This document shows positions 1 to 64,000 of a DNA stretch of 64,000 nt, piece after piece. A program made the translations under genes and the position numbers. The stretch's first letter is position 1, and the number at the start of each line of letters is the position of its first letter. The notes under the pieces were generated by a model. That model searched no databases. It was not told where the DNA came from and worked only from the letters and a program-made list of their open reading frames with translations. The stretch is from Siphonodentalium dalli. Its lineage: Eukaryota > Mollusca > Scaphopoda > Gadilida > Siphonodentaliidae. Location: the NCBI GenBank assembly GCA_032622095.1, contig CP136068.1:50650443-50714442 (forward strand). The letters run 5' to 3'.

Positions 1-1267
1 ACTAAACATTGTAGTGATGACACGTGGGCCCGTTTTCCTGAGAAAGTATTGATTATGTCACCGCTTGCAAGCTCACTAACGGTTACATTACATTTTGACC
101 CCTTTCGTGAATCTCGATTGACAAACGCATCGACATAATTTACATTTGAGCTACTTACAATAAAGTGGATAGACCTTCTCTTGATCTCCCATAGTAAATA
201 GTCCGTGTTGATTAATGTGTATTTGTAACTTACCCACAATGCACCATTCTTGCTATCAGTGAGATGACTAATATTATATTTTAATAAATCTTCTGAAAAT
301 TTTGCTATTAAATTATTAATGTTCTTGTTCAGATAATAGTAGTTTGTTTATTGTAGCTTATAGACATTAATTTGATATTTTCGGGAAAAGACTAACCACA
401 TACCTGGTTCATCCAGACTGAGATATTTGTCAGCGGTAATAGATTCGAGTATGATGATTGGCCATTCGAAATTACAACTAGTAACAACTACAGTTACCTA
501 ACCCATTTGATCCAGTTTTTTAAAACTTCAACAGAGTTATCCATCTTGCAACAACAGTCAGTATTACATCGCCAGAGTACAAGTTCGAATTTGGTGCAAA
601 CAAATTTCACTAATTACAAATACTTGTTTGCATTCACTGGTATACATTGTATCTCGAATCTCGTTGTCATTTAAACTTACAGGTTACGCCACATAGGCTA
701 CAAGCAGGACCTCCCTATTCGTTAATACAAAAATACTGTCAACATTATTATTCACATACATGGTTGTCCCAATATTTAGCCATATTTGTACGAAGAGTTG
801 TACAAACTGTAATGTATGATATGTAAGAAAAATATGACAATAGGGGGAGCTCTCACGAAAACAAAACAGATCCAATAACGAAGCATGTGATGGACATAAT
901 AAAGCGCTGTGCGTTTCGTGGACGTTCGTTTTGTTTGTATTTATTTGGTGAAGGTGATAGTTACCCATATAGATCTCAATCACACGTAAACACTGTAATT
1001 CGCTTAGCTATCCGGATATCTGTTTAGCGGTGTCTGGATTAAGTTTTATTTTCAGACCTCGAAATGGCACACTTTCTTGCTAGTTTCGACTTGAGTTTGC
1101 TTTTACTCGGTTAACATATTGTGTTATATAGCGAGTACAATTGGATCCGTGTTTAAACCGAATCATCTAGTATAGATATCGTATTGCAACAATACCGGGT
1201 CGTTTCAAGTATTATTGGTGTGTGAAAACTCTTATTATCCCTAAACTATGATGCGTATATATTATAA
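1..1267. other. No gene recognised
   Basis: AT-rich sequence with short, unsupported open frames on both strands. I see no splice-bounded exon, repeat array or mobile-element terminus here. Confidence 0.5.
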
Positions 1268-1400
1268 GTTATTGTGGTGGATGTATGGTAACATGGTGTG
1301 ACATAGACGGTTTGGAATTTATGTTCAACCGAGTCGCGAACATAGGCTCCGATATAGTGGTCAATGTCACACCATGTCACCGTCAATCATCCACAATAAC
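1268..1400. repeat. Short imperfect inverted repeat (hairpin element)
   Basis: The arm at 1268-1304 (starting GTTATTGTGG) is matched in inverse orientation by 1364-1400 (ending CCACAATAAC) with several mismatches, around a spacer of about 60 bp. It looks like a small foldback MITE, but no target-site duplication is visible, so the class is open. Confidence 0.6.
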
Positions 1401-2484
1401 GTATATGTTCCGCCGACATGTATAGTCCTGGTAATTCATAGCAATTATTGACATTTATTCTGAATAATGATCAGCAGAAAATATCAAAATCTCCTATGAC
1501 TCTCCCCATGACGTTCTTCGGTGTAAATGACATCTTGATAAAAGCAGACCAGCGCGAGAAACAATGAAATGGTTGGTTGTCTTGACGGCTCTAGATGGCT
1601 CTAGACGTAAAGATGGGACGGCCCCATGACCAATCAAAGACGTTGTTTCTTACTGGAGGAGGAACATGTGATATTATCTGGGTGAAGTGTACCTTAGAGT
1701 CCACATTCGACTTCGACAAACTATTCTGGGCAAATAATACTATGAACAGCCTTATATCATCACAACTTTAATAGTTATAAAATTGAGCCATACTAGTAGT
1801 ACATGTATATTTACCATTATAATTGCAGCCTTTATCGGCGTCTAACACGTGACAAGTGACGAAGGTAAATGAGTTTGTGTGACTGCTTATGATTTCCGCT
1901 TTGAGTTGAAATCCACAGTACAGCTATATGTTCATTGGCCAGTCCTTGGTGAATCATGCAAAGCATGTAAAACTTGAGTTTATTTTCGGTTTGCTTTTAA
2001 TTTGGCCAATAACCACGCTATCTTGGAATTAGTCAACGATGTGCAAATAGCACTAGTCCCCCCCCCCCCCGCTAATATTTGTGCAATGTATTTCGTTTTT
2101 TTTTTTCGTTTTAATGCACAATAACTTTATGGATTATAATTGCATGTACATTATATGCACCACACAATTTGAATACACATAGATATATATATCAATATAA
2201 ATAAAAAATCCCAAAATGAGTAGCATGCAGACTGGATCGAATTACATGTATATTGGGTTTAGAGAGCGAGTGATTTAACACTATCGTTGAAATGGCATGA
2301 GCAAACTTTCCGGCCGAACAAACCAGATACTGGAGAAGTCCCATCGAACCTTATATACGCATGCTGATCAAACACCTATTTTTGCTAGCAAATTGCCCTT
2401 TTTAACAATGCTTTATTTTGTTTTCATAGAACTTTGCTTGTAGTTGAATACAACTTCAATTCAGAGCAATAAGGCTGTTTTACG
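1401..2484. other. No gene recognised; poly-C tract
   Basis: Unique-looking AT-rich sequence. The only notable item is a run of 13 C at 2058-2070, followed shortly by a T-rich tract. No coding signal. Confidence 0.45.
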
Positions 2485-3133
2485 AAAGTTAGTTGTGTTC
2501 TCCCAGGGATTCTCACAGAAAGTTAGGTGTGTTCTCCCAGGGATTCTCCCAGAAAGTTAGGTGTGTTCTCCCAGGGATTCTCCCAGAAAGTTAAGTGTGT
2601 TCTCCCAGGGATTCTCCCAGAAAGTTAGGTGTGTTTTCCCAGGGATTCTCCCAGAAAGTTAGGTGTGTTCTCCCAGGGATTCTCCCAGAAAGTTAGGTGT
2701 GTTCTCCCAGGGATTCTCCCAGAAAGTTAGGTGTGTTCTCCCAGGGATTCTCCCAGAAAGTTAGGTGTGTTCTCCCAGGGATTCTCCCAGAAAGTTAGGT
2801 GTGTTCTCCCAGGGATTCTCCCAGAAAGTTAGGTGTGTTCTCCCAGGGATTCTCCCAGAAAGTTAGGTGTGTTCTCCCAGGGATTCTCCCAGAAATTTAG
2901 GTGTGTTCTCCCAGGGATTCTCCCAGAAAGTTAGGTGTGTTCTCCCAGGGATTCTCCCAGAAAGTTAGGTGTGTTCTCCCAGGGATTCTCCCAGAAAGTT
3001 AGGTGTGTTCTCCCAGGGATTCTCCCATAAAGTTAGGTGTGTTCTCCCAGGGATTCTCCCAGAAAGTTAGGTGTGTTCTCCCAGGGATTCTCCCAGAAAG
3101 TTAGGTGTGTTCTCCCAGGGATTCTCCCAGAAC
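2485..3133. repeat. 34-bp minisatellite, about 19 copies
   Basis: About 19 nearly identical 34-bp units run without interruption. Each contains AAGTTAGGTGTGTTCTCCC followed by AGGGATTCTCCCAG. Only scattered single-base differences occur (for example at 2493, 2633, 2896 and 3028), so the array was homogenised or expanded recently. Open frames through it are by-products of the repeat. Confidence 0.93.
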
Positions 3134-3261
3134 ATTCACTGGTTCGGGATCATTTTTATTCGCAATATTTCAAGTATTATATCTGCAATATTTCATGTGA
3201 AATCGTTGATTAGTTCACGTAAAATGTCGATAGAACTAGCGAGAGAATGGGAGGTCATTAC

Positions 3262-3745
3262 AAGGTGGAGACTTTGACACATAGACTATGTAGACTTGGA
3301 CATATACAAGGTGTAGACTTGGATATATGCAATATGTAGCCTTGGACGTGCACATGGTGTAGACCTGCAAGATCTAGACTTGGACAAATACAATATGTAG
3401 ACTTGGGCATATACATGATGTAGACTTGGACATATATACATTTTGTGGACACATGCAATGTGTAGACTTAGATATATGCAAGGTATGACTTGGATATATA
3501 CAAGGTGTAGACCTGCAATATGTAGACATGGACATTTATAAGGTGTAGACCTGGACATATACCAGATGTAAACTTGGACATATACAAGATATAGACTTGG
3601 ACATATAAATGATGTAGACTTGGACATATGCAAGATGTAGACCTGGACATATACAAGATGTTGACTTGGACATATACATGATGTAGAGGATATATACAAA
3701 CTGTTGACTTTGACGTACACAAGTTGTAGTCTTTGGCATATACAT
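3262..3745. repeat. Degenerate 23-bp minisatellite
   Basis: Roughly 20 diverged copies of a 23-bp unit of the form GTAGACTTGGACATATACAA plus three bases. Because 23 is not a multiple of three, all three minus-strand frames read similar 23-residue repeats, so those open frames are not evidence of a protein. It begins about 130 bp after the 34-bp array but shares no unit with it. Confidence 0.88.
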
Positions 3746-3950
3746 GACCGGGATAATACTCATGTAAAGCGGATTGAAACAAATTTTCTGTGTCATGCGC
3801 CTTAAAAATCAAGCAATAATTCACAGGTACCCGAATATATCCAATGCTTTATCTTTTTTATTGTAGTAATACATATGTACTTCTTTCTTTACAGCGACAA
3901 ATGATGGTATGGACATGCTAACCGCGTCCCCTTGATGTGGGATTATAGCA

Positions 3951-4094
3951 CGAGATCGCAGGGTGCGACTGGACGCATGTAGCAATAGGTGCATGGTATC
4001 GGTGCATGGTATCGGTGGAAATCTTATACGAGATCGCATGGTGCGACTGAACGCATGTAGCAATAGGTGCATGGTATCGGTGAAAATCTTATAT
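3951..4094. repeat. Tandem duplication of about 70 bp
   Basis: Two direct copies (3951-4028 and 4029-4094) both begin CGAGATCGCA and share the GGTGCATGGTATCGG motif. The first copy holds an extra internal repeat of that motif, which explains the length difference. Confidence 0.8.
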
Positions 4095-5995
4095 CAAGGA
4101 TACCTGTATTGGAAGTGATGTGAAGTTCGTGGATGTTTATTCTACATGTGTGAATATTAAGCGAAGACCTCACAAAGACGGCGTCTTCGTTATCTGTTAA
4201 CCAACTTATGATCTGGGTTGATGTTAGTTCATGCGCGTGCCATGGAACTTTCTTCTGCTTGAAAATATCTTTGTGCGATATTTACTCTTCTCCGGATCTT
4301 CCATTTGAGATACGCAATGTGTGTGTAGCCGCTGCAAATATATTTTTCTCGGTGTCCATACACGTGGAATTTCCTCTATTGTGGGACGTATATGTATACA
4401 ATGGGAGACCAACGTGAAATGCGCATTGCTCCCGGTCATATTAGAACTATTTGTCACGTCTGCCAGTCGAAATGGTTCTTGGGACTACAAATGTAAAGCG
4501 CCAATTATAGGAATATGCGATTTGAACAAGTGCGCGGCGGTGATTTTCTGTAACATAGATAACACCATACCGTACTTATACGTCCTGGGTATCTAAAGGT
4601 ATGTGGATAGCGAAAGACTCTCGGTGGACCAGATATATATAGGCACATAATGAGTGCGTATCTCAGATCTCTCTCTGTCTCAGAGCCCTGCACATCGTAT
4701 GTTTAGGATGGCCCAAAATTAATGGCAACTCGACATCGTACCTTAATATGCTTACCCCCCCCCCCCCCCCCCCACGAAAGATGAGACAGAAGTTTTCTGA
4801 TAACCACACATAACTGCAAAACAGTTTTTTGACACAATCGTCGGCAGATCGAACATACATGTATCTTTAAGTGTCGCCTATAACTACACGTGTACCAAGG
4901 CTCAACAGTGAATTTGAATGTTAATTATGGGTACTATTAGCATTATATGCCACAGAGCCCACACATATATATAACAGAATTTATCACGTTCGAATGGCTT
5001 CCTTTATGATAGTACTCGGTACCTTGTCCACTAACCACTGCGTGGGACGATAAATGTTTTTCAATGATACACCATATAATCTCATATGCGGATAATATCA
5101 GTTTCGTTAGCGGATATATATATTTATCCCGCATGGTTGTTATTAACAACAAGACATGTTTGCCTTAATGACTACCCTTTATTAATCACAAAAGGAACAG
5201 GTAGTCGGAAACGTGTTTATGGACCTCCAGCGTTCTCGTCCTTGGTGAATGCCCTTTTTTGGTACCACCCAAGCGCCAACCATGTGATCCTGGTCGACGA
5301 TCACATATGTAGTCCTGAAACACACTAAGCATAACTGTTAGCACAAGGGGTACCCCCTCCCAAAATGGAAGCAGGAAACATTGGGTGGGAGGGTGGGTTG
5401 CGTTAAATAATATCGACCGAGTCGGTCGAACGAAATTACCCGAAAGACAGTATGCTGCTGTGTGATTACTCAAGTGACTTGGCGCCGGGCAAAATAGTTC
5501 CTCCTTCACTATCGATTGGCTTTATATGTTGTTCCACTGCTTTAGCATATATCCTCGTTCCTTTAGGGCAAACAAAGGCATTATCTCAGTGAAGTGAGGA
5601 ATAGAAGCTGGCTAATTGAGTGGCTGATTGCCACATCGCTCCGCATGTACTGATGTGATAAGGTCTATGCAGTACTGTGATATCTATTGATGGCCATTGG
5701 GTTTTCCCAGTAGCCACCATATCGGGATAAAGGATATGCATTGCTTCACTAGCATCTCAGTTATATATTATGATGTTTTCGATCTTGCGAAAATTCAAAA
5801 TTATTTTCCAAGTGAACATTTCTTGCGAGATTCAGAGACCATTCGTACTCTGTTCACTGTTTCGAAGATCATGGATACATGCCTATATCAATTGGAACTG
5901 CATGTAAGATGATGGGCACTATTTCTCAACTTGAGCAATTCAAAGTGCACTAACTCTATATGAAACCGAATTCATAAGAACTTTACTCATATGAC
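4095..5995. other. No gene recognised; 19-nt poly-C tract
   Basis: Several short open frames on both strands lack splice context or recognisable domains. A run of 19 C lies at 4755-4773. Nothing else stands out. Confidence 0.45.
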
Positions 5996-5999
5996 TTAA

Positions 6000-6428
6000 A
6001 GGTACTCAATCCGAATTAACGCTCGCAAATTACTATTTAATTGGCTTCGGGGGTAAAAAAAATGTTTTCGAGCTGAGGAACCCACCCATCAAAGCTCAGC
6101 GTGATCAGATATCGATGTTTGAAATCTAATATTTTAATTTTAACTGGCCCAGTAAACAGTCGACGAGAAGACCAAATTGCGGATGAAGATGGATAACTCT
6201 AAAATCAAGTGGCTTTTTTTGTGTCAGATGCTTGACAAACCGGCAAAATTTCGTTGAACAAAAAGTTGACAAATAACAGGTTTTTGTCAATGTTATGCTA
6301 TAGTTGACTGTGGTTAGCATTATTTTTGGGCAATTAATCGATTGTGACAACTGAAGCGGCATTTCAAAAAAATATTATTTTTGTTGGAATCTGATGATAT
6401 GGGGACCATCGAATCGGATTGAGTACCC
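6000..6428 (+). mobile_element. TTAA-flanked MITE, family 1, copy 1
   Basis: The ends are inverted repeats: GGTACTCAATCCGA on the left and TCGGATTGAGTACC on the right. TTAA lies immediately outside both ends (5996-5999 and 6429-6432), as expected for a TTAA target duplication of the piggyBac type. No transposase is encoded, and the 78-residue minus-strand frame inside is not a recognisable protein. A diverged copy in the opposite orientation lies at 42349-42783, which supports a mobile family. Assignment to piggyBac rests only on the TTAA target. Confidence 0.75.
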
Positions 6429-6432
6429 TTAA

Positions 6433-7496
6433 TAAGACATGCGACGTGATTCTCTGTATTCTGGTTCAGATAGCTCTTTCCGTGTCGGTGTTTTCGTAAA
6501 TATGAAATAATATCCGATATTTGATATTTACACGTTAATCGATACTATCTTTTAAATTGTGAATACACATATGACGATGTCATAATATGTTTTGACATGC
6601 GTTAAATAGGAACACATTCTTCCGATATCGACATATTTTATAGCGCCCATTATTGTCCTCATTGCGATTACTGTTGATGATTGTTATGTTATAGTTTCGA
6701 TAACTCTATATATTCACGTTCAATAAAAGTGACTCTTTTAAACGATCTTGTACTGTTACCCGTGACCCGTTCCATAGAGTATATAATACTCCACTATTGG
6801 AGCTGAATATGAAGTAAGATAACATAATGTTATTCCTTAAGATTTATATCACGACGTCCAGTTCCTTTTCTCTCTTGGGCATCTTATGCGATGAAATAAG
6901 GTGTGGCAAAGGTTTGTTAAATTTCAGCATTGCTAGTCGTTGCAATGTTTTTTAGAAATCTAAATCTTTCAAAAACAAAGCTACTTGTAAGTACATCTTC
7001 AAATAATGGATTTAGTGAAAAGATCGAGCATTTAACTATTGCAAGCATTTGATTAATTTTTCGGCAAACATCTACCAAACCAACACTTTCCTGGTTTCCA
7101 AGACAAAAAAGAGATTTCTTACAAAATTGATCTACTTGAACCAATGTATCGGTTAAAGTTACTAGATTACACGATAATCTTTAAATTATTGCGATTTTTA
7201 TTAGGATTCAACGCAAGTTCAACGTAGTTTCGTTGTTAGAAATATTTGTTCTGCTCAAAAACATTATCGCCCTTTGAATTTCAATATAATTAACCTATAC
7301 ATGTAGTTCAGAACAGATAAATATTACATCTATACGTTCTGTTAAGTATAGCCTATATATAACATGTTGAATGTTGAAGCAAAGAACTTGTTCATGATTG
7401 AGAGTTATATATTATTAACTGTACGTTAGGTGATGCGAACGACACTCACAAACGCAGACCGTGTCAACACGGAAGTCCAGTATAACTCGTGCAGCC
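6433..7496. other. No gene recognised
   Basis: AT-rich sequence between the MITE and the CpG-rich minisatellite. Open frames are short and unsupported. Confidence 0.45.
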
Positions 7497-8582
7497 GGAG
7501 TAAGGATGCGTTCACACACTCGCCGGAGTAACGATGCGTTCACAAACTCGCCGGAGTAATGCCGTGATCACATTCATTTTCTCGTCGGAGTCAGGATGCG
7601 TTCACAAACTCGTCGGAGTAAGGCCGCGATCATATACATGTACTCGCCTGAGTAAGGATGCGTTCACACACTCGCCGGATAAACGATGCGTTCACATACT
7701 CGCCGGGGTAAGGCTGCGATCACATACATGTACTCGCCTGAGTAAGGCTGCGTTCACACACTCGCCGGAGTAAGGCCTCGTTCACACACTCACCGGAGTA
7801 CGGCCGCGTTTACACACTCACCGGAGTAAGGCCGCGTTAACACACTCACCGGTGTAAGGCCGCGATCACATTCATGTACTCGTCGGAGTAAGGATGCGTT
7901 CACACTCTCGCCGGAGTAAGGTCGCGATCACATACCTGTACTCGCCTGAGTAAGGATGCGTTCACACACTTGCCGGATAAACGATGCGTTCACATACTCG
8001 CGGGCTAAGGCTGCGATCACATACATGTACTCGCCTGAGTAAGGCTGCGTTCACATACTCGGCGGAGTAAGGCCTCGTTCACACACTCACCGGATTACGG
8101 CCGCGTTCACACACTTACCGGAGTAAGGCCGCGTTAACACACTCGCCGATGTAAGGCCGCGATCACATTCATGTACTCACCGGAGTAAGGATGCGTTCAT
8201 ACGCTCGCCGGAGTAACGATGCGTTCGCACTCTCGCCGGAGTAAGGCCGCGATCACAAACATGTACTCACCTGAGTAAGGATGCTTTCACACACTCGTCG
8301 GAGTAAGGATGCGTTCACACTCTCGCCGGAGTAAGGTCGCGATCACATACATGTACTCACCTAAGTAAGGATGCTTTCACACACTCGTCGGAGTAAGGAT
8401 GCGTTCACACTCTCACCGGAGTAAGGTCGCGATCACATACATGTACTCACCTGAGTAAGGATGCGTTCAGACACTCGCCGGATAAACGATGCGTTCACAT
8501 ACTCGCAGGAGTAAGGCTGCGATCACATACCTGTACTCGCCTGAGTAAGGATGCGTTCACACTCTCGCCGGAGTAAGGCTCG
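7497..8582. repeat. CpG-rich minisatellite with two alternating unit types
   Basis: About 1.1 kb of repeats near 28-31 bp built from CTCGCCGGAGTAAGG followed by either ATGCGTTCACACA or a longer CTGCGATCACATACATGTA variant. The two types alternate irregularly, giving partial higher-order periods. It is far more GC- and CpG-rich than its surroundings. Confidence 0.88.
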
Positions 8583-9090
8583 GTTGCTCTGCCTGAGATA
8601 AAGTATATGTCGTCAGTAGTATTTCTACCAATATAACTATACACTTATAAACCCCGAGCATGATGTAAGGCAGCCATGTATATTGGCACATTGGTATTCA
8701 GGTCCAGTAGCACGTCCGATAGAATGAAACTATAGCACGAATATAGTCAGGCTGATTCGAACTTGGATTTGAGTCTTTACAAGTAGCTCTTTGTACATTT
8801 TGGCCGTATACTGCGTATGAGACTTATCGTCAGCAACAACAAATAACAACCACAACAACAAACTTTCAATGAAACTCATTTAAGGCGAATATGCATCACT
8901 ATTCCTAAACACACGAGAGACATGCCTAATGTTATACATAATTGAGTTAAAATTGTCATAAAATAAAATTGCATTCGAACTAATTACAACGTTCTAAAAA
9001 AAATTAAAATAGTAACAAAAATTTCCCAGTTTATGAAAAAATAAAAGTGGCAATGACACTATAGCTCAACTCGGAATAATTTGGAAAATG
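8583..9090. other. No gene recognised
   Basis: AT-rich spacer between the minisatellite and a dispersed repeat; no supported feature. Confidence 0.4.
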
Positions 9091-9465
9091 GCAAAGAATT
9101 TAGTCATGCAAAGAGTAAAATTCAAAAATGGCTGCCGGTGGCCATGGTTTTGAACAAAACTCATTCAAATTTGGTTTCATATTTCATATTTTATTTCATA
9201 GCTCCCAGCTAGAGTTGATCCTAAACATACATGTAAATTTTCAAAACATGAATGTGGGCTGCAGTGTGTGCCGATGGATTTAAATGTGAAATTATAAATG
9301 ATGTTGGCGGCAATTTTATCATAACATTCCAAAACAAATTGACCCCAAAAATCTTATAAATGTTAGTGAAGAGGAATGTGACCTGTATGGTGTGCCAAAG
9401 AAACCTGTCGGCGGGCAAACGGGCGGACATTCATGCCAATTGTAATTGGTTTAGCTAAAAATTAA
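9091..9465 (+). repeat. Dispersed repeat, copy 1
   Basis: Shares blocks with 63000-63415: TTTAGTCATGCAAAGAGTAA, then a GGCTGCYGGYGGYCAT-type block, and an AGCTAAAAAT tail (here near 9453). No terminal inverted repeats or target duplication could be defined, so the class and exact borders are uncertain. Confidence 0.5.
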
Positions 9466-10517
9466 GAAACATAAAATATTTCCCCGTGGACTTGTGACAG
9501 AAGATAAATTTATGATACCTCTGGCTCAAAATAATTATTTATTGCCTCTGAATCAATGTAAAATATTCAGGAAAGAGATAAGTCATATTTACGTACACCC
9601 AAATAAAAATAACGCTCAGAAAGAACATCAGTTGGGTCTGTATTCAGTAAATCTGTGTATGGTGTAACTTTTGTGAGAAAGATATGTTATTATTGTGAGC
9701 AGATAAATGTAGTAAAATATATTGAACCCTACAATATCTTGTTTTAGTCTAATGGTTGTATGATTTTGGCATTTCATGTTATTTATATTTGGTAAATACA
9801 AACTACTACGCCCACTGATAGAGAACCGGAGTCACCGCGATTGAAGATGCGAAGAATCGGAACCCATCGACAGAGAACCGGAACCTTATCCAGATTTGCT
9901 TTATAGCTTGTTTTCTAAAAAGAAATACGATTTATATATACAGTTCTTTGTTAGTAGTACACAGTGGTTGTGACGGACGACATATTAGGCAGGTTGCGAA
10001 TTACAAGTTACCGTTCAAACGACTAACGCCAAGCACGGAAAACACACATTCCAAACATAAAGTAGGTCTTGTTCATCAAACAAATTGCCCAACGAAGACC
10101 ATTCGAACATGGAACGAATTAGACACGGCGGTCGTTTGCATTTATACACATATGTATAGCCATACATGCACTGCATGCTTCATTTAACTCAGTTACCCGT
10201 ATCCGCGTACCAATGCAACTGCAATATTCTGAGTTGAATAAATTGTGCTCCCATATCCCTTTTGATTAACTCATACCATATTTTCAGAATCTATTTGCCA
10301 ATGTATGAAATGTATTATGTAAAGTGGGTTCAAATAAAATATGTTCAAACAAACAATGCAACTGCATGGATCTACCAAACGTGAACTGGAGGTCACTGAG
10401 TGTGAAATCAAACAGAAATATATGGCAAAGAGGAATAATCCAATCTTCTGATAGGATCTTCTATAGTGAAAAGCCACGGTTTCCATGAAATAGGAACATA
10501 AACACTGTATATATAAT
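9466..10517. other. No supported gene; possible degenerate LINE trace
   Basis: Mostly AT-rich. A 79-residue plus-strand frame at 9948-10187 contains PTKTIRTWNEL, loosely like the 'R-T-I-R-x-W-N-x-L' tail common near the C-terminus of some LINE ORF2 proteins. That resemblance is short and may be chance. Confidence 0.25.
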
Positions 10518-12821
10518 CCGTACAAACAACATCACGGAAATAGCTATCCACGAGGCGAGACAATTCTATTTTTATATCAAAATATTGCCGAATAACACAA
10601 ACAACAACATAAAACAACTTTAATGAGTGGATAGATGGATAACGTGAGTATATATTGTACATGCACATTTGCCGGTCGCAATCAGGCTCCATTTCAGCGA
10701 ACGACTTTTTTGCAGATAAAAATGGCCTTTGTTCACTTCAAAAAATAATTTTCTCTCAAAAACGCCCTCTTCAAATATCATTTTATAAAAAAATCCCACT
10801 ATACTGTAACAGAAAGCCGTTATGTTTGCAGCTTATGTTGACATTACCTGGGCTCGGGTGTTCACAATCTGAAAGTAGAGACTATTTATTTGAACAACCC
10901 ACTCGTCAGTCACCGCACGCCTAGTCGTGTACGACGACAGTGATGACGTATTACATGAATCACACAGTAATGATATTTTCCTGTCGACCCATTTAAACAT
11001 AACTATGTCTTCGAATTGTAACGCCTTTGCATTTACATACTCTATCTGAATCAAACAAGGTATTCTTATTAATATTTAGTGACTTTTAGTCGACTCCGCA
11101 TGTAACGAAACTGTATGGCTGTATGTTATATTCTGTGACGAAATTATGTATTCGTGTGGATTTTCTAACAAAAACTACAGCCCAAAAGCCGAAAGCGACA
11201 AAAAGTGCGCCGAAAGCGCCATTAGCAAGTGGCCCTAATAGGATTCCATACTTAAGTCAGCAAATCACTTCACGGAGAACAACCATTCCAGCCTTGATGT
11301 TTTATGATTTGCATTAAGTTTAATATACATTATTATATTATTTGATATGCTTTTGATACTTATATTGAAAAGATTGAGTCTCCTCTCTTGAGTCACCGGA
11401 AACCTTGAGATGTAATATGCATGGTATGTATACATGCAGACCAAAAGTCTTCAAGTGAGTACCATGCGCTTCGATGAACTACAGCATGTATTGCCATGTA
11501 ACTCTATACTAATGTCATAATGTATTTTAAAATAGATCTCAAATATAAATAAATATTTCAGCACGGTATATATTTATTCAACATAGTTACGCTACGTTAG
11601 GTGCTTGAATAAGAACATATTTTATCTAGAAATCGGAAAACGGATGTACAACGAAACAGTGCCTTCATCGTGTGGTTCATAAAGGTTAATAATGACCATC
11701 GGTGGTGGAACGACTAATATGGACTTTGCAAACAAATCCCATCATCAAAACTTGACATACAGATTTTCGACAAATAGTGATCAGAAACTTAAGCAACTAG
11801 ACGTACAGTGACTGACGAGTGCAGGGGTGTCCTAATAAATAGTCTCTATTTTCAGATTGTGAACACACCCCGAGCCAAGGTAATGTTGATTTATGCTGCA
11901 ATTATAACGGCCTCCCCGATGCAATATGGTGGGATTTCGGACAGTATATATGTGTTAAAATGATATTTGAATATGGAATTTTTGAGAGAAAATTATGTTT
12001 TGAAGTGATCAAAGGCCGTTGTTTCGGGAGTGGTAGAGGAGACAGGTGTGACAACAGTCAACCTTATTGAGCGTTTATTAAAAGTGCGTCAAGCTGAAAA
12101 GAAACAAGAACAGTTGTTGTAATGGAAGTACATATACATAGCAACACACTGAACACAGTTAAATCTCATTCACACAGTCTAGAAAATAACAATAGTAAAT
12201 ACAGTCAGGTACAGCACAATACCGATTCCGTTTGAGCACCATAAATGATGTGCAAAGAAAACACCGGAACGATTCCAAAGTTATGTGGCAATATGAGAAG
12301 AAAGTAGCTTTGACACATAATTTCAGCGTTTGTTTATACAAATGATATTAATCAGCACTTACACATTGGCGGGTTACATCAGACAAATCGTGCACCAAGA
12401 TCATGCATGCAGAATATTTCGAAGTTTCCAATCTTCCGTTCGTTCGTCGAATTTTCCACCAATCTTCGCGCCAATTTACGTTCTAATAACGCCGATGAAA
12501 ATACTGGTATCAAGCAAAAGCACCTTTTATTGACTCATCCTCGGAAACGCAGTATAATGCATTTCAGTGCGGAATCCTCTATCACCGTGTGATACAGCCG
12601 TTTTTATCTATAAAAAAGAGTCGATAGCTCAAATGGAGCTCGCTTGCGATCAGCAAATGGGTACGTACAATAAATACCTACGTGTAAAGTTGTTGGTAAT
12701 CCGTCTATCCAGTCAGAAAATTTGTTTTATGATGTTATTTTTGTTATTCTACAATATTTTGATTTAAAAATAGAATTGACTCGCCTCGGTGAGAGCTACT
12801 TCCGATTACTTGCGTGTACGG
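10518..12821. mobile_element. Large diverged inverted-repeat element with nested insertion
   Basis: The left arm 10518-10914 is matched in inverse order by 11808-12020 (pairing with 10720-10914) and about 12598-12821 (pairing with 10518-10700). The two right-arm parts are separated by about 576 bp absent from the left arm. Arms agree at roughly three quarters of positions by eye. Shared landmarks include GAGGCGAG with CTCGCCTC, and GTCAGTCAC with GTGACTGAC. No transposase frame is visible. It is probably an old non-autonomous DNA transposon; a simple inverted duplication is the alternative. Confidence 0.65.
12021..12596. mobile_element. Probable nested insertion in the inverted-repeat arm
   Basis: This segment interrupts the right arm relative to the left arm. 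GCCGTT occurs at both borders (12015-12020 and 12597-12602), consistent with a 6-bp target duplication. Its ends (TGTTTC... and the inverse of ...GATACA) are only weakly complementary, so the class is unknown. Confidence 0.45.
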
Positions 12822-13390
12822 CTTGTGCATTGTGATAAAGAATAATTGAGTTTGTATGTATGTATGCTTTAATTGTTAACGCTGCAAATTAATGCAGAAC
12901 ATGGATATGTACATATATACAATGGTCCGCGCTGAAAGAGTATATTTACATTGAAGCCACTTAAGTCTATCTGTGGTCGCACTGCCGCATGTCGCTTGTG
13001 CATGTCTACCACCGGGTTATTAATTACACGTTCTGCTATACAACTTGGGGCATAACTAACAACTTGTAGCTTTGGTGCCGTAAAATCACATGACTTAATT
13101 TCCCGCCAAGTGCATATATATCCATAGTAATTCCATAGTAAAATACGTTATAAGTACGTGTCACTTATGTTGGCTATGTTCACGGTTACGATGGATCGCT
13201 ATCAGTGTTATTTTTCGAAAATGGTGACAAACAAATTTATTTGAGTATGGTGAAATGACTAAAATTAGCAAAAAACGCAAAGAAGCGGAAACTTCACTCG
13301 GTAGAGAACGTACATGTAATTAAAACTCGGCAAATAACCAAATCACCAGGAGTAGGTCCACCACAATGAGTAGCACTGTTACATGTGAAA
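12822..13390. other. No gene recognised
   Basis: AT-rich spacer. Its last bases (13382-13390, CATGTGAAA) are the left target duplication of the next element. Confidence 0.4.
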
Positions 13391-14304
13391 TAGTCCAAGT
13401 CTTCTCGTACTAAAACTAGCTAAGATTTTGGGATGGAGATGCTAGTGTTTAGTCCGAGTTCCAGGCCCATGCATTTCTATGACACGAGTTACGCCCAGGA
13501 TCTGTGGCGGGAATCTGTGGTGTATTTTACTCGATTTACCTAACAAAGCAATACATGATGATATGGAGGACAATTAAAGATATATATATAATAATCTAAC
13601 TTTAATGTTAAATTACACATAGAATATTCCGGTTGATTGCCACAAACATCGTTGTTTTTTCTGTTTGTTTACTTAACTGAAAGCCGAACTCAGGTTCCGA
13701 AGAACTTCGGCATTGCCCGGTGTTTGTTTTGGCCGAGACGAATTTCGATACAAACAAAATGGCGGCCCCCATGGTATTCTAATGGTCATTGTATTTACAC
13801 TGTTTTAAACTGTGAGATGGTTATAATTCCAGTAATTTATTTAATGTATTACATTTATATCTTCAATATGTATTTAATTTATGTATTTATTTATTTATTG
13901 TCACGTATAATTACGATTACAATGGAGAATTCATCGTGCGTGGTTGATTGAAAATCTACGGAATATTTTCACCGGAAAATGCCGAACGCAGTTCGCAAGG
14001 TCAACTGAGTTCGCATACTTAAAAAAATATGTAAACACTGCGGCAAAAGTTTCTTTTCACATTAAATTACCGCTTTCAATTCACAACCGATGTGGGTTTC
14101 AGATCAAATAGCATGTCTTCTGCGGAAACTATCCGTTTATTGTAGCAATTGTGATATTTTATTTCATATAATTGTGGTTTTATTTGAGCGGGTCACTAAC
14201 GCTTAAGTCGTGTCATAGAAATGCATGGGCCTGGAACTCGGACTAAACACTAGCATCTCCATCCCAAAATCTTAGCTAGTTTTAGTACGAGAAGACTTGG
14301 ACTA
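13391..14304. mobile_element. Non-autonomous Mutator-like element with perfect 97-bp TIRs
   Basis: The 97 bases at 13391-13487 are, as read, the exact reverse complement of 14208-14304 (outer ends TAGTCC and GGACTA). CATGTGAAA lies directly outside both ends (13382-13390 and 14305-14313), a 9-bp direct repeat. Long terminal inverted repeats with a 9-bp target duplication are the hallmark of the Mutator/MULE superfamily. The 720-bp interior has a 104-residue open frame (13637-13951) that matches no transposase I recognise. Identical arms suggest recent insertion or arm conversion. Confidence 0.75.
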
Positions 14305-14313
14305 CATGTGAAA

Positions 14314-14688
14314 CTGCAGACATTGTACTTCTCATGTCGATAGCTTTGATAAAGATGCATTTCATATTCCGACACCATGTGGTTTTCTAGCTTTCTATGA
14401 CGAGTGCAAAAATTGAAAGTCAAACTTGTCAGTGTGTAAACGTTGTATCGGGTGGATAAATTTCCCGGGCATTTGCTCTCTTCTGGGAAATTTGTAGACA
14501 CGGTTCCGGTTAGCTTGAACGTCGTTGTCAATAGTTTTGTTTCAATAACTTGACACGATGCTAACACTTGATATACTAAATAAATTCCCCACTGTCAATG
14601 AGTAGTTAGTATGCTAAGTATGTTTTAAGTGCTGATGGTTAGTGGACAACATGAAAAGAATCTTCAGTTTATCAAATACTAGCAGGTT
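14314..14688. other. Spacer before the Helitron array
   Basis: AT-rich unique-looking sequence; ends with ...CAAATA, the host A that precedes the array. No gene seen. Confidence 0.4.
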
Positions 14689-15879
14689 AGCCCGCCACTG
14701 GCGGCATTCGTCCCATGGCTTTGTTCGAAAAAGCAATTGCAACAGGTTCCGAGACACTTGTGCTGCATTTGCAGCAAATTTCGGCAATAGTCAGAAACAT
14801 GACAATTTTAATTTAATTTTTTTTTTTCAATGAGTTAATTATTTCAATGAGTTAATTGTGCCTTTTTAATTTTTAAATTGAATTTTTTGTTTTTCAATTT
14901 TATCCGATTTTTTTTTTTTTCAATGAACCCGTCCATGACACTTCCCGTATTTAGCAAGTTTGAGCTCAATCGGTTCGAGTCTATAAAGGACACACATATA
15001 TATATGACGCTTCCCGTAGGTAGCAAGTTTGAGCTCAATCGGCATTCCCTGGAATTTCCCAGTCAATATTTAGCAAGTTTGAGCTCAATCGGTTCGAGTC
15101 TATAAAGGACACACTCATATATATGACACTTCCCGTAGGTAGCAAGTTTGAGCTCAATCGGCATTCCCTGGAATTTCCCAGTCACCAACGCGGCGTAATT
15201 TTGGTACATATATAGAGACCTGTGTAGTAAAGATGTATTATAAGCCGACATTGCCGTGAGGATGCCCGTTCCTACACGCGTTTTCGATTCTATGAAGTAC
15301 CCACATATATACACACATGCTATATTCGTGATTATCTGGGATGATTTCGGTATATACCGTAAAAACAAAGCGCGCCATCCGTGCTCGCAGGGAATAAATT
15401 TCGAGCGATAACGTTTGCGTAAATACGAAATTGTGAGTGTTGGTTTGTAACCGGGATTTCTGAGAAGCATTATGCCTATAACTACCCCCCCCCCCCCTAA
15501 GCCCTGACCTAAGTGTCATACATACTATAACAATGATGTTGTAAGAGCTCCAGTAAATCTCCCCGCATAGGCAAGCACTCAATGTTCCCGTATATAACTC
15601 TGCAGATGCTAATAACGTTGAATGGGAAACAGACGCTCTTTATAGAGATGCGTCAAAAACAAACGCTCATTAAATAATCACTTGATTAACCCACGCCGTG
15701 CCTTTGCGGTGATTTTGAGAGTGGAGAACGCGTGCTCTGAGCTTCTCCAAAACGCCGCGACGACGATTCCCGTGGATTTTTACATTTAGATGGGAAGTTT
15801 GAACTCAATCGAGCGAACCGTTTTCGATTCTATGAAGTACATATATATATATATATACGAAGTCTCAAAATATATAGTA
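14689..15879 (-). repeat. Helitron-like unit 1 (array 3' terminus)
   Basis: Its CTAG (14689-14692 on the plus strand) is the outer 3' end of the array, next to host T on the minus strand. It contains a tandem pair of blocks (about 14945-15061 and 15065-15183) with AAGTTTGAGCTCAATCGG, and a 12-nt poly-C tract at 15485-15496. It lacks the 122-bp repeats. Its junction with unit 2 lacks the TCTA start. Confidence 0.75.
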
Positions 15880-17552
15880 CTAGCAGGTTAGCCCGCCACT
15901 GGCGTGCTTGGTCAGAAACATGACATTTTTAAAATACATTTTTTAACGATTGATTCGTTAATTGAACTGAATGGTCAGAATACAGAATTGAAAACGTGAG
16001 GAGACAATCAATGAGTTAATTCTGCCTTTATATCAAGTGAAATTATGGTCTCACCATGGACCAATAACAATTCAAGTACAAAAGTTAATTAAATTGTAAA
16101 TTGTTTTCGTCCCATGGCTTTGTTTCAGAAACATGACATTTTTGTAATTATTTTGTTTTTATTTATTTTTGTTTTTTATTTTTTAATATGAATTTAATGT
16201 TTTTAAAATTTAATTTTTTGTTTCTGGCGGAAAAATTTACCCGTAGAAATCCCCCCTTCGTAGGAACGACAGACAACGCATTCTTTGTTTCGTGAAATCT
16301 CTCTACGATAACATTGCATTGAATTTAAAACAAACGCTTCCCGTCGGGAAATCTGTCTGCATAATATTTCGAGTCTGCCGTACCCGTCGTAATGTCGTGA
16401 AATCTCGACTGCATAATATATAACATTGCATTGAATCTGTTGTTGGCATTCAGGGCTTCGGGCCGTTGTTGTTGGCATCACGGCTCCCCGAAAACTCTCA
16501 CATTGCCGAAAACGTGTATTTAGTAATATCGTTGTTGTTGATATTTACGGCTTGGGGGCTATTTTCTCGCCAACAATGTCGTTGGCGTTCACGGTTTGGG
16601 GCAGTGTGTATAGCTGCGTGAGTTAGCAGGAATCGAGGGGTGTAAGTTTAGAGCTTGTTTATATGAATGTTTCGGAAATAGACTAAGATTTTCAGCCGTA
16701 ACAAAAAATGTATACATCAGAAAATGTAAATTCCATCGGCTTTCATGTGTAGTAAAGATGTCTTATAAGCCGACATTGCCGTGGGGATGCCCGTTCCTAC
16801 ACGCGTTTTCGATTCTATGAAGTACCCACATATATACACACATACACACATATATCCGATCGGTCGAGGTGTTGGTATCTGATGCAAAAGACGAAATTGT
16901 GAGTGTTGGTCAATAGTCCCCGCCGTGAACCTCATCGTCGCAAAGAGCGGACAGTCAATTAACCCCGTTGTGAACCTCAATCACCAACACGACGTAAACA
17001 TGTGTTACGTTCTAAAAATAGGAAAGCACTTAAGTTTGAGCTCAATCGGCATTCCCTGGAATTTCCCGTAGATTGGCAGATTAATATAATTCCAGTAGCT
17101 TCATAACGGTATATCTGGGGAGAAATCTGATGCTATATTCGTGATTATCTCGGATGATTTCGGTATATAACTATATACTGTAAAAACAAAGCGAGCCATC
17201 CGTGCTCGCAGGGTTGGTCAGAAACAAATGTTTTTTAAATTTAATGTGTGTTCCGTATATCTCTCTGCAGATGCAAATAACGTTGAATGGCAAACAGACG
17301 CTCTTTATAGCGATGCGTAAAAAACAAACGCTCATTAAATAATCACTTGATTAACCCCCGCCGTGCCTTTGCGGTGATTTGGGAGTGGATAAAGGGTGCT
17401 CAGGGCTTCTCGTAAACCCGACTACGGCGGTGTCGGTGGGATTTTACACTTACATACGAAATTTGATCTCAATCTGTACACGCGTTTTGGATTCTATGAA
17501 GTACACACACACATATATATATACGAAGTCTCAAAATATATAGTATAGAAGA
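15880..17552 (-). repeat. Helitron-like unit 2 (longest unit without a LINE)
   Basis: Begins CTAGCAGG on the plus strand and ends GAAGA before the next CTAG. It holds about 1 kb not shared with most units (15920-16700) in addition to the common CA-tract end block. No gene recognised. Confidence 0.7.
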
Positions 17553-18244
17553 CTAGCAGGTTAGCCCGCCACCGGCGGCTTGTCCGAAACATGACAATTT
17601 TATATAATTGTTTTTAATTTTTAGCTCCACGCGTTTCAATAAGAAAAATTTGTACCCGGTAGCTCCACCAGTTTCCGAGATCTGGTCTGCGCATGAAAAT
17701 TTGTACCCGGCGCAAGATACATTCACATGCCAAATTTCAAGTCGATAGCTCCACCCGTTTCCGAGATCTCGTCTGCGCATGCGCTGCACGGGCGTCGCAC
17801 GGGCTCGGCGACCCGATAAAATTTGTACCCGGCGCAAGATACATTCACATAGCAAATTTCAAGTCGATAGCTCCACCCGTTTCCGAGATCTCGTCTGCGC
17901 ATGCGCTGCACGGGCGTCGCACGGGCTCGCCAATACGACAACGACCACCGCCTGGTCAAACTACACACACGTACCAAGTTTTGTCCCGATCGGTCGAGAA
18001 TCGTAGATTTGTATGAAGTACAACACACACACAAACATAAATATATAAGAGAGATATGTAAATTAGATAGATTGTATCAAAATATATAGGAGAGATATGT
18101 AAATGATCTACACACCATTACTGGTGTTTGTCAAAGTTTAGTGGGGTATATCAATACTCATTCAAGATCATATCATTGAGGTCCGGAGGGTGTGGGCTAT
18201 CTCTCGAATACAAGGAGTTCTCAAAATATATAGAAGAGAAGAGA
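17553..18244 (-). repeat. Helitron-like unit 3 (short, alternative 5' end)
   Basis: Contains 122-bp repeats, then an ACAAACATAAATATATAAGAG end and a 145-bp segment (about 18098-18243) found elsewhere only at the end of unit 6. The junction reads ...AGAGA|CTAG, so the next unit's CTAG still abuts TC on the minus strand. Confidence 0.72.
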
Positions 18245-19561
18245 CTAGCAGGTTAGCCCGCCACCGGCGGCTTGTCCGAAACATGAGATTTTTAAAATAT
18301 TTTTGTTTAATTTTTAGCCCCACGCGTTTCAATAAGAAAAATTTGTACCCGGTAGCTCCACCCGTTTCCGAGATCTGGTCTGCGCATGCGCGAAGCTGGC
18401 GTCGCACGGACTCGGCGACCCGATAAAATGTGTACCCGGCGCAAGATACATTCACATAGCAAATTTCAAGTCGATAGCTCCACCCGTTTCCGAGATCTCG
18501 TCTGCGCATGCGCTGCACGGGCGTCGCACGGGCTCGGCGACCCGATAAAATTTGTACCCGGCGCAAGATACATTCACATACCAAATTTCAAGTCGATAGC
18601 TCCACCCGTTTCCGATATCTCGTCTGCGCATGCGTCGCACGGGCTCGCCAATACGACAGCGACGACCACCTGGTCAAACTACACTCACGTACCAAGTTTC
18701 GTCCCGATCGGTCGAGGTGTTGGTATCTGATGCAAAAGACGAAATTGTGAGTGTTGGTCAATAGTCCCCGCCGTGAACCTCATCGTCGCAAAGAGCGGAC
18801 AGTCAATTAACCCCGTTGTGAACCTCAATCACCAACGCGACGTAAACATGTGTTGCGTTCTAAAAATAGGAAAGCATTTTCTCTCTGCATAATTCTGCAG
18901 ATGCTAATAACGTTGCTCCCCGTAGGTAGCAATATCGTTGTTGTTGATATTTACGGCTTGGGGGCTATTTTCTTATTTAGCAAGTTTGAGCTCAATCGGT
19001 TCGAGTCTATAAAGGACACACTCATATATATGACACTTCCCGTGGGTAGCAAGTTTGAGCTCAATCGGCATTCCCTGGAATTTCCCGTAGATTGGCAGAT
19101 TCCAGTAGCTTTTTATAACGGTATATCTGGGGAGAAATCTGATGCTATATTCGTGATTATCTGGGATGATTTCGGTATATAACTATATACTGTAAAAACA
19201 AAGCGCGCCATCCGTGCTCGCAGGGTTGGTCAGAAACAAATGTTTTTTAAATTTAATGTATGTTCCGTATATCTCTCTGCAGATGCAAATAGCGTTGAAT
19301 GGCAAACAGACGCTCTTTATAGAGATGCGTCAAAAACAAACGCTCATTAAATAATCACTTGATTAACCCACGCCGTGCCTTTGCGGTGATTTGAGATTGG
19401 AGAACGGGTGCTCTGAGCTTTTCTAAACTGCGACCACGGTCGTGTCGGTGGTATTTGACACTTACATAGGAAGTTTGAGCTAAATCTTTACACGCGTTTT
19501 GGATTCTATGAAGTACACACACACACACACATATACGAAGTCTCAAAATATATAGTATAGA
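18245..19561 (-). repeat. Helitron-like unit 4 (full-length type, 1317 bp)
   Basis: Full-length type shared with units 5, 7, 11 and 12: hairpin end, 122-bp repeats, a common block with a 110-residue open frame (18850-19182), then the CA tract and TCTATACTATATA leader. That frame is the same in all five units, but so is the nucleotide sequence, so conservation does not imply coding. Confidence 0.8.
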
Positions 19562-20880
19562 CTAGCAGGTTAGCCCGCCACCGGCGGCTTGTCCGAAACA
19601 TGAGATTTTTAAAATATTTTTGTTTAATTTTTAGCCCCACGCGTTTCAATAAGAAAAATTTGTACCCGGTAGCTCCACCCGTTTCCGAGATCTGGTCTGC
19701 GCATGCGCGAAGCTGGCGTCGCACGGACTCGGCGACCCGATAAAATGTGTACCCGGCGCAAGATACATTCACATAGCAAATTTCAAGTCGATAGCTCCAC
19801 CCGTTTCCGAGATCTCGTCTGCGCATGCGCTGCACGGGCGTCGCACGGGCTCGGCGACCCGATAAAATTTGTACCCGGCGCAAGATACATTCACATACCA
19901 AATTTCAAGTCGATAGCTCCACCCGTTTCCGATATCTCGTCTGCGCATGCGTCGCACGGGCTCGCCAATACGACAGCGACGACCACCTGGTCAAACTACA
20001 CTCACGTACCAAGTTTCGTCCCGATCGGTCGAGGTGTTGGTATCTGATGCAAAAGACGAAATTGTGAGTGTTGGTCAATAGTCCCCGCCGTGAACCTCAT
20101 CGTCGCAAAGAGCGGACAGTCAATTAACCCCGTTGTGAACCTCAATCACCAACGCGACGTAAACATGTGTTGCGTTCTAAAAATAGGAAAGCATTTTCTC
20201 TCTGCATAATTCTGCAGATGCTAATAACGTTGCTCCCCGTAGGTAGCAATATCGTTGTTGTTGATATTTACGGCTTGGGGGCTATTTTCTTATTTAGCAA
20301 GTTTGAGCTCAATCGGTTCGAGTCTATAAAGGACACACTCATATATATGACACTTCCCGTGGGTAGCAAGTTTGAGCTCAATCGGCATTCCCTGGAATTT
20401 CCCGTAGATTGGCAGATTCCAGTAGCTTTTTATAACGGTATATCTGGGGAGAAATCTGATGCTATATTCGTGATTATCTGGGATGATTTCGGTATATAAC
20501 TATATACTGTAAAAACAAAGCGCGCCATCCGTGCTCGCAGGGTTGGTCAGAAACAAATGTTTTTTTAATTTAATGTATGTTCCGTATATCTCTCTGCAGA
20601 TGCAAATAGCGTTGAATGGCAAACAGACGCTCTTTATAGAGATGCGTCAAAAACAAACGCTCATTAAATAATCACTTGATTAACCCACGCCGTGCCTTTG
20701 CGGTGATTTGAGATTGGAGAACGGGTGCTCTGAGCTTTTCTAAACTGCGACCACGGTCGTGTCGGTGGGATTTGACACTTACATAGGAAGTTTGAGCTAA
20801 ATCTTTACACGCGTTTTGGATTCTATGAAGTACACACACACACACATATACGAAGTCTCAAAATATATAGTATAGATAGA
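19562..20880 (-). repeat. Helitron-like unit 5 (full-length type, 1319 bp)
   Basis: Nearly identical to unit 4 along its length. Differences are mainly in the CA tract and the T-rich stretch near 20563. Confidence 0.8.
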
Positions 20881-21730
20881 CCAGCAGGTTAGCCCGCCAC
20901 CGGCGGCTTGTCCGAAACATGACATTTTTTTATATATATATTTTTAATTTTTAGCTCCACGCGTTTCAATAAGAAAAATTTGTACCCGGTAGCTCCACCC
21001 GTTTCCGAAATCTGGTCTGCGCATGCGCGAAGCTGGCGTCGCACGGGCTCGGCGACCCGATAAAATGTGTACCCGGCGCAAGATACATTCACATACCAAA
21101 TTTCAAGTCGATAGCTCCACCCGTTTCCGAGATCTCGTCTGCGCATGCGCTGCACGGGCGTCGCACGGGCTCGGCGACCCGATAAAATTTGTACCCGGCG
21201 CAAGATACATTCACATAGCAAATTTCAAGTCGATAGCTCCACCCGTTTCCGAGATCTCGTCTGCGCATGCGCTGCACGGGCGTCGCACGGGCTCGGCGAC
21301 CCGATAAAATTTGTACCCGGCGCAAGATACATTCACATAGCAAATTTCAAGTCGATAGCTCCACCCGTTTCCGAGATCTCGTCTGCGCATGCGCTGCACG
21401 GGCGTCGCACGGGCTCGCCAATACGACAACGACCACCGTCTGGTCAAACTACACACACGTACCAAGTTTTGTCCCGATCGGTCGAGAATCGTAGATTTGT
21501 ATGAAGTACAACACACACAAACATAAATATATAAGAGAGATATGTAAATTAGATAGATTGTATCAAAATATATAGGAGAGATATGTAAATGATCTACACA
21601 CCATTACTGGTGTTTGTCAAAGTTTAGTGGGGTATATCAATACTCATTCAAGATCATATCATTGAGGTCCGGAGGGTGTGGGCTATCTCTCGAATACAAG
21701 GAGTTCTCAAAATATATAGAAGAGAAGAGA
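20881..21730 (-). repeat. Helitron-like unit 6 (four 122-bp repeats, mutated CTAG)
   Basis: The plus strand starts CCAGCAGG instead of CTAGCAGG, so its terminal CTAG has become CTGG on the minus strand. It holds four 122-bp repeats (from about 21000) and ends with the same 214-bp tail as unit 3. Confidence 0.75.
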
Positions 21731-23043
21731 CTAGCAGGTTAGCCCGCCACCGGCGGCTTGTCCGAAACATGAGATTTTTAAAATATTTTTGTTTAATTTT
21801 TAGCCCCACGCGTTTCAATAAGAAAAATTTGTACCCGGTAGCTCCACCCGTTTCCGAGATCTGGTCTGCGCATGCGCGAAGCTGGCGTCGCACGGACTCG
21901 GCGACCCGATAAAATGTGTACCCGGCGCAAGATACATTCACATAGAAAATTTCAAGTCGATAGCTCCACCCGTTTCCGAGATCTCGTCTGCGCATGCGCT
22001 GCACGGGCGCCGCACGGGCTCGGCGACCCGATAAAATTTGTACCCGGCGCAAGATACATTCACATACCAAATTTCAAGTCGATAGCTCCACCCGTTTCCG
22101 ATATCTCGTCTGCGCATGCGTCGCACGGGCTCGCCAATACGACAGCGACGACCACCTGGTCAAACTACACTCACGTACCAAGTTTCGTCCCGATCGGTCG
22201 AGGTGTTGGTATCTGATGCAAAAGACGAAATTGTGAGTGTTGGTCAATAGTCCCCGCCGTGAACCTCATCGTCGCAAAGAGCGGACAGTCAATTAACCCC
22301 GTTGTGAACCTCAATCACCAACGCGACGTAAACATGTGTTGCGTTCTAAAAATAGGAAAGCATTTTCTCTCTGCATAATTCTGCAGATGCTAATAACGTT
22401 GCTCCCCGTAGGTAGCAATATCGTTGTTGTTGATATTTACGGCTTGGGGGCTATTTTCTTATTTAGCAAGTTTGAGCTCAATCGGTTCGAGTCTATAAAG
22501 GACACACTCATATATATGACACTTCCCGTGGGTAGCAAGTTTGAGCTCAATCGGCATTCCCTGGAATTTCCCGTAGATTGGCAGATTCCAGTAGCTTTTT
22601 ATAACGGTATATCTGGGGAGAAATCTGATGCTATATTCGTGATTATCTGGGATGATTTCGGTATATAACTATATACTGTAAAAACAAAGCGCGCCATCCG
22701 TGCTCGCAGGGTTGGTCAGAAACAAATGTTTTTTAAATTTAATGTATGTTCCGTATATCTCTCTGCAGATGCAAATAGCGTTGAATGGCAAATAGACGCT
22801 CTTTATAGAGATGCGTCAAAAACAAACGCTCATTAAATAATCACTTGATTAACCCACGCCGTGCCTTTGCGGTGATTTGAGATTGGAGAACGGGTGCTCT
22901 GAGCTTTTCTAAACTGCGACCACGGTCGTGTCGGTGGTATTTGACACTTACATAGGAAGTTTGAGCTAAATCTTTACACGCGTTTTGGATTCTATGAAGT
23001 ACACACACACACACACATATACGAAGTCTCAAAATATATAGTA
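21731..23043 (-). repeat. Helitron-like unit 7 (full-length type)
   Basis: Nearly identical to unit 4 at an offset of 3486 bp. Its junction with unit 8 reads TAGTA|CTAG, that is, without the TCTA start. Confidence 0.78.
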
Positions 23044-24179
23044 CTAGCAGGTTAGCCCGCCACCGGCGGCTTGTCCGAAACATTGTTTATATTTTTTTTT
23101 AATTTTTAGCTCCACGCGTTTCAATCAGAAAAAATTGTACCCGGTAGCTCCACCCGTTTCCGAGATCTGGTCTGCGCATGCGCGAAGCTGGCTTCGCACG
23201 GACTCGGCGACCCGATCAAATTTGTACCCGGCCCAAGATACATTCACATAGCAAATTTCAAGTCGATAGCTCCACCCGTTTCCGATATCTCGTCTGCGCA
23301 TGCGCTGCACGGGCGTCGCATGGGCTCGGCGACCCGATAAAATTTGTACCCGGCGCAAGATACATTCACATTGCAATTTTCAAGTCGATAGCTCCACCCG
23401 TTTCCGAGATCTGCCTTTTTAATCGAGATAAATGCATTTCGTACCCGTCCTAATGTACTATTTCGAGCGATAACAATTGTCAGACTCCCATCGTGAACCT
23501 CAACACGAAGTAAACACGTGTTTCGAGCGATAACATTGCATTGAAGTCAGACTCCCATCGTGGACCCCCAAGACGACGTAAACACGTGTTTGTTCCCGTA
23601 TAACTCTGGAGACTCTGACTTCATATATATATATAATGACGTTATTAACCCCGGCCGTGCCGTTTGAGCTGATTTTAATGACTGGGAGTGGAGTACGGGT
23701 GCTCGGAGCTTCTGGAAAACGCGTGGACGACATCGTACGTGTTATTTTACCTCTAGATGGGAAGTTTGAGCTCAATCTGTCCAGCCGTTGTACTATTTCG
23801 AGCGATAACAATTGTCAGACTCCCATCGTGAACCTCAACACGAAGTAAACACGTGTTTCGAGCGATAACATTGCATTGAAGTCAGACTCCCATCGTGGAC
23901 CCCCAAGACGACGTAAACACGTGTTTGTTCCGGTATAACTCTGGAGACTCTGACTTCATATATATATATAATGACGTTATTAACCCCGGCCGTGCCGTTT
24001 GAGCTGATTTTGATGAATGGGAGTGGAGAACGGGTGCTCTGAGCTTTTCTAAACCGCGACCACTTTCGTGTCGGTGGGATTTGACACTTACATAGGAAAT
24101 TTGATCTCAATCTGTACACGCGTTTTGGATTCTATGAAGTACACACATACACACATACGAAGTCTCAAAATATATAGTA
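23044..24179 (-). repeat. Helitron-like unit 8 (variant interior)
   Basis: After two 122-bp repeats it switches at about 23415 to a different interior: two tandem blocks of about 340 bp, each with TTTCGAGCGATAACA and TGACGTTATTAACCCCGGC. The same interior, nearly identical, flanks the LINE in unit 10 (30436-31171). Confidence 0.75.
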
Positions 24180-25337
24180 CTAGCAGGTTAGCCCGCCACC
24201 GGCGGCTTGTCCGAAACATGACATTTTTTTAATATTTGTTTTTAATTTTTAGCTCCACGCGTTTCAATAAGAAAAATTTGTACCCGGTAGCTCCACCCGT
24301 TTCCGAGATCTGGTCTGCGCATGCGCGAAGCTGGCGTCGCACGGACTCGGCGACCCGATAAAATTTGTACCCGGCGCAAGATACATTCACATAGCAAATT
24401 TCAAGTCGATAGCTCCACCCGTTTCCGAGATCTCGTCTGCGCATGCGCTGCACGGGCGTCGCATGGACTCGGCGACCCGATAAAATTTGTACCCGGTGCA
24501 AGATACATTCACATAGCAAATTTCAGGTCGATAGCTCCACCCGTTTCCGAGATCTGCCTTTCTGCATAATATTTCGAGCGATAACATTGCATTGAAATGT
24601 CAGACTCCCATCGTGAAGCTCAACACGAAGTAAACACGTGTTTCGAGCGATAACATTGCATTGAAATGACTCCCATCGTAAACCTCAAGACGACGTAAAA
24701 CACGTGTTGCGTTCTAGGAAATGCACTCAATGCAGATGCTAATAACGTTGACTTCGTATATATATATATAATGACGTTATTAACCCCGGCGGTGCCGTTT
24801 GAGCTGATTTTTATGACTGGGAGTGGAGTACGGGTGCTCGGAGCTTCTGGAAAACGCGTGTACGACATCGTACGTGTTATTTTACCTTTAGATAGGAAGT
24901 TTGAGCTCAATCTGTCCAGCCGTTCCCGTCCTAATGTACTATTTCGAGCGATAACAATTGTCAGACTCCCATCGTGAACCTCAACACGAAGTAAACACGT
25001 GTTTCGAGCGATAACATTGCATTGAAGTCAGACTCCCATCGTGGACCCACAAGACGACGTAAACACGTGTTTGTTCCGGTATAACTTTGGAGACTCTGAC
25101 TTCATATATATATATAATGACGTTATTAACCCCGGCCGTGCCGTTTGAGCTGATTTCGATGACTGGGAGTGGATAAAGGGTGCTCAGAGCTTCTCGAAAA
25201 CACATCTACGGCGGTGTCGGTGGGATTTTACACTTACATACGAAATTTGATCTCAATCTGTACACGCGTTTTGGATTCTATGAAGTACACACATACACAC
25301 ATACGAAGTCTCAAAATATATAGTATAGATAGATAGA
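24180..25337 (-). repeat. Helitron-like unit 9 (variant interior)
   Basis: Related to unit 8: 122-bp repeats followed by the TTTCGAGCGATAACA / TGACGTTATTAACCCCGGC blocks, with internal differences. It ends with a (GATA)n-type leader before unit 10. Confidence 0.75.
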
Positions 25338-25634
25338 CTAGCAGGTTAGCCCGCCACCGGCGTCTTGTCCGAAACATGAGATTTTTAAAATATTTTTGTT
25401 TAATTTTTAGCCCCACGCGTTTCAATAAGAAAAATTTGTACCCGGTAGCTCCACCCGTTTCCGAGATCTCGTCTGCGCATGCGCGAAGCTGGCGTCGCAC
25501 GGACTCGGCGACCCGATAAAATGTGTACCCGGCGCAAGATACATTCACATAGCAAATTTCAAGTCGATAGCTCCACCCGTTTCCGAGATCTCGTCTGCGT
25601 ATGCAATAAACTGGGAGCAGTGGTACAGTCTTGC

Positions 25635-26684
25635 ATGCAAACTGATCCCACTCAACCAATCGATTTGCTGTGGAAAGCTACCGACATGTCACATCATAAT
25701 TTGTCAATAGGAGATCCTCAGGCAAACAGCAGTACAAACTCTGGAACACAAAACCAACCTAGGACACCGGGTGCTCTTGCTACAAATTCCAATGATATAA
25801 TTATTGACAGTGTAGTGAATAACAGTGATGTTAGCCCTAAAATCCTGCCCGAACCGTCGGTCGATCCACTCGACCACTTATCTCCTATAAATTGGTCAAA
25901 GGATACCAGCTCCCTAATGAGGGAAATTCTTGTCAAGACCAAAACATCTACTGACTTTACTACCACGAATCAAGCTGACACTCAGTCAAGATCTCCAACA
26001 TTCAGTAATATGCTGGCGAATACCGCAGGTGTTGGCAATTCGATTGCCTCTTCGAAAGCGCAATCTGACAATGTCGCATCGGGACAACATTCCTCGCACT
26101 CTACTTCAAACTATAACGAAAGTTTAAATAGCATTCCTGTCATTTCAACAACCGAGCAGAATGAGGAGAGACAACGAACGTCCAACACAGACCGCACGCG
26201 CGACGACATGAGAATGGCCCACAACTCGTCAGTTCGTAATAAATATGACAACAACTCGAAAATGCAAGTATTCAATTCATACCACCAACAAACTTCAGCA
26301 TCAGAAACTGAATCGACGCACATATTCCATGATGTCCCACCACGCGATTACCACGATGAAGAATATCGTCACGACGATACATGCGGCTTTAAAGGCGTGT
26401 TACCTAAAAGAGGTCGGAGAACCCGTAAAATCTTTATAGGAAGGATTGCTACAACTGCCAAAGAACGCGATCTTTGGACATTCTTCGAAAATAGAGGCAT
26501 ATTGCCCACATTCGTTCGACTCATGGCCAGTACAAGGAATGGCACACAATCAGCCCGAGTTAATTTATACGCAGATGATATAAAATTGCTGTACCAAGAA
26601 GATTTCTGGCCCAAAGGCATCATTGCCAGACCATGGCGTTCTGATCCACCTCAGCGTGACTATCATGGAGATACAGCCAAATAA
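25635..26684 (+). CDS. LINE ORF1 protein (RNA-binding, RRM-like C-terminus)
   Basis: ORF1 proteins of two-ORF LINEs bind the element RNA and form the retrotransposition particle. From the ATG at 25635 the protein has 349 residues; the ATG at 25686 is an alternative start. The frame is open further upstream to 25479, but that part is Helitron sequence and is excluded. The first two thirds are Ser/Thr/Asn/Gln-rich and look disordered. The last 85 or so residues form a compact basic domain with KIFIGRI, ARVNLYADD and FWPKGIIARPW, the pattern of RRM-like domains in many LINE ORF1 proteins. I see no CCHC zinc knuckle and no clear coiled coil. The stop (26682-26684) lies inside ORF2. Confidence 0.8.
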   Translation: MQTDPTQPIDLLWKATDMSHHNLSIGDPQANSSTNSGTQNQPRTPGALATNSNDIIIDSVVNNSDVSPKILPEPSVDPLDHLSPINWSKDTSSLMREILVKTKTSTDFTTTNQADTQSRSPTFSNMLANTAGVGNSIASSKAQSDNVASGQHSSHSTSNYNESLNSIPVISTTEQNEERQRTSNTDRTRDDMRMAHNSSVRNKYDNNSKMQVFNSYHQQTSASETESTHIFHDVPPRDYHDEEYRHDDTCGFKGVLPKRGRRTRKIFIGRIATTAKERDLWTFFENRGILPTFVRLMASTRNGTQSARVNLYADDIKLLYQEDFWPKGIIARPWRSDPPQRDYHGDTAK

Positions 26685-29600
26685 GCTTAATATATTGACG
26701 TGGAATGCCACAGGCTTCATGTCATCCCAGCTATACATTTGTGATATTCTGAAAACATTAAAATACAGCTTCGTCGGAATATCGGAGCATTGGCTTAGTG
26801 AACAAAATGTTATTTCACTTGAAACACTACATCATTCTTATTCCGCCGTGGTAAAGCCGGGGCGAACAATCAAAACTAAAATTAACGCCACGTTCACAAG
26901 AGACGGAGTAGCCATAATGATACGAAAAGACTTGCTCAACAGATGTACAGTGATCGATCTACCACACGAATGGTGCGCAGGCATCAACTTCAACGTTTCC
27001 CCCAGCATGTCACTGGCATTCATTCAAGTATATATGCCAAACACAAACCATGGAGATGACGAATTTCAGAAGTGTTTAGCATCTCTGTTGGACATTTATT
27101 CCATGCTATCACAAGAAAGTTCTGTTATTTTAATGGGTGATTTCAACGTACACCTAGGAGATGCCAGAGGTGAAAATCTCCCCACGCGTCACTCGTTCCG
27201 TTCTATGGTTATGAATACATTCTCCAAAGACACATGCATGTGGTCTACTGTTTGTTCGCCTTCGTGCAAGGGACCACGATTCACATTCTTTCCTTTCGCT
27301 GCAGTGGCCAGTCCAACCACTATTGATCATATCTTCATACCAGAATGTATGGTACATTTGGTATCGTCATGTCGCGTCTTGGATGATGTACCATCGAATG
27401 TGTCAAACCATCTGCCTGTGACATGTGCCATTACCGTGGACATGTATGACCACCAAACCACAGCCACCCGCAAACACATCCGCACTGTGTATAAATGGAA
27501 AGGTGATGACACTCAGGGTTACCGTATAATCCTGAATACGGCGTGCTCCGAGATGTTAAAGCGACATATCGTTGACAATTCTGACGTTGATAAATTGTAC
27601 GCGGATGTTGTATCCTCACTCCATGAGGCTGCCCTGTCAGCTATTGGTGAACGAAAGTTCCAGACACACACGAAGCCCTACTGGAATTCTGACCTATCTT
27701 CGCTACAACAAAATGTGAAAGCAAACCGTTCAAAGTGGTTATTGTCTGGGAAAAAACATTCTACGGAATCAAGTGATTATCTGAACTACAAGGACTCAAA
27801 ACGTCGATTTCGGCGGGCTCTAAGGATAGCCGTGCGCAATCACGAGCAAAAATTCCTGTTAGATGTTGAAACTGCAGCAAACGAAAATCCCACTCGTTTC
27901 TGGAAAATGACGAAGTCTAAAACTAACTCCCATGCAGTTACGAGTGGTATGGATTTCGGAAATGGTATGTGTAAAGAGCCTAGTGCGATCTTATCAGGCT
28001 GGAAATGCTATTTTGAGAACTTATACACTCCCACAGTACACGCTGATCCCGAGTTCAACAAATTCATTACCAACAGCCTCTCGTCGGAATTCGATCCCTC
28101 CTGCATAAATTATGACTCGACAGTATTTTGCAATGAAATTATGTCAGAAGATGTCAATGCTCAAATAAAAAACATGAAGAAAAACAAATCATCGGGTCCG
28201 GATGGTATTGCTAACGAGCACCTGATATTTTCTTCTAAACTCATGGTGTCAGTGATTTGTAAACTCTTCAATGGTATTCTTTCACGGGAATGGATTCCCA
28301 CGGTTATGAAATCTGGTATCATTATTCCTCTGCACAAAGGCGACCCGAAGCCGCGGACTAAGCCAGACAGTTATCGTGCAATCACACTTCTCTCCTCATT
28401 GTATAAACTATTCGAGTCGGTCATCTTACACAGATTTCTGAAAAGTCCATCCCTTAATAAATTTCCACATGCTCTGCAATTCGGATTCCAGAAGGGAGTC
28501 AGCTGCACTATGACGTCATTCATTGTGCAAGAAGCTATACACTATGCACGCGACAACCACTCCAAAGCTTATGTTTGCTACCTTGACTCTGCAAAGGCAT
28601 TTGACTGCGTTTGGCACGAGGGCCTCCTGTACAAACTGAACGACCTCGGATTCAATGGGAAAATACTTCGGATAATCCGCAACATGTACTCAAATTGCGC
28701 TAGCCGTGTGCTCCATAATGGTGATTTGTCAGAGTCATTTGAAATTCGTCAAGGAACAAGACAAGGGGCCGTAACATCGCCTTTTTTCTACTTGACATTC
28801 ATTGACGATCTCTTGTCTACTCTGGAAGTTTCAGATCAAGGTGCATCTATTGGCAATATCAACACTACCTCACCAACAACTGCAGATGATATTACTATAG
28901 TTTCCCTCACAAAAGCTGGTTTGGACAACTTGATGAAAATCTGCTTCAACTACAGCAAGAAATGGCGCTTCTGTTTTTCAAAATCTAAGAGTTCCGTTGT
29001 CGTATACAACGAAACGAAACAACAACACACAAACCAACAAAGATCGTGGGTTCTTGGGAATGACACGATCGATGAAAGCACCGACTGTCGCCATCTGGGA
29101 ATTTCTCAAGGAAAATTCGGCAACACTGTTAACCGTGCTACAAATATATCTGAAGTGTTGAGAAAAACATACTTCTCTATCGCTGGTAGGAAATCCTTAA
29201 GTATGTGCACCCCTCTCACAATGAATAATCTCCTACACACAGTTGTGCTTCCAAAGGCTCTTTATGGCGCTGAACTCCTATATTCAACAGATGACAACGC
29301 TCTCTGCACAATTGAAAAGGGTCTACGTACATGTATAAAGCACATACAGAATCTTCCAACAAGGGCGAGCACAAACCTCTCACTCAGTCTCCTGGGTGTT
29401 TTACCGATGAGTCGCCAACTACATTTGAGAAAACTTCTCTTCCTCGGCGAACTTATCCACTTGCCTGCGACTCGAGACTTTCCTTTACGAATTTTCATGA
29501 AAAACCTCTATATGCACAATTTATTCAATGTGAATACCACCCGTTATGTAAAAGACATCATCGATGTTCTAGAAGTGTACAATCTGTCTTCTTATCTTCA

Positions 29601-30153
29601 AGAATTCTTATCTTCTGGATCCTTCCCAAAGAAGATCATTTGGAAGCAACTCGTTAAGTCGACCATAAGAGCCCACTATTGTGATGCATGGACTTCAGCA
29701 GTGGGTGCCAATGGTCGCTCTTCTAATCTTCTCCTCATTCATAACCAGCCTCTCGCAGTCTGGAGTGTGTGGCGTCTTCTTGCTGCCCATCCTAACAGGA
29801 GTTTGGAACTGAAAAATCTTGCTAGACTTCTAAATAGATTGTTGTTCGAAAACAATGCCCGATGCATGCTGTGTGGCCACACATATAACAATGAAATTGG
29901 ACATATCACTGACTCGTGCATATCTGCCACCATGTACAGACTCCGATATAATTACTGGTGTATGCTTATCGATAGCTTCGACATCCAACTATTTAGTTAC
30001 CTGGATGCTCTCCCAAACGACCATTTAAATGCGCTGTTACTTGGCAGTACCCAGCTTGGTTGTCATATCCCGACTGAGTCATGGGAGCAGCTCATCATCG
30101 CATCTGCTGCATTTCTGTATGTTGGTTGTCAACTAATTCGCCCCGGAAGTTAA
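26665..30153 (+). CDS. LINE ORF2 protein: AP-like endonuclease and reverse transcriptase
   Basis: The enzyme nicks target DNA and primes reverse transcription there. Residue numbers count from the upstream ATG at 26623 (1176 residues); the likelier start is at 26665 (1162 residues), overlapping ORF1 by 20 bp. Endonuclease, about 22-270: N28 (TWNATG), E55 (SEHW), Y137, D173 and N175 (GDFN), D235-H236 (IDH), and S261-N262-H263 where SDH is usual. Reverse transcriptase, about 500-800: SSGPDGI (523-529), YRAITLLSSLYKLFE, motif A D655 (DSAKAFD), motif B RQGTRQGAVTSP, and motif C T753-A-D-D instead of YADD. A C-terminal zinc-finger-like C-x2-C-x9-H-x4-C lies near 1080-1100. No stops or frameshifts, so the frame looks intact. 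Whether SNH weakens cleavage cannot be told from sequence. Confidence 0.93.
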   Translation: MEIQPNKLNILTWNATGFMSSQLYICDILKTLKYSFVGISEHWLSEQNVISLETLHHSYSAVVKPGRTIKTKINATFTRDGVAIMIRKDLLNRCTVIDLPHEWCAGINFNVSPSMSLAFIQVYMPNTNHGDDEFQKCLASLLDIYSMLSQESSVILMGDFNVHLGDARGENLPTRHSFRSMVMNTFSKDTCMWSTVCSPSCKGPRFTFFPFAAVASPTTIDHIFIPECMVHLVSSCRVLDDVPSNVSNHLPVTCAITVDMYDHQTTATRKHIRTVYKWKGDDTQGYRIILNTACSEMLKRHIVDNSDVDKLYADVVSSLHEAALSAIGERKFQTHTKPYWNSDLSSLQQNVKANRSKWLLSGKKHSTESSDYLNYKDSKRRFRRALRIAVRNHEQKFLLDVETAANENPTRFWKMTKSKTNSHAVTSGMDFGNGMCKEPSAILSGWKCYFENLYTPTVHADPEFNKFITNSLSSEFDPSCINYDSTVFCNEIMSEDVNAQIKNMKKNKSSGPDGIANEHLIFSSKLMVSVICKLFNGILSREWIPTVMKSGIIIPLHKGDPKPRTKPDSYRAITLLSSLYKLFESVILHRFLKSPSLNKFPHALQFGFQKGVSCTMTSFIVQEAIHYARDNHSKAYVCYLDSAKAFDCVWHEGLLYKLNDLGFNGKILRIIRNMYSNCASRVLHNGDLSESFEIRQGTRQGAVTSPFFYLTFIDDLLSTLEVSDQGASIGNINTTSPTTADDITIVSLTKAGLDNLMKICFNYSKKWRFCFSKSKSSVVVYNETKQQHTNQQRSWVLGNDTIDESTDCRHLGISQGKFGNTVNRATNISEVLRKTYFSIAGRKSLSMCTPLTMNNLLHTVVLPKALYGAELLYSTDDNALCTIEKGLRTCIKHIQNLPTRASTNLSLSLLGVLPMSRQLHLRKLLFLGELIHLPATRDFPLRIFMKNLYMHNLFNVNTTRYVKDIIDVLEVYNLSSYLQEFLSSGSFPKKIIWKQLVKSTIRAHYCDAWTSAVGANGRSSNLLLIHNQPLAVWSVWRLLAAHPNRSLELKNLARLLNRLLFENNARCMLCGHTYNNEIGHITDSCISATMYRLRYNYWCMLIDSFDIQLFSYLDALPNDHLNALLLGSTQLGCHIPTESWEQLIIASAAFLYVGCQLIRPGS

Positions 30154-30435
30154 AAGATGACATTCACATGACTTTTGATGCAATATGCCTCTCATGTGGA
30201 CAATTTTCAACTATGATCTGGCCTCCTTGCCACCCGCATCTACAATGTTTTATCATATACTCGTTTTTACCTTGCTATTCGTACAATGTACACACCTTTC
30301 CAATGTATGTATACAATGTCCTTCCTTGTAAATAGATGCTGGTGTATAGTCCACTTACAATGGTCTCGTTACCACATATTTTCTGTAACTGATATGTATA
30401 TATGCTCTTCATACTTGGAGGTCAATAAACAATAA
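30154..30435 (+). promoter_or_regulatory. LINE 3' UTR with polyadenylation signal
   Basis: Non-coding tail from the ORF2 stop to the junction with Helitron sequence. AATAAA occurs at 30424-30429, just before an AATAATAA tail, consistent with a LINE 3' end. Confidence 0.65.
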
Positions 30436-31172
30436 TAATGTACTATTTCGAGCGATAACAATTGTCAGACTCCCATCGTGAACCTCAACACGAAGTAAAC
30501 ACGTGTTTCGAGCGATAACATTGCATTGAAGTCAGACTCCCATCGTGGACCCCCAAGACGACGTAAACACGTGTTTGTTCCCGTATAACTCTGGAGACTC
30601 TGACTTCATATATATATATAATGACGTTATTAACCCCGGCCGTGCCGTTTGAGCTGATTTTAATGACTGGGAGTGGAGTACGGGTGCTCGGAGCTTCTGG
30701 AAAACGCGTGGACGACATCGTACGTGTTATTTTACCTCTAGATGGGAAGTTTGAGCTCAATCTGTCCAGCCGTTGTACTATTTCGAGCGATAACAATTGT
30801 CAGACTCCCATCGTGAACCTCAACACGAAGTAAACACGTGTTTCGAGCGATAACATTGCATTGAAGTCAGACTCCCATCGTGGACCCCCAAGACGACGTA
30901 AACACGTGTTTGTTCCGGTATAACTCTGGAGACTCTGACTTCATATATATATATAATGACGTTATTAACCCCGGCCGTGCCGTTTGAGCTGATTTTGATG
31001 AATGGGAGTGGAGAACGGGTGCTCTGAGCTTTTCTAAACCGCGACCACTTTCGTGTCGGTGTGATTTGACACTTACATAGGAAATTTGATCTCAATCTGT
31101 ACACGCGTTTTGGATTCTATGAAGTACACACATACACACATACGAAGTCTCAAAATATATAGTATAGATAGA

Positions 31173-32491
31173 CTAGCAGGTTAGCCCGCCACCGGCGTCT
31201 TGTCCGAAACATGAGATTTTTAAAATATTTTTGTTTAATTTTTAGCCCCACGCGTTTCAATAAGAAAAATTTGTACCCGGTAGCTCCACCCGTTTCCGAG
31301 ATCTCGTCTGCGCATGCGCGAAGCTGGCGTCGCACGGACTCGGCGACCCGATAAAATGTGTACCCGGCGCAAGATACATTCACATAGCAAATTTCAAGTC
31401 GATAGCTCCACCCGTTTCCGAGATCTCGTCTGCGTATGCGCTGCACGGGCGTCGCACGGGCTCGGCGACCCGATAAAATTTGTACCCGGCGCAAGATACA
31501 TTCACATACCAAATTTCAAGTCGATAGCTCCACCCGTTTCCGATATCTCGTCTGCGCATGCGTCGCACGGGCTCGCCAATACGACAGCGACGACCACCTG
31601 GTCAAACTACACTCACGTACCAAGTTTCGTCCCGATCGGTCGAAGTGTTGGTATCTGATGCAAAAGACGAAATTGTGAGTGTTGGTCAATAGTCCCCGCC
31701 GTGAACCTCATCGTCGCAAAGAGCGGACAGTCAATTAACCCCGTTGTGAACCTCAATCACCAACGCGACGTAAACATGTGTTGCGTTCTAAAAATAGGAA
31801 AGCATTTTCTCTCTGCATAATTCTGCAGATGCTAATAACGTTGCTCCCCGTAGGTAGCAATATCGTTGTTGTTGATATTTACGGCTTGGGGGCTATTTTC
31901 TTATTTAGCAAGTTTGAGCTCAATCGGTTCGAGTCTATAAAGGACACACTCATATATATGACACTTCCCGTGGGTAGCAAGTTTGAGCTCAATCGGCATT
32001 CCCTGGAATTTCCCGTAGATTGGCAGATTCCAGTAGCTTTTTATAACGGTATATCTGGGGAGAAATCTGATGCTATATTCGTGATTATCTGGGATGATTT
32101 CGGTATATAACTATATACTGTAAAAACAAAGCGCGCCATCCGTGCTCGCAGGGTTGGTCAGAAACAAATGTTTTTTAAATTTAATGTATGTTCCGTATAT
32201 CTCTCTGCAGATGCAAATAGCGTTGAATGGCAAATAGACGCTCTTTATAGAGATGCGTCAAAAACAAACGCTCATTAAATAATCACTTGATTAACCCACG
32301 CCGTGCCTTTGCGGTGATTTGAGATTGGAGAACGGGTGCTCTGAGCTTTTCTAAACTGCGACCACGGTCGTGTCGGTGGTATTTGACACTTACATAGGAA
32401 GTTTGAGCTAAATCTTTACACGCGTTTTGGATTCTATGAAGTACACACACACACACACACATATACGAAGTCTCAAAATATATAGTATAGA
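31173..32491 (-). repeat. Helitron-like unit 11 (full-length type, 1319 bp)
   Basis: Same organisation and nearly the same sequence as units 4, 5, 7 and 12. The second GCGCATGC motif is changed to GCGTATGC near 31433, shared with unit 10. Confidence 0.8.
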
Positions 32492-33810
32492 CTAGCAGGT
32501 TAGCCCGCCACCGGCGTCTTGTCCGAAACATGAGATTTTTAAAATATTTTTGTTTAATTTTTAGCCCCACGCGTTTCAATAAGAAAAATTTGTACCCGGT
32601 AGCTCCACCCGTTTCCGAGATCTGGTCTGCGCATGCGCGAAGCTGGCGTCGCACGGACTCGGCGACCCGATAAAATGTGTACCCGGCGCAAGATACATTC
32701 ACATAGCAAATTTCAAGTCGATAGCTCCACCCGTTTCCGAGATCTCGTCTGCGCATGCGCTGCACGGGCGTCGCACGGGCTCGGCGACCCGATAAAATTT
32801 GTACCCGGCGCAAGATACATTCACATACCAAATTTCAAGTCGATAGCTCCACCCGTTTCCGATATCTCGTCTGCGCATGCGTCGCACGGGCTCGCCAATA
32901 CGACAGCGACGACCACCTGGTCAAACTACACTCACGTACCAAGTTTCGTCCCGATCGGTCGAGGTGTTGGTATCTGATGCAAAAGACGAAATTGTGAGTG
33001 TTGGTCAATAGTCCCCGCCGTGAACCTCATCGTCGCAAAGAGCGGACAGTCAATTAACCCCGTTGTGAACCTCAATCACCAACGCGACGTAAACATGTGT
33101 TGCGTTCTAAAAATAGGAAAGCATTTTCTCTCTGCATAATTCTGCAGATGCTAATAACGTTGCTCCCCGTAGGTAGCAATATCGTTGTTGTTGATATTTA
33201 CGGCTTGGGGGCTATTTTCTTATTTAGCAAGTTTGAGCTCAATCGGTTCGAGTCTATAAAGGACACACTCATATATATGACACTTCCCGTGGGTAGCAAG
33301 TTTGAGCTCAATCGGCATTCCCTGGAATTTCCCGTAGATTGGCAGATTCCAGTAGCTTTTTATAACGGTATATCTGGGGAGAAATCTGATGCTATATTCG
33401 TGATTATCTGGGATGATTTCGGTATATAACTATATACTGTAAAAACAAAGCGCGCCATCCGTGCTCGCAGGGTTGGTCAGAAACAAATGTTTTTTTAATT
33501 TAATGTATGTTCCGTATATCTCTCTGCAGATGCAAATAGCGTTGAATGGCAAACAGACGCTCTTTATAGAGATGCGTCAAAAACAAACGCTCATTAAATA
33601 ATCACTTGATTAACCCACGCCGTGCCTTTGCGGTGATTTGAGATTGGAGAACGGGTGCTCTGAGCTTTTCTAAACTGCGACCACGGTCAAGTCGGTGGGA
33701 TTTGACACTTACATAGGAAGTTTGAGCTAAATCTTTACACGCGTTTTGGATTCTATGAAGTACACACACACACACATATACGAAGTCTCAAAATATATAG
33801 TATAGATAGA
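32492..33810 (-). repeat. Helitron-like unit 12 (full-length type, 1319 bp)
   Basis: Nearly identical to unit 11 and unit 5. The junction with unit 13 is GATAGA|CTAG, an exact CTAG/TC join on the minus strand. Confidence 0.8.
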
Positions 33811-35006
33811 CTAGCAGGTTAGCCCGCCACCGGCGGCTTGTCCGAAACATGACATTTTTTTATATATATTTTTTTAATTTTTAGCTCCACGCGTTTCAAT
33901 AAGAAAAATTTGTACCCGGTAGCTCCACCCGTTTCCGAGATCTGGTCTGCGCATGCGCGAAGCTGGCGTCGCACGGGCTCGGCGACCCGATAAAATGTGT
34001 ACCCGGCGCAAGATACATTCACATACCAAATTTCAAGTCGATAGCTCCACCCGTTTCCGATATCTCGTCTGCGCATGCGCTGCACGGGCGTCGCACGGGC
34101 TCGCCAATACGACAGCGACGACCACCTGGTCAAACTACACTCACGTACCAAGTTTCGTCCCGATCGGTCGAGGTGTTGGTATCTGATGCAAAAGACGAAA
34201 TTGTGAGTGTTGGTCAATAGTCCCCGCCGTGAACCTCATCGTCGCAAAGAGCGGACAGTCAATTAACCCCGTTGTGAACCTCAATCACCAACGCGACGTA
34301 AACATGTGTTGCGTTCTAAAAATAGGAAAGCACTTTCTCTCTGCATAATTCTGCAGATGCTAATAACGTTGCTCCCCGTAGGTAGCAATATCGTTGTTGT
34401 TGATATTTACGGCTTGGGGGCTATTTTCTTATTTAGCAAGTTTGAGCTCAATCGGTTCGAGTCTATAAAGGACACACTCATATATATGACACTTCCCGTG
34501 GGTAGCAAGTTTGAGCTCAATCGGCATTCCCTGGAATTTCCCGTAGATTGGCAGATTCCAGTAGCTTTATAACGATATATCTGGGGAGAAATCTGATGCT
34601 ATATTCGTGATTATCTGGGATGATTTCGGTATATACCGAACTATAAAAACAAAGCGCGCCATCCGTTCTCGCAGGGAATAAATTTCGAGCGATAACGTTT
34701 GCGTTCCCGTATAACTCTGCAGATGCGAATAACGTTGAATGGGAAACAGACGCTCTTTATAGAGATGCGTCAAAAACAAACGCTCATTAAATAATCACTT
34801 GATTAAACCCCGCCGTGCCTTTGCGGTGATTTGAGATTGGAGAACGGGTGCTCTGGGCTTCTCTAAACCGCGACCACGGTCGTGTCGGTGGGTATTTGAC
34901 ACTCACATAGGAAATTTGATCTCAATCTGTACACGCGTTTTGGATTCTATGAAGTACACACACACACACACACACATATACGAAGTCTCAAAATATATAG
35001 TATAGA
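33811..35006 (-). repeat. Helitron-like unit 13 (one 122-bp repeat fewer)
   Basis: Same order as unit 12 but about 120 bp shorter, because one 122-bp repeat is absent between 34020 and 34110. The distal part (after 34560) resembles units 1 and 14 rather than 12. Confidence 0.75.
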
Positions 35007-36210
35007 CTAGCAGGTTAGCCCGCCACTGGCGGCATTCGTCCCATGGCTTTGGTCGATTCATTAATTTTAGTTTTTCAATGTAACCCCGTACAGGACCGGG
35101 CTACTCAAAAACCAAATTTCAAGTCGATAGCTCCACCCGTTTCCGAGATCTGGTTTGCGCATGCGAGAATCTGGCGTCGCACGGGCTCGGCGACCCGATA
35201 AAATTCGTATCCGGGGCAAGATACATTCACATACCAAATTTCAAGTCGATAGCTCCACCCGTTTCCGATATCTCGTCTGCGCATGCGCTGCACGGGCGTC
35301 GCACGGGCTCGCCAATACGACAGCGACGACCACCTGGTCAAACTACACTCACGTACCAAGTTTCGTCCCGATCGGTCGAGGTGTTGGTATCTGATGCAAA
35401 AGACGAAATTGTGAGTGTTGGTCAATAGTCCCCGCCGTGAACCTCATCGAAGCAAAGAGCGGACAGTCAATTAACCCCGTTGTGAACCTCAATCACCAAC
35501 GCGACGTAAACATGTGTTGCGTTCTAAAAATAGGAAAGCACTTTCTCTCTGCATAATTCTGCAGATGCTAATAACGTTGCTCCCCGTAGGTAGCAATATC
35601 GTTGTTGTTGATATTTACGGCTTGGGGGCTATTTTCTTATTTAGCAAGTTTGAGCTCAATCGGTTAGAGTCTATAAAGGACACACTCATATATATGACAC
35701 TTCCCGTAGGTAGCAAGTTTGAGCTCAATCGGCATTCCCTGGAATTTCCCGTAGATTGACAGATTCCAGTAGCTTTATAACGGTATATCTGGGGAGAAAT
35801 CTGATGCTGTATTCGTGATTATCTGGGATGATTTCGGTATATACCAAAGGTATATACTGTAAAAACAAAGCGCGCCATCCGTGCTCGCAGGGAATAAATT
35901 TCGAGCGATAACGTTTGCGTTCCCGTATAACTCTGCAGATGCGAATAACGTTGAATGGGAAACAGACGCTCTTTATAGAGATGCGTCAAAAACAAACGCT
36001 CATTAAATAATTACTTGATTAACCCACGCCGTGCCTTTGCGGTGATTTTGAGAGTGGAGAACGCGTGCTCTGAGCTTCTCCAAAACGCCGCGACGACGAT
36101 TCCCGTGGGTTTTTACATTTAGATGGGAAGTTTGAACTCAATCGAGCGAACCGTTTTCGATTCTATGAAGTACATATATATATACGAAGTCTCAAAATAT
36201 ATAGTATAGA
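35007..36210 (-). repeat. Helitron-like unit 14
   Basis: Starts with the CCGCCACTGGCGG hairpin version also seen in unit 1, then diverges (35040-35110) before joining the 122-bp repeat region. It lacks the usual CA tract and has a short TA tract near 36173. Confidence 0.72.
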
Positions 36211-36980
36211 CTAGCCGATGAGCCCGACGTTGTCCGGGCTATTCAAAAACCAAATTTCAAGTCGATAGCTCCACCCGTTTCCGAGATCTGGTCTGCGCAT
36301 GCGCGAAGCTGGCGTCGCACGGGCTCGACGACCCGATGAAATTCGTATCCTGGGCAAGATACATTCACATACCAAATTTCAAGTCGATAGCTCCACCCGT
36401 TTCCGAGATCTTGTCTGCGCATGCGCGAAGCTTCCGAGATCTCGTCTGCGCATGCGCGAAGCGGGATGAGCCCGACGTTGTCCGGGCTATTCAAAAACCA
36501 AATTTCAAGTCGATAGCTCCACCCGTTTCCGAGATCTGGTCTGCGCATGCGCGAAGCTGGCGTCGCACGGGCTCGGCGACCCGATAAAATTCGTATCCGG
36601 GGCAAGACACATTCACATACCAAATTTCAAGTCGATATCTCCACCCGTTGTCGAGATCTCGTCTGCGCATGCGCGAAGCTGGCGTCGCACGGGCTCGGCG
36701 ACCCGATAAAATTCGCATCCGGGGCAAGATACATTCACATACCAAATATCAAGTCGATAGCTCCACCCGTTTCCGAGATCTCGTCTGCGCATGCGCGAAG
36801 CGGGCGCCGCACGGGCTCGCCAATACGACAACGTTCACCGCCTTGTCAAACTACACACACGTACCAAGTTTCGTCCCGATCGGTCGAGAATCGTAGATTT
36901 GTATAAATGACAGACAGACAGACAAACAAACAAACATACATACAGACAGAGGTCTTCAAAATATATATGAGATAGATAGA
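36211..36980 (-). repeat. Helitron-like unit 15 (array 5' terminus, different 3' hairpin)
   Basis: It has its own hairpin: AGCCCG at 36221-36226 pairs with CGGGCT at 36235-36240, six nt from CTAG (36211-36214). A second copy of this hairpin region without CTAG lies at about 36470-36495. The outer right end carries GACA/AACA/TACA tracts and finishes ...GATAGATAGA|TTTGCAG, so the array's first minus-strand bases are TC, preceded by host A. Confidence 0.75.
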
Positions 36981-39900
36981 TTTGCAGTTAACAACACACA
37001 AGTTTGCCCATATGTAAAACATGCAGAAAAAAAACTTTATAGGCGGCAAATGTATGCAAAAAACAAAAACAAGAAAGTTAACGTTACCTTGGCAATGAGA
37101 CTGCAAATGTATTACTCATTCAGCAAATAAAATTGGTGATGTGTTTAGTGAAACAGTTAAGTTTGCTTCTAAAACAATTACATATTTTGTAGCAAATAAT
37201 GCCTATAATTGTCATGGTAAACATGTGGTTCTGGTCATTCCAAGTGAGGTCCCCTGATAATTAAACGTACTAAATCTCTCCGTGTCACCTCTTCTGATGC
37301 CAGTACTCGTATCTAGATTCGAGAGTGACCGAATAATAATTCCCGAACCGATCTGAATACAATGCACAGGTCAAATAACGTCTGTGATATCATAATCCGA
37401 TTTATTTGTAATCTTAACTGCACGGCCAACAAACGTTGATGTTTCGTTTACCGTGCAAATGTTCTTTTTCTAAATCGCTAACTGGAGAGTGTTTATTTAT
37501 TTATTTATTTTTTATGACATTGCTTCATTGGCAAAATTAGGCTTATTGCAATCAACTTACATTTGGGGGGATTAGTATCAGGTAATTATATAGAACTGAA
37601 CAATATACATGTATGTGTACAATGTACTGCATATAATCTATGAAACAATAGCGGAGAACAATATTTGCAACGGTTATATTCTCATTCACAAAATGGCACA
37701 TAAGGTATCATTAATTGAGTTAGACAGAACCACAACATCCAGTCTGATATCTTGGATCATATAATAGCTCAATACAAACCTATTTGAAGGTAAAAAAAAA
37801 ATACGTTCCAGATTAGCGTATTTCAAAACAGAATAAAGTCCCATATATATGGCCCCATTTAAGCCTATTTCCTACGGTAATGTATTTTCGCTGTGGACCG
37901 CGCCATTGACGAAATAACGGGTATAAGTTCACAATGGGTTTATTGATGAACACAAGTTTTACTCTGAGTGGCCTTAGGACGATATCTGTCGATTTAACGG
38001 CTAATATCCGCAATCAATGAATCGCTGATCCAAAGTCTAATCTCAAAACTGCCGAAATACGTTGTTTCCAACATGGACGCCAACTACAAACATAGGCGAA
38101 TATAGGCTACTTGTTATGTTTTTGAATGAAACGTGGAATTAATATTCAGCGAGTTTGAAGAAATTTGTGTTTGGATGGTTCTAGCGATTCTGATATGGAC
38201 AATACGTAGACATTTTTACGTACTTTAACTAGGATGGCCGCTGTTAGGAGGCGAGAGAAAACACACCATTCTGGACTTGGGGTAAGTTAGTCACTTGATA
38301 TCAGTCTGAAATCACGATCTGGTTAAGGCAACATGGCGGATTGCGCTCCAAAATTCCCCTAATAAAATTCGCCTTTGAATTTTCTCTGGTATCGAAATAG
38401 GTCAATAAATACCTCAACTACGACCAGTCTGTATCCCAAAAAAAATACAACTTCGAACACGATGCTTGGGTCCAGCCATGTGCGCGACATGGAACAGAAA
38501 AGAGCGTTCCGTGTTACTCTATTCCTGATATGGTAGAACTAAAGAGCGTTTTTTGTGAGAAAAATTGAAAACAACTGGAACCTGACTGTGGCCATAACAA
38601 GTACATCTGTGTTTTTCAGAGCATATGGAGCAGGTATATGAATATTTCGTATATGTGTCAACATATCTATACCTCCTTCCAAACTACGTATATTAGACGA
38701 AATTGGGAGCTCGAATGAGCCATGTGTGTTTAATTTTAGTTCAAATTCAAATATGTTTATTCTCACTAAACCATATACAAATACAGTATTTGAGAAAAAA
38801 TAATAAAGTGAAATACATGTAATGAAATATATATACATAATACCCTACGTGTTATAGGTATCTCGAGGTGTGTGGTGATTTTTCGTCATTTGGCTGCATA
38901 ACGTTATCCTTATTATACACTGAGAGAGACTGTAAAAGTAAAAGCCATTCTGATCCTAATATGGGAGAAACTTTTGATATATATATATATATGTTTGACG
39001 TGCACAGGTCTGAGACAATCTCATCACATTTCTTCTTTAGTATAATTAATGCATGGATCAGTTTTGATACAGAACTCTGTTATATATAGGAATGTACACG
39101 TATGATTCAGGGGAGAAGCTCATATCGAACATGTTGACCACACCTGGATGTTTGAATTGACCCATTGGTCGAGATTCCACAAAACTTATTGTTAAAGCTT
39201 AGTTCTATAATTTAGATCTTCCAAAAAATACAATATATATTGTTGTGTAGTTTATATATATATATATATATAATTCATAACTATGTGATTATATGTCGAT
39301 CGGGTACTTTGTGATACAAATAAGGCGAACGGGTCTATTGTGTCACTTTAACTGGTCTTTCATCCTTTCACAACTGAATGATCTCGCCGATCGAGCATCC
39401 AGTCATCAAAGGTTTACTTGATTTGATAACGGATAACTATATTATACAGCCTATCGGGATGACACCGCTCACCGAGACACACAATCACATCAGGCTGGGC
39501 GGGGGGCATATGCAGGCAATCTATCGCTCTCATCGCATCGATGATTCAGACAGCTATAAACGCACGATTTAGTCGAATTTTCACGGGGTTATTTCGGTCG
39601 GTGTGTGATCTCTCGGGGCCGGTTCATTCTGTTTTCGGTAATCGTCGATTACTGCCGTTATATTGTGTAGATGTAAGACACTTGTCGAATGTTAAAGGGG
39701 CACTTTGATTATTGCGACATAACGAAGAAGCGGGCCCCGTTGGTTCAGAGTGCCCGGATGAAGATAATTAATCGAGTGTGCTTCTCACAGTACGAGCTAA
39801 CTGCATGGCCTCCTATAGCCTGATACCGGAGTACGCTGTGTATGTCTCTTTGGAAAGCAGACGAAATTCCTAAACGATGTACATCTGTTAGTAATTTCGT

Positions 39901-40382
39901 CGGCTTTTCTAAGACAGGCTATTTGGCCATGCGTTTGTCACAACAGACCTGTTTCTTACGTGCATGCATAATTCGTGTTTATTGATAGTAATGATGAAAA
40001 GAGTAACGGCTTGTATTAATCGAATAATATAAATGAAGTTAGTTTGCCGCGTATCGTAATCAGGATGGACTTTATTTTACCTATAGACCATTTTACAGAT
40101 AACCATTTTGACTGTTGCATTGTGGGCCAGAAAGTATCCAAATAAAGCCACGTGCTTTACGGTCGCATGCATTTACTATGGGGCATTTAGGGTGGGTCTA
40201 TAAAACTAATTATAACTTTGGTATCTGTCATAGTTTACGCGATAAATTTTAAACATATATCAGGGACATGTACCCCTTCTAGAATGTTCAAAAACATTTC
40301 CAGTTGCTTGTCGTATTTTAAATGATTTTATGCGATGAAATAATGCGAAAATTTAGAAAATTGCACTATAATTTCTCAATAC
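36981..40382. other. No gene recognised
   Basis: Starts with the host sequence TTTGCAGTTAAC next to the array. TA tracts lie near 38976 and 39255. A block at 38498-38560 bordered by AAAGAGCGTT motifs has an inverted relative near 54140-54195. The stretch 39370-39660 is less AT-rich and of higher complexity than its surroundings, but no frame or splice pair in it is convincing. Confidence 0.4.
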
Positions 40383-41303
40383 TTTGCGGTTTTAGTAAAC
40401 GCCTGATAAAAGTATTTCTATTGGGAATTTTTACACCAAATTTTCAGAGAATATAGAGTAAACACAGTACTATCGGAATATCGTAAAGGAGTTCTGTGCA
40501 TTTGGGATTGATTAACCCTCAGACTGCCGAAGCTGTCGTCAATAAATTCGCTTTTTCGTGTTCGACGAAAATGAAACTTGTCTGTTTAAAGGTCCCATTT
40601 CGTGTCGAATGGTGAATTTGGCTGCAACATCACCCGTGATGTTTTACTTCAACTTTCAAAAGAGGAAGTTTGAACACATTTTGTATTGTTTTGTTTTTTT
40701 TGCCTAGAACAATATCCAATGATTGCGTCCATTAAAAACCTTCTTGCGCAAAAGCGCCGCTACACGATAAAGAGCGTTTTCATTTACAATCGTTTTTACT
40801 CGTTTTCAAAACTGATGTATATTGTTTTGTGAATGCTCATTGGTCACGCTATTTATTTTACGTATTTTTTTCTGTTGTATTTGAACATTTGTTACACAGG
40901 CTTCGCGATTATTAACTTCAACTGATAAGCGCCGACTGCGCAACGTATGCGCTCAACAGTTTGTCTCAAATAAATTGTTATAAAAACACAGGTTTATGGC
41001 CGCGGACATAAGCCGATTAAGTGTGATGTAATTTATCCATGAACTTGACAACTGGAGATTATATCACCATTCGACACGAAAATTGGACCTTTAAACAAAA
41101 CAGACAAGTTTCATTTTCGTCGAACGCGAAAAAAAGAATTTATTGACGGCAGCTTCGGCAGTCTGAGGGTTAATCAATCCCAAATGCACAGAACTCCTTT
41201 GCGATATTCCGATAGTACTGTGTTTACTCTATATTCTCTGAAAATTTGGTGTAAAATTTCCCAATAGAACGACTTTTATCAGGCGTTTACTAAAACCGCA
41301 AAC
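40383..41303. mobile_element. Inverted-repeat element with arms of about 235 bp
   Basis: The arm 40383-40615 and the reverse complement of 41064-41303 agree at about 95% by eye, both starting TTTGCGGTTTTAGTAAACGC. The 448-bp spacer is unrelated to the arms and contains no recognisable gene. No direct repeat is visible at the borders, so this could be a DNA transposon that lost its target duplication, or an inverted duplication. A transcript through it would form a very long hairpin. Confidence 0.75.
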
Positions 41304-42348
41304 TTATTCCCTTCCCTATATATTCCTTATTTTCAAAAATGTCGCTTTCGGCTGACTTGACGGCATGGGTGTGTGGCCCGCCCCGAATACCACATAGAAA
41401 CTCCGACCTCCACCCATCACCCCCCCCCCCCCCCCCCCAGTGGCACCACCCCGAGTGGTGAAAATTGGGTATGGACCATTTTCGAGAATGGTGGTGGTGG
41501 GCCTACCTCCCAACCCAAAACATATAATAGCTTACTATATAGAGACTGGGACTCATATAATATATAATATTAGTCCCAGCTACATGTAGCTAGAAATGTG
41601 AACAGCAGACATCCTGAGATACAAACAATATATATTATTGATTGTTTGATTTTCCAACCAGTATTTAGTGGGGGGAATGTGTTGTTTTTAGACCAACAGC
41701 AGTATATTCTTCTACTTTTGGTCCAAAGTTTGGTCGGAATGGCTATCGGTTGAACAATTTAGGTTTAGAGGGTGTCAGGTTGGACATTTCATTTGGAAAT
41801 GTTTGAGGTACCATTTGGAAAGTTCAACTGGGAGGGGGGGGTGCAAAGTAGTATTTCGAGAACACTTGACTTTGGTCTGGTTCAAGGTACGTACATTTGG
41901 AAATGTCAAGGTGGACAAACCCAAGTTTCCCAACCACCCACCAATGGGGACCATCTACATGTAGCCACCTCCCCGATTATAAGGTATAAGAACACATTGG
42001 CTACATGGATGCGACTAGAGATCTCCATTGTGGGGGGGTCTCCAACGATAACTTACTATTATTATCACAGCTCTCAGTTAGTGGCCAAGACATAAATGCT
42101 ATACGTGTAAGCATTCTCTCCAGTCAATTATTTACCAGATCGACATACTTCTAAGTTAGGAATGAAATAGACACGACAAGAGAAAAATGTAATCCTGTCC
42201 ATTTTGGTCAATACATGTAGGCGATCACTACCATAAATATGGTAATATAAATTTTTGCCTCAAGGCGACATATAATATTTCCGAATGCCATGCTACATGA
42301 AACTAAATATGAAATGTTCCAGATACCATAAAATCTCTTACAGGTACC
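41304..42348. other. No gene recognised; 19-nt poly-C and a small hairpin
   Basis: A run of 19 C lies at 41420-41438. A short hairpin with TGGGACT and AGTCCCA arms at about 41547-41578 has a close relative at 42824-42860. The remaining open frames are unsupported. Confidence 0.4.
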
Positions 42349-42783
42349 GGTACTTAATCCGATCAGAGGGTCCCCATATAATCACATTCCAACAACAACA
42401 TTTTTTGAAATGACGCTTCAGTTTCAGAATCTAATAATTGCCCAAAAATAATGAAAAACACCATCAACTATAGTATAAAATTGCACAAAACCTGTTATTT
42501 ATCACCATTTTGTTCAACGAAATTTTACCGGTTTGTCAAATATCTGACACAAAAAGCCACTTGATTTTAGAGTTTAATATCCATCTTTGCCCGCAATTTG
42601 GTCAATGAAATTCTTCTCGTTGACTGTCTATTGGGCCACTATAATTAAAATAATAGATTTATAACATCGATATCTGATCACTCTGAGCTGTGGTGGGTGG
42701 GTTCCTCGACTCGAATCAAATATTTTTTACCCCCGAAGTCAAGGAAATAGTAATTTGCGACCGTTAATTCGGATTGAGTACCT
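42349..42783 (-). mobile_element. TTAA-type MITE, family 1, copy 2 (diverged)
   Basis: Aligns along most of its length, in inverse orientation, with 6000-6428. The right end reads CGGATTGAGTACCT followed by TTAA (42784-42787). The left end (GGTACTTAATCCGAT) is mutated and its TTAA is lost. Confidence 0.7.
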
Positions 42784-42787
42784 TTAA

Positions 42788-45700
42788 TATCTAACAGCAA
42801 CCATATCTCAACCCCACTACAATCTGGGACTAATATATGTTATACATGTATTAGTCCCAGCTACAATCAGTGAACCTGATGAATAATTTTAACAGCATCT
42901 GAAAATGAAAGAAACATCCCGCACCTTGTCTACGATATAATGAAAGCCATAATTGTAAATCAATCAGCTCTGCGTGTACCGGTATACATGTATATGTACA
43001 CATATTGGACCCACATGAATTGCTATATTCTCCATATTAATTTAAAACGAGCGCACCACTTTAACAAACTCATTATTGAGTATTATATCAATAGCGATGT
43101 GTTTGTTAAAGTGGCAAGGTCATTTTAGATTTATACTCCTTTTAACATCAGTAGGCCTACACAATCATTCGTTGCATAACTTTCATTAAATTTTCCTAGT
43201 ACTGAATATAAACAGTACTGGTACAACACTAGCAGTACTTGAACCGACCATACTGTAGGTGTCTGGCCTGTTTATTACCTTTTTAATTTGTTGATAGTTC
43301 ATTCAGACAACATCCTCTAAGTTGCCTAATAATAGAGACAAACTAATAATAGTGATGGTGGGATTTTTTAGCTAAAATTAATAATAGTAACCACAGCAAT
43401 TTCACTCTATGTCTCTTAGTGATCTGATCATGGGAAGTGTTCTCCAAATATAATAACAGTGTTGACACTATCATATTATTGACACTATTATTGCACATGA
43501 GAGTACCGTTACTAGTACATGTAGATGCTAATATGAGTAAGTCATTATCAAGTCTGGCTCTTCTTGAATTCAACTATCATAGTGATATTCAACTACATGT
43601 ATTATAGCTTAATTGTACTACCATACACAATGTATACTGGTACGGTATATACGTAAACTCCAGGTTTTCTCTGTTTTTACTAAAACTTCATGGAATCATC
43701 TCACTTCGTAATGCACAACCACATTAAAGTTTACATGTATATAACACTATAATTTTAAAAGAGAAAATGAGAAGGCATCAGATTCCAATATAAAAAGAAT
43801 TCTACAGCTTATTGCAGGAGACCTGTTATATGTGCATGTATGCCATTTGAATGACATTTTAATAACTTCTCACCAAGATGATTTCAAAATTCTAACTACT
43901 AGTACAAGTAAATCAGTTAAATAATCAAAAATGCCAGCACCGATATATATACTGTACTACATGTAGTAGGTACCGTACATGAGATATTGTCACCACTTCA
44001 TAATAGTTGAATATATATGGTACATGTACCGGTACAATGGAATTCAAGTTGTATCAGACCTGTTGTTTGGCATAACCAATGTACCAGTAAGTGACTTTGG
44101 TGATCACTGTTAGTCATTGATTTTGATAACATAAGTTCATGATTTTTACAAAATAATTTTAATGAATCAAAACCATGTGCAGCCGCATGTGTAACATGTA
44201 ACTGTCTTTGTCCATTAGTCATTATCCAAGTCTGGTTTAGTCTTGATCTAATGATCAAAGGCGGAATGTTACTAGTATGTACCGGTAACTTATTATCATG
44301 ATCCGGGAGTACTGATGAATTATAATCCATTTCACAGCATTGTCCATGTCTGCATGTATCATGACATGTTTGGTAAACATCCTCACTCGATTCACTGACA
44401 CTGGTGAGTGGTGCCATTGCCATTCTAATTCTCCATATCATGTTCTACCCTTCACAAGTTCACACACATGTAGCTACTGTACTTCTAATCAGTCTAATGT
44501 ACTATTCAGAATGATAGAATCTGAATGAACATTCAATGACCTTTTACGGCATCAGCGTTGACTGCATTTCAGCGTTGACTGCATTTCAGCATTGAAGGGA
44601 TGAGGAGTCCAGAATAGAACTATAATCATCATATTTTGCAATAATCATTACATTCACATTGTTTGCATTCTTCCATTGGGGTCAATCAGTGCTATTCTGT
44701 ATTCACTTATTCGAGTCAATCAATGTCCATGATAATAACAGCTGAATACGGCATAGTCTGACCTGCCACACTCAGTGACTCACACACAGTGACCAGTCCA
44801 GTGTTAGTTCAGTCATGAACGTAGTGCGCATCCTTCTACGCTGGAAGCAGCAATCTGCGAAAGCGGCCATGTTGACCAACTTCACCAAGTCCAGTGTGCG
44901 ATATTCGGATTGGTCCCGTCACTTCACATGATATTTTCTGATAATTAAGCGGTATTTCTAACATCCAACGGGTTAAAACAGTCTATATCTAATCCGTTGT
45001 GTACACGAAAGAATGAGATACACATTTTCTGCGAATAATGAACGAAACAAGCAGATATGACAGATGAAAAAACTATTTATTTTTAACACATAAAAATTCG
45101 GAAATTCCACACCGGAAGTGTGAAATAACGTACTCTAACTCTGGGAACAATTTATCCCCAATTTCATGTACAAGAATGTTTAAACATTATCATAACATAT
45201 TCGACTTGTTTTTAATTTGTTTTCGTGAAAAGGAATGATAAAAGGCACAATAAACATATCTAGAACGACAACTAAATCCAAATTAGCCATTTCCCCGTCA
45301 TATTTCGGTCAGGCAAGCGAGGTACAAAAATGTATGAATCTGAGTACGAAAGTCGGAGTGTTCCTCTATCGTATTGCAATAATCGCCAACCTATTATAAT
45401 ATAAAAAGCTATGCAGGGGGATAACTCGGAGAAAAAAATTATTGTTGCGGAAAAAGTCTCATTGTGAGACTTTAACGCAAACTTCACATTTTGGTTTGAT
45501 TGGACCGCCTTCGTCGTACATGTATATATCACGGTGGGGAATCACGTGGTTTCAAGTTGATGAGTATCACGCATTCAGTGTGCCCAGGGGCACAACAGCT
45601 TGGGGTGTGGACAGCTAAAAACAAAGAGGACATAACGTGCCTTTTTGTGCAACAAGAGTACAAAAGCTATATTGTCATGAGAGCAAAGTATATGTCGATT

Positions 45701-46932
45701 ATGGTAGCTAAGTATACATTCGACACCTGTCGCACAATGATTTACTATACTGATAAGAATTATGAATAGCGTATAGTAGTTCGGACAGTCCAAAAACCTT
45801 TTCGTACAATTGACGACTAGCATTATATTGTGAGAATGGTGCCGTTCAAACCTCTTGCCACTTACGTCAAGGTGATACAGTTATGTTTGAAAGAACACAA
45901 GTTCTACTGACGTGGTATCACATCCGTAACTCCTATCAGTAGTTGTTCATTATGCGAAAGATGTTCGTTCTTTCTTTTTTTTTACTTTTTTTTTTTTTTT
46001 TATAAAATGTTTTAGTATTGCTATTGAATGGAAAATTTGGCAAAATGTTGTCTTTTTTTTTGTTGGTGTTTATGCTTTACGTGTCAGACTAAGGGTGGAT
46101 ACACACATGCATGTATGATATCTCTAAATATCGTATATTTGTTTTACATGGATCATAAACACCCGAAGACAACCCAATCATTGCGGCCGTGTTTGACAAC
46201 AGCGAGTCAAGCTCTGAATGTAAAGAGAGCCGTTGACTCGGACGAAGTCGTCAGGCCGCTAAAATAATTATTCGCCTCATAACCCAAATGGTGGACTTTC
46301 TGTTCAAATCACTGCCAGTCTTCTCTTGGTTTTTATACCAGTGATGGCCTCACGATTTCCCCAACGCTGGGGCTATGATCCCCAAAATGAATGGGGGCTA
46401 TATTATGCCGGAAGCTACCGGACTGACCATTGCATAGTTCCTCGACGGGGGGATGCAGCACCCTGAGTCCTGACCCCTGAAGCCACTCCTGGTTTATAAA
46501 TATTGTAGTTGACTACAATTAGTAGTGGTGTTGCTGTGTGTCTTCATTCGGGAAAATGATTGTCTAGCTACGAGTTCCCAACTATGTCATCTTTCATCTC
46601 TTGTGTTATGCATGTACGCAAAATTTACAACTATTTAAGTAAAACATTATATTGTACATTCTTGCCCAGATAATCCCGACTGATACATTTAACTAACTCC
46701 CTTAGTTATTCGAAGCTTTCGTGAACCAGCCCCCTCCCCCAATCATGGATTATGGTCGAAAATGTTATAATTCAAGCCTGTACAGACTAAAGTTGTTACA
46801 GTTAGGAACTTGTTCAACCTTTGGCTTGAGAAACGTACACTGTTATGTAAATTCTGGGTGAAAATGGGGGCGTGTCACTCTTTTTAATTTCAACGCTGCA
46901 TTAATTGTTTGGCGCTGTAATGGATCCCAATT
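42788..46932. other. No gene recognised; AT-rich, TACATGTA-rich
   Basis: About 4 kb without a supported gene. TACATGTA or close variants are frequent (for example near 42983, 43519, 43592, 43730, 43960, 44026). A small tandem repeat of GTTGACTGCATTTCAGC lies at 44564-44598. A less AT-rich patch at 44760-44930 contains GCGGCCATGTTGACC, a YY1-like motif that could mark a promoter, but no exon can be defined. T tracts occur at 45977-46002. Confidence 0.4.
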
Positions 46933-47364
46933 GTGACCCGCCATATCACATCCAGTCGTAAGTCGGGATTGTTTTACCCTGTGCCAGTGCATTCTCTTAT
47001 ATATGCGAGTCGACCATAGGTCGCCTCGCATATATAAGAGAATGCATTGGCCTAACTTTTTTTTACAATTTTAATAATTTTTTCTTGTATTCTTTAACAA
47101 TTTTATAATTTCACCCATACAGAGCCCCAGACAAACATGAGCAGACGGTACTCTTCTATATGTTTCTATGTATGTGTGGGGCTCCCTGCAGGGTAATGGA
47201 TGTTTTTTATTTTATGTCCTAAAAATTGTAAGAAACATTTATAGGCCAATGCATTCTCTTATATATGCGAGGCGACCTATGGTCGACTCGCATATATAAG
47301 AGAATGCATTGACACAGGGTAAACAAAATCCCGACTTACGACTGGATTTGATATGGCGGGTCAC
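46933..47364 (+). mobile_element. Double-hairpin MITE, copy 1 (complete)
   Basis: Terminal inverted repeats of about 120 bp start GTGACCCGCCATATC and end GATATGGCGGGTCAC. Each arm contains its own palindrome: GCATTCTCTTATATATGCGA ... TCGCATATATAAGAGAATGC around a CGACC-ATA-GGTCG core. AATT lies outside both ends (or CAATTG if the outer base is counted as target), a probable target duplication. The interior of about 190 bp holds CTCCCTGCAGGG. No coding capacity. Confidence 0.85.
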
Positions 47365-48012
47365 AATTGAATATTATCACATGAGCTCGCTTCAAGTTAT
47401 CCGAGCAATCTCAAACACCGGTGTCTTCATAAAAGAGCTTCAAATTCTGCATATTTTATTTTTGTTTTTGGATGACCCTGTTTCCAAGAAATGACGAGAA
47501 ACAAATCAAGTATAAAATTGACGGACTCAAATCCACTTTTCGAAATGAATTAACACTCGTGAAAAACAGCAACAGAAATCAGACATAATTTATTCATTTC
47601 GTCATCCATGAAAGAAGACATGTTTATGACTGGCCTGGAATTTGTTGATAGCAGTTAGCTTGATAATGGCTTATAACTACTCACTGGTCTCGCCTGTTAA
47701 AATGGACCGATCATGCGCAGGAGATTAATGCTATCAATGATTGGTGTGTGATTGGAATACATGGGTTTTTACATAGAGAAATTACATACAAGTGTGTATC
47801 CACCCTAAAGAAACGTTTCTAGAAGTTGTGTCATTGGTAGCTTCCCCTGCCCTGAATTTCGTTTTGAAGTAGTATTTTTTAAAGTGTTCAATTATCAAAA
47901 TTACTTTAAAATTATTATAAACATTACTAACAAATCATAAACTCTCTCTCTATATATAGTACGTTAATACAAACAATTTAGTTTGGTGAACACCTGTCTT
48001 GAATAATTTCAG
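47365..48012 (+). other. Probable intron end upstream of the large exon
   Basis: AT-rich sequence ending in a 3' splice acceptor, TTGAATAATTTCAG, with AG at 48011-48012. No branch point or upstream exon could be identified with confidence, and no other gene is seen. Confidence 0.45.
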
Positions 48013-50964
48013 ATCGGATCGGAAGCTGACCTGGAAGAATATATTCGACGATCTGGCAAAAGCCGAAAATCTCGTGCGATATATTCCCCTTTACGCAGTT
48101 TTCATTCCGAATCGACCTTGAACCCTATCGATGAACTCCCAGAAAGCCATAGCGATGACTCGGAGTTCGACGCATGCACGGTGGTGTCTTTCTCGACAGA
48201 TATGTCGTCATTCAGCCGCTATCGTTACCTCACGGACAACGAGAGGGACTTCATCCTCAAGTCGCTTGGATATAGGTGGCAGAATGTACGCCAAAAAGCG
48301 GAACAAGCCGCTGATGAAAAGGAAAAAGAGAAAAAAGAATCCCAGTCAAAAGATAAACCAAAACAGGGCGTAAAAAACAAGAAACCTGAACAAAGTTTCA
48401 ATAAACTCGCCCGACATCGTACAATGGTCGATTTGCGAAATTCTAACACGAAACTCCAAGAAAACACGAAAGCGAAAAAAGTTAATAAACCCCAGAACAA
48501 AAGTAAGCGTCCGATAGTTACAAAAACATTTACATCTCTTGACCTTCGCAATACGGCGGAACGAAATGCCACAAAGAAAGATACATTGTCCAAGAAGCTT
48601 ACTGATGATAATGAAGATAGAAACCAAAGATGCAACAGCGACGAAGCTATCGGATCAAATGTTATCAGTGGAAAAAGTGATATCACACATTTAAATCATA
48701 AATCAAACAAATCATCAAAAGATGGCATTGAGCATGATACGCATCGGCTCCAAAACACAGACGAGAAGAACAGTGCATTGGAAATTGAAAGAATTGTCCC
48801 TCCAAAACATAAAGTAAAGTCGGACAAAAAGAAATCAGGCACAAAAACCGAAGGACAAGAAAAATCCAATGACTTCAAAGGCAGTTATGAAAAGTTGCTA
48901 AGAAAAAATATCAAAACTGGGAAAGAACCAACCACTACCCTGGTAAGATCAAAGACCGACACTGGATTCTTAAGAAAGAAACCTAAACTTCCAGAGAAGA
49001 AATTGAGGAAAGCAGGTTTGAAACAAAAGAGATTAGCATCGGAGGTTATTTTAGATGAATTTGTCGAAGAGGACAGAGTGTCTCCGGTAAATGATATTAA
49101 CATTCAGCAAGAAAAATCAAATGAAGAAGGGGAACACGAAACAAATATGGTCATACAAGATGTAGCCTCAACACACGCTTCAGATGTGCCACTTGTCGAG
49201 GAATATAGGGCGGAAACGATTCAAGCAGAACAACATAAACCAGTACCGCCCACTGATCCCACAAAGGAAGAGAAGGTAGAAATTATTTCAATGAACCAGC
49301 CTAGACCAATGTCTCCATCTGAGATCATTGGTGATAAGTTGGAGTCGGATACCGATCGGCCACCATCGCGTTGCATGTCGGGCACGTTGCGCGACAAGAA
49401 GTACAATACATCATCCCCAATTGATTCGGCCGATTCTAGGCGGAGAATGCCGAGCACTCTCTCGACTATCAAACCATATCGTGCATCAAGACGTAGTTCA
49501 CTTATATCTAGCGATGAGGAAGCTCCTTGTGGTGAGGTTGCGAACATTTCCGAACTGTCGACTGATCAGGGTGCAGAATTGAAACCTGGATCACCTGTTT
49601 GTCTCAACATAAGGATTCCATCAAGCCCGGACCTTGATCAGAATATCAATAACGTGGAGGAGAAAGAACATTCTTCTCGAGACTCGAAACGTTTGGACGG
49701 AAGTGATGATTCTGACGAGACCGAGATTCTTCCTCTGACGATAGCGTCACTAGCCAGACACAATTCTCAAATTTCGTTGAAGGAAACGAAGGAGCAAATG
49801 ACTGCTCAGTACGCCGAGAGCGAATCGAGTAGACTCCCGGATGCTAGCCGAGTTGATTCAGCTCTCGGTTTGAACACACACCGAGACTCGTTAGTCCATC
49901 GCGAGAGCTCATTTCACTCAGAACGAGGCAATGAGAGAAGTCGATCAGTGCTCAGTGACAAATCTTGTGGATCAATATTGGGCATACGCAGGAAACCGGA
50001 ACGGATAAATTCGACAGAAGATAGTCCAAGTGGAGGGTGTGTGAACAATAATCGCGAACTCGAAAGAGTTTCAGAGGCGGACGAAGTGACTGGGTCCGAC
50101 AGGAATATTTCTGAGAAATTTTCCGACGCCGCCGGTTTGAAATCTGAGAAAGATTTAGAATCAAAAAGCTCAAATACATGTACGCCTCGCACTGGAAGAC
50201 TTGCGAAATACGAGCTAACAGATGCTAATGGATACAATCCATTTGAGAACACAAACATAACGAAAAAGTCGCGCAAACAAAAACCCACCATCGATAAAGG
50301 TGGCGGGGGACTTCTCAACGATATAAATGCATTCAAACTTGGACATGGATCGGAGTTCGGGTCAAGTGACACCAGAGAATCTCCCGTGTTTGTGAAACTG
50401 GAAGAATCCGCGAGCGCTGTTATAAAGCAAATCATACTGGGGGATGGTGCGCTCCGAATAAGGAAAGACAACTCTATCGAAATTGATGGATTCCGACCAC
50501 GTGATCCGCGTTCGGCTATGAGTGATTTCGATCCCGGTGTTTTAGATCATCATAATCACGGGAACTCGAGCAGGTCTGTTGACAAATTACGCCATTCCGT
50601 TGGCCCTCTTGATGGTCATTCACTTCAGCGTCAGATGTTTACGTTCATAGAGCGGACCAACGATAAACTACCTGAAGAAATTCGGGAAATAGAAGTGGGA
50701 TTTGCTGTTGATGACATAGTGTCCGTCGTATCGGCAGGGGATACTTCTAAGTATACTGACCTTGCTATTCAATACGAAGTCGCTAAAACACTCAATGATA
50801 TGGTGGGTTTCATAGCTCACCACCAAGACAATGACTGCGGTCCGTTTGGTGACATAACTTGGACTGAAAGTGACGGCTTGACCATGACGGAGTCCAAGCC
50901 ACAACATTCAGCATGGTCTGAAAGTGATGGAGGTACGGATTCCAAACTGGACAACGGGGAAATG
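48013..50964 (+). CDS. Large internal exon of an unrecognised host gene (984 codons)
   Basis: Continuous open frame from a 3' splice acceptor (AG at 48011-48012) to a consensus donor, ATG|GTAAGT, at 50964/50965; both borders are phase 0. There is no ATG at the 5' side (codon 48118-48120 is TTG), so this is an internal exon and the protein starts upstream. The product is hydrophilic, rich in Ser, Lys, Glu and Asp, with long probably disordered stretches and several basic KK/RR clusters. More ordered-looking parts are an N-terminal segment with RYLTDNERDFILKSLGYRW and a C-terminal segment with EIEVGFAVDDIVSVV and IQYEVAKTLNDMVGFI. Near the end W-[ST]-E-S-D-G occurs twice. No catalytic motif, signal peptide or membrane segment is visible. 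A scaffold or cytoskeletal role would be a guess; I do not recognise the family. Confidence 0.78.
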
Positions 50965-51048
50965 GTAAGTATGTGCAATCTGTATATCAATATAGGTGGT
51001 ACCAGCATTGGAACTGCGTGTCAAGAAAATGATAAAACCAGCGTAAAT
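50965..51048 (+). other. Start of the following intron
   Basis: Begins GTAAGTATG. The exon frame stays open across it and into the MITE (to a stop at 51189), but the codons after 50964 are intron and TIR sequence, so the apparent C-terminal 75 residues should not be annotated as protein. Confidence 0.7.
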
Positions 51049-51483
51049 GTGACCCGCCATATCAAATCCAGTCGTAAGTCGGGATTTTTTTTACCCTGTG
51101 CCAATGTATTCTCTTATATATGCGAGTCGACCATAGGTCGCCTCGCATATATAAGAGAATGCATTGGCCTGACAATTTTTTTTAAATAAATGTTTCTTAA
51201 AAGTTTTAGGACATAAAATAAAAAACATCCCTGCAGGGAGCCCCACACATATATATAGAAGCGTATAGAAGTGTCGTCTGCTCATTTTTGTCTGGGGCTC
51301 TGTATGGGTGAAATAATTATAAAATTGTTAAAGAATACAAGAAAAAATTATTAAAATTGTTAGGCCAATGCATTCTCTTATATATGCGAGGCGACATATG
51401 GTCGACTCGCATATATAAGAGAACGCATTGGCACAGGGTAAAAACAATCCCGACTTACGACTGGATTTGATATGGCGGGTCAC
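51049..51483 (-). mobile_element. Double-hairpin MITE, copy 2 (complete, inverted)
   Basis: Same terminal inverted repeats and internal palindromes as copy 1, but the interior runs in the opposite direction (CCCTGCAGGGAG with the GGGGCTC block following). It lies in the intron after the large exon. Flanks (AAAT left, ATAT right) do not give a clean target duplication. Confidence 0.85.
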
Positions 51484-51714
51484 ATATGTTTACATGTCTT
51501 CGGTCGACCAAAGCGTATATGTATACATGTCTTCAGTCGACCAAAGCGTATATGTATACATGTCTTCAGTCGACCAAAGCGTATATGTATACATGTCTTC
51601 AGTCGACCAAAGCGTATATGTATACATGTCTTCAGTCGACCAAAGCGTATATGTATACATGTCTTCAGTCGACCAAAGCGTATATGTATACATGTCTTCA
51701 GTCGACCAAAGCCG
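51484..51714. repeat. 33-bp minisatellite, 7 copies
   Basis: Units of GTATATGTATACATGTCTTC followed by AGTCGACCAAAGC. Only the first copy differs slightly. The array starts at the first base after the MITE. Since 33 is divisible by three, frames read 11-residue repeats on both strands; these are not evidence for a protein. Confidence 0.92.
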
Positions 51715-52103
51715 GATATGTCTGTTTATTATATGCTAAGCTATCAAATAATAGTATTTTTGCATCAGATACAAACTGTTATCCGTCTAGTGAGATATCG
51801 ATATCTCACTCGCATCCATCCGCACTAAAATTAAAAGTGATTAGGTTTATTGATGGAAGACTAAGCTAAAAGTCCCTGAGTGTTCAGTTTGAAAAAATTG
51901 TGATATATGATGAATTAAATTATTTTGTTAAACATACTATGATGTTAACCCGTTTATGCCTCAACCAATCTGTCCGAAAAATGGAACTATTTTAATATTC
52001 ACAAACTCATTACCATGGTTGTGCTTTGGTATACAAATTTGCTCTATTTACTCTTCTTCGAGTTGAGTCATGGTCCAACTGAGCGGAGAATATAATAAAC
52101 AGA
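51715..52103. other. No gene recognised
   Basis: AT-rich spacer, possibly still intron of the gene with the exon at 48013-50964. Confidence 0.35.
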
Positions 52104-52255
52104 ACATCTACACTTTTTGGTTGGGCATGGTAATTATCTCATTCGTGATGACAAAAAATTTAATTTCCACTCGTAGCATAGCCACTCGCGGAAATTCCTT
52201 TTTTTGTCATCACTCATGTGATAATTCCCATATCCAACCAAAAACTGTAGATATC
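52104..52255. repeat. Compact hairpin element (about 70-bp arms)
   Basis: 52104-52181 folds back on about 52189-52255: CATCTACACTTTTTGG pairs with CCAAAAACTGTAGATA, and GTGATGACAAAAA with TTTTTGTCATCAC. A small foldback MITE is likely; no target duplication was seen. Confidence 0.7.
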
Positions 52256-52351
52256 CTCTATATATGGAAAACTGAATATACCAATGATTTTAAAGATTGT
52301 CGACTCTAGTTCCGTAGAGTATTGGGTACCGATCAGACGTCTCTTCGTCTC

Positions 52352-52468
52352 TGTTAACTTATTGGTTATGCACCTGTATACCTAAACTATATACATGTAT
52401 TTATATTGTGCTGTCAAACCTTTTTCCTACTGTCATGACGTATAGGCCTTTACACGACTTCGAATATA
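52352..52468. repeat. 117-bp direct repeat, left copy
   Basis: As read, identical to 53274-53390 (starts TGTTAACTTATTGG, ends TTCGAATATA). The pair brackets a truncated LINE and may be an unusually long target-site duplication. Confidence 0.9.
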
Positions 52469-53273
52469 TATATGACTTTATTTCCTCCGTAAACGAAGAT
52501 ATAGTGTACAAAATCACATACACATTATTACATAATTAACATAATTAAACATTAAACATATTCATTGCCATAATGTGCGTGTTGAAACAATATATCGAAA
52601 ATGGTTTGAATATAATTCGCGACGAATACCAGCTATATACAATTGATTGTGGTTGCATAATACATGTATGCGTCTAAATTTTCATTATACATAGCAAGTA
52701 CACATATGATATACAGTCATAGAGCTATAGATATGCACTCGTGTGTTACGCATACGTATATATAATTTTAATACAGAACTATGGAGGTACAGGCATTAGT
52801 GGTGATATGCTATCAACATATGCTTTCCAGAGAGTAGCTGATTTCCTAACGAAAAAATCGATCAGTTCATTATCTATTTCGCGTATACAGTGGTCAAGTT
52901 CAGCAATTCCGGATAATAGAACTCGCGTTTTGGATTCCGCATTCAAACTATCATATTGCATGTATACGTCTACATGAAATTCGTTTAATAAGTCAAATTC
53001 AAAAATATTACGGTTATCACATATTGAGACACACTCGATTAATGCATGTCTGACCAGATCATTGTGTTTTCTATCACACAATGGGCACGATTGTTCGTCC
53101 GTTTCAAGAATGGAAATAAGACGTGCAACAAGGAGATAAGAATCTTTATGCTTAGGATATATGTAACAGTTTTCCCATAGCATAGACATACATAATTTAG
53201 GCTGGAGTGCCGAGAAACGGTTTAATCGACTATCATCGCCTTTGCTACATTCCCATTCATCTCTATTTATATA
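52469..53273 (-). mobile_element. 5'-truncated LINE insertion
   Basis: The 805 bp between the identical 117-bp repeats contain, on the minus strand, an open C-terminal ORF2 fragment, then about 310 bp of 3' UTR, AAATAAAG near 52473-52480 and an AT-rich end. This is the layout of a 5'-truncated LINE copy. The open frame starts right at the left edge in LINE orientation (53273), as expected if truncation fell within ORF2. Confidence 0.72.
52779..53273 (-). pseudogene. LINE ORF2 C-terminal fragment
   Basis: 164 codons are open from the element's truncated edge to a stop at 52779; the first ATG is at 53189 but is internal. The recognisable feature is C-x2-C-x9-H-x4-C (starting CPLCD), with exactly the spacing seen at the C-terminus of the intact LINE ORF2 at 26665-30153. 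The rest of the sequence differs clearly from that LINE, so it is another family. No reverse transcriptase or endonuclease part remains, so the piece is not functional on its own. Confidence 0.65.
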
Positions 53274-53390
53274 TGTTAACTTATTGGTTATGCACCTGTA
53301 TACCTAAACTATATACATGTATTTATATTGTGCTGTCAAACCTTTTTCCTACTGTCATGACGTATAGGCCTTTACACGACTTCGAATATA
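53274..53390. repeat. 117-bp direct repeat, right copy
   Basis: Second copy of 52352-52468, 922 bp away, with no differences that I could find. Confidence 0.9.
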
Positions 53391-53614
53391 AAACTCTGTA
53401 ATGACTTTGGTATGAGCAACAAGATTTGAGGAACATTCCCCACTCTACTGTGGTCGGTTTTCGTATATAGAGTGTTAACCCGTAGATCGTCTATTAATTC
53501 ACGAGGTTTCCAAAGAACGCTGCAAGTTTGATACTGTGTTGCAATGTCACAGCTCTCATCTGATGTGATACTTTTCAGAAAATTGCACATAGTCACATAA
53601 TATTCCACCTTCAA
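53372..53614 (-). pseudogene. Possible Ty3/Gypsy pol remnant
   Basis: An 80-residue minus-strand frame ends with VPQILLLIPKSLQSFIF, reminiscent of the segment just before the integrase zinc finger in Gypsy Pol proteins (V-P-x-x-L-x-V-P-x-S-L-R). The integrase HHCC motif itself is not seen. The match is short and the call tentative. Confidence 0.25.
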
Positions 53615-55627
53615 TTTGGTTGTAGACTCTTAATCCACTCTTTACTAAAGGTATTCTTCCGCCGAGTTATAAAGGTTTATAATGGAATGGTCTATCATTC
53701 ATTTTGAGTTGTGTTGAGACAAAATAAGCAGACAACAGACGTACGAAAAGATAATGTAAATGCAAAAAGATTACTAATTATTAAATATTCCGATAATAGG
53801 TTCACAACGATTGTTGAATTTATTTAAGTTATTATCTGAACACATCATATAAGGGAACTACTCGTCAATGCATATAATAGTATAGAAAGGCTAAATTTGC
53901 ATATATAATACCAGATTAAAGGCACGTGCGGCCTTAGTTGTCGAAAATATTCATATTTGTTCCAATCACCGTAAACAGAAAAACATTAAAATGCATACAG
54001 TTTCGTTCATATGTACCATGACTATCGCGTAAACAGCATGTTATCATAAAGACATACTGTATTTTACCTAAGCAAGAGCCTGATTGCCTTACAGAAGACA
54101 GCACAATGCTACTGGCTAATCACACAAAAATGGCATAAACGCTCTTTATTTGTTCCATATCAGGAATTCACCAACAAAGAACGCTCTTTATGTTTACCAT
54201 CATAATATAAACAAACACCAGAAAAGTTACTTTTTATGCTTTTGTTTACATAACAATGGTCAAACAAATGACAATAACATACTGTTTATGCGATATTTCT
54301 TATTTGTATACGGACAAAGTCTGTCTACATTTTGATGTTCTTTCTGTTTGTGGCGGTTTTTGACGGGTGGAAATATTTTTACAGGATACCCACCGCCAAG
54401 GCCAACCGTACCTTTAAATTACAATTGAGTATTAACATAATTATTTCGCTCTTTATCCAACTACAAGTGCACACGAATCTCATTTCGTCCGTTGATACCC
54501 GCGACACATTTTGTTGGATATGTGCAATGATTTGACACGAATAAACATTCAAGAATATAATAACCGAGACACAATCTCATAATCCTGGACTAATCCTGAA
54601 TTGAAATCCGATGTTATCCATTATGGGCCACCAATAATATACCTTGGTATTAGCGCACTACATGCACGCAGTTTCAATAAGCGCATTATTGTGTGGGAAC
54701 GAGTCCGGAGAGTGATGGTCTGTGACGGTCTGGTGTTGACAGTCGATACATGGTAACATTACTTTGGTTGCATCGTTTTGTATTCGTTTCAATTGGCGCA
54801 CGCGTGCATACACCCAGCCACAAAGCTCAACGATTGACGGTTTCCTGGATGAGGATTAAGTAAGGAGAGCAATGGTGGCCCTTGATCCTGGACGTAGGCC
54901 AGGAATGTTTTTGACAGAACGTGTAAGTAAACGCGATTTTATATGTAAATGTATGAAGTCATACTTCCAGTCAATACAGGTCCTGATACATCATTCTTTG
55001 GTGTCAACATTTCAACTGCCCATTACGTTTCTATCATATGTGTGCAAAGTTACCGGAGAGCACCAGTATGTGTAGTTGCATGGGCATGTTTACGGTGTCT
55101 TTGTGCGAGAGGGATCTAGCTTGATAATGCCAAGTATATTGTATCCCCACCCCTGTCTGATAAACTAAGCTAAATCTCCAACTCTCCGAAGTAAGGGTAA
55201 AGAAAGGGTCAAAATTATACCCAAAATAGTAAAACGTCGAAACTGACTTCTATGAAATATTGTTCCAAATTTTATTACAAACACCAAACTTTTCATATAA
55301 AATTACAATTATTCAGGGCATGACATCTATGAGAGTATCATCGGAAATCACCGATCACCGATCACTAGTCACCAACATGTTCCTAGTGCGATTCACGTAC
55401 ATGTATATTGTCTATGTCATATGTGTATTGATATGAGATGGCTGTATTAATAATGTGTTATATATAAGTTGTTCGCCATCCCCATTGTAACCTGTGTTGC
55501 AATAAGATATGTTTAAACCAAAAGTAAAATAATTGTGTAGTCCGTTTTGCACAAATGTCCCCATATATCAAAATGTATTTTCTCACAATTTGTCTAAAAT
55601 TTATTTTTTGAAATTTACTGGATTCGA
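53615..55627. other. No gene recognised
   Basis: About 2 kb of AT-rich sequence. A block at 54140-54195 with AACGCTCTTT motifs at both sides is related, in inverse orientation, to 38498-38560. No supported exon. Confidence 0.4.
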
Positions 55628-55631
55628 TTAA

Positions 55632-56588
55632 AGGGGAGACGCACGTTTTGCATAAATCACAGTAAATCCAGCCAGAAATGGCAATTGATTTTCAACAAAG
55701 AATTTCTCTGGATCTATCTGGTGAAAAATCTTGAATTTTACATATGATAATTTTCATTATATATCGAATCAGAGCAATTATAAAGAGACAATAACAATAG
55801 TGGATTTTAATACATTTGAGAGGTTGAAAATATTTGTTTCGTTTCTGTCCCTTTAGGTACCGAGAACTGCCAGAAAAATTTATAATTTCAAACAACATGT
55901 CAACCATCAAATAGCTTATTGTCTTGACTCCATGAGAGGAGGCTTCATTTGTATCATAATGTTGAGTTAGCTTTTTAATTGCATATTATAGCATCATACC
56001 CCATGTATTATAATGAAGAATAAAGCAGTCACAAATATGCCAGCCCAATGAAAACAAATGTTCAAATGTGGTGCTGTCCACTCAAGCAGGGAGCAATCAA
56101 CAGAAATTAGGCCACAGTGTTAAGAGATATGGTGGTCAGATTTAACTTGGTTATGAACCCATGACCCAGAACTCAACTGAGCCCAATTTTTCAATGACCA
56201 ACAAGCATGGCATGAAAATTCTCAATAATACAAAATTATTTATGGTAGTTGTCTTTCTGAATGAAAATAATCATTTAATTTCATGAATCAAGAAAAATTA
56301 AGTCTCCTCTCATGATCTTCAGATATGATATCATGTATATATGAAATGCACTTTCGAAAAAAATCTGTTTTACAGTAGTTCTCGGTACCTGAACACAGTG
56401 AAATTTTAAAGATTTTTCATGCCATAAAAGTAAAGTAAATGAGATTATAATAACCAAATGTCCAATGGTTCTTATGTATGGTACCACAATAATCTCTTGT
56501 ACAAAATTTCACAAAGATATTCCTGATAGATTTAGAGAAAATACATTTTGAAATACCAGGAAATTTTGGCAAAACGTGCGTCTGACCC
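55632..56588. mobile_element. TTAA-flanked MITE, family 2
   Basis: The ends AGGGGAGACGCACGTTTTGC and GCAAAACGTGCGTCTGACCC are inverted repeats, with TTAA immediately outside each (55628-55631 and 56589-56592). Imperfect complementarity continues inward, including GGTACCGAGAACTGCC near 55855 against AGTTCTCGGTACC near 56378. No transposase. The ends differ from family 1, but the TTAA target and the R-G-G start are shared. Confidence 0.75.
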
Positions 56589-56592
56589 TTAA

Positions 56593-56830
56593 TGTGATAC
56601 AACATTTAAGAACTGTCAGTTTGTTGGAAATTATAATCTCAATTTCTATTCTTTAATGACGTGGATAGTATTTAACTTTTCACCGTTTTCGGGTACCAAA
56701 AACTTCTTTTAAATAGAACCATTTAAGATTGTGGTTTACATATTCATGATATATTATGTGAAGCATGAGAGGGAAACTAAATGTTCTTGATTAAAAACAT
56801 CTAACGTTGACAACCACCCATAAATAATAT
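56593..56830. other. Short spacer between two MITEs
   Basis: No feature seen. Confidence 0.3.
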
Positions 56831-57187
56831 GTGACCCGCCATATCAAATCCAGTCGTAAGTCGGGACTTTTTTTCCCCTGTGCCAATGCATTCTCTTATA
56901 TATGCGAGTCGACCATAGGTCGCCTCGCATATATAAGAGAATGCATTGGCCTAACAATTTTTTACAATTTTAATAATTTTTTCTTGTATTCTTTAACAAT
57001 TTTATAATTTCACCAATACAGAGCCCAGACAAACATGAGCAGACGACACTCTTCTATATGCTTCTATATATGTGTGGGGCTCCCTGCAGGGTAGTGGATG
57101 TTTTTTATTTTATGTCCTAAAAATTGTAAGAAACATTTTTTTTTTTTAAATGATAAAAATTGTTAGGCCAATGCATTCTCTTATATA
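56831..57187 (+). mobile_element. Double-hairpin MITE, copy 3 (right end truncated)
   Basis: Same left TIR and interior as copy 1 in the same orientation. The right TIR stops after GGCCAATGCATTCTCTTATA at about 57187, inside the first arm of its palindrome, so most of the right end is deleted or replaced. Confidence 0.85.
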
Positions 57188-57943
57188 GTCAGGAGGCAGG
57201 TCAGAGAAAATGTGGCTAGAACAATTTTTGCTAAACATTTTTAGTACCATATGCCAACAATGTTAATAATGTGCTATGGGATACACCGATAAATAAAATC
57301 ATTGTTGGCAATTTTCTAGTTACCTCTGTCAAGGTCAAAGGTCAAGGTCAAATTAGATATGCCAAATTTGCATAAATTGGACTAAAAAAATGTTTTTAGA
57401 ACATTTTCGAGTGAAAGGGCTTAGACCGCCAGAAACTTTGTGTCCACATTAATGTTTCCCTCCCCATTCCTCTCATGTTGATTGGGTTGTCAAATGTGTT
57501 GCCCATAACAACAGTTGCTATGCAACTAAATTACCCTAGCAACGAGACCAAATTCTAACTTTAACCGTTTTATTTTTATGCCAAATATACCAAACTTTGC
57601 ATATTGTTCACAATTTAATTGTTACTTGGCATATGTGCTTCAAAAATATATATATTGACGAATACATTCTCTTTTCCTCTCTTAGTTATATACCTTGGAC
57701 TAATAACTGTTCTGTTGCATTTTCCCAATTTTTACTATTATTTTCGTGAAAACACGTGAATTCTAAATAACTTTCAAAATTATTGTATTCAACAACTCGT
57801 AAACGCGAATACACGCATGCATGCATATAATGCTGTTATAATTGATGAAATAAATTAGCTTTTTGAACATGGAATATTCATAATGTTGAAACTAATATAA
57901 ATTACATATGTCGAGTTATATTATAATATACTGAGACTAAACT
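57188..57943. other. No gene; triple AGGTCA motif
   Basis: AT-rich sequence. AGGTCA occurs three times at 57332-57350, the first two separated by one base (a DR1 layout, the site type of HNF4/RXR-class receptors) and the last two directly adjacent. Site function is not shown by sequence alone. Confidence 0.4.
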
Positions 57944-57987
57944 GTTTAGTATGGAACGCCATAGCTGCCTTATATTGCCGATTGTCA

Positions 57988-58275
57988 TTAGATGCAGATA
58001 CTTTGTCATTAGATGCAGATACTTTGTCATTATATTCAGATAGTTTGTCATTATATATAGATACTTTGTCTTTATATGCAGATACCCTGTCATTATATGT
58101 AGATATTTTGTCTTTATATGCAGACACTTTGTCATTATATGCAGATACTTTGTCATTATATGCAGATAATTTGTCATTATATGTAGATACTTTGTCATTA
58201 TATGCAGATATTTTGTCTTTCTATGCAGATACTTTGTCATTATATGCAGATTCGTTGTCATTATATGCGGATTCT
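57988..58275 (+). repeat. 21-bp minisatellite, left foldback arm
   Basis: About 13 units of ACTTTGTCATTATATGCAGA plus one base with small variants. Frames read seven-residue repeats (LSLYADT) because 21 is divisible by three; not a protein. Confidence 0.9.
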
Positions 58276-59559
58276 TTTCATTATACGTTCGTTCCATGAT
58301 ATTATATGTTGTGTCCATTTTTCGGAAGCCAAGACTGAAGACAAACTGAACCGATCTCATTCCAGGTGGCTGACTGAAATTAAAGTTCACCATTTATTGT
58401 TATCACTATTTGCCTAATGTGTATATTTATCAGGCGATAAGATTATTATGCGAATCATATTAGTTCAGTTTTGTGTCAATTATGATATACGTGGAATTTT
58501 CTGCATGTGGTCCGTTCCGTGATGCGCTCCACTTTTTTATTGCAACTTAATGTTCCGGAAAAAATGCGCTTAAAATCTGAAATCAGTTAGCCCATCCAAG
58601 TTTAGCTTTTTAGCACGCCCACGTGTATACTGGTGGCCAAATATTAGAAAGACGTGGGCCGATGAGCGTTTTATAAATAGAAAATTGGTTTTTCCGGTTT
58701 ATTTATTTAAAAGTCGAACTGCGCGATCACCGGTCACCGGTAAAAGGTGTACTTGGGAATTTCAATTTCGTTTATTGTCTTTTACATTATTATGTCAATA
58801 ATCTTGATTTTTGGTTTGTGACAAGCTATGTCAATTACCAATAAAAGAAATTTAAAAGATAATTTGTAAGTCTTATATTTCAACTTTTATAGATATTTTC
58901 GTTCTGCAGCCCACTGATGGTTGTGCATGGTCGGAGACGGCCGAGTCGGCCGCCGGTTCGTTAATTAGGTGCTGGTTGTTATTGTTATTTTGAGTTGGTC
59001 ATTCGCGAAACCAATATATTTTATATTCTATAATTAAAATCATATATATATATTATGACCGCGTTAATTGCTTTCGATGTTTAGGTATGAACAATGGCTG
59101 GACCATGCACTCTTGGCGGGAACACAATACCTCCGATTTGTGATCCGCATTAGAAGCTTTCTGGTGTGGTGAATGAGAAACCTGCAGTAATAAACGGTAG
59201 ATGTTTGTAATAATTCGAAGGATTAGTTGTTTTAACGGAATTCTGAGGCGGTGAATTCATGTAACCAATATATTTTATATTATAATTTATATTTATGGCT
59301 AATAATACGATCTTGAGGGCATTACCATTTCTGATTATGGTTTTCTTGTTAAGAATATCTTCCATGGTCGTACATAAACGCGTGAAAAAGAAACCTACAT
59401 CATCCGAAATCGTACAAAAGCAGGAATGAACATGTGTTCTTGAAACGGAAATTTCAAGGAAAAACTATCAATTTAATATTAGTTTTCTTTTCGCTTATGA
59501 AGAAAAAATAACAGATATTTGCACAAAAAGCAAGGTAGGCCTACCTGCATATAAATACT

Positions 59560-59890
59560 AAATATCTGCATATAAATACTAAATATCTGCATATAACGAC
59601 AAAATATCTGCATATAAAGACAACATATCTACATATAATGACAAAGTATCTACATATAAAGACAAAGCATCTACATATAATGACAAAGTATCTACATATA
59701 GTGACAAAGTATCTGCATATAAAGACAAAGTATCTGCATATAAAGACAAAGTATCTGCATATAAAGACAAAGTATCTGCATATAATGACAAAGTATCTAC
59801 ATATAAAGACAAAGTATCTACATATAATGACAAAGTATCTGCATATAAAGACAAAATATATGCATATATTGACAAAGTATTGCATATAAA
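59560..59890 (-). repeat. 21-bp minisatellite, right foldback arm
   Basis: About 15 units of the inverse unit (TCTGCATATAATGACAAAGT type), with AAAGACAAAG variants more common than in the left arm. The arms therefore pair in register but have diverged in unit order. Confidence 0.9.
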
Positions 59891-59933
59891 GACAATCGGC
59901 AATATAAGGCAGCTATGGCGTTCCATAGTTTAG

Positions 59934-60472
59934 TAGTGAAACACCATGCTCATGCATATCAATGTTCAGTAGGTCTACTATAAGACTCATGCACGTTCAA
60001 TTTATGAGACGGTCATAATATAAGTAATGTATTACAATCGACAATAATACCCAGACAAATGTTTTTACGATCCATTTTGTTAATAGGCCCTATATAACAG
60101 TTTATCGTATCTTCACATAATTTTAATAAAAATGACCTATATATAGACAATTGACGTTAATTTCAGTGTAAATTAGAATGTATTTACTATTTACATATAT
60201 AGTTCACTAGTATTCATTACTGGATTCACTCGCACATTTAATATGCCAATAAGAGCATGTATAATAATAAAACCAACAATAGTACACCTTATTATGACCT
60301 CAATTTGTGGGTCGATAGTCCGAAAGTCATGGTTGTATGTTGAAGCAACAGAAGCGGGGGGTAAAAGCTATCTTCCTGCTTGAAAGCGGAATGTTCCCTC
60401 AATAGGATAGCGACTATAGCTTACTTTCATAAATAAATGGAAATTCCGGCTCATTTCCGATTTTATCATAAA
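59934..60472. other. No gene recognised
   Basis: AT-rich spacer between the foldback element and a Helitron-like end. Confidence 0.35.
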
Positions 60473-60502
60473 CTAGCAAGGTTACCCGGCATTGCCCAGG
60501 TT
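60473..60502 (-). mobile_element. Lone Helitron-like 3' end
   Basis: On the minus strand: a hairpin (ACCTGG, loop GCAATG, CCGGGT; plus-strand arms 60484-60489 and 60496-60501), then AACCTTG and CTAG followed by host T. This matches the 3'-end pattern of the array at 14.7-37 kb with a different hairpin. The 5' end of this element could not be located. Confidence 0.5.
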
Positions 60503-61270
60503 AAAGTGATGTGAAATCATCTGCATGATGTGGATATTTGGTGGGAATAGAGAATACTCTTGCTCAAAGTGTTACACGTATTCTCATCAATTTTATATTC
60601 AAATAGCATCACAAAACATGATTCCTGCTCATAGAATATTATTAGTGGCTAACGTTGTCGATTGTCATTTTGTTTATCGCGATTAATCCGTTCCACCAAT
60701 AAAGAAGTATTTATTTATTTACAACTGCGTGTAGTTTAGACGTTATAAGATGAAACAAGAATATCATAAACACATTAGCCAGCAAAAATAAAAGACGACA
60801 ACATGATTTTACATATAGAGATGTATCTATCAATCTAGTGGGTTGGACTAAGATTTTGGGGACACCTGGCTATCATATCAACACGAAGATACTGAATGGA
60901 ACAGACAATTTTGTTATAATATATGAATATTAGCCAATTTAAAATGCAATCATCTGACGGTTCGAGTTCTCTCAGTTGCAAGAAAATGTGTATCTCTTAA
61001 ATGGAATGATAAATATACTGTTAATGCTTTCTTCTATGTATTGTTTGCTGGCTCATTATATGAATGTCCTCATTCCCAGTTCAGAAGATATAATTGTTCA
61101 AGTGACTTAAATGTGTCACCATTTGTCGATATTGTGAAATTTTAATGCCAAAAACTACTTAAAACGATATGGAGATGGCCTGGGGGATGACCGGTGGATA
61201 TCGTCGAATGGCAATTTTATCAATGTTAATGCATCTCTTCTCGCTATCCATGACCCAAACGGCACCAAAT
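60503..61270. other. No gene recognised
   Basis: AT-rich; may be the interior of the Helitron-like element that ends at 60473. Confidence 0.3.
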
Positions 61271-62710
61271 GTGATTTAATACACCGTATCATTAGAGAAG
61301 AACGTGTATGAATTTGGTGGAAATTAGTGCTAAATATATTTGTATCAGCTTTGGTGCGACTCCCTTCCTCATGCATGACTTTAACGACGCCAGTTTTGAC
61401 ACATTTAAACCACGTCCATTAGACTCATGGATGCATGATATAATGGAGATGATTGTATATAGGTTTGGTGATAATCGGTAGTACACAAATTATTATTATA
61501 GTTATGACACCCCCTTCTCTCACCTAAACGGCACCAATTTGACGTCTTTAAATCACACGATTATATTCCTCGTATCACGGAGAAGAAAACTATATCAATT
61601 TGGTAGAAATCTGCGCTAAAATAGTTTATTAAATCAATTGTTGATGGCCCTGTGCACCCCTGACTTGAACGGCGCCATATCCCAGAGTTGATTATGTATA
61701 AGTTTGGTGGAAATAAGTGACAAACCTATCACATCATTTTGTTTTTTGCTGCCCTCCCCTTTTTCTGCCCCTGATACCAACAGCGTCACTTTAGAGAAAA
61801 GTTTAATCTGCGCCATTATCTTTCTCGTAAAATGTTACCCCTCTTAGATCGCCTTGGTGCCATCTCGATTGTACCCCGTGGTGTCATATGTAGGACACAT
61901 ATAGACAGAAAATTAGTCGCAAATATATCTAGGCACCACATGTGGCCGTTTTAACATGCACTATTTGGGAAGAATGTGTATGAATTTGCTTGTAGTTAGA
62001 ACTAAACATTTTTTTTATCATTTTTTTGTGATCCGCCTGTCCCTATTTCGAACTCAAGCGGCGCCTCGTTTGTCACCATTAAACCACACACTTAGGCTCA
62101 CCAAGGAAATGCTATATATAATTGGCGACTATACAAATTCGTATCAAATTTAGTGCCCCCATCTCTCACCCCAAACGACACCAATCTGGCGAATCTAAAC
62201 TACACGATTAGATTCCTCTATCACGGAGAAGAATATGTATAAATCTTGTGGAAATCGGTGCTAAATATTGTTTATAATTTTTTGTGTCCCTTTCACCCTC
62301 TGTGCATCCCAACTTGTGACACCTTAAACCACACAATAAGACTCCTGATTGCATGGAGATGGTTATTTATAAGTATGGTGCTAATAGGTGACTAAACAAA
62401 TTTTTATCAAATTTAGTGCCCACCCCACCCTATTTCTCATCCAAACAGCACCGATATGACGTGTTTTTAATTCACAAGATTAGACTCCTCGTATCATGGA
62501 TAATAATGTGTATCAATTTGGTGTAAATTGGCGCTAAATATATTATGTATCAATTTTGGTGCCCCTCTCCCTTTCAGTGCACCCCTGAATCGAATTACGC
62601 CACTGTTGACAGATTTAAGCCACACGATTAGACTCCTCATACCATGCGGTGTTATTGTATAAGTGTGGTGGCATCCGTGACTAAACCCATTTTTATCAAA
62701 TTTAGAAAGG
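61271..62710. repeat. Diverged tandem array of alternating A/B monomers
   Basis: About ten imperfect monomers of 105-150 bp. A-type units contain GAAGAATGTGTATCAATTTG then GTGCTAAATAT; B-type units contain ATGGAGATGATTGTATAAGT then GTGACTAAAC. The two types alternate at 61293, 61444, 61578, 61684, 62221, 62353, 62497 and 62643, giving a dimer period near 285 bp. Open frames across it are interrupted and not coding. Confidence 0.65.
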
Positions 62711-62999
62711 TCTCCCACAATCAGGAAAGTATAGCAACATTTTAGGTTCCGTTGTGACGCCAGACTCTACTTACGTCCAATTTGTGGCCGCTATAATGGG
62801 CTAACCGGGTACTTTTTGACAATAATTTGGCCATAGGTTCACTATTGGCGGAGTCACCCCAAGAGTGGCCAAATATCGGGAATTGTTTTGACAGTAATTT
62901 GCCCCTAAGGCGGCTATGGACGAATTCACACCAAGATGGGCCATGAAGCAATGACATATGTATCTTACAATCGGGAGTCTAGCTTCATTTTAGAGCCCA
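62711..62999. other. No gene recognised
   Basis: Two related blocks mention themselves here (GACAATAATTTGGCC near 62818 and GACAGTAATTTGCCC near 62890), suggesting an old short duplication. Confidence 0.35.
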
Positions 63000-63415
63000 T
63001 TTGCCAAAGGATTTAGTCATGCAAAGAGTAAGATGGCTGCTGGCGGTCATATTTTTGGGTCCGAACGACTCCAAAGTTACTCGTTCCAATCTACATGTCA
63101 ATGTTAACATCCATGATAAATTTCATGAGGATCAGACGAACAGTACGACCTGTAACCCGTGCTAATGGATTGAATTTTGAAATCCAATATGGCCGCTGGT
63201 GGCCATGTTTTTTTCCAAATGACCCCAAAATGACCCAAAACGTTCCCATCTACATGTCCAGGTCAACAGCTATGACAAATTTCATAATGATCAGACCAAA
63301 GGTACGACCTGTAGCCTGTATTGTTGACACCTCACACACGAACACACACACGCGGACGACAGATACCAAGCCATGGCAATAGCTCAAACTTTACAAGGTT
63401 GAGCTAAAAATAGAC
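63000..63415 (+). repeat. Dispersed repeat, copy 2, with terminal hairpin
   Basis: Shares blocks with 9091-9465. It contains two internal relatives of a GGCYGCTGGYGGYCAT block (near 63029 and 63190), a CA-rich tract at 63333-63352 and a terminal hairpin (AGCTCAA 63381-63387 with TTGAGCT 63399-63405) followed by AAAAA. The class is not resolved. Confidence 0.5.
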
Positions 63416-64000
63416 CAAAATATCACATTTTTCGAATGACCTTGACCGTAGCAATTGACCTTGACTATATATGTCAAAGTGACTCAGTCCGCTTGATGAA
63501 CCATTATTGACACTATAAGTTAAGATCATTTCTTCAAACACATGGTTTGTTGGTTCTCAAGATTGGCCTTTTAAAATTTGTCTCCAGATATTTTATGCCG
63601 TTGCCATGGAAACCTGATTTTATCCCGACACAGGACCCCCACTCGGGCACCCCTCCAAAAAGTTTTCTCTATGAATAAGCAAGTTATCTTTAAAGTTTCA
63701 TGCTTTAGTCACTAAAGTCAAGATTCAACCCCTAAGAAACTCCACTATTGGCATTTAGTGCCAAATTACAGCCAATTGGATGTATATGTTGTAACAGTAT
63801 AGGCCTACTATGTTGGGCCATACTGTACACTCCACATTATTCGCTGTATTGTGCTCTAAATGTATGTATTTCCATGCAAGCACACTCAAGATCATCACAA
63901 AGTATAATTATTCGCATATTTTCAGTATTAGATGCCATAACATGGATAAAAAACGACCGTTTGAGGCTGGTTGCTATGGAAAAACAATTTCATAGCAACG
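63416..64000. other. No gene recognised
   Basis: Contains AATGACCTTGAC-type words typical of dispersed repeats, but no definable element or exon before the window ends. Confidence 0.35.

Follow-up and report, generated by a model that had tools for sequence, protein, structure and literature searches.

A probable stack of self-targeted Helitron insertions in the genome of Siphonodentalium dalli

How do 15 Helitrons come to stand end to end in one place, with no host base between them? The window, i.e. the whole 64,000-nucleotide stretch analysed here, which is free of N bases, contains such an array on the minus strand, running from 36980 (5') to 14679 (3'; Table 1). The initial annotation, which interpreted the array as a rolling-circle concatemer, was right on the Helitron ends, the orientation and the flush joins, and its limit at 36980 stands, whereas the 3' border lies at 14679 and not at 14689. 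The outer borders are host A|TCTATC... and ...CTGCTAG|TATTTG. Each of the 15 units has a 3' end of its own, terminating in CTAG in 14 of them and in CTGG in U10; the arrangement with several 5' ends sharing a single 3' end is not found. Eleven of the 14 junctions start with TC, as initially noted, except that one of these follows CTGG rather than CTAG, and the other three (U8, U9 and U15) start with TACT, all with zero intervening bases. The Rfam and tRNA scans of the whole window gave no matches. The array is probably a stack of separate insertions at one place.

Table 1. Features of the array in window coordinates. n, number of TCTA copies in the 5' leader; a split leader has n=0 and starts with TACT.
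Feature	Family	Leader	Position	Strand	Remarks
U1	F2		36211..36980	-	outermost 5' unit; 3' end ..CATCGGCTAG
U2	F1	n=1	35007..36210	-	TCTATACT start
U3	F1	n=1	33811..35006	-	
U4	F1	n=2	32492..33810	-	99.4% identity with U5
U5	F1	n=1	31173..32491	-	
U6	F1	n=2	25338..31172	-	5.8 kb long because of the LINE inside it
LINE open frame within U6			26584..30153	+	endonuclease and reverse transcriptase; PF00078, PF03372
U7	F1	n=3	24180..25337	-	two extra TCTA
U8	F1	split, n=0	23044..24179	-	TACT start
U9	F1	split, n=0	21731..23043	-	
U10	F4		20881..21730	-	TCTCTTCTCTTC start; CTGG end
U11	F1	n=2	19562..20880	-	99.8% identity with U12
U12	F1	n=1	18245..19561	-	served as genome query
U13	F4		17553..18244	-	98.7% identity with U10 over 81% of the longer
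U14	F1		15880..17552	-	TCTTCTATACT start
U15		split, n=0	14679..15879	-	innermost 3' unit; 3' border CTAG|T against host

Helitron insertion splits an AT dinucleotide and duplicates no target bases, and the ends and the A|T site observed here fit canonical Helitrons. The 5' TC follows a host A at the array border and in lone copies, as the initial annotation expected: in a set of 20 loci chosen as lone copies, 15 host-flanked starts were found, 11 of them A|TC, the exceptions having G before TC (L009, L016) or lying in TA repeats (L001, L018). The 3' ends conform to CTRR and are directly followed by T in 32 of 34 host flanks. In DNA folds, a stem-loop stands 10 bases before both end types, with an ordinary energy for the 3A end (z -0.22), for which RNA parameters favour a different fold, and a better one for the end of U1 (z -2.0). 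The 3' hairpin and terminus (..CATCGGCTAG) of U1 differ from those of the other units, and two TCTA copies precede its own TCTCATATATA start. An autonomous Rep/helicase element with the same ends had been anticipated, and one is present for the U1 family: an open RepHel frame of 1,614 aa, with PF14214 and PF05970 for Rep and a Pif1-type helicase, lies between U1-type ends, and the Helitron that carries this frame stands flush between units of another array (L041). Such RepHel families would have been the agents of insertion.

The ends of the array are not a chance occurrence because the exact 18-base 3' end has 10,907 copies in the assembly (9 contigs, 2.23 Gb) compared with 0 for a reversed control pattern. 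Altogether, 43% of these 3' ends (4,678 of the 10,907) run into a 5' end, being followed by T and, within at most 16 bases, by the 5' core CTATATATTTTGAGA.

The sites occupied in host DNA, roughly A|TNNTATATA, suggest how this might come about. TATA is present at positions +2 to +7 in 28 of the 34 3' host flanks, compared with 7.9% of background A|T sites (p=1e-25) and 26% of the AT-matched background (p=1e-11). The 5' leader of the elements, (TCTA)nTACTATATATTTTG, itself contains this motif, which can be read directly from the sequence, so that a new copy could land in the leader of an older one. The transposase would prefer A|T beside a TATA-like stretch, roughly A|TNNTATATA, and the landing points would be A|TC at the tip of the leader or TCTA|TACT inside it; since Helitrons make no target duplication, either event would produce a flush CTAG|T join without a host base, and each newcomer would bring along a new target. 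At TCTA|TACT, insertion would additionally leave the old unit with a TACT start and its TCTA in front of the newcomer. From such scars, we infer both that insertions took place and the order in which they did, and local duplication afterwards would have copied some of the blocks.

Split leaders are abundant at junctions and nearly absent at host sites. For the F1 family, n=0 leaders occur at 1,022 junctions and n=1 leaders at 1,767, compared with 3 and 178, respectively, at host sites, the count of which covered the AA-flanked ones (n=0/n=1 ratios of 0.58 and 0.017; Fisher p=6e-30). Leaders with n=2 are more frequent at host flanks than at junctions, but not significantly so (p=0.098). The missing TCTA tends to turn up where serial insertion would place it. 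When 20 junctions of each class were analysed, with the upstream start not found in one n=0 and five n=1 cases, a displaced TCTA preceded the upstream unit at 11 of 19 n=0 junctions vs 2 of 15 n=1 junctions (p=0.013), with 8 of the 19 lacking it. In L042, L044 and L054, the displaced TCTA precedes families whose common start has none; the family that follows it in L049 and L060 already has a single TCTA. Within the window, the two extra TCTA of U7 match the two that are missing from U8 and U9, which fits displacement. A first, list-based test of the neighbours was weak (p=0.10, or 0.04 excluding n=0 neighbours; 35 of the 61 neighbours were unlisted). The reverse test started from 184 F2 units with one TCTA prefix at a junction: in the first 20, the next unit is of the TACTATATATTTTGAGA type in 8 cases (n=0 in 6 of these) and other families or sequence follow in 9; the remaining 3 have no 3' end within 950 bases. 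This test is only suggestive of displaced-TCTA scars, with p=0.017 against 1,022 of 3,153 GAGACTTCG leaders and p=0.07 when the base rate is taken from the first 100 places of the junction listing (32 of 74 such leaders). Exact TCTA bookkeeping across arrays holds only in part given that, in L021, L022 and L023, an n=1 unit stands directly ahead of an n=0 unit, an arrangement that copies landing later between units could explain.

With anything between zero and three TCTA copies, the leaders resemble a microsatellite, and slippage of the TCTA repeat could have given rise to the TACT starts independently of the joining of units; slippage, however, predicts equal n=0 fractions at junctions and host sites, and does not account for TCTA in front of families that normally have none, so that the host-flank control leads us to reject it as very improbable. 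The concatemer reading, in which a circular intermediate is copied beyond the 3' hairpin and the resulting multimer is integrated in a single event, draws on Helitron circles with exact end-to-start joins, described in passages of PMC4778049 and PMC5876387, and on the near-identical neighbours, namely 2 of the 14 pairs in the window at 99% or more (U4-U5 and U11-U12) and, when the window is pooled with the other sampled loci, 6 of 49 pairs that are at least 99% identical over the full length, two pairs in L021 reaching 100%. A concatemer should consist of like units with like junctions, but in global alignments 36 of the 49 pairs fall short of 90% identity across 85% of the longer unit (a figure adopted over the 37 from an earlier single-BLAST-match pass; two of the 36 qualify only because U6 holds the LINE), and 19 pairs have different end families. 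Neither the near-absence of TACT at AA-flanked host sites nor the displaced TCTA is predicted by runaway replication. The supporting argument holds that A/T host bases would necessarily remain between separately inserted units; it fails because the host A and the T of TC are the AT target itself. Thus, whereas the ends and A|TC borders of the initial annotation stand, its concatemer, given the mostly unlike neighbours and the TACT scars, does not: in its strict form it is rejected for most junctions and, as the origin of the array, appears quite unlikely, although runaway copying is possible, beside local duplication, for the neighbours that are at least 99% alike.

Local tandem or block duplication by unequal exchange, starting from one or two insertions, could have made most of the array. 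Units U4, U5, U9, U11 and U12 are 99.4-99.8% alike and, with 40 of 2,645 candidates scored, rank above all copies from other places in the genome (the best at 99%), the U9-U10 block recurs as U12-U13, and an array at 49.03-49.04 Mb of C1 has the regular spacing 1301, 1118, 1302, 1301, 1118, 1301. Duplication, however, can neither create the first mixed junctions nor account for the loss of TCTA at junctions, and most of the sampled neighbours are not full-length homologues; as the main source, it is unlikely, if somewhat less so than the concatemer. An assembly artefact, to which repeats are prone, is exceedingly improbable in view of thousands of junctions in a 9-contig assembly, the mixed units and the canonical borders.

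Serial self-targeted insertion, for its part, needs additions. The genome contains about 1.0 million A|TNNTATATA sites, as extrapolated from 19 sites in the window, and therefore no more than a few per cent of the insertions would be expected in 5' ends; the motif alone is insufficient for the 43% of 3'-to-5' joins, which call for some further attraction or for duplication at a later stage. Near-identical neighbours, too, require another source, either local duplication or true concatemers. Furthermore, L006 and L032 have common host flanks and share a unit (98.9%), and the extra 3'-side unit of L032 is not predicted by growth at the 5' end without later loss or 3' insertion at G|T. The hairpin variant (CCAGTGG/CCGGTGG) was not used as an age mark: A is found in 15 of 20 host-flanked ends vs 32 of 60 junction ends (p=0.12).

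If a 5' terminus is also a landing site, each insertion makes a better target, and arrays would therefore grow by positive feedback. That flush arrays in general, those of bats and maize included, go back to mimicry of the preferred landing site by Helitron 5' termini rather than to missed termination is a tentative extension to which we give slightly less than even weight. The split TCTA|TACT leader is a countable scar by which serial insertion can be distinguished from concatemers junction by junction, and it can be searched for in any genome carrying such arrays. In this manner, satellite-like blocks could arise from a mobile element that targets its own ends.

Both tandem arrays and head-to-tail Helitron junctions have served as arguments for rolling-circle transposition (PMC5876387, PMC4067079). 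The Myotis arrays of Pritham and Feschotte (2007) share with the present one perfect head-to-tail joins but, in the passages available, are read as rolling-circle repeats (PMC2267711, PMC4067079), in contrast to the mostly unlike neighbours and insertion scars found here. A literature search with a bat terminus gave no match. Myotis Helitrons beside Helitrons with empty-site evidence, and Helraiser insertions, have the 5' end of one element against the 3' end of another as true insertions, with an AT-rich preference that is strongest on the 3' side, although the passages mention no specific TATA motif or leader scar (PMC4778049). In maize, Du et al. (2008) described two adjacent, unlike Helitrons with CTAG joined to TC at a G/T junction, as here, and for that pair proposed insertion at the start of the older copy with no host base left; this is a single pair, compared with thousands of junctions here, and the passages mention neither a scar nor a match to the target motif (PMC2267711). 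The plant centromeric arrays (Xiong et al. 2016) are likewise tandem, but many combine a single 3' end with several 5' ends (PMC12628747, PMC5148889), whereas each unit here keeps its own. The transposable element dimers of Drosophila (McGurk and Barbash), tandems that arise when a preferred site receives two insertions, are not tied to Helitrons in the passage (PMC12628747); in the present case, the element itself carries the landing site.

The window (C8:50650443-50714442 of G000, the 2.23-Gb, 9-contig assembly) holds a genuine Helitron array. Unit-by-unit reading of the minus strand confirmed the number and flush packing of the units reported in the initial annotation, as well as the 11 of 14 junctions that run directly into TC (10 after CTAG, one after CTGG); the other three read CTAG|TACTATATA. 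The proposed 5' limit stands, whereas the 3' border is displaced by 10 bases (14679, not 14689), and flanking host DNA meets the array as A|TC on the 5' side and as CTAG|T on the 3' side. Numbering the units from the outermost 5' one (U1) to the innermost 3' one (U15), U1 belongs to a family other than the main one, and U10 and U13 share a third 5' family. Units U1-U5 and U7-U13 contain internal tandem repeats of ~122 bases, a satellite within the array.

Features of the window
Feature	Coordinates	Strand	Description
Helitron array	36980 to 14679	minus	15 consecutive units, zero bases between
LINE	25610-30440 (ends judged by eye)	plus	reverse transcriptase and endonuclease; inside U6
34-base tandem repeat	2484-3132		19 copies, 98% matches
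Tandem array	7494-8578		
Tandem array	51484-51721		
21-base tandem arrays	57982-58285 and 59545-59895		~1.3 kb apart; consensus units mutual reverse complements except one base

Exact matches to the 18-base 3' end number 10,907 in the genome (reversed control, 0); 4,678 of them are followed by T, at most 16 bases and the main-type 5' core. We fetched 20 loci picked as lone 3' ends and 20 picked as arrays, all being the first listed places on contig C1 rather than a random genome sample. Among the former, a 5' end of another family actually follows in L002, L012, L019 and L020, and a degenerate one in L017. The expectation that lone copies are bounded by A|TC held for 11 of the 15 host-flanked starts found in 20 loci; in the other four, G precedes TC (L009, L016) or the site lies in TA repeats (L001, L018). 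Some junctions in L029, L030 and L037 lack the final G of CTAG (CTA|TCTA).

The array had been interpreted as a rolling-circle concatemer on the premise that separate insertions must leave A/T host bases between units. This premise fails: Helitrons insert between A and T without target duplication, and a host A together with the first T of an older copy's TC is a valid AT target, so that a later insertion there leaves zero host bases. Flush joins, therefore, do not prove a concatemer. The array most likely originated by repeated insertion into the 5' ends of older copies, followed by partial duplication.

The similarity of neighbors bears on this choice. Units U4, U5, U9, U11 and U12 are 99.4–99.8% alike, but only 2 of the 14 adjacent pairs in the window (U4-U5, U11-U12) reach 99%; in U2-U3, U3-U4 and U7-U8, a similarity of 94.7–96.9% extends across 90% or more of the longer unit, and the remaining pairs align over less than 85% of it, in two cases owing solely to the LINE. 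In the window and 21 other loci (L021-L041), 71 complete internal units make 49 adjacent pairs, of which, by global alignment, 6 are at least 99% alike, 7 are 90–99% alike across 85% of the longer unit, and the other 36 fall into neither class. A first pass with single BLAST matches gave 37 unlike pairs, 19 of these with different end families, the automatic labels lumping some variants together. Near-identical neighbors do occur: L021 contains three units of 1,125 bases with 100% mutual identity, and the array sisters of U12 outscored all listed copies elsewhere (40 of 2,645 candidates scored). A minority of joins must therefore be attributed either to local duplication or to true concatemers. 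In the array at C1:49026559-49043559, unit spacing is partly three-unit periodic (1301, 1118, 1302, then 1301, 1118, 1301), which suggests block duplication.

The leaders of the main-type units, (TCTA)n TACTATATATTTTGAGACTTCG, provide another line of evidence. Junctions include 1,022 leaders with n=0, 1,767 with n=1 and 364 with n=2, compared with 3, 178 and 49 at AA-flanked host sites, so that n=0 is almost missing from the latter (p=6e-30); the enrichment of n=2 at host flanks is not significant (p=0.098). Within the window's own array, U7 (n=3) is followed by two n=0 units. Insertion at TCTA|TACT would split an older leader, and the lost TCTA would then stand before the newcomer. For this comparison we took the first 20 separate loci with n=0 past 58.3 Mb on C1, and likewise the first 20 with n=1; where the start of the upstream unit was located, TCTA precedes that unit in 11 of 19 n=0 cases against 2 of 15 n=1 cases (p=0.013). 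In L042, L044 and L054, the unit so preceded is one whose common start has no TCTA; in L049 and L060, it already has its own. In the reverse test, 184 units of U1's family (F2) carry exactly one TCTA at the junction; the first 20 are followed by a unit with the TACTATATATTTTGAGA leader in 8 cases and by other sequence in 9, and 3 have no 3' end within 950 bases. The 8 leaders comprise six with n=0, one with n=1 and one with n=2, an excess of n=0 over 1,022 of 3,153 (p=0.017; this base rate covers the GAGACTTCG subset). The test backs the scar reading but is only suggestive because, against the closer base rate of 32 of 74 leaders (first 100 places of the 3'-to-5' junction listing), p=0.07. With 36 of 49 neighbor pairs unlike and apparent leader scars at junctions, a concatemer is not borne out for most joins.

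Several results fit serial insertion less neatly. An n=1 unit immediately precedes an n=0 unit in L021, L022 and L023, a list-based neighbor test for the displaced TCTA had a weak outcome, and one hairpin variant taken as an age-gradient mark gave p=0.12. The paralogous loci L006 and L032 match in their host flanks (94 and 97%) and in one unit (98.9%), but L032 carries one unit more, on the 3' side; this difference reflects either a later G|T insertion re-using host TATA, loss from L006 by exchange between shared 3' ends, or independent insertions.

The elements' own 5' leaders resemble the preferred target. TATA begins at +2 to +7 in 28 of 34 distinct host 3' flanks, against 7.9% for 8,722 A|T sites taken from the non-array part of the window, or 26% once A+T is matched. 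Of the 34 flanks, 13 come from loci selected for G at +2. Six repeat flanks were removed from this set, an internal false end (L003) and a decayed 5' end (L031) were retained, and L029, L040, L083, L088 and L096, with 5'-end-like host flanks, were classed as junctions by the filter and are thus absent from the set. In the leaders, TATA lies at +4 and +6 of A|TACTATATATTTTG and at +3 and +8 of A|TCTATACTATATATTTTG. With the 19 motif sites counted over 83 kb of strand extrapolating to about a million in the genome, mimicry alone would direct no more than a minor fraction of new copies to 5' ends; recognition of the leader by the transposase, as if it were a donor end, may add to this.

The Helitron Rep domain has at least 151 matches in the genome (150 of 457 candidates scored). 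An autonomous partner with the ends of the array had been anticipated, and at L041, part of a C1 array at about 13.74 Mb, an 8.7-kb unit lies flush between its neighbors and carries, between U1-type ends, an open frame of 1,614 residues in which both Rep and Pif1 domains are present; this element may mobilize units with the main 3' terminus.

The split-leader scar and the A|TNNTATATA leader match were not found in print, in a search that reached few subscription journals. Flush arrays, the AT-target argument and AT-rich targeting are already published. According to Du et al., writing on a maize pair, a second insertion into the AT at the start of an older copy leaves no host base, and the authors oppose the earlier view that a host A ought to be left over (PMC2267711). 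Another report describes near-neighbor Helitron insertions in Myotis with empty-site evidence, and a preference of Helraiser for AT-rich DNA that is strongest on the 3' side (PMC4778049).
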